The notes under the pieces are model-generated. The model was not told where the DNA came from and searched no databases. It was given only the letters and a program-made list of their open reading frames with translations. The position numbers and the translations under genes are program-made. From Gammaproteobacteria bacterium (lineage in GTDB: Bacteria; Pseudomonadota; Gammaproteobacteria; CAIRSR01), in contig CAUYTW010000111.1 of NCBI GenBank assembly GCA_963575715.1, forward strand, positions 1 to 64,000: a DNA stretch of 64,000 nt. Direction: 5' to 3'. Of the stretch, positions 1-64,000 are shown one piece after another. How positions within the stretch are numbered: the stretch's first letter is position 1; the number at the start of each line of letters is the position of its first letter.

Positions 1-62
1 GCGTCCTCTGCTCCGCTTCGCTACGCAACCGGACGTGGGGGGTCGCTCGCCTTCCTGGCTCG
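1..62 (-). repeat. Dispersed repeat (family C), copy 1
   Basis: The first ~60 bases match, in reverse complement, the stretch at about 44701-44762. The shared core contains CTACGCAACCGG and CCTCTGCTCCG. No gene is visible here. The copy may continue beyond the window edge. Its nature is unknown; at 44.7 kb it lies next to another repeat (family B), so both may belong to one larger element. Confidence 0.55.
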
Positions 63-64
63 CT

Positions 65-3000
65 TCAAGGTTGTTTCGGGCCTTCCTCTCCCTGCGTGAG
101 TGCATATCGTTTATTTTTAAAAATATGCAATACGAGCACCAGGAAGAACGGGATAAAGAAGAGATCGATAAACGTGGCGGAAAGCATCCCTCCGGTAACG
201 GCGGTGCCAATGGCCGTCATGGCACCCGCTCCGGCACCGGTCGCAATAGCGAGCGGTAGAACTCCAAAGAAAAAGGCTAATGAAGTCATAATCACTGGAC
301 GCAATCGCAACCTGGCTGCTTCCAGGGTGGCATCGATTAATTGCGCACCGTGCTCCATCCGCTCCAGGGCAAATTGAATGATCAGTATAGCGTTTTTGGT
401 GGTCAGCCCGAGAGTGGTAATGAATCCAATTTGAAAATAGACATCATTGGGCAATCCACGTGACCAACTGGCAAGCGCCGCGCCGAACAGTCCCAAGGGT
501 AACATCAAAAGATTAGTAAAGGGAATTGCCCAGCTTTCGTATAAAGCCGCAACGCACAAAAAGATAACGATCACGGAGAAAGCATATAAAATCGGCGCCT
601 GGGAGCTGGCCATGCGTTCTTGATAAGAAAGTCCGGTCCAGTCAAAACCAATCCCTTCGGGTAATTTGGCGGCAATTTTTTCCATGGCGAGCATCGCGTC
701 CCCGGAACTCCACCCAGGTCTGGCTTCACCCCAAATATTCGCAGACGGAAAGCTATTAAAACGTTCCAACCGTGGTGACCCCTGAAACCAATGTCCTGCG
801 GCAAAAGCGGTAAATGGAGCCATGGTCCCCCCCCGATTGCGAACATAAAGTCGATCCAGATCATTGGGCAACATGCGATAGGGAACATCGCCTTGGATAT
901 ATACCCGTTTGACTCGCCCACCCTGCATGAAATTATTGGCATAGGCACCACCGAAAATTGCGGCGATGGTGGTGTGGATGGATTCAATTGAAACGCCTAA
1001 AGTTCCCGCCTTTTCCCAGTCTACGTCGATTCGGTATTGCGGAACGTCGTCCAATCCATTGGGACGCACCCGAATCAGCCGTGGATCCTGGGCGGCCATA
1101 CCAAGGAGTTGGTTACGCGCCGCCATTAACGCCTCGTGTCCCAAGCCACTCCGATCCTGTAATTGAAAATCAAATCCGCCTGCCTGTCCCAGTTCAAGAA
1201 CCGCAGGTGGTGGGAACGCGAATACCCTAGCATTACGCAATGCCGAGAATTTTCCCATGGCGCGCCCCGCCAGCGCATTGACTTTCAAATCTGATCGGTT
1301 GCGCAGGTCCCAATCCTTGAGTTTAACAAACGCCATGCCGACGTTTTGTCCGGTTCCTGAAAAACTTCTTCCGGCAATCGTAAAACATGACGCCACCGCT
1401 TCCTGTTCATTGGTTAAAAAATGATTGCGAACCTGCGTCATGATATCTTCGGTTTGTTCCAGAGTCGAGCCACTCGGGAGCATTGCCTGGACAAACATGA
1501 CGCCTTGATCTTCGTTGGGTAGGTAGGCGGTGGGCATTTTCCAAAAAAGATATCCCACTGCGGCCACGATTAAAAAATAAATAATAAGGTAGCGCGCTTT
1601 TCTAGAAAATGAATATTGGACCGCACGTGCATAGCGTTCCCTCATGCGAAAAAAGAAATCGTTAAACCATCTAAAAAAGGGACGCATGAAAAAAATCGCG
1701 TTATCCGCAGGTTGGTGGCCAGGTGGTACGGATTTAAGAAGTGAAGCGCAAAGAACAGGAGTCAGGATTAACGCTACCACAACCGAAAGCAACATTGCGG
1801 AAATTAGCGTGATAGAAAATTGGCGATAAATGACTCCGGTAGATCCGCCGAAGAATGCCATTGGCGCGAATACCGCCGAGAGTACCAGCCCAATTCCAAT
1901 CAAGGCACCAGTGATTTCTTTCATCGATTCGCGGGTCGCTTCCTTGGGAGGTAGTCCATTTTCGGTCATGAGCCGTTCCACGTTTTCTACAACGACAATG
2001 GCGTCATCCACCAGAAGGCCAATGGCCAATACCATGGCGAACATCGTCAACATATTGATGGAAAATCCAAATAATCCGAGGATGGCAAAGGTTCCGAGAA
2101 TTACCACAGGCACTGCCAAAGTAGGAATCAGCGTAGCACGAATATTTCCCAGAAATAGGTATATCACCAGAAAGACCAAGAAGACCGCCTCGAACAAAGT
2201 TTTCATCACCTCATGAATGGCCACTTTTACGAAAGGCGTGGTGTCATAGGGATAAATGACTTTCATTCCGGTAGGAAAGTATCTGGACAGCTCATTCATT
2301 TTTGCCTTAACGGCGTCCGCAGTATTCAGGGCATTCGCACCAGGGGCCTGCCGGACAGCCAAAGCGGCGGCAGGTTTTCCGTTAAATAGAATGTGCGTTC
2401 CATAGCGTTCAGTACCCAACTCGGTTCTTGCTACATCCCGCACGCGGACAATCGATCCATCGGAATTGGCGCGTAATGGAATGGCGGCAAATTCCTCGGG
2501 AGTTTTGAGCAGGCTTTGGACGATGATCGAGGCATTCAGGCGTTGTCCTTTTAGCGCCGGTGCTCCGCCGAATTGCCCTGCGGAAATTTCCACGTTGTAA
2601 GCCTGAACCCCGCGTAGTATATCCTCCACCGTTAATTGATAATCCGCCAGCTTATCCGGTTTCAACCAAATCCGCATTGCATATTGACCACCGAAAACTT
2701 CCACTTCACCAACTCCCGGGACACGCGCCAATACTTGTTGAACGCTTGATTGCGCGTAATCTGCCAAATCATAATCATCCGCGCTGGGATCGTCAGAGGT
2801 CAGTCCAACAATAATTAACCAATTTCTCGTCGATTTGCTAACTTTCACGCCTTGACGTTGCACTACGTCCGGCAAGCTCGCCATGGCAAGCTGGAGTTTA
2901 TTTTGGACTTGCGCCCAGGCCAGATCTGGATCAGTTCCCGGCGCGAAGGTTAATTCTATTCTTCCAGCGCCGGATGCATCGCTGGTTGCCGACATGTATA

Positions 3001-3229
3001 ATAGTTTGTCGAATCCAATTAATTTTTGTTCAATAATTTGAACCACGCTGTTTTCAATAGTCTCTGCTGAAGCTCCCGGATAAAAGGCATCAATCGCTAT
3101 AGACGGTGGCGCAATCGGAGGATATTGAGAAATTGGTAAATGGTATATCGCTAACCCACCGGCAAGCATCATGATAATTGCAATCACCCAGGCGAAAACT
3201 GGCCGGTCCAGAAAAAAATTCGATAACAT
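65..3229 (-). CDS. RND multidrug efflux permease, HAE1 (AcrB/MexB) family
   Basis: Inner-membrane proton-driven drug exporter of about 1054 residues, the usual length for AcrB-type pumps. The N-terminus MLSNFFLDRPVFAWVIAI is the family's first membrane segment. The proton-relay residues are visible: paired Asp in LVDDAIVVVENVER (TM4) and Lys in TTKNAILIIQFA (TM10). I chose the ATG at 3229 rather than an in-frame codon 16 residues upstream because GGGGAA sits about 7 bases before it and the family starts at MLSN or MSxF. These pumps work with a periplasmic adaptor and an outer-membrane channel. No adaptor gene lies upstream, where ntrX is divergent; partners could only be beyond position 1 or elsewhere. 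The exported substrate cannot be told from sequence. Confidence 0.93.
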   Translation of the reverse strand: MLSNFFLDRPVFAWVIAIIMMLAGGLAIYHLPISQYPPIAPPSIAIDAFYPGASAETIENSVVQIIEQKLIGFDKLLYMSATSDASGAGRIELTFAPGTDPDLAWAQVQNKLQLAMASLPDVVQRQGVKVSKSTRNWLIIVGLTSDDPSADDYDLADYAQSSVQQVLARVPGVGEVEVFGGQYAMRIWLKPDKLADYQLTVEDILRGVQAYNVEISAGQFGGAPALKGQRLNASIIVQSLLKTPEEFAAIPLRANSDGSIVRVRDVARTELGTERYGTHILFNGKPAAALAVRQAPGANALNTADAVKAKMNELSRYFPTGMKVIYPYDTTPFVKVAIHEVMKTLFEAVFLVFLVIYLFLGNIRATLIPTLAVPVVILGTFAILGLFGFSINMLTMFAMVLAIGLLVDDAIVVVENVERLMTENGLPPKEATRESMKEITGALIGIGLVLSAVFAPMAFFGGSTGVIYRQFSITLISAMLLSVVVALILTPVLCASLLKSVPPGHQPADNAIFFMRPFFRWFNDFFFRMRERYARAVQYSFSRKARYLIIYFLIVAAVGYLFWKMPTAYLPNEDQGVMFVQAMLPSGSTLEQTEDIMTQVRNHFLTNEQEAVASCFTIAGRSFSGTGQNVGMAFVKLKDWDLRNRSDLKVNALAGRAMGKFSALRNARVFAFPPPAVLELGQAGGFDFQLQDRSGLGHEALMAARNQLLGMAAQDPRLIRVRPNGLDDVPQYRIDVDWEKAGTLGVSIESIHTTIAAIFGGAYANNFMQGGRVKRVYIQGDVPYRMLPNDLDRLYVRNRGGTMAPFTAFAAGHWFQGSPRLERFNSFPSANIWGEARPGWSSGDAMLAMEKIAAKLPEGIGFDWTGLSYQERMASSQAPILYAFSVIVIFLCVAALYESWAIPFTNLLMLPLGLFGAALASWSRGLPNDVYFQIGFITTLGLTTKNAILIIQFALERMEHGAQLIDATLEAARLRLRPVIMTSLAFFFGVLPLAIATGAGAGAMTAIGTAVTGGMLSATFIDLFFIPFFLVLVLHIFKNKRYALTQGEEGPKQP

Positions 3230-3443
3230 GCTATATTCCCCATCGGAGCGAAACAACCAATTTTTCCGATTCTTCAAAATTTTCTGATTAAAAAACTTAG
3301 GAATTGGTGATGATTAAAGATAAAGACTTGTCGCAAGATTGGCAGTATAATTCATCATTGTCCGCCGGGCGCATTTCATTGCTTCCCGAGCGTGTTTCTT
3401 CTCCGTGCGTTCCCATTCCACTTTGTGGATATACTTAAACGCC

Positions 3444-4811
3444 ATGACCGCTCCCTATATTTTGGTAGTAGACGACGAACCCGATATTCGTGCTCTCGTT
3501 AAAGAAATTCTTGAAGACGAAGGATATGAGGTTTGCATCGCGGAAAATGGTGGTCAAGCGCGGGAACGGCGACGCGAGCGGCGACCAGATTTAGTGTTGC
3601 TCGATATTTGGATGCCGGATGTGGATGGAATCACCCTCCTGAAGGAATGGTCAAGTGAGGAGGGAGCAAGGATTCCCGTCATCATGATGTCCGGGCATGG
3701 TACGGTAGAGACCGCAGTCGAGGCGACCAGAAGCGGGGCTTACGATTTCCTGGAAAAACCTCTTTCTATGGCCAAGCTCCTCCTCACCGTGGAACGCGCA
3801 CTGGAAAATGCCCGTCTTCAGCGCGAAAACCTGGGATTACGTCGTCGCGCTGCCACTATGGCCGATCCAATCGGGCGTAGTCCAGTAATGCTGCAACTAC
3901 GGGAACAGGTCAAGCGGATCGCTGGTCACGATACTTCAGTGCTCATCAACGGCGAACCTGGCACTGGTAAGGAGGTCATTGCCCGCTATTTACACGCCAA
4001 TAGCATGCGTCGGGCCAATTCTTTCGTCGATGTCGCGGTGGCTTCCATTGTGCGCGAAAACGCCGCCGTGGAGTTATTCGGTCTCGAAGAGGGAGAACGC
4101 ATCCACTACGGACATCTTGAGCAAGCCCGTGGCGGAATTCTTTTTCTCAATGATATCGCTGATATGGATCTTGCTACCCAAGGGCGACTACTTTCAGCCC
4201 TGGAAAGTCGTTTCTTTCTGCGGGTAGGAGGTGCCGAACCCATCCAGGTTAATGTTCGGGTCGTGGCCTCCACCCACCATGACCTCGAAGAGGATGTCAA
4301 CGAAGGACGTTTTCGTGAAGATCTTTATTACCACCTGAACGTGGTGCCAATCAGAGTACCTCCATTGCGCGAGCACTGCGAGGATGTTCCAGACCTGATT
4401 AGTTATTACCTCAACTTGTTCGTGAATCAGGAAGGACTCCCCTACCGTGGCTTTTCAGTGGCGATTCAAAATCGGCTGAGAAATCATTCCTGGCCTGGTA
4501 ACGTGCGCGAACTCAAGAATCTGGTCCAGCGGTTACTCATTTTAGGATCAGGCCCTGAGGTTGAATTGGAAGAATTAGAACAGGCACTAGGTAGTCCACG
4601 ACGGGTTATGCTTCCTGAACCCGATGAATCGAATTGGCTTGACTTGCCATTGCGCGACGCGCGCGATACGTTTGAAAAAGCTTATCTGGAGCACCATCTG
4701 CGGCTGTCGGGGGGCAATGTGGCGCGTCTAGCCAAGCAAACCGGAATGGAACGCACTCATCTTTATCGCAAGTTGCGAGCGCTAGGCATTGAGGTCAGAA
4801 ACAAGGTTTAA
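3444..4811 (+). CDS. ntrX: NtrX-type sigma-54-family response regulator
   Basis: DNA-binding response regulator of 455 residues. The receiver domain (1-120) has acidic pair D10/D11, phospho-acceptor D54 in LLDIWMPDVDG and Lys in LEKPLS. The AAA+ domain has Walker A GEPGTGKE. The C-terminus carries a Fis-type helix-turn-helix (SGGNVARLAKQTGMERTHLY). The GAFTGA loop that contacts sigma-54 is absent: after ELFGLEEG the chain reads ERIHYGHLEQARGG. Walker B is LFLND instead of the usual LFLDE. Both traits are known in NtrX proteins, which often do not activate sigma-54 promoters. The start at MTAPYILVVDDEPD was preferred over one 13 codons upstream because receiver domains begin there. The usual partner kinase gene ntrY is not adjacent, so this is an orphan in the window. 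Confidence 0.88.
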   Translation: MTAPYILVVDDEPDIRALVKEILEDEGYEVCIAENGGQARERRRERRPDLVLLDIWMPDVDGITLLKEWSSEEGARIPVIMMSGHGTVETAVEATRSGAYDFLEKPLSMAKLLLTVERALENARLQRENLGLRRRAATMADPIGRSPVMLQLREQVKRIAGHDTSVLINGEPGTGKEVIARYLHANSMRRANSFVDVAVASIVRENAAVELFGLEEGERIHYGHLEQARGGILFLNDIADMDLATQGRLLSALESRFFLRVGGAEPIQVNVRVVASTHHDLEEDVNEGRFREDLYYHLNVVPIRVPPLREHCEDVPDLISYYLNLFVNQEGLPYRGFSVAIQNRLRNHSWPGNVRELKNLVQRLLILGSGPEVELEELEQALGSPRRVMLPEPDESNWLDLPLRDARDTFEKAYLEHHLRLSGGNVARLAKQTGMERTHLYRKLRALGIEVRNKV

Positions 4812-4876
4812 ACTCGACTTGATACATAAGCCAGAAAAAGTTCAAATAATTTTTTCAAATGTTATGCAGGTTAGGA

Positions 4877-4999
4877 GGCGCAAGCCGAGTTGCCCTTACA
4901 GGCTGACAGCCGGGAAAGACCGGCTCCTAATTCTGAAAACCGCCCGCTTTCCTCTCTGCCCGGCTAAAGCCGGGGTGGCTCTCTCGCCGGCATTTGGTG
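4877..4999 (+). repeat. Palindromic dispersed repeat R1, copy a
   Basis: This stretch between ntrX and hrpA shares with the copy at 28268 the left edge GGCGCAAG-CGAGTTGCC, CTTACAGGCTG and GCCGGGAAAGACCG, then a TTTCCTCT segment and the hairpin GGCTAAAGCC. It ends just before the hrpA stop codon. The strong stems may act as a transcription terminator for the converging genes. Its family is described in the findings. Confidence 0.7.
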
Positions 5000-5000
5000 A

Positions 5001-8000
5001 TTAATCAAAATAAATACCCGTCCACGCTTTCTCTACTCGTTTCTCCGAAACTGGAATTGCTGTTTTAATCTCCTGCGCGAACAGTGATATCCGCCATTCT
5101 TCCAGCATCCAACGCAATTCTTCCAATTTAGGATGATGAATATCTGCTCGCGTTCGCTCCAGAAAACGTGCCCACCAGGGAGCGATTTCCGCCAGACGTT
5201 CACGGTCGCGGGTGGGCTGATCTCGCATTTTTTCCAAGCGTAGCACCATCGCTTTTAGATAACGCGGATAATGACGCAGACGCGCGATGGGCGTAGTGGC
5301 GATAAAGCCAGGATAAATCAAGGAGTTCAGTTGACTACGCAGGTCTTCATAAGATTCACGGCGTGCGGGAACATCCTTGCAAATTTCAATAGTGACCTGA
5401 TGATAATCGTCAAGAATCGCTGTGATCAGGCGTGAAATCTCCGCCGCTGTTGGTTCGAGACGGGCGCGGCCAGCGATAAGGCGAGCTTGAAAGGTCGCAG
5501 CGTCGCGGATGTCGGCATCGTCGGCGAGGAAAGCGGCGTCCAGGGCAGCGGTAAGAATTTCCTGTTTGAGGGCGAGTGCTCCGCCGTGCGGGGTGTAGGC
5601 CAGGTTGGTTGCGCGGCTGATGGCAAGATTGCGTTCCAGATGGCGGACTTGGGCAGGACTTGCCACGGCAAACAGGCGGCGCAATCCGGCGCGATGTGCC
5701 CGCGTTGCGCCCGCGACGGTGTCGAACAGGCGCAGGGCTATACGACCATTTTCTTCCTCAGCCAAGGCTGGATAGGCGAATATCGTCATACCCCTGCCGG
5801 GTAATTCTATTCGCTCCGGTAATGAACCGAAATCCCAGGTGATAATCGATTCGCGTTCATGGTGATTTTTAGCTAGTTCACGAAAAGACTGTTCCGCCTG
5901 TCCACCCAATATCGTGCGTAAATTGGTTAAATTACGATCCTCGGCGAGCACTTGGCGCTCATTGCTTAATATACGAAAGCCCATGCGTAAATGAATTGGT
6001 AGATCGTCAATGCGAAAAGCCGTGGCTGGAACCTCGACGCCGCTTACTCGTTGCAGAAAACGTGCGAGCGCGACGCACAAGGGAATCGCTTCACGGGTTT
6101 TTGGATCGGCAAAAGTTTCGTAAGCAGCGTGGACGTAATCCGGGACCGGAATAAAATTGACCCGTAAAGGCTTAGGCAGGGAACGCAACAGGAAAGTGAG
6201 TTTTTCCGCCAGCAGTCCAGGAACCAAATAATCGTGGTGATAATCCTGAATACGCGGTAGGAGTGCGATCGGAACTTCGAGAGTAACGCCATCATCCGCC
6301 GCGCCCGGCTCGAAACGATAAGTGAGCGCAAGATCGGTACCATCCACGGTAAGATGGTCGGGGAAACGTTCGGCGGTAATGCTCGTCCCTGCTTCGCGCA
6401 TTAGGGTATCGCGGTCTAGGTATAGGAAACGAAGATTCTTGCGTTCCGCCTCGCGTCGCCAACTTTCAAAACCAGGATGGTCGTGGATTTCCTCGGGAAT
6501 CCGTTCATCATAAAAACTGTGAATGATTTGCTCGTCTACCAGGACATCGCGCCGCCGCGATTTGTGTTCGAGATCCTCGATTTCTGCAATTAACGCTTGG
6601 TTGTGCTGGAAAAAGGGTGCCTTGGTAGCGTAATCGCCCTGGACCAAAGCACCACGGATAAATAATTCGCGGGCCACGACCGGATCAATCGGACCATAAT
6701 CAATGCGGCGCTGGGTGACAATCGGTAAGCCATACAGTGTGACTTGTTCCATGGCCACTACTCGGCCCTGACGTTTTTCCCAATGCGGATCAGAATAATT
6801 ACGGCGGATTAAATGCTGGGCGAGGGCTTCAATCCATTCAGGTTCAATGCGGGCTACTCCCCGCGCGTAAACTTTCGTGGTCTCGACAATTTCGGCAGCA
6901 ATCAGCCAACGCGGCGTTTTTTTGAATAATCCCGAGCCGGGAAAAATACTGAATTGAATACCCCGCGCTCCAAGATAGTTTTTTTTATTTTCCTTCTTTT
7001 CTTTTTCTTTCTCCTTGTCGCCTTTTTCTTGATTTTGGAATTGCAGCATCCCGACCCGCGATAATAAACCGGTCAGCAAGGCGCGATGCAAGGCTTCATA
7101 AGAAGCCGGCGTCGCATTGAGGGTGAATTTTAATTCCGTGGCGATGTCGGCGAGCTGGGAACGTAGATCCGCCCATTCCTGCATGCGGTTATAGGAAAGA
7201 AACTGATCATGACAGAAACGGCGCAGGGCATTTTTAGCCGGTTGATCTACCTGAGCCTTGGCATAAAAATTCCAGAGCTTGAGCCAGGCGACAAAATCAG
7301 AATGTTCGTCATGAAAACGCCGATGCTTTTCATCGGCATTGTCACGCGCCTGCAACGGACGCTCGCGCGGGTCTTGAATCGCCAAGGCCGCCGCGATGGT
7401 CAGCACTTCTTCCAGCGCGTTCTCCTTGGAAGCGGCGAGCACCATTCGCCCGAGACGCGGGTCTACCGGCAGACGGGCGAGCTGATGGCCGAGGTCGGTA
7501 AGCGCTCGTGCGGCGTCAAGGGCCTGAAGTTCCTGAAGAGTTTGATAGCCCTCGGTAATTGAACGCGGCTGGGGCGGCTCAATGAATGGGAAATCCTCCG
7601 GCTCGCCTAGCCCGAGATCCTTCATGCGCAGGATTACGGCGGCGAGGGAACTGCGTTTAATCTCGGGGTCGGTATAGGCGGAGCGGTCGCGGTAATCAGC
7701 TTCGCTGTAAAGGCGCACGCAGACGCCGGGGCCGACCCGCCCGCAGCGGCCTTTGCGCTGATCGGCGCTGGCGCGGGAAATCGGCTCGATACGCAAGCGG
7801 CTGACTTGCGAGCGTGGGCTGTAACGATTAATGCGTGCGAATCCAGTATCGATGACGGTGCGCACGCCCGGAATGGTCAGCGAGGTCTCGGCGACGTTGG
7901 TGGCGAGCACGATCTGCAGCAGTCCGCTTCGTTGAAAGACCCGCGCCTGTTCCGTCGCCGACAGCCGCGCATGAAGCGGCAAAATCAAAACCTGATCCAG

Positions 8001-8954
8001 GGCGCGTTTGGAGATCGCCGCCGCTGTCTCGCGGATGTCACGTTCGCCGGAGAGAAATACCAGCACGTCGCCCTTGCGCTCGACTGCGAGAATTTCCGCG
8101 ACCGCATCAGCGACCAATTCCGGCAAATCAGCATCTTCTTCCTCAATCGGCGGACGGTAGCGCACTTCCACCGGATAGGTCCGGCCCTCGACCTGGATCA
8201 CTGGTGCGCCGTTGAAATAGGCAGCGAAGCGTTCGGTGTCAAGGGTCGCGGAGCTGACAATCACCTTCAATTCCGGGCGACGCGGCAGCAGGCGTTTTAG
8301 ATAGCCGAGCAGAAAATCAATGTTGAGAGTGCGCTCGTGAGCCTCGTCGATGATGAGTGTGTCATAACCGTGAAGACCACGGTCGGTCTGAGTCTCGGCG
8401 AGGAGGATGCCGTCGGTCATGAATTTGATATAGGCCGACGGGCTGATTTTCTCAGAAAAACGTACTTTATAGCCGACCGCCGCGCCGACCTCGCCATTCA
8501 GTTCGCGTGCGACCCGTGCCGCGACACTGGTCGCAGCGATGCGGCGTGGCTGGGTACAGCCGATCAGCCCAACCACGCCCCGCCCCAACTCCAGGCAGAT
8601 CTTGGGAAGCTGGGTGGTCTTGCCGGAGCCGGTCTCGCCCGCGACGATGATCACTTGGTGGGCATTCAACGCGGCAGCGATGTCGGCGCGGCGCGCACTA
8701 ACCGGCAATTCTTCGGAATAGGCAGGTTGTGGACGTTGCGCTTCTCGCGTGGCACGGCGCTCAATGGATGCCTGAATTTCGATTTCCAGGTACGCGAGGT
8801 CACTAGCGATGTCTTGGCCCTTACGTGCGGCCTGGCGCACTTGCTCCAAGCGCCGCGAAAGGCGGCGGCGGTCGGTAAGCATTCCATCCTGGAGGGAGCG
8901 AGAGAGATTTTGGATTATAGAGGGCATTAGCAGGGGTGTGATGATGAGGCTCAC
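5001..8954 (-). CDS. hrpA: ATP-dependent RNA helicase HrpA
   Basis: DEAH-box RNA helicase of 1317 residues, the usual HrpA length (~1300). Motif I GETGSGKTTQLP, motif II DEAH, motif III SSAT and motif VI QRKGRCGRVGPG are present in order, followed by the helicase-associated and OB-like domains and the long C-terminal DUF3418 region typical of HrpA. In E. coli HrpA acts in mRNA processing and stalled-ribosome rescue. A Lys/Glu-rich tract (QEKGDKEKEKEKKENKK, coded at about 6979-7035) interrupts the middle; it looks like an expanded low-complexity loop. Alternative starts lie 9 residues in (MPSIIQN) or at MLTDRRR, and no clear ribosome site decides between them. Confidence 0.95.
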   Translation of the reverse strand: MSLIITPLLMPSIIQNLSRSLQDGMLTDRRRLSRRLEQVRQAARKGQDIASDLAYLEIEIQASIERRATREAQRPQPAYSEELPVSARRADIAAALNAHQVIIVAGETGSGKTTQLPKICLELGRGVVGLIGCTQPRRIAATSVAARVARELNGEVGAAVGYKVRFSEKISPSAYIKFMTDGILLAETQTDRGLHGYDTLIIDEAHERTLNIDFLLGYLKRLLPRRPELKVIVSSATLDTERFAAYFNGAPVIQVEGRTYPVEVRYRPPIEEEDADLPELVADAVAEILAVERKGDVLVFLSGERDIRETAAAISKRALDQVLILPLHARLSATEQARVFQRSGLLQIVLATNVAETSLTIPGVRTVIDTGFARINRYSPRSQVSRLRIEPISRASADQRKGRCGRVGPGVCVRLYSEADYRDRSAYTDPEIKRSSLAAVILRMKDLGLGEPEDFPFIEPPQPRSITEGYQTLQELQALDAARALTDLGHQLARLPVDPRLGRMVLAASKENALEEVLTIAAALAIQDPRERPLQARDNADEKHRRFHDEHSDFVAWLKLWNFYAKAQVDQPAKNALRRFCHDQFLSYNRMQEWADLRSQLADIATELKFTLNATPASYEALHRALLTGLLSRVGMLQFQNQEKGDKEKEKEKKENKKNYLGARGIQFSIFPGSGLFKKTPRWLIAAEIVETTKVYARGVARIEPEWIEALAQHLIRRNYSDPHWEKRQGRVVAMEQVTLYGLPIVTQRRIDYGPIDPVVARELFIRGALVQGDYATKAPFFQHNQALIAEIEDLEHKSRRRDVLVDEQIIHSFYDERIPEEIHDHPGFESWRREAERKNLRFLYLDRDTLMREAGTSITAERFPDHLTVDGTDLALTYRFEPGAADDGVTLEVPIALLPRIQDYHHDYLVPGLLAEKLTFLLRSLPKPLRVNFIPVPDYVHAAYETFADPKTREAIPLCVALARFLQRVSGVEVPATAFRIDDLPIHLRMGFRILSNERQVLAEDRNLTNLRTILGGQAEQSFRELAKNHHERESIITWDFGSLPERIELPGRGMTIFAYPALAEEENGRIALRLFDTVAGATRAHRAGLRRLFAVASPAQVRHLERNLAISRATNLAYTPHGGALALKQEILTAALDAAFLADDADIRDAATFQARLIAGRARLEPTAAEISRLITAILDDYHQVTIEICKDVPARRESYEDLRSQLNSLIYPGFIATTPIARLRHYPRYLKAMVLRLEKMRDQPTRDRERLAEIAPWWARFLERTRADIHHPKLEELRWMLEEWRISLFAQEIKTAIPVSEKRVEKAWTGIYFD

Positions 8955-9006
8955 GCATAGTATCTGATTTATTTAGAACAATATCTTCGCTAAATTTGAT
9001 GGATGT

Positions 9007-9025
9007 TAGGAGTTACGCAGTTGAA
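9007..9025 (+). repeat. Direct repeat at left edge of the RM island
   Basis: The sequence TAGGAGTTACGCAGTTGAA occurs here and identically at 23108-23126, in the same orientation, enclosing the whole restriction-modification island. GAGTTAC here is followed 12 bases later by GTAACTC, making a small inverted repeat. It resembles insertion-sequence ends in general style, but no transposase is present. It could be an attachment or recombination site or the remnant of an IS pair. Confidence 0.7.
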
Positions 9026-9061
9026 TTTGTAACTCTATACAGGATTGAGTTTTTTTCTGTC

Positions 9062-9102
9062 ATTCTGCGCGGAGGTCGCGTTAGCGACCGGAGTCGCAGA
9101 AT
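9062..9102. promoter_or_regulatory. Palindromic hairpin upstream of the first HEPN gene
   Basis: The outer arms ATTCTGCG and CGCAGAAT (8 bp) enclose an inner stem GGTCGC-GTTA-GCGACC (6 bp), separated by short purine-rich bulges. It lies in the 100-bp leader of the HEPN gene starting at 9126. It could be an RNA hairpin, an operator or a small dispersed repeat; no function can be assigned. Confidence 0.5.
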
Positions 9103-9125
9103 CTAGAACAAACCGAGAAACAACC

Positions 9126-9548
9126 ATGATCGACTATGAGAAACTTCAAAAATCTCTCGAACATCTGGAGCGGCAGTTTGCCAACTATCAGATGTCACAG
9201 GATCGCCCAGAACTCACGGATCTGGACCGCGAGGCTATTGCTGAATCCGTCATCCAACGTTTCAAGACTTGCTACGACACCTTGTGGAAAGACCTTAAAC
9301 GCTACCTCATCGAAGAAACCGGATTGTCGGATATTCCAAATAGCCCCAAGCCCATTCTCAAGTTAGCGGGTCAAAATGATCTCTTTGCCTCCCCGGTCGA
9401 GCAGTGGTTGAAGTATGCCGACGCCCGCACCGGCACCGCGCATGATTACAGCGGAGAAAAGGCGGCGGAAGCATTGCTGATCGTCAAAGACTTTATTGAT
9501 GATGCCATCGGGCTTTATCAAACAATGACGGGAACGACTTGGGAATGA
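9126..9548 (+). CDS. HEPN-domain protein, HepT-like toxin (nucleotidyltransferase substrate-binding family)
   Basis: A 140-residue all-helical protein with the HEPN RNase signature R-x4-H-x-Y seen as RTGTAHDY (R101, H106, Y108). It resembles the HI0074/HepT family, in which the toxin cleaves RNA and the paired MNT protein silences it by adding AMP to the motif tyrosine. The start at MIDYEKL was chosen over an upstream in-frame codon, because the extra 27 residues would be read out of a palindromic leader. Its stop overlaps the MNT start as ATGA, so the pair is translationally coupled. It is not closely similar to the HEPN at 15449 although both sit before an MNT gene and an hsdS. Confidence 0.85.
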   Translation: MIDYEKLQKSLEHLERQFANYQMSQDRPELTDLDREAIAESVIQRFKTCYDTLWKDLKRYLIEETGLSDIPNSPKPILKLAGQNDLFASPVEQWLKYADARTGTAHDYSGEKAAEALLIVKDFIDDAIGLYQTMTGTTWE

Positions 9549-11113
9549 CGACCGCCATCGACATCACGACGGAGCAACGAAAAATACTGCTTGCGTTCCT
9601 GCGACAATTCATCCCCGGCGTTGTCGTGTGGGCCTATGGCTCGCGGGTGAAATGGACAGCACGGATTAATTCTGACCTTGATCTCGTGGTGTTCGCTACT
9701 CCTGCCCAACGTTCCTTGGTTTCTGAACTCAAAGACGCTCTGGCGGAAAGCAATCTTCCTTTCCTTGTTGACCTCCACATTTGGGACGACGTGCCCGAAC
9801 GTTTTCACGAGATTATTCGCAAGGAATATGTCGTGCTTCAGGAGGTAGAGGAGAAATCAGGGGGCTGGGTTATGGCGGGTGATTTGTGGATAAAAACTAC
9901 GATTGGTGAGCAAGCCACGCTTCAGCGAGGTATCGATATTACAAAGGCAGAACAGCGCGATGGTAAAGTGCCCGTTGTTTCATCTGGGGGTATATCAAGT
10001 TATCATGATACAGCAGCGGTAAATGGTCCTGGAGTTATTCTTGGAAGAAAAGGAGTTGTCGGAAGTGTTTTCTTTGTTAATGAAGACTACTGGCCACATG
10101 ATACAAGCCTTTGGGTAAAGGATTTTCACAGAAATTATCCTCGTTTCGTCTATTATTTCTTCAAATCTGTTGCTCCGCAAATTGCTAAGATGGATGTTGG
10201 GTCTGCGAATCCAACACTAAATCGCAATCATGTTCATCCGCTACCGATCATTTGGCCCCCCCTCCCCACCCAAAAAGCCATCGCGCATATTCTTGGCACG
10301 CTGGATGACAAGATCGAATTAAACCGGCGCATGAATGCAACGTTGGAGGCAATGGCGCGAGCAATTTTCAAGTCGTGGTTCGTGGATTTCGATCCGGTGC
10401 GCGCCAAAATGGACGGGCGTGTGCCTTTTGGAATGGATGAGGAAACGGCGACGTTGTTTCCCGATGGTTTTCAGGATTCGGAGTTGGGGTTGATTCCGAG
10501 GGGGTGGGGGGTAAAAATGATTAGAGATATTGGGAATATTATCTGCGGAAAAACACCACCAACCAAAATTTCAAAATACTACGGAGATGATATTCAATTC
10601 ATTACCATTCCTGACATGCACGGAAATATTTTTGTTATAGAGACAGCTCGAAAATTATCTTATGCTGGAGCGAATTTACAGGATAATAAAACTATCCCTC
10701 CTGAAAGCATATGTGTTAGTTGTATTGCGACACCCGGATTGGTGATAATTACCTCGGAAAATTCACAGACTAACCAACAAATAAATTCTATTGTTCCTTA
10801 CGCAAAGGATGAGACGTATTTTTGGTATTGGGTCATGACCGGTCTTGGCACTGAAATTGCCGCTAATGGAAGTGGCGGGTCGGTGTTAATAAACCTTAGT
10901 AAAGGTAGATTTGAAACACTTCAAGTCATTCAACCGCCGCACTCCCTCATTTGCGCTTACCACACCGCAGTGCGCCCGTTGTTTGAAACCATCCTCGCGA
11001 ACACCCACCAATCCCGCACCCTCGCCACCCTACGCGATACGTTGCTGCCGAAATTATTGAGCGGTGAATTGAGCGTGGCGGCTATGGAATCAAAAATTGA
11101 TATTGCTAATTAA
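9545..11113 (+). CDS. hsdS: MNT nucleotidyltransferase domain in one frame with type I specificity subunit HsdS
   Basis: One 522-residue reading frame with two parts. Residues 1-105 are a minimal nucleotidyltransferase (MntA-like antitoxin): GS at 32-33 and Asp at 44 and 46 form the GSx10DxD motif, with a third acid in FLVDLH. From about residue 110 it is a type I RM specificity subunit: first target domain, conserved block LPTQKAIAHILGTLDDKIEL, central FKSWFVDFDPVRAK, second target domain, and C-terminal block ATLRDTLLPKLLSGELSVA. An internal ATG at 9872, preceded by GGGGG, matches the start region of the second hsdS (16682), so HsdS may also be made alone. The fusion could be genuine, or result from a deletion that joined the two genes. 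It has no adjacent hsdM; the one at 13836 could serve both. Confidence 0.85.
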   Translation: MTTAIDITTEQRKILLAFLRQFIPGVVVWAYGSRVKWTARINSDLDLVVFATPAQRSLVSELKDALAESNLPFLVDLHIWDDVPERFHEIIRKEYVVLQEVEEKSGGWVMAGDLWIKTTIGEQATLQRGIDITKAEQRDGKVPVVSSGGISSYHDTAAVNGPGVILGRKGVVGSVFFVNEDYWPHDTSLWVKDFHRNYPRFVYYFFKSVAPQIAKMDVGSANPTLNRNHVHPLPIIWPPLPTQKAIAHILGTLDDKIELNRRMNATLEAMARAIFKSWFVDFDPVRAKMDGRVPFGMDEETATLFPDGFQDSELGLIPRGWGVKMIRDIGNIICGKTPPTKISKYYGDDIQFITIPDMHGNIFVIETARKLSYAGANLQDNKTIPPESICVSCIATPGLVIITSENSQTNQQINSIVPYAKDETYFWYWVMTGLGTEIAANGSGGSVLINLSKGRFETLQVIQPPHSLICAYHTAVRPLFETILANTHQSRTLATLRDTLLPKLLSGELSVAAMESKIDIAN

Positions 11114-11116
11114 ACC

Positions 11117-11422
11117 ATGCCAAAACTTTACGAATACTTTGGGCTGATTGTGATGTTCTATGCCAATGAACATGAACCGGTACATGTGCATGGCAAATGC
11201 CAAGGCCGAGAATGTCGCGCTGAAATTATCATGCAAAATGGTGTTGTCGTTGAAATTCGCTACAGTCCTGTTTCTGGACGACTCCCGCTGACTCCCCACG
11301 AAATGCGTAATTTTGAAGAAATTGTCAGCGTTCGTGCGGAAGAAATTATTACAAAATGGATCGACTTTTTCGTTTTGAATAAACCTGTCAAACCGGAACA
11401 TATTACTCAGAGGCTCAAATGA
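11117..11422 (+). CDS. DUF4160 domain protein
   Basis: A 101-residue protein with the DUF4160 pattern: an N-terminal YFGLIVMFYANEHEPVHVH strand with conserved His, then a central strand and a helix reaching EIITKWIDFF. The function is unknown. DUF4160 is commonly found next to DUF2442, as here with a 4-bp overlap, and the pair is often suspected to be a toxin-antitoxin or addiction-like module. It starts 4 bases after the hsdS stop, so it is probably co-transcribed with it. Confidence 0.8.
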   Translation: MPKLYEYFGLIVMFYANEHEPVHVHGKCQGRECRAEIIMQNGVVVEIRYSPVSGRLPLTPHEMRNFEEIVSVRAEEIITKWIDFFVLNKPVKPEHITQRLK

Positions 11423-11700
11423 TTCCTGCCATTATTAATATTATCAGCGCCGAACATATAAAGGACTACCGTATTCGTTTAGGTTTTGACGATAGCACGG
11501 AGCAAATCGTCGATTTTCAGCCTTTTCTATCACATGCCCGCCATCCCGATATTCGGGCTTGGCTTGATCCGGCACGGTTTATGACGTTTCGTCTCGAATA
11601 TGGCGAATTAGTTTGGGGCGATTATGCGCTTTGTTTTCCAATCGCTGACTTGTATCGCAACCAAATTGAGCCACATGTTTTGCTTAAAACAGCGGCTTGA
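11419..11700 (+). CDS. DUF2442 domain protein
   Basis: A 93-residue protein of the DUF2442 type, recognised by RIRLGFDDSTEQIVDFQPFL and the ELVWGDYALCFPIADLY ending. It overlaps the DUF4160 gene by ATGA and so forms a coupled pair with it. The molecular role is not known. The frame ends exactly where the 18-bp island box (11701) begins, so the pair looks like a discrete cassette. Confidence 0.8.
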   Translation: MIPAIINIISAEHIKDYRIRLGFDDSTEQIVDFQPFLSHARHPDIRAWLDPARFMTFRLEYGELVWGDYALCFPIADLYRNQIEPHVLLKTAA

Positions 11701-11718
11701 GCATGGCGAGCAACAAAA
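11701..11718 (+). repeat. Cassette-boundary box, copy 1
   Basis: GCATGGCGAGCAACAAAA occurs here and identically at 19250-19267. In both places it comes just after an accessory gene pair that follows hsdS, and just before a stray hsdS 3'-end fragment. This suggests a shared module boundary or recombination point. Confidence 0.7.
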
Positions 11719-11728
11719 AATAAAATCC

Positions 11729-11779
11729 CATGCGCGACACGCTGCTGCCGAAATTATTGAGCGGGGAATTGAGCGTGGC
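11729..11779 (+). pseudogene. hsdS 3'-end fragment, copy 1
   Basis: About 50 bases match the hsdS codons for RDTLLPKLLSGELSVA found at the ends of both intact hsdS genes (11030-11085 and 17925-17980). No upstream hsdS body is attached. It appears to be the original end of an hsdS gene left behind when a cassette entered, or a duplicated end created by recombination. Confidence 0.75.
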
Positions 11780-11824
11780 TTCTTTTTTATCCCCAAATTA
11801 CAAAGAGGACAAAGAGGATTAAAA

Positions 11825-12877
11825 ATGTACAAAACAATTGCCTTGTTTAACCATAAGGGAGGAGTCAGCAAGACGACCACGACATTCCATCTTGGTTGGA
11901 TGCTGGCGGAAAAAGGATACCGGGTCGTGATGATTGATACTGATCCACAGTGCAATCTTAGTGGTTTAGTGATTGATTACGATTCATCAAAAGAATTTGA
12001 TTCTTTTTATTCAGATCATCCTAATGCCAATATAAAAACGGCGTTGGCTCCGGCATTTGAGTCTCAGCCGAAACCTATTGAAACGATTGAATGCGTTGAA
12101 GCAACAGGTAGGTCTGGACTTTTTCTTGTTCCCGGTCATGTGAATCTCAGCGAATATGAGGTCACGTTGGGAATAGCGCAAGAACTATCCGGATCCATTC
12201 AAGCATTAAAGAATTTACCTGGCGCATTTCATTTTTTTGTGCAACAAATGGCCACCGCGCAAAAAGCCGATTACGTTCTAATTGACATGAGTCCTAGCCT
12301 TGGAGCAATGAATCAAAATATTCTCATGACCAGCGATTACTTTTTAGTGCCTACAGCACCGGACTACTTCAGCGTCATGGCTATTGATTCACTTTCTAAC
12401 ATTTTACCAAAATGGATCGAATGGGCGAAGAAAGCAGCGAACGCTGAAGTTTTTAAGTCTGCAAATTATCCGTTTCCTGAATTTTCGCTCAAATTTCTCG
12501 GTACGGTCATTCAAAGATATCGCCCTCGACAATCAAAACCGACGGTAGGATTTCAGAAATGGATTGATCAAATAAACTCAGGAGTCGTAAGCAGATTAGC
12601 ACCCGCATTAAAAAAGCATGGTGCCATATTGTCTTCAACCATTTACAAAGCAGCAAACGTAAATGAGAGCATGGGCTATTGTTTATCAGAAATTCCTGAT
12701 TTTAATTCTTTAATCACAGCATCACAAAATCACCAAACACCCGTATTTGCTCTTACTGAGGATATGCTCGGTCATGTTGGGACTGTGTTAGATCAGGATA
12801 TAAAAAAGCGTGATGAATTTAGAAATACATTTGATACCTTAGTTAATCGTATCATTACCCTTACAAACCATGAATAG
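11825..12877 (+). CDS. ParA-family ATPase paired with a HEPN protein
   Basis: A 350-residue P-loop ATPase with the deviant Walker A HKGGVSKTTTT (K11, K16), MIDTDPQCNLSG and VLIDMSPSLGAMNQN, as in ParA/Soj/MinD proteins. ParA proteins normally drive DNA partition, but no parB or origin is nearby. Its stop overlaps the start of a HEPN gene, which suggests a toxin-like pair. The ATG at 11825 was chosen because the Walker A starts at residue 10, as usual for the family; the longer upstream frame runs through the hsdS fragment and DUF2442. A broken copy of its 5' third lies at 23143. Confidence 0.85.
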   Translation: MYKTIALFNHKGGVSKTTTTFHLGWMLAEKGYRVVMIDTDPQCNLSGLVIDYDSSKEFDSFYSDHPNANIKTALAPAFESQPKPIETIECVEATGRSGLFLVPGHVNLSEYEVTLGIAQELSGSIQALKNLPGAFHFFVQQMATAQKADYVLIDMSPSLGAMNQNILMTSDYFLVPTAPDYFSVMAIDSLSNILPKWIEWAKKAANAEVFKSANYPFPEFSLKFLGTVIQRYRPRQSKPTVGFQKWIDQINSGVVSRLAPALKKHGAILSSTIYKAANVNESMGYCLSEIPDFNSLITASQNHQTPVFALTEDMLGHVGTVLDQDIKKRDEFRNTFDTLVNRIITLTNHE

Positions 12878-13481
12878 CGCACTACAGCAGTTTCGTACTA
12901 ATCTTTTGCGTGCCCGTGAATTGGGTACACTCGCGCTTGCAATGGCCAAAATTACCACGTCTGCAATCGATGTGAGTGATATGTGGCGTGCTCAAATTGT
13001 CTTAGGTGTGAGTGCTCTTGATTATTTAATTCATGAATTAACTCGAATAGGAATGATAGAGATATCGAAAGGATCCCGACTCAAGACCGATTCATTTTCA
13101 AAATTCAAGTTGCCATTGGATGCTATTGAGCATGGGTTTAATGGACAACCACATGAAATGTGGCTTGGAGAAACGGTTCGTGAGATGCACTCATCATTTA
13201 GCTTTCAACAGCCTGACAAAATTGCTGATGCTATTCGTTTAATTTCGCATGCCAAGTTATGGGATGAAGTCGGAAAAGAATTATCAATGCCTGCCAAAGA
13301 AGTAAAACTTCGCCTTGGATTGATTGTAGACCGCAGAAATAAAATTGCGCATGAATCTGATATGGATCCAACGAATCCTGGCTTTCGTTGGCCTATTAGT
13401 GAAACGATGGCAAATGATTCGCTTGATTTTATTGAACGAATCGCAGAAGCCATATGTAAGATAGTCATCTTATGCCCTTGA
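12870..13481 (+). CDS. HEPN-domain protein (RiboL-PSP-HEPN-like) coupled to the ParA gene
   Basis: A 203-residue helical protein with the motif DRRNKIAHESD, containing R156-x4-H161, the catalytic signature of HEPN RNases of the RiboL-PSP class. It overlaps the ParA gene by 8 bases. HEPN proteins with this motif are often RNA-cutting toxins or defence effectors, so a model in which the ATPase controls the HEPN is reasonable, but it is inferred. The last codons run into the hsdR remnant that starts at 13472, so the natural C-terminus may have been altered. Confidence 0.72.
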   Translation: MNSALQQFRTNLLRARELGTLALAMAKITTSAIDVSDMWRAQIVLGVSALDYLIHELTRIGMIEISKGSRLKTDSFSKFKLPLDAIEHGFNGQPHEMWLGETVREMHSSFSFQQPDKIADAIRLISHAKLWDEVGKELSMPAKEVKLRLGLIVDRRNKIAHESDMDPTNPGFRWPISETMANDSLDFIERIAEAICKIVILCP

Positions 13482-13764
13482 AGAAGCCACCCTGGGCTGG
13501 CTCTTATGATGCTCTTTTGCGAATGAATCCGCCGTGAAGGCAATGGAAGACGACAAGTTGAAAGTGATAGCGGCGGAACTCATCACCCAGGTGAGAAAGA
13601 GCGTAACTATTGACTGGACGCTGCGGGAAGGTGCGCGGGCAAAAATTCGGGTGATGGTAAAACGCATTCTGAATAAATACGGCTATCCGCCAGACCTTCA
13701 GGAAAAGGCAGCGCAAACCGTTCTTGCACAGGCGGAGTTACTTTGTGCAAATTGGACAAGTTAG
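13472..13764 (+). pseudogene. hsdR: Internally deleted hsdR remnant
   Basis: The 5' end matches the start of the intact hsdR (ATGCCC, then TTGAAGAAGCCACCCTGG as at 20033-20051). It then jumps straight to the last ~250 bases of hsdR (matching 22846-23104). About 2.8 kb is missing, and the reading frame is shifted by one base near TTTTGCG. The C-terminal codons are otherwise almost identical to intact hsdR, including the end of the gene at GGACAAGTTA. It is a dead copy and shows that a second hsdR once stood between the ParA/HEPN pair and hsdM. Confidence 0.88.
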
Positions 13765-13779
13765 CAATTAATATTGCTC

Positions 13780-13808
13780 TTGACGTAATGAAACGATAGG
13801 AAGCTAAT
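13780..13808 (+). promoter_or_regulatory. Candidate sigma-70 promoter of the hsdM operon
   Basis: TTGACG (13780) and GCTAAT (13803) are separated by 17 bases, with the hsdM start 28 bases after the -10. The -35 matches consensus at 5 of 6 positions and the -10 at 4 of 6. It lies just after the hsdR remnant, the only gap ahead of the coupled operon. Confidence 0.4.
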
Positions 13809-13835
13809 CTCTACATCTTGCAGGATTAAAATTCA

Positions 13836-15452
13836 ATGGCGAAAAATAAATTAAGCAAAAATAATAACGAAGGGTCTGCAAATCTCGGATTTGAGGCTAA
13901 ACTTTGGCTCGCAGCCGATAAGCTCCGCAATAACATGGATGCGGCGGAATACAAACACGTTGTTCTCGGCCTTATCTTCCTGAAATACATCTCGGATACT
14001 TTCGAGGAACACCGCGCAACGCTAATTGCCGGTCAGGGTGAGTATGAAGGTGCAAATCCAGAAGACCCGGACGAATACAGAGCCGAGAATGTCTTTTGGG
14101 TGCCGACGGTTGCCCGCTGGCCTCACCTCCAAGCTAACGCCAAGCAGCCAACTATTGGCAAGCTCGTTGATGACGCCATGGTTGCCATTGAGAGCGACAA
14201 CCCGCGACTCAAAGGGGTTCTGCCCAAAGACTACGCCCGCCCTGGCTTGGACAAGCAGCGTCTTGGCGAACTCATTGATTTGATTGCAACGATTGTCCTG
14301 ACCGCCGCCAATGAAGGCGAGAAGACCCACCGCTCAGTCGATCTCCTTGGTCGTGTGTATGAGTATTTCCTAACCCGTTTTGCCAGCGCCGAGGGCAAAA
14401 ACGGCGGCCAGTTCTACACGCCGTCCTGTGTCGTGCGCTGCCTGGTCGAGATGCTCGGCCCCTACAAAGGCCGTATCTACGACCCCTGCTGTGGCTCGGG
14501 CGGCATGTTTGTTCAGTCGGAAAAGTTCGTGGAGGCCCACGGGGGCAAAATCGGCGATATCGCTATTTATGGCCAAGAAAGTAACTCCACCACTCGCCGC
14601 CTGGCCATTATGAATCTGGCCATTCGTGGCATTGAGGCCGACTTCGGCCCCGAACACGCCGATACCTTCCGCCACGATCTTCATCCCGATCTGCGCGCCG
14701 ATTATGTCCTTGCCAATCCTCCTTTCAACGACTCCGACTGGTTCCGCAAGGACGACGATGTACGCTGGCAATTCGGTGTTCCGCCCAAGGGCAACGCCAA
14801 CTTCGCCTGGGTGCAGCACTTCATCCACCACCTTGCGCCCGCAGGCATAGCCGGCTTCGTCCTTGCCAATGGCAGCATGTCCTCCAACCAGTCCGGTGAA
14901 GGCGACATCCGCAAAGCGCTCATTGAGGCCGATCTGGTCGATTGCATGGTCGCGCTCCCCGGCCAGCTTTTTTATTCCACGCAAATTCCCGTTTGTCTTT
15001 GGTTTGTAGCGAAGAACAAAACCGCCGACGCGAAACGCAATTTCCGTGACCGTCGTCAACAGACGCTATTCATCGATGCCCGCAAACTTGGCACATTAAT
15101 GGATCGCGTCCATCGTGAATTGACCGACGCCGATCTGGAAAAAATCACCACCACTTATCATCATTGGCGCGGAGAACAAGTCGCGGGCCAATACTTGGAT
15201 ATTCCAGGCTTTTGTAAGTCCGCCACTACTGCTGAAATCGCCACGCATGGATTCGTCCTCACGCCGGGTCGTTATGTGGGCGCGGAAGAAATCGAAGATG
15301 ACGGAGAACTCTTTGAAGAAAAAATGGCGCGGTTAGTGGCGGAGTTAACCGGACAATTTGCTGAATCCGCAAAATTGGAGAAACAAATTAAACAAAATTT
15401 TATGCAATTGGGATTCATTCAATCACAAATACCACAATCACAAATACCATGA
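13836..15452 (+). CDS. hsdM: Type I restriction-modification methyltransferase subunit HsdM
   Basis: N6-adenine methyltransferase subunit of 538 residues. The N-terminal helical HsdM_N domain ([20 protein letters not shown]) is followed by the SAM-binding motif [10 protein letters not shown] (about residue 216) and the catalytic motif NPPF (about residue 293). With HsdS it methylates the host site; with HsdR it forms the restriction complex. The last residues repeat [10 protein letters not shown], a small in-frame duplication. The stop overlaps the next gene (HEPN) as ATGA, so the toxin-like genes are translated from the same message. Confidence 0.95.
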
Positions 15453-15886
15453 ACTTGAATACCGATCACCTCAAACGCTGTATTGATACCTTGCACTCGT
15501 CGCTTTTGTGTTATGAGCAGGCTGCATCGGACAGCATCCATCAGGAGATTTTCCGCAATGCTATTGTCAAGGGTTACGAATTAACGCAAGAAATCAGCTT
15601 CAAGCTTTTAAAGAAATCGCTACGTGATTACGGACATAGTGCAAAAAAATTGGATGCCACACCCATCAAGGAATTGTTACGCCTGGCTGCCACGCACGGA
15701 TTCATGACGCTGGAGGAAGTCGAGCGCTGGTTCGTCTATCGTGATAATCGCAATAACACCGCCCATGACTACGGCGAAAACTTCGCCATGCAAACGTTAC
15801 GCTTGATCCCTAATTTTATTAATGACGTAACGCGGCTCGAATCTCTATTGCGCCTCCGCTACAGCGCAGGAAATGACAATGGCTGA
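15449..15886 (+). CDS. HEPN-domain protein, HepT-like toxin, inside the hsdM-hsdS operon
   Basis: A 145-residue nucleotidyltransferase substrate-binding (HI0074-type) protein. The RNase motif is RNNTAHDY (R101, H106, Y108), spaced as in HepT, and the long first helices are typical. It starts inside the hsdM stop codon, and its own stop lies inside the start region of the MNT gene, so all three are coupled. It falls in the same family as the HEPN at 9126 but the sequences differ widely outside the motif, so the two pairs are not recent duplicates. Confidence 0.87.
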
Positions 15887-16202
15887 ACGGGCGCTGGAAC
15901 AATTAGATATGCAACCTCGGCATTTGGCGTTATTACGCGAATTGTTGCGTCAGCATCTGCCGCACACAGAAATATGGGCCTACGGCAGCCGTGTTAATGG
16001 CGACGGGCACGAAGCCAGCGATCTTGATTTGGTTGTACGTCATCCCGCCGACTTAAAACAGGAAACGCCCGCCTTGTGGGAAATGAAAGATATTTTGGTG
16101 GAAAGTAATCTGCCGATTCGTGTAGACCTAGTTGATTGGGCGCAGATTCCGGCTAGTTTTCATCGTGAGATTGAGCGGGCCTATGTGGTGGTGCAGCAGT
16201 AG
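15879..16202 (+). CDS. MNT-domain nucleotidyltransferase, MntA-like antitoxin
   Basis: A 107-residue minimal nucleotidyltransferase. AYGSRVNGDG with GS at 36-37 and SDLDL with Asp at 48 and 50 make the GSx10DxD motif, and VDLVDW supplies the third acid. MntA-type proteins add AMP to the tyrosine of the partner HEPN and so block its RNase. I chose the ATG at 15879 over 15873 because AGGAA lies about 8 bases before it. In contrast to its counterpart at 9545, this one ends with a normal TAG and is not joined to hsdS. Confidence 0.87.
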   Translation: MAERALEQLDMQPRHLALLRELLRQHLPHTEIWAYGSRVNGDGHEASDLDLVVRHPADLKQETPALWEMKDILVESNLPIRVDLVDWAQIPASFHREIERAYVVVQQ

Positions 16203-16212
16203 GAGGAAGAAT

Positions 16213-16623
16213 ATGTATCAAGATTTGCTCCGTGATTTTATGAATAAGCAAAATTTAGGTGGTAAGGCGTGGGAACATGCTTTTATCATCGATCTTCTAA
16301 ATAAATATCCTATTCAGGATTGCTCCATTCATTGTTTCCATTACCAACAGATGTTGGAATGCTTGTTTAAGCATATTTTAGAAACGAAAACCGAACTCAC
16401 TCTTTATTCTAAAACGCACGATTTGAATAAATTGTTAGAGCAAGTCATTAGTTCGACTGCGTTCAAAACCGATAAATCTAAATATCGTGGCGATTTAATC
16501 GGTATTACCGTATGCGCTGCGGAATATAGATATAATTTTGATATCAATTGTAAAACGTATTTTGAAATGGTCAGCGTGTGTGATAATTTATTGAACGAGT
16601 TAATTATTTTTGAAAAATCATAA
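16213..16623 (+). CDS. Second HEPN-domain protein between MNT and hsdS
   Basis: A 136-residue protein with HEPN-fold features: CFHYQQMLECLFKHIL followed by THDLNKLLEQV, and AAEYRYNF near the end. These match the stand-alone HEPN (PF05168) pattern that normally accompanies a nucleotidyltransferase. The R-x4-6-H RNase motif is not visible, so it may be a non-catalytic or regulatory HEPN. GGAGG at 16202, 7 bases before the ATG, is the strongest ribosome site in the operon. The equivalent position upstream of the other hsdS has no such gene; homologous sequence resumes at GAAATCAGG, 10-30 bases before each hsdS ATG. Confidence 0.7.
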   Translation: MYQDLLRDFMNKQNLGGKAWEHAFIIDLLNKYPIQDCSIHCFHYQQMLECLFKHILETKTELTLYSKTHDLNKLLEQVISSTAFKTDKSKYRGDLIGITVCAAEYRYNFDINCKTYFEMVSVCDNLLNELIIFEKS

Positions 16624-16681
16624 TAGCAACATTATTGAGCAGGATAAGGTGGTGATTCAGAAATCAGGAAGGGGGCGTGGT

Positions 16682-18001
16682 ATGGCGGCGAAGCTCTTGG
16701 AAACAACCGTTGGTGAAGTCTGCAAAATCTTCGATGGTCCTCACGCAACGCCAACGAGAATTGATTCTGGTCCCATATTTTTGGGGATAACTAGTCTGAA
16801 CAAGGGACGTATTGATCTATCCACAAGTGACCATGTTTCAGAAGAGGACTTCGTAAAATGGACTCGTCGAGTGATACCGCAACCAGATGATGTCGTATTT
16901 TCTTATGAGACCAAGTTAGGTGAGGCCGCGATTATCCCAAAAGGTCTTCGATGCTGTCTTGGTCGGCGTATGGGGTTGATGCGACCAGACTCAAAAAAAA
17001 TAGATAGCCGCTTTCTGCTCTACTACTACCTCGGTCCTGAATTTCAAGATGTGATTCGTGAACGCACAATCCATGGAAGTACGGTCGAGAGAATAGCTTT
17101 AATTGAGTTTCCAACGTTTCCACTAAGAATCCCCCCCCTCCCCATTCAAAAAGCCATCGCCCACATCCTCGGTACGCTGGACGACAAAATCGAATTAAAC
17201 CGGCGAATGAATGCAACGCTGGAGGAAATGGCGCGGGCAATTTTCAAGTCGTGGTTCGTGGATTTCGATCCGGTACGCGCAAAAATGGACGGGCGGGTGC
17301 CTTTTGGAATGGATGAGGAAACGGCGGCGTTGTTTCCCGATGGTTTTCAGGATTCGGAGTTGGGGCAGATTCCGAGGGGGTGGAGGGTAACAACACTGGG
17401 CGCGTGTATTGGTTTTCGGAGTGGTTTCTCTTTCAAAAGTCAGGATTGGCAGGACTCGGGAGTTCCAGTCGTAAAAATTGGCTCGGTCAAGCCGGGCATC
17501 ATCGACCTGACCCAAGTCAGTTACGTTTCAGAGGAAATTGCTCAACAAGCCGCACGCTATCGCTTGAGCACTGGCGATATGCTTATCGGAATGACGGGCT
17601 ACGTGGGCGAAGTGGGTCTTGTTCCGCCATCGAACAATCCGCCTTTGCTGAATCAGCGAGTCGGTAAGTTCGTAATGGCAACACCGGGAACTGCATCCTT
17701 GGCATTTTGGTATTGCACGACCAGGCAACCTGAATTTAAGACATTCGTTGAAACGCACTCACATGGCACAGCTCAGGCGAACGTAAGCGGTGAATCCATC
17801 ATGGAATTTCCGCTGGTAGTGCCGCATTCTGCAATTCTCGATGGATTCAACCGCAACTGTCAGCCGTTACTCAACCGCATTCTCGCCAACCACGGAGAAT
17901 CCCACACCCTCGCCGCCCTGCGCGACACACTACTGCCGAAATTATTGAGCGGGGAATTGAGCGTGGCGGCTATGGAATCAAAAATGGGAACCAATGTATG
18001 A
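16682..18001 (+). CDS. hsdS: Type I restriction-modification specificity subunit HsdS
   Basis: A 439-residue DNA-recognition subunit with two target-recognition domains separated by the conserved spacer (LPIQKAIAHILGTLDDKIEL, FKSWFVDFDPVRAK) and closed by ALRDTLLPKLLSGELSVA. The spacer and end are almost identical to those of the HsdS at 9872, but both target domains differ, so another DNA site is recognised. I chose the ATG at 16682 (GGGGG 6 bases upstream) over a longer frame that overlaps the HEPN gene. Its stop overlaps the next gene as ATGA. Confidence 0.92.
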   Translation: MAAKLLETTVGEVCKIFDGPHATPTRIDSGPIFLGITSLNKGRIDLSTSDHVSEEDFVKWTRRVIPQPDDVVFSYETKLGEAAIIPKGLRCCLGRRMGLMRPDSKKIDSRFLLYYYLGPEFQDVIRERTIHGSTVERIALIEFPTFPLRIPPLPIQKAIAHILGTLDDKIELNRRMNATLEEMARAIFKSWFVDFDPVRAKMDGRVPFGMDEETAALFPDGFQDSELGQIPRGWRVTTLGACIGFRSGFSFKSQDWQDSGVPVVKIGSVKPGIIDLTQVSYVSEEIAQQAARYRLSTGDMLIGMTGYVGEVGLVPPSNNPPLLNQRVGKFVMATPGTASLAFWYCTTRQPEFKTFVETHSHGTAQANVSGESIMEFPLVVPHSAILDGFNRNCQPLLNRILANHGESHTLAALRDTLLPKLLSGELSVAAMESKMGTNV

Positions 18002-18447
18002 ATCAAACCGATTTTGAGGCGCTGTTAAGCGATACGACAAAGTGTATAGTCAATGACATTACTTGGATGGATGACGAGGATCATTCACCAACATTGGAAT
18101 TTAGGGTTGAAGTGAAATCAGATGCGGGGTATCCGATTTTCATTAAGGGTAGCTACAACACGCTTGCAAGCACATTAAGTTATACGCTGATTCATCGTGG
18201 CAGTGGTCGAATTTATGCATTGGATCTCGGCAAGGATCATCATAATCCAAGCTGTACTAATACGGGCGAAAAACACAAACATCGTTGGAATGAGCCAGTA
18301 CGTGATAAAGAAGCCTATGTGCCGGATGATATTACCGCACCATTAAATGATCCCGTCGCGGTCTGGAAGCAATTCTGCGTAGAGGCCAGTATTCAACACA
18401 ACGGCGTACTGTATCCGCCGCAACCTTACCAGATGATTATCTTATGA
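17998..18447 (+). CDS. Hypothetical protein, DUF6978-like
   Basis: A 149-residue soluble protein. The segment LGKDHHNPS...GEKHKHRWNEP and the ending DDITAPLNDPVAVWKQFC resemble DUF6978 proteins, which are of unknown function and are often coded beside DUF1828 proteins. The His-rich centre could bind metal, but this is only suggested. It is coupled to hsdS upstream and to the DUF1828 gene downstream by ATGA overlaps. Confidence 0.65.
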   Translation: MNQTDFEALLSDTTKCIVNDITWMDDEDHSPTLEFRVEVKSDAGYPIFIKGSYNTLASTLSYTLIHRGSGRIYALDLGKDHHNPSCTNTGEKHKHRWNEPVRDKEAYVPDDITAPLNDPVAVWKQFCVEASIQHNGVLYPPQPYQMIIL

Positions 18448-19214
18448 ATCAATCATTTTGCGAAACAATTCGCCAAAACTTGGGCCTGTTATTTTCTTGT
18501 AATTGGGTAAATGGTTATATCCGAATTCGCACGCCATTTCTTTATCCAGATGGAGACGTGATCGATCTATTTGTACAAGAACAGGATGGATATATAACTA
18601 TCACGGACTTAGGAGAAACGCTGCGGTGGTTGCGAAATCAAAGTATTGCGCCACGTCGATCTCCTAAACAGACACGGATTATTGAAGATATTTGTCTGAC
18701 GCATGGTTTAGAATTTTTTCGTGGAATGCTTTTGGCGCGAGTCAAGCCCAATGATCATATTGCGGCGGTGCTGATGCGTATTGCCCAAGGGTCTCTGCGG
18801 GTAGCGGATATTTGGTTCACCATGCGGACACGGTCGCTAGAAAGTGTGACGGATGAAGTAGGCGTTTTTCTATTGGATAAAGGCGTGGCGTTTGAGCGTA
18901 ACCAATCTTTGGTTGGGCGTTCTGGTAGAACGTGGCGTCCTGATTTTCATACGCGGATGTTAAAAAGTAGCTCGCTTGTTTATGTTTTGAGCACAGGTAG
19001 CCGGGCGGCTGCAAAAAATGTTACGGAGCATGTTTTAGCGTCATGGTATGACTTAAATAATTTTCGCATTGGTCCAGAAAGTTTACGTTTTATCTCGCTA
19101 TTCGATGACACTATGGATGTATGGAGTGATAATGATTTTAATCTTTTGCAGGATCTCTCGGTAATTACGCGATGGTCACAACCCGACGAATTTATCGAAT
19201 TATTGGCGGCTTAG
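18444..19214 (+). CDS. DUF1828/DUF1829 domain protein
   Basis: A 256-residue protein. The N-terminal DUF1828 part (RIRTPFLYPDGDVIDLFV, ITDLGETLRWL) is followed by a DUF1829-like C-terminal part. Such proteins occur on prophages and mobile islands; their function is unknown, and association with toxin-antitoxin or nuclease modules has been suggested. It is the last gene of the coupled operon hsdM-HEPN-MNT-HEPN-hsdS-DUF6978-DUF1828. The island box and hsdS fragment follow within 100 bases. Confidence 0.75.
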   Translation: MNQSFCETIRQNLGLLFSCNWVNGYIRIRTPFLYPDGDVIDLFVQEQDGYITITDLGETLRWLRNQSIAPRRSPKQTRIIEDICLTHGLEFFRGMLLARVKPNDHIAAVLMRIAQGSLRVADIWFTMRTRSLESVTDEVGVFLLDKGVAFERNQSLVGRSGRTWRPDFHTRMLKSSSLVYVLSTGSRAAAKNVTEHVLASWYDLNNFRIGPESLRFISLFDDTMDVWSDNDFNLLQDLSVITRWSQPDEFIELLAA

Positions 19215-19249
19215 GCCACCAAAGTTGCACGGCAACCCAATACCGGCTG

Positions 19250-19267
19250 GCATGGCGAGCAACAAAA
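19250..19267 (+). repeat. Cassette-boundary box, copy 2
   Basis: Identical to the 18-base box at 11701-11718 and in the same relation to its surroundings: after the accessory pair, before an hsdS 3'-end fragment. Similarity continues for a few A-rich bases after the box. Confidence 0.7.
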
Positions 19268-19279
19268 CAAAACTATAAA

Positions 19280-19323
19280 ACCCCTGCTGCTGCCGATGCC
19301 GAAATTATTGAGCGGGGAATTGA
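19280..19323 (+). pseudogene. hsdS 3'-end fragment, copy 2
   Basis: The stretch CTGCTGCCGATGCCGAAATT and the following ATTGAGCGGGGAATTGA match the LLPKLLSGEL end of hsdS, with a small internal duplication (CTGCCGATGCCG). It cannot be translated as part of any hsdS. It mirrors the fragment at 11729. Confidence 0.7.
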
Positions 19324-19346
19324 TGCCATGATTCTATTCTTAATCC

Positions 19347-19673
19347 TTATTCAAAAAGTGTAATAACTTTTGCCAACACTTCATCCATGATCGAACCAGG
19401 TAAGGTATCGACTTTGCGGGCATTACGGGCGGTCAAGTCGAGCACTCGGGGTTGATCACAGCGAACTACGCCGGTGGTTTTGACGCCGGTTAAGGGCACT
19501 GCGAATCCTAAGCGGCGCGCAAAATCACCCCCTTTGGTAATAGGTAGAATCACGGGTAGTTTAGTTACCTCGTTGAACTCAATCGGCGATATAACCAGCA
19601 CGGGACGGCTACCGCTTTGTTCATGGCCAGCCGTCGGATCGAGCGACACCAGGTAAATTTCGCCACGCTTCAT
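19347..19673 (-). CDS. MazF/PemK-family endoribonuclease toxin
   Basis: A 108-residue toxin with MKRGEIYLVSLDPTAGHEQSG at the start, PVLVISP, and the VRCDQPRVLDL strand near the end, as in MazF, PemK and ChpB. Family members cut mRNA at short sites. The frame overlaps the antitoxin gene upstream by 4 bases. It is complete and shows the usual length. This pair is on the strand opposite to the rest of the island and lies between the DUF1828 gene and hsdR. Confidence 0.92.
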   Translation of the reverse strand: MKRGEIYLVSLDPTAGHEQSGSRPVLVISPIEFNEVTKLPVILPITKGGDFARRLGFAVPLTGVKTTGVVRCDQPRVLDLTARNARKVDTLPGSIMDEVLAKVITLFE

Positions 19674-19924
19674 AATTCCCTACCTACTGCTGGTGCATCC
19701 ACCCATTCCCGTTCCTCGGCAGGTTGCGGTTGCGAGTAGTCCGAGGCGGCCAGCAACTCAGCGAGCGTATAGCGTGGTCGTGGGCAAGGGTTGACCACCA
19801 GACAGCCGTGATCGATGGTCAATCCTACCGGTGCGTCAGCTTGCAAGCGCAGTTGATCGAGAAAAGCCGGTGGGACAGTCAGCATGACCGATCCGCCGAC
19901 CTTGCGGAGGTGAGTTGTGTGCAT
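19670..19924 (-). CDS. MazE/AbrB-family antitoxin
   Basis: An 84-residue antitoxin with an N-terminal swapped-hairpin DNA-binding domain (HLRKVGGSVMLTVPPAFLDQL) and an acidic C-terminus likely to bind the MazF-like toxin. Antitoxins of this type repress their own promoter together with the toxin. The short AT-rich gap to the divergent hsdR contains a palindrome (19958) that could be its operator, so the pair may also influence hsdR expression. Confidence 0.88.
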   Translation of the reverse strand: MHTTHLRKVGGSVMLTVPPAFLDQLRLQADAPVGLTIDHGCLVVNPCPRPRYTLAELLAASDYSQPQPAEEREWVDAPAVGREL

Positions 19925-19957
19925 TGATATATTTTTCGTAAGTTAAAATTATATAAA

Positions 19958-19968
19958 AGTATAATACT
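19958..19968. promoter_or_regulatory. Candidate operator between MazE-like gene and hsdR
   Basis: AGTATAATACT is an odd palindrome (arms AGTAT/ATACT) in an AT-rich 84-bp divergent region. It also overlaps TATAAT on the + strand, but no -35 at the right distance was found. It is a plausible autoregulatory site for the antitoxin; this is not shown. Confidence 0.35.
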
Positions 19969-20008
19969 ATATCTAAATTTTCAACCTTACATAAGGCAGA
20001 AAATATTC

Positions 20009-23000
20009 ATGCCCTTAAACGAATCCACCCTTGAAGAAGCCACCCTGGAGTGGTTTTCAGAACTCGGCTATGCCATCGCCCACGGTCCGCACCTCGCCCC
20101 GGGCGAAACGGCGGCGGAGCGTGAATCATTCGGTGATGTTGTACTCGTGGAACGTTTACGTGCGGCCATCTGGCGATTGAACCCGGCCATTCCCGAAGAA
20201 TCCCGGGAAGAGGCAGTGCGTAAAGTGTTACGGGTGGGAACACCGGCGCTAGTGCAAACGAACCGCGCCTTTCATCGGATGTTGCGCGACGGCGTGCCGG
20301 TGGAATATCCGCGCCCTAGTGGAGGTATTGCTGGAGATTATGCGCGACTGGTGGATTTTGACAATGTAAACGCGAACGACTGGCTAGTGGTGAATCAGTT
20401 TACGGTAATCGAAGGGCAACATAATCGGCGACCGGACATTGTAATTTTCGTCAATGGACTGCCGCTGGCTGTAATTGAGTTAAAGAATTCGGCAGATGAA
20501 AAAGCAACCCTCTGGAGCGCCTACACCCAATTTCAGACGTACAAAGCCGAAATTGCCGCGTTACTGCATTACAACGAATTGCTGGTGGTGTCGGACGGTG
20601 TACAAGCACGCATTGGCTCGCTCACAGCGAATCAGGAGTGGTTTAAGGTCTGGCGCACAATTGACGGTGAGGACGACGCGCCGAAAACGGCGTTGGAACT
20701 TGAAGTGCTAATACGCGGGGTGTTTGAGCGTCAGAGGTTTCTTGATCTGCTCCAACATTTTATCGTCTTCGAGGAAGACCCCGACTCGGGCACGCTGCAC
20801 AAAATCATCGCGGGCTACCACCAATTCCACGCGGTGAATGCCGCAGTGGAAAAAACCGTCCGTGCGAGCGGCCAATCAGGTGATCGTCGTGCGGGGGTGG
20901 TCTGGCATACGCAGGGCAGCGGAAAAAGTTTTTCGATGCTTTTCTATGCGGCCAGAATTGCGCGCCATCCCCCAATGCAAAATCCAACATTAGTTATTTT
21001 GACCGACCGTAATGATTTGGACGATCAACTTTTCGGTCAATTCCAACGCTGTCATGACCTTCTCGGGCAAATGCCGGTGCAGGCCGCAAATCGAGGGAAT
21101 CTCCGCGAATTGTTAGCCGTGGCCAGTGGCGGAGTAGTCTTTACCACAATCCAAAAGTTTCTCCCGGAGAAGGGCGAAAAAATGCACGGCCTGAGCGACC
21201 GCCGGAACATCATTGTGATTGCGGATGAGGCACACCGCAGCCAATACGATTTGATCGACGGCTTCGCCCGACATCTGCGCGACGCGCTGCCGAATGCGTC
21301 GTTCATTGGTTTTACCGGTACGCCCATCGAAAAGACCGACGCGAATACCCGGGCGGTGTTTGGCGATTACATCAGCATTTACGACATTCAGCGTGCCGTT
21401 GCCGACCAGGCCACGGTGCCGATCTATTACGAAAGTCGTATTTCAAAACTCAGCATGAATGCTGCCGAATTACCAAAGATTGACGCTGAATTCGAGGAGA
21501 TTACCGAAGGAGAAGAGCTGACAAAAAAGGAAAAGCTCAAGACCAAATGGGCCGCGCTGGAGGCGTTAGTAGGTGATCAGAAACGTATCGCACTCATCGC
21601 CGATGATCTGGTAACGCACTTCGAGAAGCGTGTAGAGGCAATGGACGGGAAAGCGATGATTGTATGCATGAGTCGCCGTATCTGCATAGATCTCTACAAG
21701 GCCATCATCTCGTTACGTCCTAGCTGGGCCAGTGCCAAAGATGACGATATTGATACCGAGAAGAGTCAAGCCTGTGTAGTGAAAGTGGTGATGACCGGCG
21801 GCGCTGATGATGGTCCTGATTGGCAGCCACACATTCGCAACAAAGAAAAGCGCCGAAAACTGGCCAACCGTTTCAAGGATAGCCGCGATTCGTTTCGTAT
21901 AGTGATCGTGCGCGATATGTGGCTGACTGGCTTTGACGCACCCTGCTTGCACACCATGTATGCCGACAAGCCGATGCAAGGTCACGGCCTCATGCAGGCA
22001 ATCGCCCGTGTAAACCGCGTTTTTCGTGACAAGCCCGGCGGATTGGTCGTGGATTATCTGGGCCTCGCGAATCAACTCAAACAGGCGCTTGCGACTTACA
22101 CCGAAAGCGGTGGAAAAGGGGATCCAACTTTCGACACGGCACAGGCCATCGCGGTGATGCTGGAAAAATACGGCATTGCCTGCGATCTGTTACACGGCTT
22201 CCACTGGGATAAATGGACTACAGGTAAACCAGCGGAACGTCTTGCCTTAATTCCTGCAGGGCAAGAGCACATCCTCGAACAAAAGGACGGCAAGAAACGC
22301 TTTGTGCAAGTCGTGACTGCACTCTCCCGTGCTTTCGCGCTCTGTGCCGCGAGCGACGAGGCCACGGAAATTCATGACGATGTGAGTTTCTTCCAAGCCC
22401 TTCAAGCCGCACTGAATAAACAAAGTGGTAGTAGCAAGCGGACACCTGAACAAATCGATGCCGCCATTCGCCAGCTTGTGTCTAAAGCCATCACCACGGA
22501 AGGCCAAGTGATCGATATCTTTACTGCCGCAGGATTACCAAAACCGGATATTTCCATTCTAAGCGATCAGTTCCTCGTTGAAGTGCGCGGAATGAAACAT
22601 AAAAATGTTGCCGCCGAATTATTAGCGAAATTACTCAAAGATGAAATCAAAACACGCTCGAAATGCAATCTCGTACAAAGTCAACTTTTTTCCGAAAAAC
22701 TCAAGAAAACTCTTAATACTTACCACAATCGCGCCATATCTTCGATTGAAGTTCTCGAAGAACTGATTACGCTGGCGAAGGAAATGGACACCGCAACGAA
22801 ACGCGGCCAAGATCTCGGTTTAACCGATGACGAAATCGCATTTTATGATGCTCTTGCCGCGAATGAATCTGCTGTGAAGGCGATGGGAGACGACAAGTTG
22901 AAAGTGATAGCGGTGGAACTCATCACCCAGGTGAGAAAGAGCGTCACCATTGACTGGACATTACGAGAAGGTGCACGGGCAAAAATTCGAGTGATGGTAA

Positions 23001-23104
23001 AACGCATTCTGAATAAATACGGCTATCCGCCAGACCTTCAGGAAAAAGCAGTGCAAACCGTTCTTGCACAGGCGGAGTTACTTTGTGCAACTTGGACAAG
23101 TTAA
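20009..23104 (+). CDS. hsdR: Type I restriction endonuclease subunit HsdR
   Basis: A 1031-residue restriction and translocation subunit. The N-terminal nuclease centre is visible as [10 protein letters not shown]...AVIELKN (about residues 141-158). The SF2 helicase motor has motif [11 protein letters not shown] (about 303), motif II DEAH (about 405) and motif III FTGTPI. The C-terminus is the HsdR helical region. It cuts foreign DNA after ATP-driven translocation when bound to HsdM and HsdS. It is separated from hsdM-hsdS by the MazEF-like pair and has its own start region. Its last 250 bases are repeated in the remnant at 13472. Confidence 0.95.
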
Positions 23105-23107
23105 CAA

Positions 23108-23126
23108 TAGGAGTTACGCAGTTGAA
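23108..23126 (+). repeat. Direct repeat at right edge of the RM island
   Basis: Identical 19-base partner of the sequence at 9007, located 4 bases after the hsdR stop. The two repeats bracket about 14.1 kb. To its right only the ParA remnant remains before the chromosomal-type gene for a pseudopilin. Confidence 0.7.
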
Positions 23127-23142
23127 AAATAGCAAGTCATTC

Positions 23143-23468
23143 AGTGGTTTAGTGATTGATTACGATTCATCGAAAGAATTTGATTCTTTTTATTCAGATC
23201 ATCCTAATGCCAATATAAAAACGGCGTTGGCTCCGGCATTTGAGTCTTAGCCGAAACCTATTGAAACGATTGAATGCGTTGAAGTAACAAGCAGGTCTGG
23301 ACTTTTTCTTGTTCCCGGTCATGTGAATCTCAGCGAATATGAGATTACGTTGTGAATAGCGCAAGAACTATCTGGATCCATTTAAGCATTAAAGAATTTA
23401 CCTGGCGCATTTTAATTTTTTTGTGCAACAAGTGGCCACCGCGCAAAAAGCCAACTACGTTCTAATTG
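23143..23468 (+). pseudogene. ParA-gene remnant
   Basis: About 325 bases match the ParA gene at 11960-12284 at high identity. Several codons have become stops: CAG to TAG at 23248, GGA to TGA near 23354, and CAA to TAA near 23385. The 5' end (including the Walker A) and the last two thirds are missing. It borders the pseudopilin gene directly. It shows that a second ParA module once followed hsdR. Confidence 0.9.
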
Positions 23469-23477
23469 CCAGTGCTT

Positions 23478-24029
23478 TCAACAGGTCGGTGCTGGACGCA
23501 CTACCCCCGGTCTTCCCACCAAGTTAATTTGCACTGTATTCTTATGCCTGGCATGACATAAGCTAAAATTGAATGAACCCGTCAACGGGGTTCCATTATT
23601 AATAGAACGGACAATGCCGTCAGGAGCGTAAGAAATGTAATTACTAAAAGCAGTGGATTGAACAGTGTCGCCAGCATCCAATGGATCATGAACACGTAAT
23701 ATAGTCTCTCCTGCGCTTGCCTGTAATATGGCATCATTATTCAGGTCAACAAAAATCATCCAGCCCGTTTCCCAGCTATTCGTTCCGTCAGTCTGACAAA
23801 CTTTTGTTGCAATTCCGCGTTGGAGAATGCACGCGACTACGCGCTGACCACGATTTACCGCTTCACTCCGTGCAAAATTGAGTGCAATTAGGAGATCGTT
23901 GGTATGTGTAACCTGACGATTGCTTTTAAGCAGGGCATTGAAGGATGGCATTCCCATCACCATCACTATCGCCATGATCGTTAGCATCACCATTACTTCA
24001 ATTAAAGTAAAACCTATGTTTTTATTCAT
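23478..24029 (-). CDS. Type IV pilin-like protein, FimT/GspH family
   Basis: A 183-residue pseudopilin. The prepilin cleavage site and methylated Phe region are plain (NKNIGFTLIEVMVMLTIMAI), followed by a hydrophobic helix and a GspH/FimT domain (ALNFARSEAVNRGQRV). It is processed by the prepilin peptidase and is likely a minor pilin or secretion pseudopilin. The C-terminal codons abut the ParA remnant, so the ending may have been affected by the island, but the length is normal. No other pilin gene is adjacent; a part of the type II secretion system lies at 53-59 kb. Confidence 0.87.
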   Translation of the reverse strand: MNKNIGFTLIEVMVMLTIMAIVMVMGMPSFNALLKSNRQVTHTNDLLIALNFARSEAVNRGQRVVACILQRGIATKVCQTDGTNSWETGWMIFVDLNNDAILQASAGETILRVHDPLDAGDTVQSTAFSNYISYAPDGIVRSINNGTPLTGSFNFSLCHARHKNTVQINLVGRPGVVRPAPTC

Positions 24030-24164
24030 TTGGAAATTTTTATAGCTTCGTGAGATTATGCGGCTGTCTGGTAATTGGTGAAAAACGTCAACATGTCAAC
24101 GAGATTAAAATCGTTTATCGATGTTATCGAGCATCACGTATTTGCGGCATGGAAACCACCGCTG

Positions 24165-24671
24165 TTACGCAATATGGGTTGATGAATGACGATCCTTTAA
24201 CCCAAAAATAATTTCATTTGAGTCGCGTAAGCGAGTAGCTAACAGTTTGGCAATATTAAAATTAAGTTTGGCAGCCACATTCGGTAGATGGATTAAATGG
24301 TTTCCGTTGAGTTTAAGAATAGTGCAATGATTTAGGGCACGAATCGACGCTGAACGTGGCTTTTTTTCCACCAGTGCCATCTCCCCAAAGCTTTCTCCAG
24401 GAGAGAGTCGGGCAATTTCAACCGGATGCGTGGTGGATGCTCCCTTGATTACCTGTACTTCTCCGGAAATCAGGATATAAAGCGATTCGCCCAGGTCGCC
24501 TTCATAAAATATATAATCACCAGCGGAAAATAGCTCTTTTTCTATTACGGTCAGAATTTCTACAAGGTCGCCACGCTGAAAACCAGTAAATAAATGTACC
24601 TGAGAAAGAAGGCGGACAAGTAAGGCATCCACTCGCAAACGCTCGGTAGGTTCATTATCTAAATTCGTCAT
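24165..24671 (-). CDS. Cyclic nucleotide-binding domain protein
   Basis: A 168-residue protein made of one CNB/cupin domain: ELFSAGDYIFYEGDLGESLYI, ISGEVQVIK, and the phosphate-binding cassette GESFGEMALVEKKPRSASIRA. There is no HTH, kinase or channel part, so it is a stand-alone sensor that would act through a partner. The start MTNLDN (24671) was chosen because the ten codons before it lie in repeat R1, whose right edge ends just before this ATG. The ligand (cAMP or other) cannot be told. Confidence 0.8.
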   Translation of the reverse strand: MTNLDNEPTERLRVDALLVRLLSQVHLFTGFQRGDLVEILTVIEKELFSAGDYIFYEGDLGESLYILISGEVQVIKGASTTHPVEIARLSPGESFGEMALVEKKPRSASIRALNHCTILKLNGNHLIHLPNVAAKLNFNIAKLLATRLRDSNEIIFGLKDRHSSTHIA

Positions 24672-24673
24672 CC

Positions 24674-24732
24674 AGCATTTACGGCGCGGAAACTCCAACA
24701 TATTAGGCGTGGAGAGGAAACGCCGTCCTCCT
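24674..24732 (-). repeat. Palindromic dispersed repeat R1, copy f (partial)
   Basis: Read on the minus strand, this is GAGGACGGCG, TTTCCTCTCCACGCC, then GAGTTTCCGCGCCG and the gene start ATGACG. It matches the copies at 49606 and 44538 in order and spacing. It is directly upstream of the cyclic-nucleotide-binding gene. Confidence 0.6.
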
Positions 24733-24816
24733 GTTAGTAGACTGTGGAATTAAATATTTCCGGTTTTTCCCGGTTGTTGCAGGAATTTGAAACAAAATAG
24801 CCAATTGAACATAAAT

Positions 24817-26325
24817 TCAGACCATCCGTGCCGCAATTATCAATTCTAGCTGACCAATACGCAAGTTAATATTCTTTTTAATCCGTTCTTTTTCTGCGGC
24901 TAATTCTTCCTCTAATTCTTTAATTCGCGCATCAATGCGTGAACTCATATAAAAATCCACATTAGATAAACCAAGAATTTTACGCAATTCCTGAATGGCG
25001 GTGCGCGTCTCACCCGTTAAGTATAAATATTGCGCTACAGCCTCTCGGGACGCAGGAATATTTCCTGCTGCACCTTCGGCGCGAGCAAGGAGTTTATACC
25101 AAGATGGCTCAAGTAAGTGATCACGCATGAATCCTTGAAGCAGATCTCGGGCTTCTTGCGGACGGTCGGCCTGGAGCAGGGCTTGTGCCTCGTTTACAGT
25201 CACAGCCGGGTTGTTCGGGTAAAGGTGTTGAATCCGCCGGTATGTCGTCAAGGCATTGGCGGTATTACCGCTTGCAATTTCGATGTCTGCCCAAGCAAGG
25301 AGATATTCGATGCGTTCTGGATCGGCGGCGAGCAATCGCTCGACTTCAACACGCGCCGTTTCCGGTTGATGATTAGCGATTAGCGCCAGGGCATAAGCAT
25401 AACGGGCGGCGGCAGCATTACGGTAGCTACCATTATTGAGGGCCTGTTTCATTTCTCGTAACTCTTGGGCTGGAGAGGTCAAAATTCGCACCTTGAGACG
25501 TGCCCGGATGAGATGATAAGCAAGCGAGTCTTGACGTTGACGGTAGGAAAATTGTTCTGTTCGATTACGGGCGTCGGCGATGCGTGACTCGGTGACCGGA
25601 TGATCACGGAGAAATTCCGGAAGCGCGCCGAGGTCATAATAGCGCGAACTTTTGTGTAGCCGTTCAAAGAAGCCTACCATGGCGCGTGGATCGAACCCGG
25701 CCCGCTGGAGGGATTGAATACCTACTCGATCTGCCTCTTGTTCATTGCCGCGTAGAAAGTCAAGTTGAATTTGTGTAGTTCCAGCGGCTGCGGCTACGAT
25801 TGCCGCCTCGCCTGCCTGACCATTTTGGCTCGCAATTACAATGGCAGCGAGCAAGGCGGCGATACTGGGAATGCTCATGTGTTCGGATATCTCTACCATG
25901 CGTGCGAGGTGATGTTGACTGACGTGTGACACTTCATGGGCAATGACCGCTGCCAGTTCACTTTCTGAGTCGGTTGCAAGGATCAGTCCGATATTAACCC
26001 CGATGTGGCCACCAGGGCCGGCAAAAGCGTTGATGGTTTGATCATTGACAACAAAAAAATCAAAATTTTGCGTTGGTATATCGCTGGCAGCGACAATTTG
26101 ATAACCGAGTGATCGCAGGTAATCGTTCACGACGGGATCATCGACAAAGGTCAGTGAGCGGCGCAGGTCACGCATGAAGGCATCTCCCAGACGGCGTTCT
26201 TCCTCGGGAGAGAGGTAGAGACTCGCAGATTCTCCGATAGTGGGCAGACGCGGATCCGGCGAACTTGCGACCGTCGGTCCAAAAAAAATGATCATTACCA
26301 ATGACGACAAAAAAAAGTGTTTCAA
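24817..26325 (-). CDS. bepA: M48 family periplasmic metalloprotease with TPR, BepA-like
   Basis: A 502-residue exported protease. A signal peptide (MKHFFLSSLVMIIFFGPTVAS) is followed by the M48 domain with zinc ligands HEVSH (in AVIAHEVSHVSQHH) and the downstream Glu in NEQEADRVG, then tetratricopeptide repeats in the C-terminal half. BepA (YfgC) assists or degrades outer-membrane protein complexes such as LptD and BamA. The order and length match the family. It is transcribed alone. Confidence 0.9.
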   Translation of the reverse strand: MKHFFLSSLVMIIFFGPTVASSPDPRLPTIGESASLYLSPEEERRLGDAFMRDLRRSLTFVDDPVVNDYLRSLGYQIVAASDIPTQNFDFFVVNDQTINAFAGPGGHIGVNIGLILATDSESELAAVIAHEVSHVSQHHLARMVEISEHMSIPSIAALLAAIVIASQNGQAGEAAIVAAAAGTTQIQLDFLRGNEQEADRVGIQSLQRAGFDPRAMVGFFERLHKSSRYYDLGALPEFLRDHPVTESRIADARNRTEQFSYRQRQDSLAYHLIRARLKVRILTSPAQELREMKQALNNGSYRNAAAARYAYALALIANHQPETARVEVERLLAADPERIEYLLAWADIEIASGNTANALTTYRRIQHLYPNNPAVTVNEAQALLQADRPQEARDLLQGFMRDHLLEPSWYKLLARAEGAAGNIPASREAVAQYLYLTGETRTAIQELRKILGLSNVDFYMSSRIDARIKELEEELAAEKERIKKNINLRIGQLELIIAARMV

Positions 26326-26477
26326 AGTAATGACTCCAGATAAATGGACATTATATTTCGTCGAAATAACGACGAGGTTATCGGTAGTGGGTCTCCCAGC
26401 CGGGCAGAGGCTGATAGGACGCGAGTCTATGGTAATATGTCCCTGTTCACTCGCAGCGAGCAGAACCTTGCGGTGTC

Positions 26478-26527
26478 AATCACCCCGCCCTAAAGGGCGA
26501 GGTTTCTCGGAGACACTGATGAATGTT
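26478..26527 (+). repeat. Palindromic dispersed repeat R1, copy e (partial)
   Basis: CACCCCGCCCTAAAGGGCGA is a hairpin, followed by GGTTTCTCGGAGACACTGATGAATG. The GGAGA plus ATGAATG edge is the same as in the copies at 45502 and 52752, but here the frame stops after four codons (ATG AAT GTT CGA TAA), so no gene uses it. Confidence 0.65.
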
Positions 26528-26593
26528 CGATAACTACCCACTATGTTTCCATATCCCTAAAATTCAGGGATTCTTTTATTTAGGAGAATGACG

Positions 26594-26824
26594 ATGGCGA
26601 ATTACGATCAAGTGCTTGATGCTTCTGGCCTCAACTGCCCACTGCCAATTTTACGCGCTAAAAAGGCGCTTGCCGCCATGGAAAGTGGCAAGGTGTTACG
26701 GATTATTGCCACCGACCCTGGCTCGGTTAAAGATTTTGACTCTTTTGCCAAGCAAACCGGCAATCAACTGTTAGAATCCGGTGAAGAGGACGGCAAGTTC
26801 GTCTTCCTCATCAAGAAAGCCTAA
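26594..26824 (+). CDS. tusA: TusA-family sulfur carrier protein
   Basis: A 76-residue TusA/SirA fold with the sulfur-carrying Cys in LDASGLNCPLPILRAKKAL. TusA passes sulfane sulfur between rhodaneses, DsrE-type proteins and tRNA-thiolation or sulfur-oxidation enzymes. Of two possible ATGs I chose 26594, because AGGAGA (26582) is 7 bases from it and only 1 base from the ATG at 26588. The gene is followed after 28 bases by dsrE2, the common tusA-dsrE2 arrangement of sulfur oxidisers. Confidence 0.93.
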   Translation: MANYDQVLDASGLNCPLPILRAKKALAAMESGKVLRIIATDPGSVKDFDSFAKQTGNQLLESGEEDGKFVFLIKKA

Positions 26825-26852
26825 TCCCGTCCTATTTTTTTAAGGCTATCCT

Positions 26853-27320
26853 ATGTCTCAGAAAAAGCTTGCCATTATCGCCACTAAGGGTACCCTCGAC
26901 TGGGCCTACCCGCCCTTTATTCTGGCATCCACTGCGGCTGCCCTGGGGTACGACGTTCAGATTTTTTTCACCTTTTATGGATTGAAGCTCCTGCAAAAAA
27001 ATTTGGATCTCCAAGTAAGCTCCCTAGGTAATCCTGGCATGCCCATGCCCATGCCGGTGCCGGTGCTCATCCAGGCCCTGCCTGGAATGCAACGCATGAT
27101 GACCATGATGATGAAAAAGAAAATGAAGTCCAAGGGAGTGGCAAGCCTTGAGGAACTTCGTTCCTTGTGTGTCGAAGCGGAAGTCAAAATGATAGCTTGT
27201 CAGATGACGGTTGATCTTTTTGAGTTCAACCCCGCAGATTTTATTAGTGGTATTGAATTCGCTGGTGCTGCGGCGTTTTTTGAATTCGCCGGAGAATCGG
27301 ACATCTGTTTGTATATTTGA
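26853..27320 (+). CDS. DsrE2-like sulfur transfer protein
   Basis: A 155-residue DsrE/DsrF-family protein of the DsrE2 type. The N-terminal strand KLAIIATKGTLDWAY, a Met/Pro-rich middle (PGMPMPMPVPVL, then a Met/Lys run) and Cys in KMIACQMTVDLF match that subgroup. A hydrophobic segment near residues 22-45 agrees with reported membrane association of DsrE2. It is the likely sulfur partner of TusA just upstream, with which it forms an operon. Confidence 0.87.
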   Translation: MSQKKLAIIATKGTLDWAYPPFILASTAAALGYDVQIFFTFYGLKLLQKNLDLQVSSLGNPGMPMPMPVPVLIQALPGMQRMMTMMMKKKMKSKGVASLEELRSLCVEAEVKMIACQMTVDLFEFNPADFISGIEFAGAAAFFEFAGESDICLYI

Positions 27321-27886
27321 GAGTTTTATCCTGGCTCTCAGCTTGATGGCACTCAAGACAGGATGTATTATCTGGTGGCGATTCATTGCTGTGTCTCATC
27401 GCAGCGAGCCAAGGAAGGCAAGCGACACCGATGATACAAGTCATTAAGTAGCAAAGCAGGGCGTTCGGAGGCAGACTCTAGTCTTATAGAATGTGCTTAA
27501 ATATGCCGATATGTGTGTTAGGAATAATTGTTTATCATGGAAACACGGATAAGTTATCCGTAGCGCGAAGGTTTCGCGTACCATCGAGTACGACCACATT
27601 GGATCGCAAAGTCGTTCTGTCCAAGGATGATCAACAGAATAGCTTTTACGGTAATCCGGGTTCCAATGCTCAGTAAATACACGATGTTGCTGGCAAATAG
27701 GCCAGCCTCCGGTTGAGACTGCCCAACCAGGACTCCAGTTGCAAGTCTTTTATACTTATCAACGGAGAGCGAATTATCTTTAATGAGCGTGAACACTTAT
27801 GCGCACATTTTATGAAGCAGGCAGATGTTGGTTATTCGCCTCGTCAATGCGTTGTGATTTGGCAGGCGTCGCTCTACCATTACTTT

Positions 27887-28020
27887 GGGGTAGGGTATGC
27901 GTTTCTATCAAGAAGAACCGGAAGAACAGATAAAACCCGCCAGGCATCATCGACGAAAAATAAGTCGCTACGGACGCGAGGGCCACGAATGTTATGCGCG
28001 TTGAGGACGATTGTCCCAAG
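27887..28020 (+). repeat. Dispersed repeat family B, copy 1
   Basis: It shares with 44821-44945 a run of matching segments: GGGTAGGG near the left, AAGAAGA-CCGGAAGA, TAAAACCCGCC, GCTACGG and GTTATGCGCGT-GAG. A shorter copy is at 29180. Function unknown. Confidence 0.6.
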
Positions 28021-28267
28021 CCCCGATAAGCCCCGGTTGTCAAGAACCCCACGGCTAAAGGCGAGTGGCTTGAGAAATCAAATTCATAAATTCGGACTTG
28101 ACCAGCCTAAGTCGAAAGTATCGGACTACGTTTTTGGAGTCATGACACCTACGGATGCGTGCCAGTCAGCAGCTCTGTCGCTAATCGTTAAACATCTTTA
28201 CCAGGGTTAAGGAAGTGCGGTCAGCCAAACAGAGCTGTTGAAAACATTGGTGAGGCAAACATAACTC

Positions 28268-28403
28268 GGCGCAAGTCGAGTTGCCCTTACAGGCTGGCAG
28301 CCGGGAAAGACCGACTTTTTTGACTGATGGTTTTTCTCGCTAAAACCGTCCCACCTTTCCTCTTCATGGCTAAACCCAGGGTTATCTCTAAGGATAATGA
28401 TGA
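28268..28403 (+). repeat. Palindromic dispersed repeat R1, copy b
   Basis: A nearly full-length copy: GGCGCAAGTCGAGTTGCCC, CTTACAGGCTGG, GCCGGGAAAGACCG, TTTTTGACTGATGGTTTTT, CGCTAAAACCGTC, CCTTTCCTCTTCATGGCTAA, ending ATAATGATGA. It is closest to copies a (4877) and d (52752). The ATG at its right edge runs into a stop at once, so no gene starts on it. Confidence 0.75.
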
Positions 28404-28557
28404 TAACCGACTCAGCATTCGGGACAGACCCCAATATAAAAATTACCCTCCATCTCGTTAGCCAAATTTAATTTTTGGACATACAGAGGAAGGTAATTTT
28501 TTAGCTATACCACCGTTTTTAGTCGAAATTGAAATCTCGTCAGGCAAGAGTTAAATC

Positions 28558-29115
28558 ATGGGTAATTCGTTGCGCGATGCGTTGACAAAAGCGGGAGTAG
28601 TTAGCACCGGTCAGGCAAAGACATCCGCCCAGCAAACAAAAAAACAGGTACGGCAAGAACTTCATGCGAAGCGCGCCGGGGTTGCCGTGGTGCCAAACGC
28701 TGTGGCCTTAGCCGCCGCCAAGGCACAAGAGGAAAAGCTCGTGCGGGATCGCGAGATGAATCGGGAACGAGAAGCCGCCGCAGCAGCCAAGGCGGCACGC
28801 GCCCAAGCGCGGCAGATATTGCGGGAACAGATGAAGAATGACGATTCTGCTGATCTAAAATTTAATTTTGTCGAAGGAAGTCATATTTGTCATCTTTACG
28901 TTACCGCGATTCAGCGGGAGGAACTATTACAAGGACGCCTCGTTATCGTTGCCTTGGGAGAGCGTCATTATTTGGTATCAAGGGATGTGGCGGACAAAGT
29001 CCGTGTGCTTGTTCATGATGTGTTCATATATCATCCACTTGCGGCAGGCAGTCAAACAAATTCTGCTGATGACCCCTACGCTGCTTACCAGATCCCCGAT
29101 GATTTGATGTGGTAG
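28558..29115 (+). CDS. DUF2058 (YaiL-like) protein
   Basis: A 185-residue protein with a highly charged Ala/Arg/Glu-rich coiled-coil N-terminal half (MGNSLRDALTKAGVVS, then REREAAAAAKAARAQ) and a small C-terminal domain ending DDPYAAYQIPDDLMW, the hallmark of DUF2058/YaiL. YaiL has been annotated as nucleoprotein or polynucleotide-associated, without firm function. The length is typical. It stands alone in repeat-rich DNA. Confidence 0.88.
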   Translation: MGNSLRDALTKAGVVSTGQAKTSAQQTKKQVRQELHAKRAGVAVVPNAVALAAAKAQEEKLVRDREMNREREAAAAAKAARAQARQILREQMKNDDSADLKFNFVEGSHICHLYVTAIQREELLQGRLVIVALGERHYLVSRDVADKVRVLVHDVFIYHPLAAGSQTNSADDPYAAYQIPDDLMW

Positions 29116-29179
29116 TTAATTAGCAAACAATTTATCACCGGACGTCAAGAAGCTATCGACCTCATCAAGATCGATAGTT

Positions 29180-29265
29180 TTCCACGCCGAGGATCGATGA
29201 TGACTTCGCTACGAGCGATAAACTCGAACGTTATGCGCGTGGAGGACGATAGCCACCAAGCGCCG
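29180..29265 (+). repeat. Dispersed repeat family B, copy 2 (short)
   Basis: The core TCGCTACGAGCGATAAACTC and AACGTTATGCGCGTGGAGGA matches the other two copies. It covers the ribosome site and first codons assigned to the dihydrolipoamide dehydrogenase frame, so the repeat may have replaced that gene's original 5' end. Confidence 0.55.
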
Positions 29266-30942
29266 GTTGTGACTCCACCATCGGAATGCAGGCACGCGAA
29301 CCACACCAATGCGCAGAATGTCGTCCTGGAGGACGACCGACTTAGCATGCGGGGCGGACTTCAAAATAATGATAGTTCCATAACACCGAAAAAAATTTCG
29401 GCTGCCCCGGCGGTTCAGTCTGAACCACGAAATCCTCCAGTTAAACCTAGTCTTTTAGCGCCGATGGAATGCCGATCCGCAACGCCTTCTCCCCCTTCTG
29501 CGCCAGACACTAACTTTGAAACACAACTTCTAGTCTTGGGCGCTGGACCGGGGGGTTACACTGCGGCGTTTCGCGCCGCTGATCTGGGATTACGAGTTAT
29601 GCTGGTGGAGCGCCATTCCACCCTCGGCGGTGTGTGCCTGAATGTTGGTTGTATCCCTTCCAAGACCTTGCTGCATGTCGCCAGGGTTATTGATGACGCC
29701 GCTGACCTAGCTACACATGGTGTGACCTTTACTCCCCCCACCCTTAATCTTGCTCAATTGCGAACTTGGAAAGAATCCGTAGTGGGCAAGCTTACCAAGG
29801 GGCTGGCGGGTTTGGCTAAACAGCGTAAAGTACAAATTATTGAAGGTATTGGGCGTTTTACCGATCCCCATCACCTAGAGGTGAACAGTCCTGCGGGGCG
29901 GTTCAAGATTGCTTTTCAACACGCCATCATCGCTACTGGCTCGAAAACGATACACCTGCCCGTTATTCCCCACGGTGATCCACGGGTTATCGACTCCACT
30001 GGCGCGCTTGCACTCCCTGATATCCCCGCCGAGCTATTGATCATCGGTGGGGGCATTATTGGGCTGGAAATGGCCAACGTGTACGCTGCCTTGGGATCTC
30101 GGGTCACGATTGTCGAGTTGACTTCAGGTCTCATTCCGGGCTGCGATCCCGATTTGACGCGCCTTCTGCAACGGCGCATCGTGACTCGCACTATCACGTT
30201 ACATCTCAATACCAAGGTTACCCGGGTCGATAATAATTCCACAGGTCTCATCGTTCAGATGAATAAATCTAAAGAGACGTTTATTGGCCGTTTTGATCGG
30301 ATTCTTGTCACCGTTGGTCGAGTGCCGAATAGTGATGCTCTCGACGTTGCGGCTGCCGGGGTGCGTTTGGATGAACGCGGATTCATTCCCGTTGATCGCC
30401 AACAACGGACCAATGTTTCTCATATTTATGCTATTGGCGATGTGGTTGGCCATCCCATGCTTGCACATAAGGCTTCGCATCAAGGCCGGGTAGCCGCCGA
30501 GGTGATCGCCGGCCATAAGCAGGCTTTCGAGGTGCGGGTGATTCCCGGCGTAGTCTATACTGATCCCGAGATCGCCTGGGCCGGCCTGACTGAAACTGAA
30601 GCCAAGCAAAAAGGAATTCCTTACGAAAAAGGCGTGTTTCCCTGGGGAGCTTCGGGCCGCGCTTTGTCGCTAGGTCGTGATGAAGGGCTGACTAAGCTCC
30701 TTTTTGATCCTCTAACCGCACGCCTTCTGGGAGCGGGAATAGTTGGCCCCGGAGCAGGTGAATTGATTGCAGAAGTGGCGCTCGCCATTGAAATGGGGGC
30801 TGATGCTCATGATATTGCCCTCACAATTCATCCTCATCCATCCTTATCTGAAACCGTCGCCTTTTCGGCGGAGGCCTTTATGGGTACCCTGACGGATCTG
30901 TATTTACCTAAAAAACAGCAACGTCAATCACCAATATCTTAA
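29197..30942 (+). CDS. lpdA: Dihydrolipoamide dehydrogenase (E3)
   Basis: FAD-dependent E3 of 2-oxoacid dehydrogenase complexes, re-oxidising dihydrolipoyl groups with NAD+. Visible: FAD-binding VLGAGPGGYTAAFRAAD, redox-active disulfide GGVCLNVGCIPSKTL (about residues 141-155), NAD-binding IIGGGIIGLEMA, and the C-terminal active-site His in HPHPSLSE. The first ~105 residues are not part of the E3 core. They include a Pro/Ala-rich stretch that looks like the linker joining a lipoyl domain to E3, but no lipoyl domain is present. The start is uncertain: 29197 has GAGG upstream but lies in a repeat; 29463 is the latest Met before the core. No E1 or E2 gene is near. Confidence 0.9.
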   Translation: MMTSLRAINSNVMRVEDDSHQAPVVTPPSECRHANHTNAQNVVLEDDRLSMRGGLQNNDSSITPKKISAAPAVQSEPRNPPVKPSLLAPMECRSATPSPPSAPDTNFETQLLVLGAGPGGYTAAFRAADLGLRVMLVERHSTLGGVCLNVGCIPSKTLLHVARVIDDAADLATHGVTFTPPTLNLAQLRTWKESVVGKLTKGLAGLAKQRKVQIIEGIGRFTDPHHLEVNSPAGRFKIAFQHAIIATGSKTIHLPVIPHGDPRVIDSTGALALPDIPAELLIIGGGIIGLEMANVYAALGSRVTIVELTSGLIPGCDPDLTRLLQRRIVTRTITLHLNTKVTRVDNNSTGLIVQMNKSKETFIGRFDRILVTVGRVPNSDALDVAAAGVRLDERGFIPVDRQQRTNVSHIYAIGDVVGHPMLAHKASHQGRVAAEVIAGHKQAFEVRVIPGVVYTDPEIAWAGLTETEAKQKGIPYEKGVFPWGASGRALSLGRDEGLTKLLFDPLTARLLGAGIVGPGAGELIAEVALAIEMGADAHDIALTIHPHPSLSETVAFSAEAFMGTLTDLYLPKKQQRQSPIS

Positions 30943-30957
30943 AATCGGGAGCAAGCA

Positions 30958-31599
30958 ATGCAAAAATATCAGCAGGATTTTATCGAATTATCCCTTGCGG
31001 TGGGAGCATTGCGATTCGGTGATTTTACCCTTAAATCCGGGCGACGTAGCCCGTATTTTTTTAATACCGGGTTATTTAGCAGCGGTGAAAGCGTCGCGCG
31101 TCTGGGAGCGTTTTACGCGAACGCCATTATTGCGAGCGGCGTGGAATTCGACATGTTGTTTGGATTTGCCTACAAGGGAATTCCCCTGGTAGTTGCGACC
31201 GGCATCGCTCTCGCCACCCAATACAAACGCAATGTACCAATTGCTTTTAACCGTAAAGAAGTAAAGGATCATGGCGAGGGAGGAACCATCGTCGGAGCGC
31301 CATTGAAAGGGCGGGTATTAATCCTGGACGATGTCATTTCTGCGGGAACTTCAATACGCGAATCGATGGGTCTGATTTATACCGTTGGCGCGGTAGGCGC
31401 GGGGGTAGTTATTGCACTGGATCGCCAGGAACGGGGCAATGGCGTAGTATCGGCGGTTGCACAGGTGGAGCACGAATTAGGATTGCCTGTTTATAGCGTT
31501 GTGCAGCTTGATCATGTGCTTCGTTATCTGGAAGGACGTCCGGAGCTGGAATCCGCATTAGGTGCCATTCGCGCTTATCAGGCGATTTACCGCGCATGA
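30958..31599 (+). CDS. pyrE: Orotate phosphoribosyltransferase
   Basis: A 213-residue enzyme joining orotate to PRPP to give OMP, step five of pyrimidine synthesis. The family N-terminus ([19 protein letters not shown]) and PRPP-binding motif [13 protein letters not shown] are clear, and the length matches E. coli PyrE. The start has GGGAG 9 bases upstream. It lies 15 bases after the E3 gene and may share its transcript. Confidence 0.96.
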
Positions 31600-31635
31600 T
31601 TTAGGTAAAGGCATCGCAGAAATTGAACAGCCGGA

Positions 31636-32223
31636 TTAATTTTTGACTTCCGGTTGTTTCCGTAATTCGCGATCATCTTTCATAATCCGTGGGCTTAAAA
31701 TATCCCAGAGATACTCATTTGCCACGTAAATTACTGAATCAACTGCAATTGCGGCGGTCATGAAACCTGCTGATGCCCACAAGGCACCAGAAAAAGCATA
31801 ACTTAATGCAAGATTTCGGATACCGCTGATAATTTGATAGCTGACAGTTTTAATTGCAATAGTTTTTTCCGTTGTTGTTTCCTGGGAAGGGCCAAAAACG
31901 TTCCAGGTTAGTTCATAGGGAAAGTAGACCGCCATCCCGGAAGCGGTATTCGCTAAAAAAAATAAGGCACTCGTTGTCGCGGTGGCACCTACAATACTGC
32001 CAAAAATGAGTGCATCAGCAAGATTTGCGGTAGTTTGAAAGGTAACGGTTTTGAAAGTTGATCGCTCCATGGAAGATAAACGGTGTGACTCCTCGTTACC
32101 AGGTGAATCTTCCTTTGGCCAGGCAGGTTGAGCCATTGTGAGAATAACCAACGCGAAAAGCATGACGACAAAATAGTACTTTGGAAAATTTTTTGATGAT
32201 GAATGATGCATGCCTTTTTCCAT
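31636..32223 (-). CDS. Membrane protein, DUF2061-like
   Basis: A protein of about 195 residues with an N-terminal membrane or signal segment (YYFVVMLFALVILTMA) and two related halves. Each half begins with a basic stretch (ERSTFKTVTFQTTANLADAL and EKTIAIKTVSYQIISGIRNL) followed by hydrophobic helices, the pattern of DUF2061 membrane proteins. The role is unknown. The exact start is uncertain among GTG 32229, ATG 32223 and ATG 32211. It lies 20 bases downstream of the antiporter gene and may be co-transcribed. Confidence 0.65.
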   Translation of the reverse strand: MEKGMHHSSSKNFPKYYFVVMLFALVILTMAQPAWPKEDSPGNEESHRLSSMERSTFKTVTFQTTANLADALIFGSIVGATATTSALFFLANTASGMAVYFPYELTWNVFGPSQETTTEKTIAIKTVSYQIISGIRNLALSYAFSGALWASAGFMTAAIAVDSVIYVANEYLWDILSPRIMKDDRELRKQPEVKN

Positions 32224-32243
32224 CAACACGGCGTCTAATCTAT

Positions 32244-33965
32244 TTATGCTTCAAGACTGGAGCCAAACTTGGGATTGATTTTCTTTAGAAGATAATTGGT
32301 CATGCTGAACGCGAGTTCATGTTCGCTGATAAAAACCTTACCAGCATTCTCGTGTCGAAGCATTTCACTTTCCTCCACACTATGTGCGCGGATCGCAATT
32401 TCAACTTTTGGATTGAGTATGTGCGCAATTTCTATCATACCACGCACGCGCAACATATCTGGGATGGTGATAATTAAACTTGAAGCGCGTGCAATATGTG
32501 CCTGAATCAGTACATTAGGTTCAATAACATCTCCGGAAACTGCCTGAAAGCCCGATTCTCGCAGTTGCTGAACAGCATCTCGATTTTGTTCCGCCACGAC
32601 AAACGAAATTCCCTCTTTTATACAGTATTCACAGATTTTCTGTCCGACCAGTCCATAACCGACTATGATTACATGTCCAGTAATGGATTGTAAATTAACG
32701 GACATGGGTAGTTCTGCTAATGGATCTTCTGGCCGTTCAAGGAGGCGTGCGATTCCAGATCGGGAACGGATCCAGACTTGGGCGGGTTCGATTGCACGAA
32801 AAACTAAAGAGTTCAAAGAGATGGAGATTAAAGCTCCGGCCAGGATTAGATTTTGTCCCTCATTTGAAAAAATACCCAGCGATACGCCAAAATTTGCGAG
32901 AATAAAGGAAAATTCACCAATTTGCGCCAGGCCCGCCGATACTGTGAGTGCGGTATTCAGCGGGTAGCGAAAGGCAAGTACAATCAGGAAGGCAGCCAAT
33001 GATTTTCCAAAAATAATGATGGCAACCACCACCAGAACTTTCAAAGGTTGTTCCATCAAAATATATGGGTCAAATAACATACCGACCGACACAAAAAACA
33101 GTACGGAAAAAGCATCCCTCATCGGCAGAGATTCTTCTGCGGCTCGTTGACTAAGAGGAGATTCACGCATCACCATGCCGGCGAAAAAAGCACCCAGTGC
33201 GAAGGAAACTCCAAATAATTCCGCAGAACCATAAGCAATTCCCACTGCAGTGGCAATTACGCACAAGATAAAAAGTTCACGCGAACCAGTACCAGCAACC
33301 TGCCAAAGTAACCAAGGAAAAAGTTTACGCCCGCCGAACAACATGAAAACGATAAAGATCGACATTTTGCCGATCGTGATTAATACAATTTGTAGCAACT
33401 CCCAATGACTCGATGAGGTAACCGGCGAAATTTTTCCACCCAGCCAGCCAGATAACGCTGGTAACAATAAAAGCACCAATACCATCGTCAGATCTTCCAC
33501 TACCAACCAACCAACTGCAATTTTTCCATTCACAGAATGTGAGAGATTATATTGTTCCAACCCGCGCAACAATACAACCGTGCTGGCTACGGAAAGCGCT
33601 AAACCAAGAACTAGACCCTCACCTAAATTCCAGTTCCAATAAGCGGCAATTCCTGCGCTAAATATGGTGGCTACCGTGATTTGCGCTAATGCACCGGGCA
33701 AAGCAATCCGTTGAACTGCAATGAGATCGCGCAGCGAAAAATGTAATCCTATTCCAAACATCATCATGACGATGCCAATTTCCGCTAACTGGATAGATAA
33801 TTCGACATGCACGATGAATCCGGTGGTATTCGGACCAATTAGAATACCGGCCAGCAAATAGCCAACCAATGCAGGTAATTTTAGACGAACCGCAATCAGT
33901 CCCAGGAGTAATGCAAATCCCAAACTGACCGAAATGGTCGTAATGAGAGTAATATTATGCGGCAT
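32244..33965 (-). CDS. CPA2 family cation/proton antiporter with RCK domain, YbaL-like
   Basis: A 573-residue inner-membrane transporter. The N-terminal ~390 residues form the Na+/H+ exchanger fold (VRLKLPALVGYLLAGILIGP, LFGVSFALGAFFAGMVM). A C-terminal TrkA-N/RCK nucleotide-binding domain begins at VIIVGYGLVGQKI (about residue 428). The opening matches YbaL (RosB), a KefB relative. It probably moves K+ or Na+ against protons under nucleotide control. Its first codons overlap the MazG-like gene by 11 bases. Confidence 0.9.
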   Translation of the reverse strand: MPHNITLITTISVSLGFALLLGLIAVRLKLPALVGYLLAGILIGPNTTGFIVHVELSIQLAEIGIVMMMFGIGLHFSLRDLIAVQRIALPGALAQITVATIFSAGIAAYWNWNLGEGLVLGLALSVASTVVLLRGLEQYNLSHSVNGKIAVGWLVVEDLTMVLVLLLLPALSGWLGGKISPVTSSSHWELLQIVLITIGKMSIFIVFMLFGGRKLFPWLLWQVAGTGSRELFILCVIATAVGIAYGSAELFGVSFALGAFFAGMVMRESPLSQRAAEESLPMRDAFSVLFFVSVGMLFDPYILMEQPLKVLVVVAIIIFGKSLAAFLIVLAFRYPLNTALTVSAGLAQIGEFSFILANFGVSLGIFSNEGQNLILAGALISISLNSLVFRAIEPAQVWIRSRSGIARLLERPEDPLAELPMSVNLQSITGHVIIVGYGLVGQKICEYCIKEGISFVVAEQNRDAVQQLRESGFQAVSGDVIEPNVLIQAHIARASSLIITIPDMLRVRGMIEIAHILNPKVEIAIRAHSVEESEMLRHENAGKVFISEHELAFSMTNYLLKKINPKFGSSLEA

Positions 33966-34317
33966 TATATTCTGATGCGCGGCGTGCGCTACCGCGAACT
34001 TGATCCGCAGGATACTTCAATTGGTTCAATGACATTTTTTCTCGGGCAGCATCAAGTAAATCAATGTTGAGTTTATCTGCAAGGCGCACCAGATAAATAA
34101 AAATGTCTGCAAGTTCAAGACGCACCGCTTCATGACGAGAATCAGGGAGGTTACGACTTTCTTCCTCGGTGAGCCATTGAAAATGCTCAAGCAGTTCTGC
34201 TGTCTCAACGATTAGCGCCATACTCAAATTTTTAGGAGAATGAAATTGATCCCAATCGCGCTCGGCAGCAAAAGTCGCAAGGCTTTGGTGTAATTCCTGG
34301 ATGCCTTCGCTATCCAT
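33955..34317 (-). CDS. MazG-like nucleotide pyrophosphohydrolase (RS21-C6 type)
   Basis: A 120-residue all-alpha NTP pyrophosphatase of the dCTPase/RS21-C6 group. The metal-binding signature is visible as ETAELLEHFQW and LELADIFIYLVRLAD. Members hydrolyse unusual dNTPs, often dCTP derivatives, and so clean the nucleotide pool. It is translationally coupled to the YbaL-like gene downstream by overlap. Confidence 0.9.
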   Translation of the reverse strand: MDSEGIQELHQSLATFAAERDWDQFHSPKNLSMALIVETAELLEHFQWLTEEESRNLPDSRHEAVRLELADIFIYLVRLADKLNIDLLDAAREKMSLNQLKYPADQVRGSARRASEYNAA

Positions 34318-34353
34318 TTTAGAGTCCTCTGGTTTTAGTGATAAAAAACATGT

Positions 34354-35463
34354 TTAGAGAAAAACGGTAACAACACCAGCATATCCGTGAATATTATTGT
34401 AAGAGACTTCGCCATTGGCATAAAAGCCAATCAATGGAATGTCTCCAAGATAACTGCGGATTAAGCGTTGTTCGATACCAGCAATGCCAAAAATTCGCTC
34501 GCCACGGCTAAAACAAGAAAAATAAAGCGCGGCCTGGGGTGGCCGTGGGACACGGCGCATTAAGTTGGCTAAAATTTTTTCGAGATTTTCTCGGGCTTGA
34601 TTGGCGTCACGGCGGCAAAACAAAATGGATTGTCCGATGCGAGGCCATTCACCAATGGCAATCCATCCTTGACCACGGTCAATGGCAATTAGGTTGCGCA
34701 CGGTGTAATCATTGGTATTGGGAATTAGCAGTCCGGTAAAAATATAACCATTGATTCGATTAAGTTTCCGCGCCAGAAGTTCGCCGATATCTTCGCGCAG
34801 AACATCAATTGCGGGACGGCCATCCAGAGTACGGATGAGGTTACGTTCACAATCGGTGACTTGGCGTGATGGGCCAATGGGAATGCAACCTTGGGTAAGG
34901 GCAGTGTAAACCGGCACGAGTTCATTGAAAATTACTCCTGACACCGCGCCTTGCACTAGACTGTTAGCAATTTGAGTATGGCTCCCCCTGGAGGATACGA
35001 TGCCACCCACCGCGAAACCGCCGGGAAGTTCACCAACCAGCGCTCGAAGAAGTTCTGGAGTATGGATGCTGTTAGGATCGCCGTGAACGACCGCTAGATG
35101 ACGTTCCCGTGGTCGATACCAACTCCCGTGGGTGCGGACTACCGGACTCATGCTCCTGGATGTGGTCGCAAAGACCCGAAACCCATCGGCGGGAAAGGCA
35201 CCAACAAGCACTACGATAGCAGGAGTATCAAAGTATTCTTTATCACCAACACTAAGGCCGATGCCAACGGTCCCTACCCAATTAGAAACCTTAGTCCGAC
35301 CACGCAACTCGGCGACCAAAAGGTCAAGCTCATCGGCATAGTGATCAGTGGCATAAATAAAACCGAGGTTGGCACCAGGTGGAAGCGGCTCAATCTGGCG
35401 GCAAATCGTAACTACTGAGGTGCTACGCTCGGTAATGGCATAACCCATTGAAAAACGACGCAC
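34354..35463 (-). CDS. FIST-domain sensory protein
   Basis: A 369-residue protein with FIST-N followed by FIST-C (final part LIGFYANGEVSYNNIHGYAG). FIST domains are predicted to bind small ligands such as amino acids and usually feed signal-transduction proteins. No kinase or cyclase is fused here. The start is a GTG at 35463, chosen because AGGAGG lies 10 bases upstream; the first ATG is five codons later and has no ribosome site. Substrate unknown. Confidence 0.85.
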   Translation of the reverse strand: MRRFSMGYAITERSTSVVTICRQIEPLPPGANLGFIYATDHYADELDLLVAELRGRTKVSNWVGTVGIGLSVGDKEYFDTPAIVVLVGAFPADGFRVFATTSRSMSPVVRTHGSWYRPRERHLAVVHGDPNSIHTPELLRALVGELPGGFAVGGIVSSRGSHTQIANSLVQGAVSGVIFNELVPVYTALTQGCIPIGPSRQVTDCERNLIRTLDGRPAIDVLREDIGELLARKLNRINGYIFTGLLIPNTNDYTVRNLIAIDRGQGWIAIGEWPRIGQSILFCRRDANQARENLEKILANLMRRVPRPPQAALYFSCFSRGERIFGIAGIEQRLIRSYLGDIPLIGFYANGEVSYNNIHGYAGVVTVFL

Positions 35464-35535
35464 GACGGATGGTCCTCCTTGGTTCGCTCTGGGAAGCTGC
35501 GGTTATTTACGCACCAACACCCATCCGTGAAAAAT

Positions 35536-37479
35536 TTATGGATTCACCGGCGACATCGCGTCGGCAAGCCGTTGAATTGCCAAATTCAAACGCCATCCGT
35601 AAATGGCCGCGTAAGTCAGGACATTGCGCACGTAGCGGCGGGTCTCATCGAAGGGGATGGATTCGATCCAAGCGTCTGCTGCCATGGTTGCTCGTGGTCG
35701 CCATTGCTTGACCCTGCCTGGACCCGCGTTGTAGGCCGCCGCTGCAAGGGCAAGACTACCTTGATGATCAATCATCTGCGCCAGAAAGGCACTGCCTATG
35801 CGCAAGTTGTACTCTGGATCGAGCAAGATAGAGGCGCCCGCAAATGGAACCTTGAGACGCCGGGCTACTTGTGTGGCGGTGGCGGGCATAAGCTGCATCA
35901 GACCCAAGGCACCTGCCGGGGAACGAACATCAGGCATGAAAATGCTCTCCTGGCGCGCCACCGCGAAAATGACTGCGGGCGATATTCCAGCCTTAACAGC
36001 CTGGGCCATGACTTGGCGTTGATAGGGAAGTGGAAAGCGCAACACCAGGTCATTTTCCTCCGTGCTACGTCCGAGTGTGGCAATCACTCGATCTGGCCAA
36101 TTCCAGCGGGCGGCGAGGAGGGCGGCGGCAGATAATTCCCGCGCGTCGCTACCGCCAATGGCAGCCATCCACTCACGTCTTCCCTCAGAAAGATAATCGG
36201 TGAGAAACCATTCGCGTGCCCGAATCATTGCTGGTTTTCGTTCCAAGTTCGCTAAGTCTTCATCTGCAACGATCAATGGCCGATGATTAAAGGCGTAGGG
36301 ACGATTGAGATGATCAGCGGCAAGAAACCCATGGTAGCCACGGTGGCTGGCCAATTCGCTATGAATATTCTTGGCTCCTGGCCGACCGGTTTCCTCAAGC
36401 GCGCGCGCTTCCCAGTAACGCCAGCGATCCGTTTTCTGTTCCCAGGGTTTAAGTTCACGCGTGTGGTGCAATACGGCTGACCAATTCCCTGCCCACAGGG
36501 CGGCACGCACCCGGGCACGACGAACATCTGCATCAGTAAAGGATAAACGCTCCAGCAACTCCAATGCTGAGGCGTGGCGACTACTGGCGGCGCGCAACGC
36601 GATGCTGCGTTCAGTGGTCCAGCGTTCGGCGGCGGTGAATGAATAGTGCTCCTGCAATGCCTCCCAACGATTGATGGCGGTAAGAATATTTTCCCGCGCC
36701 AGGCGAGCGACGGCATCGCAGACCACGGTGCGGGCGCGCACGCCATCCTCGACCAACAAGGGGTCTTCCAGGCCGGCGCGCGGGTCACGATGAACCCGCG
36801 CCCAAACTCGAACCCAGGCTCGGTCGGTAGCAGGCAGACGCGCACCGAGATCTTCCGCCAGGCTGACATTGCCGCTCTCGAAAGCGAGAGTGACACGCCG
36901 CCATAAATCATCCTGGGTTATGCCCCCGATTTCTTGCCAGACGGTCAACGTGTCTTCGCACTCGGGAGCTTGTTGCTTGCCCACAAACCACAACTCTTTG
37001 AGTTCTTGTATCAATGTTTGATCTAAGGGCGCACCTTCCTCGCGCGTTGCAATCCGTGCCCGAATTCGGAGGCAACGTAGCGCCGTTTCCTGGGTTTCCC
37101 GATAATTGATCAAAAAATCAGACCAGCGATCCTCCTGGGCAAGGCGTTTCAGCCAAGCATTACGCAGGGTCTCGGCCACCGGGAGGTCAGCGTAACGGGT
37201 CAGAAAGGTTTGCACTTCGCTATCGGCAGCATCGGCAAGGCGCACTTTCAGATCATCGTGAACGAGGTAACCGTAAAGGGGATAACCGACCAATCCAGGC
37301 AAGAGACGCGCGAAAGTTTCACTATCCTTTCGTGCTAATGCCTCTCGTGCCGCACGGAAGTCCTGACGTTGATCGTCAAGATCGGTAGCGAATGCGGATA
37401 AAAAAGAAAATCCAAGGCCCAAAAAAATAAAGGCGCCATCGAAAAGATGACGCAGCCAGGAAAAATTAAATCGCATCAT
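35536..37479 (-). CDS. slt: Soluble lytic murein transglycosylase
   Basis: A 647-residue periplasmic enzyme that cuts peptidoglycan between MurNAc and GlcNAc to give 1,6-anhydro ends. An N-terminal signal segment (GAFIFLGLGFSFLSAFA) precedes a long alpha-superhelical U/L domain. The C-terminal lysozyme-like domain has catalytic Glu in ARQESIFMPDVRSPAGALGL and the MQLMPATA motif. The length equals that of Slt70. Confidence 0.93.
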   Translation of the reverse strand: MMRFNFSWLRHLFDGAFIFLGLGFSFLSAFATDLDDQRQDFRAAREALARKDSETFARLLPGLVGYPLYGYLVHDDLKVRLADAADSEVQTFLTRYADLPVAETLRNAWLKRLAQEDRWSDFLINYRETQETALRCLRIRARIATREEGAPLDQTLIQELKELWFVGKQQAPECEDTLTVWQEIGGITQDDLWRRVTLAFESGNVSLAEDLGARLPATDRAWVRVWARVHRDPRAGLEDPLLVEDGVRARTVVCDAVARLARENILTAINRWEALQEHYSFTAAERWTTERSIALRAASSRHASALELLERLSFTDADVRRARVRAALWAGNWSAVLHHTRELKPWEQKTDRWRYWEARALEETGRPGAKNIHSELASHRGYHGFLAADHLNRPYAFNHRPLIVADEDLANLERKPAMIRAREWFLTDYLSEGRREWMAAIGGSDARELSAAALLAARWNWPDRVIATLGRSTEENDLVLRFPLPYQRQVMAQAVKAGISPAVIFAVARQESIFMPDVRSPAGALGLMQLMPATATQVARRLKVPFAGASILLDPEYNLRIGSAFLAQMIDHQGSLALAAAAYNAGPGRVKQWRPRATMAADAWIESIPFDETRRYVRNVLTYAAIYGWRLNLAIQRLADAMSPVNP

Positions 37480-37645
37480 TTACGGCTCTCTATTATTTTT
37501 TGATAGTAAAACAAGATGTTGCTGTTTAATTAACAATTAATCGGTCGTTCCAACTACTGCATTTTAGCGTCGCGTATCCAAGGCAGTACAAAATTATGTA
37601 CCATGAAAAGGATGATCGCGGAATAATTTTTACAAGTGGAAAATT

Positions 37646-40555
37646 ATGATCCAGTCTCCCTCGGAAGCCCAGGATAATCCATTGCTGACGGCGATCACGC
37701 TTCAGCAACAGGGAAAACTCGTCGAAGCGGAGGCATTATTCCGCCGGATTCTTAGTGTTGCCCCGACCGAGCAGCACACTCTATATTCCCTGGCGGTAAT
37801 CCTGCTGAACTCGGAGCGCCACGCTGAAGCCCTGCGCTTCACGACTATTGGCGTTGCAGCCAATCCTGATTTCGCCCCTCTTTGGTTTGCCCATGGCAGC
37901 GCGCAGCATGTACTCCACCTTCGGAAAGAAGCACTTGCCAGTTACGATCAAGCCTTGGTCATCAATCCTCAGTATATTGAGGTATTAATCAATAGTGGCG
38001 CACTGCTGCGCGATATGTATCGTCACCACGAAGCGCTCGAGCGCTTCCGGCGCGTCCTTGACATTGACCCCGACTACGAGAGCGCATTGGGCAACTATGG
38101 CATATTGCTCACCGAGTTCAAACTTGGTCAACAGGCCGTGGCAGCATTTGAACGACTGCTGAAAAAGAATCCAGATTATCCTTACGGTATTGGTCTACTC
38201 TGCTACGAGCGTCTGCACCTTTGCGATTGGACCGATCTTGAGGTGATGACTCGCCAAATTACCGATGGCATCCGCGAAGGTCGCAGAACCTGTAAGACGC
38301 TTGGCTACATGGCCCTCTCCGACGCTGCGGATGACCATTTTCGTTGCGCTGAAATCTTCGCCAGAAGTCAGTATCCCAAGCGGCATGAGCCACTGTGGCG
38401 CGGTGAACGTTATCGCCATGAGCGTTTGCGTCTGGCTTATGTCTCGCCTGACCTACGCGAGCATCCGGTTGGCCACCTGATGGCGGGGATTATCGAAACC
38501 CATGACAAAACGCGCTTTGAAACCATCGCTATTTCCATTGGCATTGATGACGGCAGTCGTATTCGCGCGCGCATGATCGCGGCCTTTGAACACTTCATCG
38601 ATGCCAAGGATATGTCGGCACTTGAAATTGCCGAACTCATGCGTCGCATGGAAGTGGATATTGCCGTTGATCTCGCTGGTTACACCTCCGACTCGCGCGC
38701 TGAGATTTTTCTCCATCGCCCAGCGCCGATCCAAGTCAACTATCTCGGCTATCCTGGCACCATGGCCCTGGATTGTTACGACTACATTATCACCGACCGC
38801 ACGGTACTGCCTGAGGAACACCAGCCCTGGTACACGGAAAAACCCCTCTATCTCGATCACTGTTACTTGCCCATCGCTGCAGGAATTGAAATTGCCGCGC
38901 CGCTGGCACGCAGTGCTTACGGGTTGCCCAATGATGGGTTCATCTTTTGTGCCTTTAGTCATGACTATAAGATTCATCCGCAGCTGTTCGACATTTGGAT
39001 GCAGCTGCTGAAATCCAGTCCCGACAGCATCTTGTGGCTGATGTCGCGCGAGGAAGTCTCTCAGCGCAACCTGCACAGGGAGGCCGAGGCCAGGGGCGTT
39101 TCGCCCGAACGATTGGTATTCGCGGCCCGGGTGCCGCAAGTGGAAGATCATCTGGCGCGTTACCGCGTTGCTGATCTCTTTCTCGATACCTGGCCCTACA
39201 ATGCACATACAACCGCCGCCGATGCCCTGCTCGCGGGACTTCCAGTCATTACCTATCAGGGCGGTGCCTTCTCCGCACGAGTCGCCGCCAGTTTGCTAAA
39301 AACCCTTGGCCTTGATCAGCTCGTTACTTATTCGCTCAACGAATACTTCAATCTTGCCAATCATCTCACCCATGACCACAACCGATTGCGGGAGTTACGG
39401 GAAAAGCTGTCACCGGTTGCCCTACGTGGTCATCCTTTTCTCGGAGGCTCTTTCACGCGCTCGCTGGAAAAAGCGCTGCAAAGCATCGCCATTTCGCTAC
39501 CGCGCGCCACGCCTATCCTTCAACCACCCGCAGGCATGGATACTATCAAGGTTGCCTTCTGCGCCGACAACACCTACATCCAGCATCTCGGTGTGGCGCT
39601 GGCCTCTTTATGGATGCACAACGACGCGAGGAAGATCTGCGTTTACCTCTGTTCGTCCCGGCTCGACCCGGCGGAAAGCGAAAAATTATCTGCCATCGCT
39701 CGAACCTTCGGCACCGAAATAGTGTTTCGGCAGATCCCCGACGAGCGGATTTCCGCTTTTCCACTGTTCCACGCCGCCTATTATCGCATCCTGCTTGCTG
39801 ACCTCCTCCCCGAAGAAGATAAGGTCATTTATCTCGATTGCGATTTAATAGTGGAAGCGGACTTGAGCGCGCTATGGAATATCGATCTTTCCAATCACGG
39901 CTGCGGGGGCGTGGATGAGTACAACCATGGCGGCCAGTTGGGCGGCACCAACCTTGACTCCGACTTTGACATCAATTCCGCTGTGCTGGTGTTTAATCTT
40001 ACCTATTGGCGTAATCACAGCATCACTGCTAAATGCCTGGAGTGGTTGCAGGCCAATCCACAAAAAACTATCCCATTTAACCAACAAGCTATCAACGCAG
40101 CGCTAAGGCATCAAAAAATACGCATTGACCAAAAATGGAACGTAAATCCGATTTACATTGAAGATATCAATGTGCTGGCGCGGCAACCACAGCGTATCCT
40201 TCACTTCGGCGGTTCCATAAAGCCTTGGCATAAGTGTTACAATTTTGAGATCCAGGCGATCTACCGTAAATACCTGAACCTTACGCCATGGGCCGCCGGC
40301 TTCAGTCCTGGTGAACCAAACAACGCGGAACAGGCCTGCTTAGTGGCGAATCAGTTATTTCAAAGCAGCGATTTTTTCGGCGCTTGTCGGTATTACCATC
40401 AGGTAATCACCTTTTATCTCAATTTTCACTCCCTGGATTCCAAACTGTTGTTAGATTGCATCAATGGCGGCCACCGCCATTTCAATCAACAGGATTACGT
40501 TAGCGCCTGCGAGCATTACCGATCCTGCGTCGAATATTGGGGTTTAAACGGCTAA
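37646..40555 (+). CDS. TPR - GT41 (O-GlcNAc transferase-like) - GT8 fused glycosyltransferase
   Basis: A 969-residue cytosolic protein in three parts. Residues 1-200 are tetratricopeptide repeats. Residues ~250-620 match the SPINDLY/O-GlcNAc transferase catalytic region (LRLAYVSPDLREHPVGHL, PAPIQVNYLGYPGTM, TYQGGAFSARVAASLL). From residue 631 there is a GT8 domain (VAFCADNTYIQHLGVALASL, with the DxD in YLDCDLIVEADL), followed by a short TPR-like tail. GT41 enzymes glycosylate proteins from UDP sugars; GT8 enzymes use UDP-Glc or UDP-Gal. The two together could start and extend a protein-bound glycan. Substrates are unknown and there are no glycan-gene neighbours. Confidence 0.9.
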   Translation: MIQSPSEAQDNPLLTAITLQQQGKLVEAEALFRRILSVAPTEQHTLYSLAVILLNSERHAEALRFTTIGVAANPDFAPLWFAHGSAQHVLHLRKEALASYDQALVINPQYIEVLINSGALLRDMYRHHEALERFRRVLDIDPDYESALGNYGILLTEFKLGQQAVAAFERLLKKNPDYPYGIGLLCYERLHLCDWTDLEVMTRQITDGIREGRRTCKTLGYMALSDAADDHFRCAEIFARSQYPKRHEPLWRGERYRHERLRLAYVSPDLREHPVGHLMAGIIETHDKTRFETIAISIGIDDGSRIRARMIAAFEHFIDAKDMSALEIAELMRRMEVDIAVDLAGYTSDSRAEIFLHRPAPIQVNYLGYPGTMALDCYDYIITDRTVLPEEHQPWYTEKPLYLDHCYLPIAAGIEIAAPLARSAYGLPNDGFIFCAFSHDYKIHPQLFDIWMQLLKSSPDSILWLMSREEVSQRNLHREAEARGVSPERLVFAARVPQVEDHLARYRVADLFLDTWPYNAHTTAADALLAGLPVITYQGGAFSARVAASLLKTLGLDQLVTYSLNEYFNLANHLTHDHNRLRELREKLSPVALRGHPFLGGSFTRSLEKALQSIAISLPRATPILQPPAGMDTIKVAFCADNTYIQHLGVALASLWMHNDARKICVYLCSSRLDPAESEKLSAIARTFGTEIVFRQIPDERISAFPLFHAAYYRILLADLLPEEDKVIYLDCDLIVEADLSALWNIDLSNHGCGGVDEYNHGGQLGGTNLDSDFDINSAVLVFNLTYWRNHSITAKCLEWLQANPQKTIPFNQQAINAALRHQKIRIDQKWNVNPIYIEDINVLARQPQRILHFGGSIKPWHKCYNFEIQAIYRKYLNLTPWAAGFSPGEPNNAEQACLVANQLFQSSDFFGACRYYHQVITFYLNFHSLDSKLLLDCINGGHRHFNQQDYVSACEHYRSCVEYWGLNG

Positions 40556-40873
40556 GAAGAACACTGCTCATAATTATTTATTGCTTTCTATTGTCAATAC
40601 CTTCGCCAATCTAGCCAGTTGGAGGCCATGAAGAACCGTCAATTTGTAACCGTTTGACGCAGACGCTGATGAATTAAAATTCGATCAGCGAATCCCATAC
40701 TTGATTTTTATCGGCGCGCTATCGGTCAGCTTGTGGCCCTATCTCGAACCTACGGTGTTCCCAGGAGCAAAAATTGACGAAGGTATTAATTGTGCGTAGT
40801 TTAATCGTTATAGGATGCCGAGGATTTTTGATCGTATTGTTAATTTTGTTTGAAAATTGACGCATTCTCGCAT
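40556..40873. other. Intergenic stretch, nothing clear
   Basis: A short frame on the + strand reads ADELKFDQRIPYLIFIGALS and continues to a stop at about 40800, but it has no start and no recognisable relative. It may be a gene remnant. Nothing else was recognised. Confidence 0.35.
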
Positions 40874-40914
40874 AAAAAAACCACTTACCCGGATGCCGGG
40901 AAAGTGGCTTTTTT
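40874..40914 (-). terminator. Rho-independent terminator downstream of the CheY-like gene
   Basis: Stem CCACTT-CCCGG / CCGGG-AAGTGG with a short loop, flanked by seven A on the left and six T on the right, so it can work in both directions. It lies 13 bases past the CheY-like stop. Confidence 0.85.
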
Positions 40915-40926
40915 GGATCAAAAAAA

Positions 40927-41295
40927 TTAAGGCAGAATCAGCTTGGCAACTGCCTCAAGGATTTGAGCAGGTTGGAAGGGCTTAATCACCCACGCCTTGG
41001 CACCAGCCTCTCGGCCTTGCGCCTTTTTGTTTTCTTCAGACTCGGTGGTGAGAACCATGATGGGAGTAAAACGATAGGCAGGAAGTTTCTTGACTTCTTT
41101 AATAAAAGTAATCCCGTCCATCACAGGCATATTGATGTCGGTAATAATTAGATGCACCTTGCGTCCATCGAGTTTTCCCAGGCCCGCTTTACCGTCCCCG
41201 GCTTCCAATACTTCGTAGCCCGCCCCTTTTAAGGAAATACTGGATACCTGCCGAATTGAGGCCGAATCATCAACAATAAGAATAGTTTTTGACAT
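40927..41295 (-). CDS. CheY-like single-domain response regulator
   Basis: A 122-residue receiver with acidic pair in ILIVDDSASIRQ, phospho-Asp in LIITDINMPVMDG, conserved Thr/Ser in VLTTESE and Lys in VIKPFQP. There is no output domain, as in CheY and PilG. It is 14 bases after the chemoreceptor-like gene, in the same direction, so both probably serve one chemosensory pathway. The kinase (CheA) is not in the window. Confidence 0.9.
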   Translation of the reverse strand: MSKTILIVDDSASIRQVSSISLKGAGYEVLEAGDGKAGLGKLDGRKVHLIITDINMPVMDGITFIKEVKKLPAYRFTPIMVLTTESEENKKAQGREAGAKAWVIKPFQPAQILEAVAKLILP

Positions 41296-41309
41296 GTTTG
41301 TCCTTCGTT

Positions 41310-42560
41310 TTAGAAGAAGGTGATGTTGGAGGTTGAATTACCTCCACTATTGGACTTATCGCCAGGCTCGACGCCACTCTTGTTGCTGCGATGATCACGG
41401 CGCTGCTCCCAGGTGGTATAGCTGAGTTCCATGTGGGCAAGCCAGTCGCGGATATCAATTGGCGGAGCCTTACCCCCTTGTTCGCGCGTCTTGGTATGGG
41501 TTAGAACCTGATTATAAAGGGAATCGATATTTTTACACACCAGCGCAAGGATTTGGCTAGTACGATCCTGGAATTGCAGCGCAACTAGCACATCCTCAAT
41601 TTCTTTGCGAATTCCTGCACTGCTCGTGCGCAATTCCGATGCGGAGGATTCCAGACGTTCGGTAAATTCACGAAAATCAGCCAATACCTGGTGGATCGAT
41701 CCTTCCGCTCCCGCGACCATCTGCCCTTCCCGATGCGCTGATTCTTCGGCGGCGGCCAAGGCCGCGCCGACCGCGTTATGTAGGGCAGCGACTTGTTCAC
41801 CCATATGCTTGCCGGTCTCTCCAGATTGACGCGAGAGTCGGCGAACCTCATCGGCGACCACGCCAAAGCCACCGCCATAAGATCCGGCACGGGCTGCCTC
41901 AATAGCGGCGTTGAGGGCAAGGAGATTGGTATGGTCAGCTATTTTTTTGACATCCAGCGCCATCTGATTCAAGGCGTCCATCTGATCGGTGAGTCGATGG
42001 ACCTCGGCCAAGATGCGATTTTTGTCGGTTACGGTTCCCTCAAGGGCACGGACCACGCTGGTAAGTCGGGTTTCGCTCTGTGAGAACAGTCCTCCTCCTA
42101 CTTTCCCATGATGAATATGGTTATCGGTAAATTGCTCCGTCGAAGTCCTGGAGCTGGAGAGAGACTGCTCCAGACGTTCAACAATCGCGGCGAACCGACG
42201 CGAGAGATCGGTAATTGCTTCCTCAGTTTGCGCGCGCGAAGTTTCGACTTGACGCGAGAAGATTGGCAACACTTCGAGACAGATTCGCTCCAGATCGGCC
42301 ACGCTGCGGCAGTCATCACTTAGCGTCTCGGTTGTGGTTTCAATCGCAGCTTCTTGAGCGGCGGTCAGCTCCTCCGCGCTATAGCGGGTCAGCCACGTTC
42401 CTAGCACACCACCTATCAGCAAAAAAAAGATGGCAACAAGGATGCTCGCAGGGCTACCCCCCCCTGCCACTGCTACTGCTACGGCGGCAACCACGTTATT
42501 AGCAATGGGAGTCCATAGCCAAGGAGAAGAAAAATAATTGGATGATGTTGGAGAGACCAT
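41310..42560 (-). CDS. Methyl-accepting chemotaxis-like protein
   Basis: A 416-residue receptor. One membrane segment near residues 38-57 ([19 protein letters not shown]) is followed directly by a coiled coil and the MCP hairpin tip ([32 protein letters not shown]). There is no periplasmic sensor domain, so it would sense inside the cell or in the membrane. The segment [13 protein letters not shown] is shared with many such short receptors. It probably regulates a CheA and, through the adjacent receiver, a motility output. Confidence 0.87.
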
Positions 42561-42641
42561 AAGTCTATGTCGAAAGTATTAAGTCGAGGGAATAAGTTAA
42601 AACTGGCGAATCATACCAGAAACTAGTCTTGTCACCGTGAA

Positions 42642-44585
<1,944 letters not shown>

Positions 44586-44700
44586 ATCATTTTTCTGTTT
44601 TCTGACTTTGAAATAAAAGGTTAGTCTTTCACGGCTGTTAATTTTTGACACTCCTACGAATAAATTGATGGGATTGTTGATGACTTGCAATTTTTACCTC

Positions 44701-44762
44701 GAAGGACTCCAAGGATGGAGGACGACCCCGCAGCCCGGTTGCGTAGTGAAACGGAGCAGAGG
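44701..44762 (+). repeat. Dispersed repeat (family C), copy 2
   Basis: Inverted relative of the stretch at 1-62, with CCGGTTGCGTAG and CGGAGCAGAGG in common. Confidence 0.55.
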
Positions 44763-44820
44763 GCGCCACGGCAGTGTGATCGGTGGTTTCGCCGTTGAAT
44801 TCGCGATAGTCTGAGGTCAT

Positions 44821-44945
44821 GGCTAGGGTAGGGGTTGTGTTAAGAAGACCCGGAAGATCACGTAAAACCCGCCGGGCGGTTGTCAACGTAAAGTTGCTAC
44901 GGGCGGTAGGCCCGGACGTTATGCGCGTGGAGCGGTACAAGCCAC
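44821..44945 (+). repeat. Dispersed repeat family B, copy 3
   Basis: It aligns with 27887-28020 and 29180-29265 through AAGAAGACCCGGAAGATCA, TAAAACCCGCC, GTTGCTACGGGCG and GACGTTATGCGCGTGGAG. Not coding in any recognisable way. Confidence 0.6.
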
Positions 44946-45367
44946 CGAGGCTCGATTTAGCACAAGCTAGTCGATGACCGAGGACCGCTGTGAATCGCGA
45001 ATTCTCTGGACTGATGAGCCGAGGATGGACCGAGGTAAAATCAGTCACGGCGAAACTCCAAACAAAGTCACCCTACGATTCCGTAGGGACGATGGATTCT
45101 TGAGGTCATTCATCGGCATATCAGCATGGTAACCCATTTCACATGCCAATATGAAATAACCCAAGTTGCCACCTATCCGTGGTTGCAAGGTTTCCGCCAC
45201 AACGCGCACGGTGGAATACAGCTTCAGGGGTATAAGTAGCAACTTGGGTTAGTTATTAATCCAAGTTGCTACTTATTTTCTATTAAATTATTAGGAGAAT
45301 AACCGTAAATCACCCCAAGGCTAAAGCCGGGGCTTTAATTGAATAAAGCCTGATTTACCAGCCTTAA

Positions 45368-45501
45368 AGGCTGTATAAAAACTACCACCTTGCGAATCAG
45401 CATCCTACTCGTATGAATACAGATGAGAAACGATAATGAGGACTTAATCTTATAATTGTACTTGTACTTTAATAATCAACCGGCTAGTTTTTATACAGCA
45501 T
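45368..45501 (+). mobile_element. MITE with terminal inverted repeats, copy 1
   Basis: A 134-bp AT-rich element. The ends GCTGTATAAAAACTA (45370) and TAGTTTTTATACAGC (45485) are perfect 15-bp inverted repeats. CTTAA flanks it on both sides (45363 and 45502), a likely 5-bp target duplication. It has no coding capacity. It seems to have inserted into an R1 repeat, whose sequence resumes at CTTAAGGGCTGACC. The second copy is at 52970 in inverse orientation. Confidence 0.8.
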
Positions 45502-45614
45502 CTTAAGGGCTGACCACCAGGAAAGACTGGCATTTTACCAACGGTTGCAAAACCGTTTTCTTTGACCTCTTGCCTCCCTGCCATAATGGGCGAGGTTTTT
45601 CGGAGACTCTGATG
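45502..45614 (+). repeat. Palindromic dispersed repeat R1, copy c
   Basis: It resumes after the MITE with AAGGGCTGACC, CAGGAAAGACTGGC, a GGTT/AACC stem, CCTCTTGCCTCCCTG and the right edge GGTTTTTCGGAGACTCTGATGAA. It brings GGAG and the ATG used by the small periplasmic protein at 45612. Confidence 0.65.
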
Positions 45615-45938
45615 AACATGCAGCGTGCAAGTAACTCCAACATGATTGTAATGATTTTGTTTAGTTGTTTATTATTTGGAAACACGGCAATGGCCGAGGA
45701 AAAAGTCCTGGTTAGAGGAGAAATCAAGGCATATAATCTGGAAGCACGGACGCTATCAGTTGTCGTGGAGGGCAGTAAAGAAGAAATGATGTTCCTTATA
45801 AAGGATTCAAAAGCATTAGGAATGTTGGACGACCAGTTGTTCGTTGGCGACAAAGTACGACTGCGCTATACCGTGAATGATGGCAGGAATATCATCAATA
45901 GTGCTCAAGATTTGAAAAGCACCCGGCCTGGTTGTTAA
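45612..45938 (+). CDS. Small periplasmic protein of unknown function
   Basis: A protein of about 108 residues. A signal peptide (MIVMILFSCLLFGNTAMA) precedes a mature part of ~80 residues that reads as beta strands (VRGEIKAYNLEARTLSVVV, GDKVRLRYTV), perhaps OB-like. I do not recognise the family. The ATG at 45612 follows CGGAGA by 7 bases; both come from the R1 repeat edge. ATGs a few codons later (before the signal peptide) are alternatives. It is 48 bases upstream of the outer-membrane barrel gene and probably in its operon. Confidence 0.65.
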   Translation: MNMQRASNSNMIVMILFSCLLFGNTAMAEEKVLVRGEIKAYNLEARTLSVVVEGSKEEMMFLIKDSKALGMLDDQLFVGDKVRLRYTVNDGRNIINSAQDLKSTRPGC

Positions 45939-45986
45939 TTTTATTGATTAATAAACATATCTTAATCTGACTTAAGGAAAATATAT

Positions 45987-47636
45987 ATGCGTTTTCTGAA
46001 AAAATCGATTGGTGGTATGGTCATGACTGCGTCAATCAGCGCCATCATGATACCAATCCCCTCATTATCCGCAGATCAGACGGCTCTAACGAGAAAGATA
46101 GAATCGTTATCGAGGCAGCTGGAAGAAATCAAACAACAAATGCAGGACTTGCGCCGGCAGGAATCTGAAAACACGTCACGGGTAACCACAGTTGAACAAA
46201 AAACTCTGAATACCGAACAAAAAGTACGCGGCGTCGAAAAAAAGACCCAGGAAACGGCTAAATCTAGTCCAATTGAGATTAGTGGAGATTATCGTTTCCG
46301 TTTCGATTCGTTGAAAGCAACCAGCGCGCCTTACATTGCATTCCCAGATGCAATGCAATCGATGATGATCGGAACAATGCCTCCCGTTCAAAACTCCCGG
46401 GATTATAAAAATAGTTCCCTGCTGACGAATCGATTAGGCTTAAACGTGAAGGTCAAAGCTACTGAAGATGTGACCCTGAAAGCCAGGTTATTAATGTATA
46501 AAATTTGGGGGCACGGAACTACCGGGCCAGTGACAGGAGATTTCTTTGGTGACCGATTCTCTTTTTTTGACGGACATTTTGACGGAAATTCTGGCCACAT
46601 TCCGGAAGACGATAGCCTTCGGGTAGATCAGGCCTATGCAACTTGGTCAGGCATCGGTGGATCTTCCCTCTGGTTTTCTGTGGGACGTAGACCTTCGACC
46701 GGAGGTATTCCTACAAATGTGAGGCAAAATATTGAAAAAGGTGCCTCGGAAACCGCTGGTGTTCCTGGTTTATTAATTGACTATGCCTTTGACGGAGCTA
46801 CGCTTGGCATCGCACCAGAAATTTCGATGTTACCAGGTGCTTATGCAAAATTCTGTTTTGGTAGGGGATTTGAGAGCGGGATGAGTCAAAACAAAAATTT
46901 AAAAGATGTTAATTTTGCTGGCATCAATATCACGCCCTATGTCACCGATAATCTTCGTGTCGAGTTGCAATGGGATCGGGCCTACAATATTTTTGCCTAT
47001 CCTGAATATAAATTTGGACAAACTTCTGGTTTTGGTCCAAACCAAAATCTTGGAGATATCGATCAATTCGGTATTAGTGCGATTGGAAAACTTGAGAATC
47101 TCGGTCCTGGCGATTTGACATTATTCGCAAGTGGCGCAGCGAGTAAAACTCATCCAAGTAATGGTCTCATAACGATGGCTACTGGAACGGATGCCCAAGG
47201 TAATCCAACTACGATGCCAGTGGCCGGACTCATGTATGACTATGGTGAAGCCAAGGAAAGTAAGACCGGAACTGCCTTTTATATCGGTGGGCGTTATGAC
47301 CTAAAGTCAATTAATACTAAATTTGGCTTGGAATACAACCATGGTTCGAAAAATTGGGTTGCCTTCGCGCCCGCGTCGGATGATATGTGGACTGCCAAGC
47401 AAGGGGTTCATGGCAATGTGTATGAGGTATACGTCATTCATGAGCTGAACTCAAAACCCATTTCGAAATTTGGCAAGGCTCAATTTCGGCTTGGCTATCA
47501 GCATTATGACTTTAAGTACACGGGTAGTAATAATTGGGTAGGTTCTCCCAAGAATATCGATGACATCAACGCTCAAATGTTTACTCCGATTAAAGACGCA
47601 GATGATATCTATCTGACTTTTGACGTGATGTTCTAA
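45987..47636 (+). CDS. DUF3373-family outer-membrane beta-barrel protein
   Basis: A 549-residue exported protein. A signal peptide ending near SLSADQT is followed by a coiled coil (LTRKIESLSRQLEEIKQQMQ), then a long porin-like barrel with alternating aromatic strands ending YLTFDVMF, the final Phe being typical of outer-membrane proteins. It resembles DUF3373 proteins, which occur in sulfur and iron bacteria and have no firm role. It is convergent with a YeeE/YedE transporter, so uptake of a sulfur compound is a reasonable guess. Confidence 0.8.
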   Translation: MRFLKKSIGGMVMTASISAIMIPIPSLSADQTALTRKIESLSRQLEEIKQQMQDLRRQESENTSRVTTVEQKTLNTEQKVRGVEKKTQETAKSSPIEISGDYRFRFDSLKATSAPYIAFPDAMQSMMIGTMPPVQNSRDYKNSSLLTNRLGLNVKVKATEDVTLKARLLMYKIWGHGTTGPVTGDFFGDRFSFFDGHFDGNSGHIPEDDSLRVDQAYATWSGIGGSSLWFSVGRRPSTGGIPTNVRQNIEKGASETAGVPGLLIDYAFDGATLGIAPEISMLPGAYAKFCFGRGFESGMSQNKNLKDVNFAGINITPYVTDNLRVELQWDRAYNIFAYPEYKFGQTSGFGPNQNLGDIDQFGISAIGKLENLGPGDLTLFASGAASKTHPSNGLITMATGTDAQGNPTTMPVAGLMYDYGEAKESKTGTAFYIGGRYDLKSINTKFGLEYNHGSKNWVAFAPASDDMWTAKQGVHGNVYEVYVIHELNSKPISKFGKAQFRLGYQHYDFKYTGSNNWVGSPKNIDDINAQMFTPIKDADDIYLTFDVMF

Positions 47637-47648
47637 ATCCGGTTCCTG

Positions 47649-47680
47649 CGCCCATGTCGCTAACTATTTGGACATGAGCG
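47649..47680. terminator. Possible terminator hairpin between convergent genes
   Basis: CGCCCATGTC and GACATGAGCG pair as a stem with one mismatch around a 12-base loop, 12 bases after the barrel stop. There is no T-run, so function is uncertain. Confidence 0.35.
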
Positions 47681-47693
47681 CGGGTGATAGATT

Positions 47694-49070
47694 TTATGTA
47701 GATGAGTGGTAGACCAATTCATCCGTATTAGAACGCAGTAGTCGACTCAAACTGATTCTAAAAAAACGACGGCCTCCCTCAAAGGAAAAGACCAATAAGC
47801 TAACGAGGAACAGACTGTAGACAATACTCCAAAGAGCTTCGGATCCCCCTAGAGTTGCTGCCATCCATTGAGGAAGAGTAATATATTTAGTTAGTCCCTG
47901 ACTAAATGCCACTGCGTCGATCTGATCTTGAAATAAAGTATAGGGTAAATAGCCGACGTAAAACCCTGGCAAGGCCGCCAGCGCGGTACCGTAACCCAAT
48001 CCAAGACGCGCATAGGTGCGAACCTCGCAACCAATCATGAATACCGCGCCCATTGCTAGGAGTGGTCCACCGAGAAAATGCCCCCAATATAGACCATATT
48101 TCCGGGAAGCATTTGGAATTGCCCCATGCCCGGTTAGCCACGAAAAAAGAATAAAAAGATTAAAAATCACGATGGCCATCATGAATCCTTGAAATGGCAA
48201 CATTCCCCGAAAGAGTCGATAGGTTGACAACGGTACACCCCGCGCACGATAAAATTCCGGCTTGGTAAAAATTGATTCAGGTGCCATCACTGCGCATTCT
48301 GTGCCAAAGCCACATTTCGCAATACCAATTCCAAGTAACCCACCACAAAGAACCATCCAGGCAATAGGGTTCCAACCCATTTCACTTATTCCACCCTCGA
48401 TCTCGCTGGTAAAAAAAGCGAAATAAAGTGGAGTACCCAAGAACATAAAAAAGAAGATATTCATCAGCCACCGAAAAAGATCTTGTCTAGGCTGATACGC
48501 AGGGTTATAACCTGGTTGGGGATGTTCTGAATCATGACAATAAAGACTAGCAATCGCGCGAGTTTCCTGGTGACGGAAATAACCACCCATCCCCATCCAG
48601 GTCGCCATCTGAAAAGCCAGAAAAGCAAAAGGAACACCAGTTAATAAAACTATCCAGCTTGCGATACTCATTGAGGCTAATCCACCAATAAAATGATGTG
48701 TGGTGCAACCTGCTGCGAGTCGAGTACCAAAGGAAAAGAATATTCCGCCAATAAATGCCAGCGCCAACATCCGCCAATGATATTGAACCCAGGCTCGTGA
48801 TTCATTTTCCAGCACCGCAACTAGGCGCGCGCCTGCTATCGCGCCTAAGATCACCCATTGGACACCTGGTTCATAGACTCGACCCACCCAATCAATGTGA
48901 AATACATATTTCTCACTAACCGCGTATAATTGAGCAAAACCCGTAGTGACCCCAATAAATTTATCGTAACGAACATAAAATAAAATTTCTGAAAATCCAA
49001 CAAAAAATCCGCCAAGCCAAAATGGCCATTGCTGGGTAAAAAATGATCTTGAAATTGATAATAGGTTCAT
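47694..49070 (-). CDS. YeeE/YedE (TsuA-type) sulfur transport membrane protein
   Basis: A 458-residue polytopic inner-membrane protein with about nine or ten helices. The conserved Cys motifs are present: AAGCTTHHFIGG, KCGFGTECAV and GCEVRTYARLG. In TsuA such cysteines line the path of thiosulfate. The protein probably imports thiosulfate or another sulfur compound. No tusA-like partner is fused, but tusA-dsrE2 occurs at 26.6 kb. The cytochrome P460 gene lies upstream on the same strand. Confidence 0.88.
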   Translation of the reverse strand: MNLLSISRSFFTQQWPFWLGGFFVGFSEILFYVRYDKFIGVTTGFAQLYAVSEKYVFHIDWVGRVYEPGVQWVILGAIAGARLVAVLENESRAWVQYHWRMLALAFIGGIFFSFGTRLAAGCTTHHFIGGLASMSIASWIVLLTGVPFAFLAFQMATWMGMGGYFRHQETRAIASLYCHDSEHPQPGYNPAYQPRQDLFRWLMNIFFFMFLGTPLYFAFFTSEIEGGISEMGWNPIAWMVLCGGLLGIGIAKCGFGTECAVMAPESIFTKPEFYRARGVPLSTYRLFRGMLPFQGFMMAIVIFNLFILFSWLTGHGAIPNASRKYGLYWGHFLGGPLLAMGAVFMIGCEVRTYARLGLGYGTALAALPGFYVGYLPYTLFQDQIDAVAFSQGLTKYITLPQWMAATLGGSEALWSIVYSLFLVSLLVFSFEGGRRFFRISLSRLLRSNTDELVYHSST

Positions 49071-49111
49071 AAGTTTTTTCCGAAGATTAAAATAAACTGA
49101 TTTTTCGAGAT

Positions 49112-49600
49112 TTAAGGCATAATCGCGGGTTCAACGAAAACGTAATCATTGTCCTTTGCCAGTGTGTGACATCCGAAACATTCTCGTGTGAAATCCGCAT
49201 CGTCACCATAGGGCATCAGCTTTCTTCCCGCCCACTGCGCGAATCCCCAACCGCCAGTCGCGGCAAATTTTTTACTTTCTTTAATCATGAAACCAATATC
49301 GACGAACTTGTCGGGTACTATGGCGATCTGCCAATCGGCACGGTGCTTGATTCGCCACGCTACTTTGGCAATCATCGCGCCATCTGGCCAGGGTCTGGTT
49401 TTTCCTTGACGCAATGCGTTAATGGCCACATCGTTACCAATAATAACCCGAAGAGTTTCACTATCAGTACGATGGATGGTGCTGATGACGCGCCAGTCCT
49501 TATAGTCAGCGGGAAAGGAAATTCCGTTGGGAGAATTTTCCACGCAAGGAACGGCAGCGGGGAACAATAAAAAAATAGCAAAATTTTTTGATATCTTCAT
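49112..49600 (-). CDS. Cytochrome P460 family haem protein
   Basis: A 162-residue exported protein. A short hydrophobic start (FAIFLLFPAAVPC) is followed by FPADYKDWRVISTIHR and, near the C-terminus, haem-c motif CFGCH. The pattern fits cytochrome P460/c'-beta proteins, which oxidise hydroxylamine or bind NO. The P460 cross-linking Lys cannot be confirmed by eye. The start codon follows the edge of repeat R1 by a few bases. It is 41 bases upstream of the YeeE gene and likely co-transcribed. Confidence 0.85.
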   Translation of the reverse strand: MKISKNFAIFLLFPAAVPCVENSPNGISFPADYKDWRVISTIHRTDSETLRVIIGNDVAINALRQGKTRPWPDGAMIAKVAWRIKHRADWQIAIVPDKFVDIGFMIKESKKFAATGGWGFAQWAGRKLMPYGDDADFTRECFGCHTLAKDNDYVFVEPAIMP

Positions 49601-49605
49601 TTAAA

Positions 49606-49656
49606 TTCGGCGCGGAAACCCCTGCTTTAGCCATGGAGAGGAAGCGCCGTCCTCCT
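49606..49656 (-). repeat. Palindromic dispersed repeat R1, copy h (partial)
   Basis: Minus strand: AGGACGGCGCTTCCTCTCC, ATGGCTAAAGCAGGGG, TTTCCGCGCCGAATTTAA and then the ATG of the cytochrome P460 gene. It matches copies f and g and sits directly upstream of a start codon. Confidence 0.65.
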
Positions 49657-49747
49657 ATTTGTTGACGTTGAAGTAAACAGTTGCCGATATTTTCTCGGCG
49701 GTCAAACCATAAGCAGCCCAAGTGACGCACACCTTGCAGTTTAATTT

Positions 49748-51388
49748 TTAGGGCTGGGTGATTGACCAGGCTAGTGTCGAAATAGCATTTTTCGGGGAAC
49801 GGGAAAAACGAATACGAAAACGACTACCTCCCTCGGAAACGGATTGGTAAGAGAGATGAGCGAGATTAGCCTCGCACAGCTCTCTGGCCAAATATAATCC
49901 GAGACCGGTACCGTCGCGTCGAGTCGTAAAAAAAGGCTCAAAAATTTGGTAAGCGATCTCGGTGGGAATCCCCGGCCCATTGTCCATTACCTCCAGCCAA
50001 GTTCCCTGATCCTGGCTACTCCCAGCCTCCAGATGGAGATGAAGCGTGCCATCCTCACGGCGGGCGTGTCGCAAGGCATTACGACAAAGGTTATCCAATA
50101 CCTGTCGAATTTGACTGATATCAAAACGGGCGACGAGATTTGGGGGAGAAACGCAAACAGTGACGGTAACCAATTTTGCTTCTGGACGAGAACGTAAATC
50201 CTCCACCATTTCATCCAGCAAAGGAGCAAGGGGTAATTCCTCCAAGCGTATTGGCTCACGCCGCGAGAGCAGCAAAACATTTTCGATCACGCTGTTTAGA
50301 CGCCGTGCTTGATCGTAAATAATGCGCGTTAGACGGTGATCCGCTTCTCCGAGATCGGGAGATTCGTCCAGCAGCTGGGCAGCGTGGCTTACCGCGCCCA
50401 ATGGGTTGCGAATCTCATGGGCAATACTGGCGGTGAGTCGTCCCAACGCCGCGAGTTTCATCTGCTGGGCTTGTTCGGCCAATGCAGTCGCGTTCTCTAG
50501 GACGATCAATAAATCAGTGCCTGCGGTTTGAACGGTTTGCGCGGTTTGCTGACCCAAGACGGAAAAGCGCGGCAAAATCTCGTTTCCTTCGGGAAGTGAA
50601 CGAAAAATTCTGGGTTCCATTCCGTGATCAATACGCCAGGCGTGAACCTGTCGCGCCAATTCCGGGCACAGATGGGTCAAGTCTCGATGGGTATCTGCGG
50701 GCATTCCCAAAAGATACCACGCTGAAGTATTCAAAAGACGCACCCGATTTTGAACATCGACGACCACCACACCTGCATCCATACGCTGGATAATGTGGGC
50801 ATTAAGTTCGGTCAAGTTGGCTAGATCCACTCCGCGCTGATGGGCGAGATCCTCGCTTTCACGCATCCGTTGAGCGAGTAACCGTGCGAGGATGGCAGTG
50901 GCGAAAAAGCTCGCGCCAAGCAGCCCCGCTTGGGTAGAGTTTGACTCCTTCCCGAATCCCATAAATTCAGTGGCACTCTGTTCGATTAGCACTGCCAGAG
51001 TGGCAATGGCTGCTAATAAATGTGCCAATCGCCCCTCCATCAGGAGTGCGTCTCCTGCTACCGCTACCACGAGCAGAATTCCCAATCCGCTAGAAAGTCC
51101 TCCACTGGCATGAATCAACAGGGTGAGTGCGACAACGTCCCCGAGAGATTGCAATTGAACTTGGATAGTAATTTTTGGTTTTTGCCAATACAGTGTAGCG
51201 ATGCTTATCAGAGAAAATAAAAGATAGCCATAAGTCACAATGAAAAATAATAATGGATCACTTGCACCGAGTGGTTGTAGTGGATTTTTGGCAGTTCCAA
51301 GAAACAATAAAAAAATCGCTAGTGTGAAACGATAATAATTAAAAAAGCGCAGGGCGCGCCATGATTGAAGTAATTCTTTACTTCCCAT
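49748..51388 (-). CDS. pilS: PilS-type sensor histidine kinase
   Basis: A 546-residue kinase. Six membrane helices in the first ~190 residues, a PAS domain (AHIIQRMDAGVVVVDVQ), the HisKA His in SIAHEIRNPLGAVSHAAQL and ATP lid motifs DNGPGIP and GTGLGLYLARE. The helix layout and opening are those of PilS, which with PilR controls type IV pilin transcription through sigma-54. The upstream PP0621-like gene supports this. The response regulator gene pilR, usually next to pilS, is not adjacent. Confidence 0.88.
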   Translation of the reverse strand: MGSKELLQSWRALRFFNYYRFTLAIFLLFLGTAKNPLQPLGASDPLLFFIVTYGYLLFSLISIATLYWQKPKITIQVQLQSLGDVVALTLLIHASGGLSSGLGILLVVAVAGDALLMEGRLAHLLAAIATLAVLIEQSATEFMGFGKESNSTQAGLLGASFFATAILARLLAQRMRESEDLAHQRGVDLANLTELNAHIIQRMDAGVVVVDVQNRVRLLNTSAWYLLGMPADTHRDLTHLCPELARQVHAWRIDHGMEPRIFRSLPEGNEILPRFSVLGQQTAQTVQTAGTDLLIVLENATALAEQAQQMKLAALGRLTASIAHEIRNPLGAVSHAAQLLDESPDLGEADHRLTRIIYDQARRLNSVIENVLLLSRREPIRLEELPLAPLLDEMVEDLRSRPEAKLVTVTVCVSPPNLVARFDISQIRQVLDNLCRNALRHARREDGTLHLHLEAGSSQDQGTWLEVMDNGPGIPTEIAYQIFEPFFTTRRDGTGLGLYLARELCEANLAHLSYQSVSEGGSRFRIRFSRSPKNAISTLAWSITQP

Positions 51389-51400
51389 GGTTTCTTGGGA

Positions 51401-51652
51401 CTAATCGATGTGTTGATTACTGAGATCCGCTTCCAAATGCGCGCGATCACAATACCAATGATGATTTTTTTTCAGGGCATCACGTTGCGGAAGGTGGATT
51501 CCACAATAGGTGCAACGCACCATGCGCATGGTTGGAGTTTGGGAGGGTTGAGAATCAATCGAAGAAAACCTTTGGCCACACAACCAACGCCGTAAGAGAA
51601 TCCATCCCAGCCACCCTACTGCCAGAAAAAAAAGAAAACGCAATAAATTCAT
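51401..51652 (-). CDS. PP0621-like small membrane protein
   Basis: An 83-residue protein with an N-terminal membrane helix (LLRFLFFLAVGWLGWILL) and a small Cys/His zinc-like part (RCTYCGIHLP and HHWYCDRAH). This matches the PP0621 family, often coded just before pilS as here (12 bases). Function unknown. Confidence 0.85.
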   Translation of the reverse strand: MNLLRFLFFLAVGWLGWILLRRWLCGQRFSSIDSQPSQTPTMRMVRCTYCGIHLPQRDALKKNHHWYCDRAHLEADLSNQHID

Positions 51653-51661
51653 AATAATGAC

Positions 51662-52753
51662 CTAATTTTTATTTTCGTCCGCTGACCGCCAGATACCAGG
51701 AATTGCCCGCGCGCACCGCAGACATTCGCCCCGCGAGGTCAAGCGATACGCGGTCACTAAGAATCCCCGCCGCTCTATCAAGGTCTCGCCGCATCCTGGG
51801 CACCGCGTATTTTCCCATGGTCCTACCCGTCCCGGCAGATTTCCCGCATAGACAAACCGCAGTCCCGCGACTGCCCCAATTTCAGCGGCCCGCACGAGGT
51901 CGTTGATCTGTGTGGCTCTTGGTTCCGTCATTCGATAATCAGGGTGAAATGCAGTTACATGCCAGGGAATGTCCGGACTGACCGAAGCGAGAAACTGAGC
52001 TATGGCGCGCAATTCAGCCACGCTATCGTTAAATCCTGGAACTAGCAGGGTGACTACCTCGATCCAGATTCCCCGTGCGTGCGCCATCTGGATGGTGTCG
52101 GTCACTCCGGCGAGGGTACCTCCAAGCGAACGATAGCGCCGATCATTGAACGTTTTCAGATCAATCTTGAAAGCCGCCAGCCACGGCTGAAGAAAATCAA
52201 ACACTTCGGAAGTGGCATTGCCATTCGAAACCATCGCGCAGAGCAAGCCAGCGGACCTGGCTTGCGCGAAGACCGCCGCCGCCCACTCCGAAGTAATTAA
52301 CGGTTCGTTGTAACTCGACACCATTAGAAGCACTCCGTAGCGTCGCGCTATGTTCACCAGCTGCTCCGGGGTTGTTGGTTCGATTTGCGATCCAGCAGTG
52401 TCATCGCGTAACGCTTGGCTAGTGATCCAATTTTGGCAGTAGGCGCAATGAAAATTGCAACCCAGCATTCCGAACGTTAGCGCGCCACTACCAGGATAGA
52501 CATGAAAGAATGGTTTCTTCTCAACCGGATCGGACGCAACGCCCGCTACATAACCAAAGGGTACGCGCAACTCGCCACCTTCATTAAAACGAACCTTGCA
52601 AGCGCCGCGCCGGCCAGACCCAATCAAGCAACGGTGCCCACAGGCGACGCAACCAATACGTGCGCCCTCCGCTCGCCAAAGTTTTCCCACTACAGTATGT
52701 CGATCCAGCAGGTTTATCAGACGTTGGTCCGACGATGGCGATCTGACATTCAT
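51662..52753 (-). CDS. amrS: AmmeMemoRadiSam system radical SAM enzyme AmrS
   Basis: A radical SAM protein of 363 residues. The cluster motif is GCNFHCAYCQNW, preceded by an N-terminal Cys knot (GCVACGHRCLIGSGRRGAC) and followed by a C-terminal CPGCG and CLRCA pair. It resembles the AmrS/PflA-like enzymes found with AMMECR1 and Memo proteins, whose genes are not here. The start ATGAATGTC at 52753 is used because CGGAGAC from the R1 repeat sits 6 bases upstream. The reaction is not settled. Confidence 0.88.
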   Translation of the reverse strand: MNVRSPSSDQRLINLLDRHTVVGKLWRAEGARIGCVACGHRCLIGSGRRGACKVRFNEGGELRVPFGYVAGVASDPVEKKPFFHVYPGSGALTFGMLGCNFHCAYCQNWITSQALRDDTAGSQIEPTTPEQLVNIARRYGVLLMVSSYNEPLITSEWAAAVFAQARSAGLLCAMVSNGNATSEVFDFLQPWLAAFKIDLKTFNDRRYRSLGGTLAGVTDTIQMAHARGIWIEVVTLLVPGFNDSVAELRAIAQFLASVSPDIPWHVTAFHPDYRMTEPRATQINDLVRAAEIGAVAGLRFVYAGNLPGRVGPWENTRCPGCGETLIERRGFLVTAYRLTSRGECLRCARAIPGIWRSADENKN

Positions 52754-52880
52754 CATTGTCTCCGAGATACCCACGGCTTTAGCCGTGGTGAGGAAAGGAG
52801 ACGGTTTTAGCGGGAAAAACCGTCAATCAAAAAAGCCGGTCTTTCCCGGCTATCAGCCCTTACAGGCCTGGTGAACACAC
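52752..52880 (-). repeat. Palindromic dispersed repeat R1, copy d
   Basis: A full copy read on the minus strand: GTAAGGGCTGATAGCCGGGA, AAGACCGGCTTTTTTGATTG, ACGGTTTTTCCCGCTAAAAC, CGTCTCCTTTCCTCACCACG, GCTAAAGCCGTGGGTATCTC and GGAGACAATGATGAATG. The right edge supplies the ribosome site and start of amrS. Confidence 0.75.
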
Positions 52881-52969
52881 CTTGCGGTGTGGCTCCACTC
52901 GCCAATGTTGCAGCGCAGCTTCGGTTCTTGCGAACCTTGCGGCAAACTGTTTCGTCCTACCCCTAAGAA

Positions 52970-53092
52970 GCTGTATAAAAACTAGCCTGTTGATTATTAA
53001 AGTACAATTACAAGATTAAGTCATCGTTATCTTTTTCATCCGTATCCATGCGAATAGGATGCTGATTCGCAAGGCGGTAGTTTTTGTACAGC
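52970..53092 (-). mobile_element. MITE with terminal inverted repeats, copy 2
   Basis: A 123-bp copy of the element at 45368 in the opposite orientation. The ends GCTGTATAAAAACTA (52970) and TAGTTTTTGTACAGC (53078, one mismatch) define it. It lacks 6 bases (one CTTGTA unit) seen in the other copy, plus a few others. A lone end, TTTTTATACAGC, is found near 53213. No target duplication is evident. Confidence 0.78.
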
Positions 53093-53299
53093 CTCTGTGG
53101 GATATCTATTAGCAGAACTTTCTGTTGACCAAGGCATGACTGCTCCTATAAAAATTAAAAATCAATTTTTTTAAAATTTTAAGCAAATAATTATAATTTA
53201 ATCAAAGATTTATTTTTTATACAGCCTCTTAGATAAAAATAAAGAATAAAATGGATAACATCTATATTTCTGCTGACCATAAAAATCAATAACGCAGCC

Positions 53300-54253
53300 A
53301 TGCTTCTTCCTAGTTGGCAAACACTTACCACCCTCAGTTTTCCGGCCAATTTTTTCGGACGGCTAGCCATACTAGTCACCATTCTTTTGGTTTTAGTCTT
53401 AGCTCACACATTGGCTTATTTAACTTGGAATCTATGGCCAGGACCTGAAAGTTCGCCTACTCCACACCGTCTGATGGCGGCGCAGCTCACCATCACTCAA
53501 GTACCAGAGTCAGAGGTTATCGTCAAAACCCATCTCTTCGGTAAAGTAGACCGAGCACACCCAATGGCGGCCACTCTAATAGCGGTGCCCAAAACACCAC
53601 TTAACCTTGCCTTGCGTGGCATTATTGCGGCTTCTTTTCCAGATGGAGGGGCAATCATCGCCGAGCAGGGAGGATCAGACCATTTTTTTCAAGTGGGTGC
53701 ATTAATTACGAACGGTGTCGTGCTTCAGGAGGTTTATCCAGACCATGTTATCCTCGCACGCAATCAGCGTTTGGAAACTTTACACCTATCCAGAGGATCT
53801 CTGGACACCAATCCTCCACAGTCTACCGATGAGACCGTTCCCAAGCTTCCCCAAACTAATTTAGAAAGTTCCACGGACGATGCTGGCAATGTTCAAAGCC
53901 TAAACTACTATAATGAAAATCCTCAGCAGCCTATTGATGATCCCGTTCCCGAGCTTCCCCAAACTAATTTAGAAAGTTCCACGGACGATGCTAGCAGCGT
54001 TCAAAACCTGAGTTACTATGATGAAACTCATCCGCAGCCTACTGATGATCCCGTTCCCGAGCTTCCCCAAACTAATTTAGAAAGTTCCACGGACGATGCT
54101 AGCAGCGTTCAAAACCTGAGTTACTATGATGAAACTCATCCGCAGCCTACTGATGATCCCGTTCCCGAGCTTCCCCAAACTAATTTAGAAAATTCCACAG
54201 ATAATGATGGCAACGTTCAAAACTTAAACTATTATAATGAAAATAAAGAATAA
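53300..54253 (+). CDS. GspC paralogue lacking the PDZ domain, with 36-residue repeats
   Basis: A 317-residue type II secretion inner-membrane protein. The cytosolic start, membrane helix (LAILVTILLVLVLAHTLAYL) and homology region (ESEVIVKTHLFGKVD, LNLALRGIIAASFPDGGAI) match the GspC at 54301. After residue ~173 the PDZ domain is replaced by four 36-residue acidic repeats of DPVPELPQTNLESSTDD type. The final residues NENKE and the stop come from sequence that also forms the leader of the next gene, showing how the duplication ended. It may be a decoy or modified GspC; it is intact as a frame. Confidence 0.85.
   Translation: MLLPSWQTLTTLSFPANFFGRLAILVTILLVLVLAHTLAYLTWNLWPGPESSPTPHRLMAAQLTITQVPESEVIVKTHLFGKVDRAHPMAATLIAVPKTPLNLALRGIIAASFPDGGAIIAEQGGSDHFFQVGALITNGVVLQEVYPDHVILARNQRLETLHLSRGSLDTNPPQSTDETVPKLPQTNLESSTDDAGNVQSLNYYNENPQQPIDDPVPELPQTNLESSTDDASSVQNLSYYDETHPQPTDDPVPELPQTNLESSTDDASSVQNLSYYDETHPQPTDDPVPELPQTNLENSTDNDGNVQNLNYYNENKE
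53819..54250 (+). repeat. Tandem 108-bp repeats in the first gspC
   Basis: Four units begin at 53819, 53927, 54035 and 54143. Each codes 36 residues around VPELPQTNLESSTDD and ends in SYYDETHP or NYYNENP. Units 2 and 3 are almost identical. The second gspC has one such unit. Confidence 0.92.
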
Positions 54254-54300
54254 AATGGATAACATCTATTTTCTGCTGACTAAAAATCGATAACGCAGCC

Positions 54301-55206
54301 ATGCTCCTTCCCAGTTGGCAAACACTTACCGCACTAAGTTTTCCGACCAATTTTTTTGGACGGCTAGCCATGCCGGTCACTATTCTTCTGATTTTGGTCC
54401 TAGCCCATACCTTGGCTTATTTGACTTGGAATCTATGGCCAGGACCTGAGAGTTCGCCTACTCCCCCGCGTCCGCTGGCGGCGCGACCGACCATCGCTCA
54501 GGGACCAGATTCAGAGGTTATCGTCAAAACCCATCTTTTCGGTAAAGTAGACCAGGCACGCCCAATGGCAGCCACTCCAATGGCGGTACCTGAAACTCCT
54601 CTTAACCTCACCTTGCGTGGCATCATTGCAGCTTCTTTTCCAGATGGAGGGGCAATCATCGCCGAGCAGGGAGGATCCGACCATTTTTTTCAAGTGGGTG
54701 CATTAATTACGAACGGTGTCGTGCTTCAGGAGGTTCATCCAGACCATGTCATCCTTGCACGCAATCAGCGTTTGGAAACATTACGCCTACCCAGAGAATT
54801 TCTGGGCACAAATCATCCACAATCTGATAATACTGTCCCCGAGCCTCCCAAAACTAATTTAGAGAGTTCCAAGGATGATGATGGCAACGTTCAAAGTCTG
54901 AGTTACTATCGCGATCAACTTTTTGATAGTCCAGGAAATGTTGTTAATTTGATTCAGGCGCAGCCTGTCTATCAAGGTGCCAAACTACAAGGATTTCGAG
55001 TGCGTCCCAGTCGAAAAAATGAAAAACTGTTCAAACGTTATGGACTTCAACCTAATGATATAGTAACCAGAATCAATGGTGTTGCCCTGGATAATCCCAT
55101 GAAGGCCTTTGAAGTGCTGAATGATCTGCGTAACGCCACTACCCTGAGCGTGGAATTATCTCGCCAAGGACGTACTGAAAACATTACTTTACCCTTTGAC
55201 AGGTAA
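54301..55206 (+). CDS. gspC: Type II secretion system protein GspC
   Basis: A 301-residue bitopic inner-membrane protein that links the inner assembly to the secretin GspD. One membrane helix (VTILLILVLAHTLAYLTW), homology region (IVKTHLFGKVDQ, LTLRGIIAASFPDGGAI), a linker with one acidic repeat unit, and a C-terminal PDZ domain (VYQGAKLQGFRVRPSRKNE, LQPNDIVTRINGVALD). It directly precedes gspD. The upstream leader is duplicated from the first gspC. Confidence 0.93.
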   Translation: MLLPSWQTLTALSFPTNFFGRLAMPVTILLILVLAHTLAYLTWNLWPGPESSPTPPRPLAARPTIAQGPDSEVIVKTHLFGKVDQARPMAATPMAVPETPLNLTLRGIIAASFPDGGAIIAEQGGSDHFFQVGALITNGVVLQEVHPDHVILARNQRLETLRLPREFLGTNHPQSDNTVPEPPKTNLESSKDDDGNVQSLSYYRDQLFDSPGNVVNLIQAQPVYQGAKLQGFRVRPSRKNEKLFKRYGLQPNDIVTRINGVALDNPMKAFEVLNDLRNATTLSVELSRQGRTENITLPFDR

Positions 55207-55238
55207 TAATAATCGAATCCCGCTGGAGAATACGATAA

Positions 55239-57512
55239 ATGGGTCAATTCTGCCCTTCCCACCCAAGGCCACGTATTGCATTGATTACGGCCTTGGCTCT
55301 AACCATGGTGCTCCATGTGATTCCCACGACGACTCAGGGAGCGCCGCGCAATCAAGCTATCAATAAAGACCAAGGGAATAGCGCCAATGGAATAACACTT
55401 AACTTGGTAGATGCTGAACTTTCGGCGGTAGTTACCACCGTCTCGGAGATCACCGGCAAGAGTTTCATTGTTGATCCGCGCGTAAAAGGCAAGGTTACCA
55501 TCATATCTTCGCGTCCCCTGGATAAAAACGCCGTTTATCAAGTATTTCTCTCGGTGCTTGAAGTTCATGGCTTCGCAGCAGTAGCGGCTGAAGGCATTAT
55601 CAAGATTATCCCCGATGCAAACGCCAAGCAGTCAGCCATCGCCAACGCTACACAGGAATCTCCTGGCTATGGAAGCGAAGTGGTCACCCGCGTAATTGAT
55701 GTAAAAAATGTCCAGGCCGCTCAACTGGTACCCATTTTGCGCCCCTTGGTGGCGCAACAAGGTCATTTGGCGGCATATCCGCAAAATAACACGCTGATTC
55801 TTTCCGACCGCGCTGACAACGTGCAAAGGTTGGTGGAAATCATTCACCGCGTCGATCTTCCTTCACGGAGCGAAATTGAAGTGATTCCTCTGACTTATGC
55901 CTCAGCCACTGAAGTCGTGCGCGTGCTGACTACACTGACTCAGCAGGAAAAAAACAAAGAAGGAAATGCCGGAGCGGGAATGGCTCTCGTGGCCGATGAG
56001 CGTACTAATACCATACTATTAGGCGGAGAAAAGGAAGAACGCATCCGTTTGCGGGCGATCATTTCACACCTGGATACCCCCACGAAAGATAATAGTGGCA
56101 ATACTACTGTTATCTATCTGCGCTATGCCCAAGCCAAGGATTTAGTGAGCGTGCTTACAGGGGTAAGCACTGGTAATGAAAAAGCCTCCCGCCGTTCCGG
56201 CATCAGTGCCAATGAAGCTGCACCACAGGCGGCTCCCACCGCAGCGCCATCGGGAAACGGGAGTGGAAGCAGGAGCGGCGGTGGTGCCTTTAAGGATGTG
56301 AGCATTGAAGCCGACGAGGCCACTAATGCTTTGGTAATTACCGCACCACCCGATCAATTACGTAACCTACTGGCGGTTATCCGTCAGCTTGATATCCGTC
56401 GCGCTCAAGTATTAGTGGAAGCCATCATTGCCGAGGTTTCAGCGACCCGGGCCAATGAGCTAGGGATACAATGGGGCATGGATGGATTCAATAGCGGCGG
56501 CCCCGTGGGAGTTGTCAATTTTCCGCGTTCTGGGGGGAGCGGGCTTGGCGAGATCATTGCTGGGTCGGCTGTTGGGGGAACTGCCCGCGCAACGGCAATC
56601 GCTAACGCCCTGGGTACCGGCATGAACCTTGCGATTGGCGACTTATCCGGTAATTTTCGCTTTGCAGCCCTGATCCGTGCCCTATCTTCCGATGGTTCCA
56701 CCAACATCCTTTCCACGCCTAATTTAGTTACCCTGGATAACCAAGAAGCGGAAATCGTAGTAGGTACGAATGTTCCCTTCATCACTGGCTCTTATTCTGG
56801 ATCGACCGGAAGTTCGCTTGGAACCACATCAACTACCAGCACCGCGAGCAACAGCTACGTCAGCAATCCCTTTCAGACGATCCAGCGTCAGGATGTGGGC
56901 CTCACCCTCAAAGTCAAGCCGCAAATCAACGAAGGTAATTCCGTTAAGCTGGAAATCCAGCAGGAAGTTTCCGCTCTAACCACACCACCTCAGGGAATCA
57001 GCACTTCGGATGTGGTTACCAGTAAGCGCTCCATTAAAACTACGGTATTAGTCGATGATGGTGAAGTAGTTGTATTGGGTGGCTTGATCGACGATCAGAT
57101 TCAAGAAAACCAAAACAAAGTACCACTTCTCGGAGATCTCCCCTTCATCGGGGCGTTATTCCGTTCCAACAGCAACAACGTCAATAAACGTAATTTAATG
57201 GTTTTTTTGCATCCCACCATTTTGCGTGATGCCGCCGTCATGGCGCGAGTAAGTGGTTCCAAATATAGTTACATGCGGGATCGACAAATTGAGGCGATGC
57301 ACCCCGAATCTCGTCCCAAGGAATTGGGACTCATTCTGCCGCCTCTTGCACAACTGGAAAAAGAAGGGATGACAGGAACTTCAGGGAACGATAAATCCAT
57401 GACAATGACAATGACAATGCCAAATTTATCGCTTGAACTCCCTCCGCCCTTTGAGGACGATGAGACCCTGCCGGATCGTTTCTTCGAGAAGCCGCTCGAT
57501 GTCCGCCCCTGA
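55239..57512 (+). CDS. gspD: Type II secretion system secretin GspD
   Basis: A 757-residue outer-membrane secretin. Signal region ([21 protein letters not shown]), N0 domain ([20 protein letters not shown]), N1-N3 repeats and the C-terminal secretin domain ([33 protein letters not shown]). A Gly/Ser/Ala-rich loop sits in N3, as often seen. It starts after GGAGAATACG, 9 bases upstream. The stop overlaps gspE. Confidence 0.95.
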
Positions 57513-59016
57513 ACATTCCATCCACTCCGATCTTCCGACTTCTACTCCGTTTCTGGCGCTGTCCTACGGCTTTGCCCGTCGCCACGGTGTAATCTTGGAA
57601 GAAGGCGAAGGTTCAACAGCGACAGTTTTGCACCGACCCGAGGTTAGCGTGCGAACTCTGGCCGAGGTACGCCGTTTTGTCGGTCGTCCATTACGTCTGC
57701 GCCGCGTCGAGTCGGAACGCTTCGAGGTCGCTTTGCAGCGCGCCTACGAGCAAGACTCCGGGCAGGCGATGCGGGTGATGGGTGACCTAGAGGAAGATTT
57801 AGACCTGCAACGAGTAGCTTCCCAGCTTCCTGAACCAGAGGATCTGCTCGAGACCCAGGATGACGCCCCCATCATCCGCCTAATTAATGCCCTGCTCACT
57901 CAGGCTATTAAGGAAGACGCCTCCGACATTCATATTGAACCTTTCGAGGATCGCCTCGTGGTGCGCTACCGGGTGGATGGCGTGTTGCGCGAAGTGCTCC
58001 AGCCACGACGCATTCTTGCACCGTTGTTGGCTTCTCGCATCAAGGTCATGGCCAAGCTCGATATCGCCGAAAAACGCCTGCCTCAGGACGGGCGTATCTC
58101 GTTGCGTATCGCCGGACGGGCGGTAGATGTGCGAGTCTCAACTATGCCAAGCGGCCACGGCGAGCGGGTGGTGTTACGCTTGCTTGACAAACAAGCGGGA
58201 CGCCTTGACCTAGAGCAGCTCGGTCTGGACTCGGATCGCCTCGCGGTCATGGATCGAATTATCCGCCATCCTCACGGAATCATATTGGTGACCGGCCCCA
58301 CCGGATCGGGTAAAACCACCAGTCTTTACGCGGTGCTAACCCAACTCAACGATCACTCACGCAACCTCATGACGGTGGAAGACCCCATCGAATATTACTT
58401 GGACGGAGTTGGTCAAACCAATGTTAATCCAAAAGTTGGCATGACTTTCGCAAGAGGATTACGCGCCATTTTACGTCAGGATCCCGACGTGGTGATGGTC
58501 GGCGAAATCCGTGATCTCGAAACCGCTCAAATCGCCGTCCAGGCTTCGCTCACAGGCCATTTGGTCCTTTCAACCCTTCATACCAATAGCGCCATTGGTG
58601 CCATTACTCGCCTGCGTGACATGGGCGTCGAACCCTTCCTGCTCGCCTCTTCTCTCATCGGTGTGTTTGCGCAACGCCTGGTACGTCTTCTCTGTCCTCG
58701 GTGTAAAAATTCCCATCCCGCTGGACAAGTTGAATGCGCACAACTGGGAATATCGACCTCATCATCTCCTATTATTTGTTCACCAGTAGGTTGCGAACAC
58801 TGCAACCATCGAGGCTACCGCGGACGCACTGCCATCTTTGAACTCGTTGAAGTCGACGACACCATGCGTGCCATGATTCATGACGGAGAAAGTGAACACG
58901 CCATTGAGGCGTATGCGCGTAAAAGTGGTCCCAGCATCCGTCAAGATGGTATTCGTCGTATCCTGACAGGAGATACTGCTTTAGAGGAAGTGCTGAGGGT
59001 GACGCGGGAAGATTAG
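57499..59016 (+). CDS. gspE: Type II secretion system ATPase GspE
   Basis: A 505-residue cytosolic motor. Walker [13 protein letters not shown], the Asp box, Walker [18 protein letters not shown], and the zinc-binding tetra-Cys (CPRC and CEHC, with a longer loop than usual between them) are present. It powers pseudopilus assembly with GspF and GspL. I chose the ATG at 57499 (MSAPEHS), which overlaps gspD by 14 bases; a longer frame starting at 57433 would lie deep inside gspD. gspF and later genes are not next to it, where a terminator and a porin follow. Confidence 0.94.
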
Positions 59017-59109
59017 ACAGAATAGAAAAATCACCGGCTTTTGTCTTGGTTAGCTGATGTTTGTCAATTACGGCAGAAGTAAACTATACGATATTCCTAA
59101 ATACAGTTA

Positions 59110-59149
59110 CGCCTGACTAAGCAGCGGGCTTGGTCAGGCGTTTCTTTTT
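59110..59149 (+). terminator. Rho-independent terminator after gspE
   Basis: Stem CGCCTGAC / GTCAGGCG (8 bp) with a 15-base loop followed by TTTCTTTTT. It closes the gspC-C-D-E transcript 93 bases after gspE. Confidence 0.85.
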
Positions 59150-59163
59150 GTTTGCGATTAAGT

Positions 59164-60300
59164 TTAGAACTTATGTATTAAACCCACTGAGAAAGCATTA
59201 GGATCCTTTCCTAAACTAGGTTGGACCGGGTCGCCGTAACCACCGCCGCCGCTGGGAAGACCAGTACCCCCACCGAGGGCATAATCAGCGGCTTTTTCAT
59301 TATTCAACCCAGTATACTGAGCATAAGCCGTGGTACGCTTGCTGAATTTATGATCTACACCAAGAGACCATAGACTAGCATCACTATTCTTTAGATCATT
59401 ACCTCCAGTTTTCCATTTGCCAGCCTGTGTATAAGCCAGCTTAACTGTTTCCATCCCGAAGGTATAAGTGCCGAATAGCGTCCCAGCAGTACGCTCCATA
59501 TCTTTGGAATCCACATCCGACAATTGCTCCCACATTCCTCCGACTGTTGCGGGACCGAATGTATAACTACCACCCAGACGCCATGCAGAAGGATCATTAG
59601 GTGCTGCTACAGTATTTATTAAGTTATGTTTTTCGTAAGCTAAACCAGCATAAATCGGTCCATTTTTATAAGTAGCATTCATGCTGAACGCAGTTGCCTT
59701 ATTATTATCGGCCCCGCCAATACCTGCATTGGCGAAATTATCAGTATAAGGAGAATTGTTTAACCCTGTAACATACGCAAGCACTGCACTAAATCCGCTA
59801 AAGCTCGGAGTAATATAAGCAATAACGTTACTTGGACGCAGTTCTCCGAAATCAGTGGCCAAAAGCTGGCGATTATCTGCAATGGTATCGATAAATGGAT
59901 CAAGACTCCGGCCTAACATTTTGAACGGAGTGTCATGTCTCCCCATTAAAAAGGTACCAAAACCACCGGCTAGGCCTAGGTAAGTGTTACGAGTGGCTAA
60001 TGTCGTACCAGAACCACCAAGACCACCGGTACCACCATCCATGTTTACTAATGATTCAATCTGCCAAACCGCCTTCATACCACTACCAATATCTTCATTG
60101 CCTTTGAAACCGATGCGACTTGCATTGCTAGAAATGCCCAGGTTCGTTTTTCTGGCGCTGCTACCCGCACCTGCTTTTGTTTTACTGTCGGTGTAGTCTA
60201 TTGACATATGTAACTGGCCATAGACAGTCACATCGGCAAGAGCTGCGGTCGGACCAGCTAACGCGGCAGAGATGGCGACAGTGAGAAATTTTTTATTCAT
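59164..60300 (-). CDS. Gram-negative general porin (Porin_4 type)
   Basis: A 378-residue trimeric outer-membrane porin. Signal peptide MNKKFLTVAISAALAGPTAA, first strand DVTVYGQLHMSIDY, eyelet region, and C-terminal Phe (FSVGLIHKF). The start has AGGAG seven bases upstream. The N-terminus is that of neisserial/beta-gamma porins. Regulation is suggested by the AT-rich palindromes upstream (60422 and 60509). Confidence 0.93.
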   Translation of the reverse strand: MNKKFLTVAISAALAGPTAALADVTVYGQLHMSIDYTDSKTKAGAGSSARKTNLGISSNASRIGFKGNEDIGSGMKAVWQIESLVNMDGGTGGLGGSGTTLATRNTYLGLAGGFGTFLMGRHDTPFKMLGRSLDPFIDTIADNRQLLATDFGELRPSNVIAYITPSFSGFSAVLAYVTGLNNSPYTDNFANAGIGGADNNKATAFSMNATYKNGPIYAGLAYEKHNLINTVAAPNDPSAWRLGGSYTFGPATVGGMWEQLSDVDSKDMERTAGTLFGTYTFGMETVKLAYTQAGKWKTGGNDLKNSDASLWSLGVDHKFSKRTTAYAQYTGLNNEKAADYALGGGTGLPSGGGGYGDPVQPSLGKDPNAFSVGLIHKF

Positions 60301-60630
60301 GATTAACTCCTGAACTCATTTGTGGTTGTTGAAAACTTCATTAAATTAATTAGGTATAACTTGTACTACTCAAGATGGATGATAGCTTACAACACTTAGT
60401 GTCGATATGCAACACTTTTTTCAAAATAACAACAAAGCCAAAAATTTGTTGTTATTTTGGTACAAACCAACTTTATCAAAAATGGTATGTCCTGAACATT
60501 GCTATAGTTATGTTGTACCATACCAACATAGTGTAGCAGAAGACATACGAACGTTGTCAACAAGCTTTGACGGTTACTCAAACTGTAATAATTTATATTT
60601 ATTTTATATATCAAATTCTTACTGAATAAA
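60301..60630. other. Divergent porin / CYTH-CHAD intergenic region
   Basis: 330 bases, AT-rich, without a coding frame. It holds a perfect 15-bp-stem palindrome (60422-60459) and a smaller one, TATGTTG-TACCATAC-CAACATA (60509-60530). CAACACTTA and CAACACTTTTT repeats occur near 60390-60420. This looks like the control region of the porin. Confidence 0.5.
60422..60459. promoter_or_regulatory. Perfect 15-bp inverted repeat upstream of the porin
   Basis: CAAAATAACAACAAA and TTTGTTGTTATTTTG pair exactly around GCCAAAAA. AT-rich, about 120 bases before the porin start. It could be a regulator site or an RNA hairpin. Confidence 0.6.
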
Positions 60631-62163
60631 ATGGCAACAGAAATCGAGCTGAAATTTTCCATGACTGCGGATGCGCAACGTCGAGTAGCCAGTCTATCCG
60701 TAGTACGCAACCATGCGCAGGGTCGTGGCAAACGTATTCATCTCATCAATACTTACTACGACACTCAGGATAGATTCCTGGCGACGAAAGGAATGGCTTT
60801 GCGAATACGGCGTCAAGGATCTCGTTGGATTCAAACCGTAAAAACGGCGGGTGTAATTCACACGGGAATGCACAAGCGCGGCGAATGGGAATGGGATATT
60901 CCCAATCAAAACATAAATTTTAATCTGTGTACGACTGAACCGGAAATTGCCGAGGCATTCGTCGATCCCCAGCTACAGGCCACCCTAGAACCACTATTCA
61001 CTACTGATTTCTGGCGCACTGCATGGACACTAGTTTTTCCCGATAATAGCCATATTGAATTAGCTGTTGATCATGGTGAAATTCGCGCCGCCGGACAGAG
61101 TGTTCCTATTTGTGAATTAGAGCTGGAACTCAAGGAGGGCTCGCATCAATGCCTGTATGAAGTGGCTGCCGTCCTGGCGGAAGCGATGCAACTGCGCTTA
61201 GAAGATACCAGCAAGGCGGCGCGTGGCTACTCATTGCTGATGCCTCCTACCGCTCCCACACCACGCAAACCGACTCCCATCGCCCTTCATCGGGAAAAAA
61301 CCGTGGAAGAAGCATTCCAGGCGATCCTCCAACATGGCCTAGAGCATCTTCATGCCAACAGTTCTGTGGTAATCCATGGAGAGGATCCTGAAGGGATTCA
61401 TCAAATGCGGGTGGCAACACGGAGATTGCGTTCTTGCCTGAATTTATTCCGTCCCTTGGTGCCGTTAACCGCCAGTGACGGCATCAACACCGAAATAGCC
61501 TGGCTCACTGGTGAATTGGGATTGGCCCGTGATTGGGACGTTTTCATTAATGAAACCTTGCATCCCTTGATCAGACATTTTCCAGGCGATGCCGCCCTGG
61601 CAACCTTTGTCACTACTGCGACGGTGGCTCGCTCCCAGGCCTACGCAACCGCACGCGCTGCGGTGAATTCTTCCCGTTATACCCAACTACTGCTCAAGAC
61701 AAATCTCTGGCATGGCCGTCGTGATTGGCGTGATTTGGTAACCACCGAGCAGCTTAAAAATTTGGAACGTCCGATCATGTGGTTCGCAGCGGATCTGCTG
61801 GCACAACGCGATACCCGTGTCCGCAAGTGGGGAGGAAATTTTTCCCAGCTTTCTGCAGAAAAACGTCATCATTTACGCATCCTGTGCAAACGGCTACGTT
61901 ACGCGGGAGAATTTTTTGCCAATCTGTATCGTAATTCCCAAGCGCGAGACTATCTCCGTTCAGTGGCCAAATTACAGGATGTGCTTGGCGTCATGAATGA
62001 CGCAGTAGTGGCGCGAAAATTAATCGATGCGCTGGATATCGCTCCCGATAACCCTGCCATCCACCTTGTGCTGGGCTGGACAGCAGCCATGATCGAACAG
62101 TGCCATGGCAATTTCATGGCTGCCTGGGCCGCTTTCTGTGATCAATCTCGTTTCTGGGAATAA
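60631..62163 (+). CDS. CYTH-CHAD domain protein (YgiF-like triphosphatase)
   Basis: A 510-residue protein. CYTH domain (1-200) begins with the ExExK motif (EIELKF) and continues with NTYYDTQDRFLATKGMALRI, as in inorganic triphosphatase YgiF. The CHAD domain (~225-500) has conserved His and Arg residues (IHQMRVATRRLRSCLN, HHLRILCKRLRYAGEF). CYTH members cut triphosphates; CHAD binds polyphosphate. So it probably handles inorganic tri- or polyphosphate. No ribosome site was seen. Confidence 0.93.
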   Translation: MATEIELKFSMTADAQRRVASLSVVRNHAQGRGKRIHLINTYYDTQDRFLATKGMALRIRRQGSRWIQTVKTAGVIHTGMHKRGEWEWDIPNQNINFNLCTTEPEIAEAFVDPQLQATLEPLFTTDFWRTAWTLVFPDNSHIELAVDHGEIRAAGQSVPICELELELKEGSHQCLYEVAAVLAEAMQLRLEDTSKAARGYSLLMPPTAPTPRKPTPIALHREKTVEEAFQAILQHGLEHLHANSSVVIHGEDPEGIHQMRVATRRLRSCLNLFRPLVPLTASDGINTEIAWLTGELGLARDWDVFINETLHPLIRHFPGDAALATFVTTATVARSQAYATARAAVNSSRYTQLLLKTNLWHGRRDWRDLVTTEQLKNLERPIMWFAADLLAQRDTRVRKWGGNFSQLSAEKRHHLRILCKRLRYAGEFFANLYRNSQARDYLRSVAKLQDVLGVMNDAVVARKLIDALDIAPDNPAIHLVLGWTAAMIEQCHGNFMAAWAAFCDQSRFWE

Positions 62164-62170
62164 TCGATCC

Positions 62171-63001
62171 ATGTTTCAGGAATCCATTCCCCAGGTCATG
62201 GGTATCCTCAATGTTACGCCCGATTCCTTTTTTGACGGCGGGCGCTATCTGGAATTAGCAGCAGCGGTGGATCGGGCAGCGCGCATGGTAGAAGAAGGAG
62301 CCGCAATTCTTGACGTAGGTGGTGAATCAACCCGTCCAGGAGCGCGACCAATCAGCGCCGAGCAAGAAATCGAACGCGTAGCTCCAGTGTTGGAGGCCTT
62401 GCGCGCCCGTTTTCCGGTCACCCTCGCAGTCGATACCAGCAAACCTGAAGTCATGACTGCGGCTCTTGCCGCTGGTGCGACCTTTATCAACGACGTGCGC
62501 GCGCTTCGTGTTCCTGGGGCGTTGGAAGTAGTAGCCGCCAGCTCCGCCCAGGTTTGTTTGATGCATCTTCAGGGAGAGCCTTTTTCCATGCAAGATGCTC
62601 CCCACTACGAGGATGTCGTAGCGGAAGTAAAAGCATTTTTAATAGAACGGGTGCGTATTTGTGAAATAGCAGGTATTTCCAAAAAACGAATAATAATCGA
62701 CCCTGGTTTTGGCTTCGGAAAATTGCTAACGCATAACCAACTTTTGTTGAGTCACCTGCATCATTTGACCAATCTGGGTCTTCCCATCTTGGTGGGTTTA
62801 TCACGTAAATCAATGATTGGCCAAATACTTAATGTCCCGGTGGAGCGTCGCCTGCATGGTAGCCTGGCACTTGCTGTAATCGCCGCCGGACAAGGCGCTG
62901 CTATTCTTCGTGTTCATGATATTGGACCTACCATCGAGGCTCTACGAGTCTGGCATTCGGTATTCACCGCTAAATGCAACGCAAACCGCCTAAAACAATA
63001 A
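62171..63001 (+). CDS. folP: Dihydropteroate synthase
   Basis: A 276-residue folate enzyme joining p-aminobenzoate to dihydropterin pyrophosphate; target of sulfonamides. Motifs: MGILNVTPDSFFDGG, GGESTRPGA, AVDTSKPEV, IDPGFGFGK and GLSRKS. The start ATG at 62171 (MFQESIPQVM) was chosen over an upstream ATG that lies in the CYTH-CHAD gene. It follows that gene by 7 bases and is probably co-transcribed. Confidence 0.96.
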   Translation: MFQESIPQVMGILNVTPDSFFDGGRYLELAAAVDRAARMVEEGAAILDVGGESTRPGARPISAEQEIERVAPVLEALRARFPVTLAVDTSKPEVMTAALAAGATFINDVRALRVPGALEVVAASSAQVCLMHLQGEPFSMQDAPHYEDVVAEVKAFLIERVRICEIAGISKKRIIIDPGFGFGKLLTHNQLLLSHLHHLTNLGLPILVGLSRKSMIGQILNVPVERRLHGSLALAVIAAGQGAAILRVHDIGPTIEALRVWHSVFTAKCNANRLKQ

Positions 63002-63018
63002 GCTCCTGATCAAAGCCC

Positions 63019-63558
63019 ATGTCATTTCATCCTCTCGACAAGAATTTCGCTACTCTTGGAGATTATATAATTCGTGCTTCACGCACAGGAGAATGCGAGC
63101 GGATTTCACAACAATTGTCCCAAATGGACCCGTGGCGTACCTTAGAATATTCTCCGATTAAGCTAAAAAATTATCTTCTTTCTACGGACCCATGCCTGCG
63201 TTGTCGGGTCATCATCGCCAATATCGTAAATGAATCTAATATCGAACAAATAGTTGGTGTATTTTGTGTAAGATTTCCCTGGCTATTTGGAGCCTGCTTG
63301 GAACTTTTCGCAATTTTTCCCGACTATCAAGGCATGGGTTTTGGTGCGAAAACATTGGCTTGGTTGGAAAAATGTGTAGCGGCGGATACGCGGAATTTAT
63401 GGATTTTAGTTTCTGCATTCAATGAATCGGCAAAAATTTTTTATGATCATCAAGGATACACGGTTATTGCAAAAATCGATAACTTAATCCAGGTGGGATT
63501 TGATGAGATATTGCTTAGAAAAAATCTGACTCTTGCAAAATCGTCGTCAGGCAATTAA
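63019..63558 (+). CDS. GNAT-family N-acetyltransferase
   Basis: A 179-residue protein with the GNAT core: LFAIFPDYQGMGFGAKTLAW matches motif A (Q-x-x-G-x-G/A) that binds acetyl-CoA, and NESAKIFYDHQGY is the usual C-terminal alpha4-beta5 piece. The substrate is not known. It lies 17 bases after folP and probably shares its transcript. Confidence 0.82.
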   Translation: MSFHPLDKNFATLGDYIIRASRTGECERISQQLSQMDPWRTLEYSPIKLKNYLLSTDPCLRCRVIIANIVNESNIEQIVGVFCVRFPWLFGACLELFAIFPDYQGMGFGAKTLAWLEKCVAADTRNLWILVSAFNESAKIFYDHQGYTVIAKIDNLIQVGFDEILLRKNLTLAKSSSGN

Positions 63559-63575
63559 CTCTACAATGGAGCGGA

Positions 63576-64000
63576 TCAGGGAGCGAGATGCAATAAACGA
63601 ATTACCTGCTGAAGTGTCTCATCCAATGGCGCTTCCAGAAACAGCTCTCGTCCATCCTCTGTCTCAAGTTTCAAGTATCGTGCATGGAGAAACAGCCGAT
63701 TGAGACTCCAACCTCTTGCTAGGCGGTTAAAATCAGGATCGCCGTACTTTTCGTCTCCCGCCACAGGATAACCCGCATGAGCGGCATGGACGCGGATCTG
63801 GTGGGTACGTCCAGTGATCGGACGCGCCTCCACTAGACTCGCCCGAGCCGGAACACTGCATGATGACGGCGGAGATAACGGGATAAAACGAGTAACTGCC
63901 TCCTTGCCAGTGGTATCGACGCGCACGATGCGTTCTCCTGATTGAAGGTGATTTTTGAACAGGGGAGCATCAACGTTGCGGGCACCGCCTTGCCAAGTAC
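63576..64000 (-). CDS. rluC: 23S rRNA pseudouridine synthase RluC, 3' part
   Basis: The C-terminal ~140 residues of an RluC/RluD-type enzyme; the frame stays open to the window edge, so the start is beyond it. Seen: LVEARPITGRTHQIRVH, AGDEKYGDPDFNR, and the earlier part WQGGARNVDAPLFKNHLQSG, which matches RluC rather than RluD. It modifies U955, U2504 and U2580 of 23S rRNA in E. coli. Confidence 0.9.
   Translation of the reverse strand, partial: TWQGGARNVDAPLFKNHLQSGERIVRVDTTGKEAVTRFIPLSPPSSCSVPARASLVEARPITGRTHQIRVHAAHAGYPVAGDEKYGDPDFNRLARGWSLNRLFLHARYLKLETEDGRELFLEAPLDETLQQVIRLLHLAP

Follow-up and report, generated by a model that had tools for sequence, protein, structure and literature searches.

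Two tandem type I restriction frames with different modules in equal slots, gene-end scars and an MNT-HsdS fusion in a gammaproteobacterial genome

Organization of the two frames

The window, a 64,000-nucleotide stretch of contig CAUYTW010000111.1 from a gammaproteobacterium, contains two tandem type I restriction frames between 9045 and 23104, in which different modules occupy equal slots (Table 1). Every element that the original prediction had named for a two-frame composite restriction-modification (RM) island was found. Pfam assigned the pair that follows each hsdS gene to DUF4160/DUF2442-like proteins in frame 1 and to DUF6978/DUF1828 proteins in frame 2, and the order of an 18-bp box, an hsdS 3' stub, a further module and hsdR (reduced in frame 1, intact in frame 2) was confirmed in both frames. 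Three stretches are common to the frames: the hsdS spacer (262 nt, 92%), the hsdS end (108 nt, 85%) and the hsdR end (250 nt, 93%). The frames had been described as parallel, which holds for the equal slots and the differing modules, but not for the core genes. Frame 2 carries a complete type I set in one operon, with hsdM, hsdS2 and hsdR all retaining their domains, whereas frame 1 lacks hsdM, and its hsdR1 is reduced to the 3' end and a start of which 26 nt match near the hsdR2 start at 92%. Likewise, HEPN and MNT are present upstream of both hsdS genes, but MNT1 is in frame with hsdS1 rather than a separate gene, and a small ORF lies between MNT2 and hsdS2.

Table 1. Features of the island in window coordinates.
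Feature	Position	Strand	Evidence or remark
Dispersed-repeat end, 19 bp, MITE-like, left island edge	9007..9025	+	454 genome places
Frame 1: HEPN toxin-like gene (HI0074/HepT-like), RTGTAHDY motif	9126..9548	+	PF08780 6e-18 (ORF from 9045); 1jog HI0074 3.7e-5
MNT-HsdS1 in-frame fusion	9545..11113	+	Pfam Polbeta and Methylase_S; ORF 9539-11113, 524 aa
DUF4160 protein, slot 2	11117..11422	+	PF13711 6.5e-11
DUF2442-like protein, slot 2	11419..11700	+	PF10387 1.5e-4, just under curated cut-off
18-bp box, copy 1	11701..11718	+	identical to copy 2
hsdS 3'-end scar, reads MRDTLLPKLLSGELSV...	11730..11822	+	47 nt at 94% to hsdS1 end; HsdS C-terminal profile 34.1 bits
ParA-like ATPase, second module	11825..12877	+	PF13614 (AAA_31) 4.1e-31, ORF from 11624
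RiboL-PSP-type HEPN protein	12870..13481	+	PF18735 4.7e-7
hsdR1 remnant, start and 3' end, middle deleted	13472..13764	+	PF11867 C-terminal match 2.7e-28
Frame 2: hsdM	13836..15452	+	PF02384 2.9e-105, PF12161 1.9e-26
HEPN toxin-like gene, RNNTAHDY motif, slot 1	15449..15886	+	PF08780 8.6e-19
MNT antitoxin-like gene, separate	15873..16202	+	PF01909 1.8e-10
Further small ORF, weakly HEPN-like	16213..16623	+	PF05168 0.0019, below cut-off (scanned from 16132)
Possible scar of an MNT C-terminus, read in the hsdS2 frame (NIIEQDKVVIQKSGRGRG)	16628..16681	+	7.0 bits at C-terminal end of MNT profile
hsdS2	16682..18001	+	PF01420 1.7e-21, ORF from 16610
DUF6978 protein, PDC-M24A	17998..18447	+	PF22398 5.7e-13; PADLOC 6.9e-72
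DUF1828 protein, PDC-M24B	18444..19214	+	PF08861 2.4e-14; PADLOC 1.8e-108
18-bp box, copy 2	19250..19267	+	identical to copy 1
hsdS 3'-end scar	19287..19331	+	27 nt at 100% to hsdS2 end
MazF/PemK toxin	19347..19673	-	PF02452 8.9e-27
MazE-like antitoxin	19670..19924	-	PF04014 0.0041, below cut-off; adjoins mazF
Intact hsdR	20009..23104	+	PF04313, PF18766, PF11867
Decayed parA fragment 3' of hsdR	23143..23471	+	279 nt at 96% and 61 nt at 92% to parA

In frame 1, the stop of the HEPN gene overlaps an ATG of the MNT frame (ATGA at 9545), the MNT part matches PF18765 (1.2e-7), and the stop of the hsdS scar lies 2 nt ahead of a parA ATG (11825). In frame 2, the genes for PDC-M24A and PDC-M24B are adjacent and overlap, and together they constitute the PADLOC candidate system PDC-M24; the small HEPN-like ORF gave no PADLOC match. 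The hsdS scar of this frame scored 8.7 bits by profile and hence stands outside the counts of matches of at least 9 bits given below. The possible MNT scar ahead of hsdS2 is weak: none of 1000 shuffles reached 7.0 bits, yet its E value was 1.5 when scanned among HsdS ORFs.

The 18-bp box occurs twice in the window against 0.07 expected, counting up to 3 mismatches. Box and stub together are not a dispersed element, as no match outside this locus was found in 56 genomes (own included) or 104 related loci. Descent of the box from an hsdM start is suggestive only: 5 of 88 hsdM starts scored at least 20 (random 0.4%), and an HsdM N-terminal profile had no match in either slot type of the pooled set. 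The 19-bp repeat that flanks the island (9007 and 23108) was ruled out as the island ends, since it lies at 454 places in its own genome with at most 2 mismatches. Many of the places listed form inverted pairs, and the repeat is not island-specific; no copies were found in the 3 relatives searched.

Modules and gene-end scars in related hsd loci

Related loci were collected in three sets. The first two comprised 172 database loci plus the window and gave 116 hsdS-hsdR pairs, two of them the window frames; the third, fresh set kept 63 of 74 loci. The search rounds contributed 52 of 58, 40 of 47, 14 of 19 and 60 of 77 loci, those left out including the own genome, loci already in the set and places near a contig end. 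One of the searches took the best 80 of at least 585, and the class of genome G370 yielded no new locus. The third set is partly of the window's own class and has no hsdS end in common with the first two above the 0.9 mark.

Loci of this hsdM-hsdS-hsdR subfamily host varied modules in two slots. The hsdS-hsdR gap was at least 200 bp in 161 of 179 related pairs (both window frames included) and the hsdM-hsdS gap in 64 of 178, in favour of the original expectation that related loci would carry different modules at the same two sites. The 64 + 210 ORFs of 90 aa or longer found in the slots of the first two sets fell into 154 families with 116 singletons, where 154 is an upper bound because the mechanical choice of ORFs let in some antisense ones (one antisense to DUF4160 in the window). 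The modules are thus not members of one old operon.

RloF is reportedly a further case of a defence gene in an hsd locus, and 'guilt by embedding' in type I RM operons is said to be the subject of a 2024 preprint by Payne et al. The slot arrangement had been put forward as possibly new, and here the expectation failed: excerpts of published work describe PrrC (PMC12707154), DarTG2 between hsdS and hsdR (PMC12255303) and TgvAB (PMC11411939) in hsd loci, and one module of the window is itself the PADLOC candidate PDC-M24, the PDC candidates stemming from an embedding approach according to the accessible part of PMC12988326. As in the window, unrelated modules in these systems lie among the hsd genes, and frequently in the hsdS-hsdR gap. 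What sets the window apart from the parts of these accounts at hand is its scars between layered modules and its tandem, half-decayed frames, neither of which our literature search found described there.

In 28 loci, short terminal pieces of the genes flanking a slot can stand between the modules within it. These scars are hsdS 3' and hsdR 5' ends in the hsdS-hsdR slot, and hsdM 3' ends in the hsdM-hsdS slot. In the pooled set, profile matches of at least 9 bits numbered 13 for the HsdS C-terminus and 16 for the HsdR N-terminus in hsdS-hsdR slots against none in hsdM-hsdS slots, and 8 for the HsdM C-terminus in hsdM-hsdS slots against none in hsdS-hsdR slots; all 37 were on the coding strand. 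One of the 8 HsdM matches (L215) and one of the 16 HsdR matches (L253) look like the gene's own displaced end. The 3' ends of hsdR stayed at noise level, with 2 matches against 3 in shuffles.

Because the profiles derive from the first two sets, the counts there are not independent of them; the profiles were frozen before the fresh set was searched. That search gave 4 HsdS C-terminal and 10 HsdR N-terminal matches, all in the predicted slot and strand, or 3 and 8 without the doubtful L253 and without L280, whose scars are not independent because its slot is nearly the same as that of L204. The rule for hsdM ends was not replicated, as no HsdM C-terminal scars occurred in 17 fresh slots. Threefold shuffles gave 5 HsdR N-terminal matches, so the weakest of the 16 pooled HsdR matches (9.1 to 10.9 bits; L048, L290, L070 and L280) may be chance; another shuffle run of hsdS-hsdR slots gave 2 HsdS C-terminal and 2 HsdR N-terminal matches. 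At the DNA level, 7 of 106 intervals scored at least 42, with none for the reverse complement, a mid-hsdS control or the best of 200 shuffles. The excess fades at a score of at least 30 (12 forward, 2 reverse and 2 mid-hsdS, with a shuffle scoring as high in 42 intervals). Among the 7 strong matches, L159 has no profile match and scores 41 on the reverse strand too; it and the other DNA-only candidates, L164 and L167, were left out of the scar count.

Of 34 scars, 21 have a stop that abuts the start of a module, compared with 308 of the 4158 stop codons that these slots contain; the remaining 13 scars were uncoupled by the rule used. The 34 exclude L215, keep the doubtful L253 and count double matches at one scar (L048, L079) once. 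This stricter control replaced a looser one (1579 of 4326) and scores the window parA as uncoupled because the longer ORF call was used. Two loci, L048 and L052, carry an in-frame chimera of an hsdR start and an hsdS end (with only 24 nt of hsdS in L052), the product expected if two frames collapsed.

The MNT-HsdS fusion and known HEPN systems

MNT is fused in frame to HsdS in frame 1 of the window and in 27 other loci. The catalytic motif GSX10DXD is kept in all 28, and a HEPN gene with RX4HXY lies just upstream in 27 of them. In the 524-aa ORF of frame 1, MNT spans about residues 6-101, followed by a linker (104-113) and HsdS. AlphaFold2 modelled the fusion with a mean pLDDT of 88.6, residues 104-113 falling below 50, and Foldseek recognised both folds (HsdS 1yf2, HI0073 1no5). 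Translation may also begin at ATG 9872, which could yield HsdS alone in addition to the fusion. Our literature search found no description of an MNT-HsdS fusion.

The window resembles HepT/MntA and HI0073/HI0074 in that a HEPN protein with RX4HXY adjoins an MNT with GSX10DXD, and Foldseek gave HepT/MntA-type matches (1no5, 6m6u, 7bxo, 7aer). The frame 1 motif GSRVKWTARINSDLD fits GSX10DXD, as does that of the MNT in frame 2, by reading of the ORF, and R, H and Y of the HEPN motif, RX4-6H(XY), are invariant in 16 aligned HEPNs. MNT is a free protein in frame 2 only. In frame 1, HsdS itself may be the antitoxin for HEPN. An addiction or abortive infection role is plausible for the HEPN/MNT and MazEF modules.

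PrrC of EcoprrI, as excerpted from PMC12707154, is an RNase-type effector within a type I locus that is tied to the state of the complex, a tie that would hold for the window locus by inference. It joins a HEPN protein and an ABC-ATPase in one chain (PMC3710099, in part), and inhibition of the complex activates it, whereas in the window an enzyme domain within HsdS would silence the HEPN protein. No PrrC-type ORF (ABC-ATPase plus nuclease) was among the 19 ORFs scanned with Pfam. The same part of PMC3710099 places ParA/Soj ATPases in operon with HEPN family MAE_18760, and RiboL-PSP-HEPN with ParB; in the window, a HEPN protein of the RiboL-PSP family is paired with a ParA-like one. The MazEF-like module, with its MazF/PemK domain, and the ParA-HEPN module stand nearest hsdR here.

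How the modules may have accumulated

We lean towards the view that the island is a type I RM locus caught in the middle of module accumulation by tandem-frame collapse, with MNT-HsdS as the silencer of HEPN. A second hsd locus would be taken up by recombination, giving two tandem frames as in the window, and deletion between the redundant cores would merge both module sets in one frame. Such a collapse would leave behind the start of the upstream hsdR, the end of the downstream hsdS, or both, and the short peptides that these encode could act as relays to maintain translation of the operon. Within HsdS, the MNT part is predicted to AMPylate and silence the HEPN RNase-like protein. The toxin would then be released once HsdS is lost or shut off, which would make the locus addictive and let it guard the restriction complex in the manner of PrrC. 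This would also explain why HEPN and MNT-HsdS1 are still open in frame 1 despite the lost hsdM and deleted hsdR. Collapse is inferred from the scars, because the counting rule found a repeated core gene in one locus only, the window itself.

That rarity of tandem frames fits direct insertion of cassettes, in which a donor fragment (hsdS end plus module, optionally also an hsdR start) recombines into the 3' end of a resident hsdS or the 5' end of hsdR without a tandem intermediate, like islands at tRNA 3' ends. The window frames have the hsdS end and the box plus stub in common and differ in the stretch that separates these two, and the hsdS scars are short, hold the last part of the gene only and start 8-34 nt past the previous module's stop in six loci (L026, L037, L048 for its second scar, L204, L270 and L280). 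However, the distance is greater in L189 (169 nt), L052 (119 nt) and window frame 2 (72 nt), no integrase or recombinase was found among the 19 ORFs, and the hsdR-hsdS chimeras and the tandem frames of the window fit collapse more simply; we regard cassette insertion as possible but doubtful. An ordinary defence island, with selection keeping toxin-antitoxin and other modules in the hsd operon, scars as neutral debris and the MNT fusion as harmless read-through, would suit the published embedding in hsd loci (PMC12255303, PMC11411939, PMC12707154, as far as excerpts go) and the listing of PDC-M24 as a candidate. It seems unlikely, given that the scars keep to their own genes' slot and to one strand, that hsdS and hsdR scars recur in the fresh set, and that the fusion recurs in 28 loci, with the MNT motif intact in every one and the HEPN motif present in 27. 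Two hsdS genes and two hsdS fragments close together also recall a phase-variable system in which specificity is shuffled by inversion between hsdS copies. This is largely refuted and very improbable: the copies and stubs repeat in direct orientation, the 10 inverted-repeat pairs listed include none between hsdS copies, the stubs hold the gene end only, and the 19 scanned ORFs include no invertase.

Extending tandem-frame collapse to the related loci, HsdS could have turned antitoxin in a sizeable share of them and modules could have been gained as tandem hsd frames repeatedly fused and collapsed, with scars as the record of layers; this is conceivable, and we propose it tentatively. If it is true, a cell would die or stop growing when its restriction complex is lost or disabled. 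Defence genes in restriction operons are known, and the available parts of published accounts do not explain their route of entry and stacking; gene-end scars would make the build-up of modules readable and allow module borders to be detected automatically. The MNT-HsdS fusion would be a direct, testable link between a restriction subunit and the control of a suicide RNase. An annotated example of the fusion is on plasmid pZMOB01 of Zymomonas mobilis, whose record labels the fused protein simply 'restriction endonuclease subunit S'.

Parallel frames and their slots

The original prediction held that a type I restriction-modification scaffold collects addiction or abortive-infection cassettes at fixed places. 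Gene content confirmed two parallel frames with modules, as did their shared spacer and ends (within the window, 92% identity for the hsdS spacer, 85% for the hsdS end and 93% for the hsdR end), with corrections: frame 1 lacks hsdM, its antitoxin-like MNT domain is in frame with hsdS1, hsdR1 is a remnant, and in frame 2 a small ORF separates MNT from hsdS2.

Features of the island and of two related loci (box, 18-bp repeat common to both frames; stub, stray end of an hsd gene)
Locus	Coordinates	Feature	Content
Window	9007-9025	19-bp repeat TAGGAGTTACGCAGTTGAA	
Window	9045-23104	Pair of parallel type I frames	
Window		Frame 1, gene order	HEPN, MNT in frame with hsdS1, DUF4160, DUF2442-like, box, hsdS stub, ParA, HEPN, hsdR remnant
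Window	9539-11113	Fused ORF of frame 1	MNT domain joined to full HsdS
Window		Frame 2, gene order	hsdM, HEPN, MNT, small HEPN-like ORF, hsdS2, DUF6978, DUF1828, box, hsdS stub, mazF and mazE (minus strand), hsdR
Window	23108-23126	19-bp repeat TAGGAGTTACGCAGTTGAA	
Window	23143-23471	Decayed parA fragment, downstream of hsdR	96% identical to frame 1 parA over 279 nt; adjoins an end of the 19-bp repeat
L195	~4958-5683	241-aa ORF	MNT joined directly to central HsdS region; MNT kept, HsdS shortened
L231	6664-8916	750-aa HsdS ORF	Two MNT-like stretches

The 19-bp repeat has 454 copies (up to 2 mismatches) in the genome, a 3.7-Mb assembly of 363 contigs, and none in the three relatives searched. Many of the places listed form inverted pairs spaced by about 95-200 bp, and the repeats are probably a MITE burst. 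The same genome has seven matches to the window HsdM, the window's own included, on several contigs, indicating that other type I or related genes are present.

Related loci were collected with HsdM as the query (the best 80 of at least 585 confirmed matches), and two further sets were added by HsdM. We counted a slot, the gap between hsdM and hsdS or between hsdS and hsdR, when it reached 200 bp. The hsdS-hsdR slot did so in 50 of the first 52 M-S-R loci (frame 2 included), in 106 of 116 pairs of the enlarged set, which includes both window frames, and in 55 of 63 of the third set; the corresponding values for the hsdM-hsdS slot were 21/52, 47/115 and 17/63. In the enlarged set, ORFs of 90 aa or more within the slots (64 and 210) fell into 154 families, with 116 singletons and 8 families in both slots, although mechanical choice of ORFs inflates this count and a long gap is in itself no proof of a gene. 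These results show that the slots are general and that their tenants are widely varied.

The slots are real, but modules between hsd genes are largely published. The DUF6978/DUF1828 pair, which adjoins hsdR also in the related locus L102, matches the PADLOC profile of candidate PDC-M24; PMC12988326 ties PDC names to an embedding approach. TgvAB is described in passages of PMC11411939, which recall RloF between hsdR and hsdS, and PrrC inside ecoprrI appears in part of PMC12707154. Because of these precedents (PDC-M24, TgvAB, RloF and PrrC), the slot claim is not new, and the interpretation as a whole is partly supported and largely known already. PMC3710099 lists many HEPN families in R-M operons, and the terms hsdS and specificity subunit occur nowhere in it; a HEPN-MNT pair is the subject of PMC4621449, and a short hsdS gene in PMC10030836 is not regarded by its authors as a remnant. 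Two details, the gene-end scars and the HsdS-fused antitoxin domain, had no counterpart in the titles and abstract openings of the literature searched, a scope outside which most subscription papers and bioRxiv preprints fall.

An MNT domain fused to HsdS

AlphaFold2 modeled the fused ORF of frame 1 as two folded parts joined by a low-confidence linker (residues 104-113); the input alignment had 39 rows, and the MNT part was covered by only 4 of them. Foldseek matched the model to HsdS (1yf2, 2.7e-24), HI0073 (1no5, 9.8e-7) and MntA-HepT entries (about 2e-3 to 7e-3). Beyond the window, the fusion recurs at 17 loci in the first two sets, in which 131 HsdS ORFs reach 300 aa; the third set adds 10 fused proteins among its 68 HsdS ORFs that are 300 aa or longer. 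All 28 fusions, the window's included, keep the MNT motif GSX10DXD, and in 27 an ORF with the RX4HXY motif of the toxin-like HEPN family terminates at the start of the fused ORF or extends past it; the same test found no such upstream ORF in L231. In L102, L190, L212, L225 and L270 the overlap arises because the fused ORF, when read at its longest, begins inside HEPN, and the fused ORFs of L192, L195 and L217 are cut or short.

On Zymomonas mobilis plasmid pZMOB01 the fusion is annotated 'restriction endonuclease subunit S', with an HI0074-family gene upstream and hsdR downstream; on two Acetobacter plasmids MNT and hsdS are separate, adjacent genes. The PADLOC specificity model PDLC03138 already covers most of the fused length, so proteins of this kind were clustered previously.

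MntA AMPylates a HepT tyrosine, and PDB titles among the Foldseek matches name a HEPN toxin, tri-AMPylated, together with its MNT antitoxin. Within HsdS, the MNT part would hold HEPN in the modified state; depletion of HsdS would release HEPN, making the cell addicted to the restriction locus, and the released HEPN would guard against inhibition of that locus, in a manner resembling PrrC. Frame 1 keeps its HEPN and MNT-HsdS ORFs open despite a missing hsdM and a deleted hsdR, as expected under addiction, but a single example is little proof. Directly upstream of hsdS2, frame 2 has a stretch that resembles an MNT end (weak profile match), as if newer modules had split an earlier fusion.

Stray gene ends in the slots

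We searched each hsdS-hsdR interval for similarity to the final 130 nt of the hsdS that borders it. Stray hsdS 3' ends beat all 100 shuffles in L026, L048, L037, L052 and both window frames. Scores of at least 42 were reached by 7 of 106 intervals and by none of the reverse-complement, mid-hsdS or best-of-200-shuffles controls; at 34 or more there were 9 intervals, against 1, 0 and 9, respectively. One of the seven, L159, also scores 41 on the reverse strand and has no profile match. Clear scars consist of the final part of an hsdS with a stop codon, situated between two successive modules; in frame 1 a parA ATG lies 2 nt past the stub's stop.

Gene-end profiles were then scanned over 179 pairs, in slots of at least 200 bp (161 hsdS-hsdR and 64 hsdM-hsdS) at a threshold of at least 9 bits. 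Matches in the two slots, respectively, numbered 13 and 0 for the HsdS C-terminus (threefold shuffles, 0 and 1), 16 and 0 for the HsdR N-terminus (5 and 0), 0 and 8 for the HsdM C-terminus (1 and 0), 2 and 0 for the HsdR C-terminus (3 and 0), and none in either for the HsdM N-terminus (0 and 1). All lie on the coding strand. When the first two sets were shuffled in a separate run, their hsdS-hsdR slots returned 2 HsdS and 2 HsdR matches.

With frozen profiles, a fresh set yielded 4 HsdS and 10 HsdR matches, as predicted, and no HsdM match in 17 hsdM-hsdS slots. The slot of L280 is nearly the same as that of L204, and the L253 match resembles the displaced start of the resident hsdR; 3 HsdS and 8 HsdR matches are left when both are removed. 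L280 and L204 share this hsdS-hsdR slot including the scar, yet the last 600 nt of their hsdS genes are largely different. Counting each scar once and leaving out L215, which looks like hsdM's own displaced end, we obtained 34 scars in 28 loci, not all mutually independent. Of these, 21 end within -12 to +25 nt of an ORF start, compared with 308 of 4158 same-slot stop codons; given the partial dependence among scars, no weight is placed on an exact probability for this contrast.

Possible routes of stacking

L048 carries, in layers, an hsdS scar, an hsdR scar and an hsdR-start::hsdS-end chimera, with another ORF behind each, and L052 has a similar chimera with an hsdS part of only 24 nt. In tandem frames ordered hsdS-module-hsdR-hsdM-hsdS-module-hsdR, deletion of everything between the start of the first hsdR and the end of the second hsdS would leave just such a chimera. 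The window has both frames side by side, with hsdM1 absent and hsdR1 hollowed out already. On these arrangements, collapse of tandem frames appears the likeliest route of stacking; its main rival is direct insertion of a donor fragment. A count over the 179 pairs, which missed L168, found a repeated core gene in the window alone. L168 has another tandem-like arrangement: hsdM (cut by the region taken), HEPN and MNT-HsdS, behind which come another hsdM, an ORF of HEPN size, a split hsdS and hsdR.

Follow-up and report, generated by a model that had tools for sequence, protein, structure and literature searches.

HepT/MntA toxin-antitoxin pairs (class I HEPN/MNT, type VII) are known from Shewanella SO_3166/SO_3165 and from HI0073/HI0074. 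Those MntA antitoxins that have been characterized inactivate HepT by covalently adenylylating the tyrosine of its RX4HXY motif; in Shewanella HepT, this motif supplies the RNase residues as well as the tyrosine that is adenylylated (PMC7641770). Passages of PMC2701414 suggest that MNT-HEPN may have a DNA-binding partner. Immunity loci, according to passages of PMC3506569, seem to be without typical antitoxins, and the hypothesis put forward there is that immunity components may inhibit linked toxins. The precedent for an RM enzyme restraining a linked toxin is PrrC, an anticodon nuclease held by the type Ic RM enzyme EcoprrI (passages of PMC3710099 and PMC12707154). RM linkage of HEPN families is also recorded in a HEPN census, the consulted sections of which contain no fusion to HsdS (PMC3710099).

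Here, we describe a locus in which an MNT domain forms the N-terminus of the type I specificity subunit HsdS (MNT::HsdS). It lies in a stretch of 64,000 nucleotides from a Gammaproteobacteria bacterium (contig CAUYTW010000111.1), referred to below as the window. As in HepT/MntA, a PF08780 HEPN protein with RX4HXY is encoded beside an MNT with GSX10DXD and a third Asp, in adjacent overlapping genes, and the predicted MNT fold matches 8xeo, 7bxo, and HI0073. However, the MNT of HepT/MntA is a free protein of 80 to 150 amino acids, whereas here it is part of HsdS, the HEPN gene comes first, and the pair lies within an hsd locus. The fusion resembles type I HsdS in its two TRDs, its two conserved helical regions, and the nearby hsdM and hsdR, and differs from it by an additional catalytic MNT domain of ~100 residues. 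By analogy, PrrC-EcoprrI also has a HEPN-fold RNase toxin inside an hsd locus and a proposed restraint by RM. PrrC is an ABC-ATPase plus ACNase, whereas the HEPN protein here (HEPN1) has no ABC ATPase domain; and contact with the RM complex is noncovalent there, whereas we propose an enzymatic antitoxin built into HsdS. The hsdM-HEPN-MNT-hsdS-hsdR operons of Acetobacter plasmids have the same families in the same order, but there MNT and HsdS are encoded by two overlapping genes and made as separate proteins. No description of MNT::HsdS was found in the openly accessible full-text literature or in the consulted parts of HEPN, TA, BREX, and RM papers. Within this scope, the fusion as such seems to be previously undescribed.

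An MNT domain in one frame with a full HsdS

The toxin and fusion genes consist of the following features.

9126 to 9548, + strand: HEPN toxin (HEPN1), HepT/HI0074-like, single domain, 140 aa (PF08780, E 3.4e-18; PDB relative HI0074, 1jog)
9545 to 9841, + strand: MNT antitoxin domain, residues 1 to 99 of the fusion (Pfam Polbeta domain PF18765 at residues 27 to 98, E 1.2e-7; HI0073 1no5, E 8.7e-20; AF2 fold)
9842 to 9889, + strand: linker, residues 100 to 115 (AF2 pLDDT <50 at 103 to 110; leader common to hsdS2 16660-16684)
9872 to 11113, + strand: HsdS1, with TRD1, a central conserved region (10256-10517), TRD2, and a 3' conserved region (Pfam Methylase_S, PF01420, in two stretches behind MNT, E 4.8e-35; PADLOC Specificity_I, E 1.5e-114)

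ORF analysis of the window gave a single stop-free frame on the + strand from the ATG at 9545 to the TAA ending at 11113, encoding 522 amino acids. The product comprises a complete MNT domain, a flexible linker of ~16 residues, and a full two-TRD type I HsdS with both Methylase_S/TRD units and the central and C-terminal conserved helices. Its MNT catalytic set is complete (G32, S33, D44, D46, and the third Asp, D76), and the GSX10DXD motif reads GSRVKWTARINSDLD. In the AF2 model (pLDDT 91.6), MNT and HsdS are both folded, residues 103 to 110 are predicted to be disordered, and MNT adjoins TRD1 on a flexible tether. Foldseek matched the MNT part of this model to HI0073 (1no5; TM 0.91, 1.6 Å), with further matches to the MNT antitoxin 8xeo, MntA 7bxo, and HsdS structures. 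HEPN1 lies directly upstream, overlaps the fusion gene by ATGA, and has RX4HXY as R101..H106..Y108 (RTGTAHDY). Both partners score below curated cut-offs: 28.6 versus 60 bits for the MNT with NCBIfam MntA_antitoxin, and 48.0 versus 55.8 bits for HEPN1 with TIGR01987 (HI0074).

The open frame and the Pfam domains bear out the original prediction of an MNT domain in frame with a full HsdS; the GSX10DXD motif that it described is present, and the HEPN toxin partner that it placed at 9126 has the PF08780 match and a full RX4HXY. Both parts of the protein are known families, and, judged from sequence, the MNT::HsdS fusion is real, recurrent, and functionally constrained. The MNT domain would act as an antitoxin within the fusion, and the window protein is presumably made as one chain.

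The junction and the internal start

Within the linker, an internal ATG at 9872 is preceded by a G-rich leader, and the second hsdS of the window (ATG 16682) has a matching one. The block common to the two leaders starts at GAAATCAGG, exactly where the hsdS-homologous sequence had been said to resume, and the match supports the alternative start that had been proposed at 9872. With its plausible ribosome site, this start could allow a separate HsdS to be made in the window. Such an HsdS-only product would still leave MNT made only within the fusion.

The idea that one base had been lost from a stop at the junction, CAGGAG(T)AG, was not supported by comparison. The closest relative, L068 (71% identical MNT), has no stop at that point: its sequence there is CAGGAACAGGAAGAC, QEQEDVLKDIGHGE*, reading through the site as QEQEDVLKDIGHGE before stopping. 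We therefore reject loss of a TAG at 9838-9845 by frameshift.

A gain or loss of one base in the G5 run before ATG 9872 would split the ORF into an MNT protein (112 to 115 aa) and HsdS. This is the main caveat on the window case, as the fusion might then be an assembly or sequencing error in this run, joining an MNT gene and an hsdS that are truly separate; it is consistent with this that the nearest MNT relatives are unfused and that HsdS could be started by itself from the hsdS leader that is still present. Nevertheless, we consider such an error highly improbable, because the homopolymer is short and the same fusion occurs at 44 other loci, including a complete plasmid on which it is annotated as one protein.

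MNT::HsdS in at least eight phyla

We searched plasmids by tblastn with the MNT domain, scanned 84,980 genomes (best 80 loci), and used class and phylum samples and local HMMs. At least 44 further MNT::HsdS loci were found, giving 45 distinct loci including the window. They come from at least eight phyla, with representatives in Gamma- and Alphaproteobacteria, Nitrospira, Acidobacteria, Verrucomicrobia, Kiritimatiellae, Bacteroidota, Planctomycetota (Brocadiaceae), and Actinomycetota. Fused genes were present in about 6 of 369 class-sample genomes and 12 of 399 phylum-sample genomes, both of which are lower bounds given the narrow HMM and short contigs. HEPN is adjacent in nearly all 45 loci, usually with hsdM and hsdR, and the usual gene order is hsdM-HEPN-MNT::hsdS-hsdR. 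No phage-borne copies were found in phage records or viral contigs. One further candidate (L151, genome G043) was rejected, as the long ORF over its MNT match is a chance read-in.

The tblastn search recovered the fusion on pZMOB01, a complete plasmid of Zymomonas mobilis ATCC 10988. The order there is hsdM (at the end of the circular record), a HI0074-type HEPN, a 527-aa protein that starts with MNT, and hsdR; the 527-aa fusion is annotated as one protein, 'restriction endonuclease subunit S', and its gene lacks an internal start. The original prediction had looked to a second genome with the same fusion, and the recurrence at 44 further loci supports its idea that the antidote is tied to the DNA-recognition subunit.

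MNT::HsdS sequences are already in databases but are filed as plain HsdS. This follows from the PADLOC profile PDLC03138 (Specificity_I, 485 aa), which aligns with the fusion over its whole length and, at its N-terminus, with the unfused second MNT of the window (MNT2), and was thus evidently built from such fusions. The profile is labeled just as a type I specificity subunit, with no mention of an antitoxin part. The recurrence of the fusion shows that many proteins annotated plainly as HsdS carry a second predicted enzyme that has gone unremarked.

Constraint on the fused antitoxin

GSX10DXD and the third Asp are kept in all 45 fusions, and RX4HXY is kept in 42 of the 44 adjacent HEPN proteins, the two exceptions being an insertion in L077 and a Tyr-to-Asn change in L090. 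At one locus, L074, the MNT is fused but no HEPN was detected. Between related fused genes, MNT dN/dS ranges from 0.07 to 0.27, which indicates at the sequence level that the MNT of fused genes is under purifying selection. The MNT domains of related fused genes are 83 to 89% identical, compared with 9 to 22% for TRD1 and TRD2; MNT thus belongs to the constant scaffold around which specificity is exchanged. An internal start is retained in the window and some other loci. In about ten loci (for example, L031, L075, L080, L087, L092, L102, L104, and L112), the stretch from the end of MNT to the first HsdS strand lacks any ATG, GTG, or TTG, so their HsdS can be produced only as a fusion.

Repeated origins of the fusion

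Fused MNT domains are scattered over the MNT tree, with at least five changes between fused and unfused states forced by supported branches. A single origin of all fusions was rejected (AU test, P = 2e-189), and part of the changes may be fissions. The window MNT falls within a supported set of seven (99/87) whose other six members are unfused; this places its fusion apart from the main fused groups. Among these unfused relatives, two, L069 and L073, have hsdM fragments (3193-3309 and 1-120, respectively) just upstream of free HEPN-MNT pairs. Because these fragments are retained upstream of an unfused pair, fission after decay of the RM locus may have occurred in the window clade. At both loci, the HEPN-MNT pair appears to outlive a decayed RM locus.

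It is conceivable that the fusion provides expression coupling only: the frames merged because the two genes are neighbors in one operon and overlap at their ends, MNT is an ordinary antitoxin with an HsdS tail and senses no complex, and the toxin-antitoxin pair stabilizes the RM locus mainly by co-inheritance. The many separate fusion origins, the internal start retained in the window and some loci, and the unfused Acetobacter plasmid versions of the same order, in which MNT and hsdS overlap by 8 bases, would all fit this explanation. We nevertheless regard it as rather unlikely, since fusions recur often, persist over deep divergence under purifying selection, survive repeated TRD exchange, and in many cases have no internal start at all.

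Several loci depart from the usual arrangement. In L185 (genome G385), HsdM begins with an in-frame second MNT at its N-terminus (3575-5692, a 706-aa ORF), encoded behind its own HEPN; downstream, at 6064-6879, an MNT is fused to an HsdS that has kept its conserved regions and is without both TRDs. L150 (genome G009; 1242-5490) has a divergent hsdM-HEPN-MNT::HsdS operon, and immediately behind it lies the gene for a 774-aa PrrC/RloC-type AAA_13 ATPase (PADLOC PDC-S06), so that the locus may be doubly guarded. At L028, a PF08780 HEPN gene (4291-4704, − strand) lies between the hsdM and hsdS of a second RM operon in its genome with no MNT, and its RX4HXY is lost.

A candidate guard of the restriction complex

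We favor a reading in which the protein is a bifunctional HsdS and toxin-adenylylating antitoxin, with the toxin guarding the restriction system or acting as its addiction module, and consider the chances of this reading about even. The HsdS part would assemble with HsdM and direct DNA recognition, carrying an MntA-type adenylyltransferase on a flexible N-terminal tether. MNT would adenylylate Tyr108 in the RX4HXY of the HEPN1 RNase and so render the toxin inert. The toxin is encoded first in the operon and would have to be followed by the HsdS polypeptide to be disarmed; with the antitoxin built into HsdS, disarming of new toxin would last only while intact HsdS is made and kept. Were HsdS lost, left untranslated, or degraded, or were an antirestriction factor to block it, newly made HEPN would be active and the cell would arrest, and this, we infer, is the release trigger. 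The original prediction, that loss or displacement of HsdS frees the toxin, stands for newly made toxin, which would be left unmodified. It fails for toxin already modified: adenylylation is covalent, so displacement of HsdS alone would not reactivate it (PMC7641770).

HEPN-MNT carried on the methyltransferase might instead serve localization or control of restriction, adjusting the assembly or activity of HsdM/HsdR or bringing an RNase to foreign DNA while it is transcribed. The predicted position of MNT next to TRD1 would suit such a role. So would the second MNT of L185, fused to HsdM, where the point may be to touch the modification complex and not to recognize DNA, and the possible DNA-binding component of MNT-HEPN proposed by Makarova 2009 (passages of PMC2701414). 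Yet the HEPN at nearly all loci keeps the toxin and adenylylation motif, as expected of a toxin-antitoxin pair, and we find this explanation improbable.

Returning to the bifunctional protein, we propose tentatively, and with a little less assurance than for bifunctionality itself, that HsdS carries an adenylyltransferase that silences a HEPN RNase, such that modification of the toxin would report enzymatically on the state of the restriction complex. If so, antivirus immunity would be physically tied to a growth-arrest switch, in a direct and repeatedly evolved case of an immunity component inhibiting a linked toxin (passages of PMC3506569). That an antitoxin is recurrently fused to the subunit that reads DNA singles out the state of the RM complex as a concrete candidate, and gives the immunity-suicide coupling hypothesis of that paper a ready test in a cultured laboratory strain, Zymomonas mobilis ATCC 10988.

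Two related RM copies in the window

The fusion gene belongs to the first of two related RM copies within 9 to 23 kb of the window, the remainder of which comprises the following features.

13475 to 13768, + strand: hsdR remnant of the first RM copy, internally deleted, with start and end only (repeats D7 and D3; T1RH-like_C, E 1.1e-30)
13836 to 15452, + strand: HsdM, the only intact hsdM seen within 9 to 24 kb (PF02384, E 2.9e-105; PF12161)
15449 to 15886, + strand: HEPN2 toxin, RX4HXY as RNNTAHDY (PF08780, E 8.6e-19)
15873 to 16202, + strand: MNT2 antitoxin, unfused, stop TAG at 16200 (PF01909, E 1.8e-10)
16213 to 16623, + strand: possible third HEPN, class II-like (PF05168, E 0.0012; 19.4 bits, below the 22-bit cut-off)
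16682 to 18001, + strand: HsdS2, unfused, with different TRDs (PF01420, E 1.7e-21)
20009 to 23104, + strand: HsdR (PADLOC REase_I, 1122 bits)

The central regions of HsdS1 and HsdS2 are 92% identical in DNA and the 3' regions 91%, whereas the TRDs are unrelated. In the first copy, hsdM is missing and hsdR is reduced to its two ends, with HEPN-MNT::HsdS intact; this would be expected if a locus that retains the toxin cannot lose the antitoxin part. HsdM and HsdR for a type I system are both present in the window. Since HsdS1 and HsdS2 have their conserved regions in common, one HsdM could serve both, and HsdS1 plausibly uses the HsdM of the second copy (13836-15452), the likely partner of both subunits.

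Both RM copies are bounded by an exact 19-bp direct repeat (9007-9025 and 23108-23126) that could be an insertion or recombination boundary. Copies of the conserved hsdS 3' end flank small accessory genes at 11041-11772 (DUF4160/DUF2442) and 17929-19323 (DUF6978/DUF1828), which suggests that accessory modules may enter at the hsdS 3' end by recombination. At 11822-13481, a gene for a ParA-like ATPase overlaps a RiboL-PSP-type HEPN gene; the two resemble a ParA/HEPN toxin-antitoxin pair predicted in a section of PMC3710099, and a ParA fragment (23143-23471) lies behind the intact hsdR. The candidate HEPN at 16213-16623, between MNT2 and hsdS2, would give the order HEPN-MNT-HEPN ahead of the second hsdS. 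Between hsdS2 and hsdR, a PemK/MazF-like toxin gene (19347-19673) is encoded on the opposite (−) strand.
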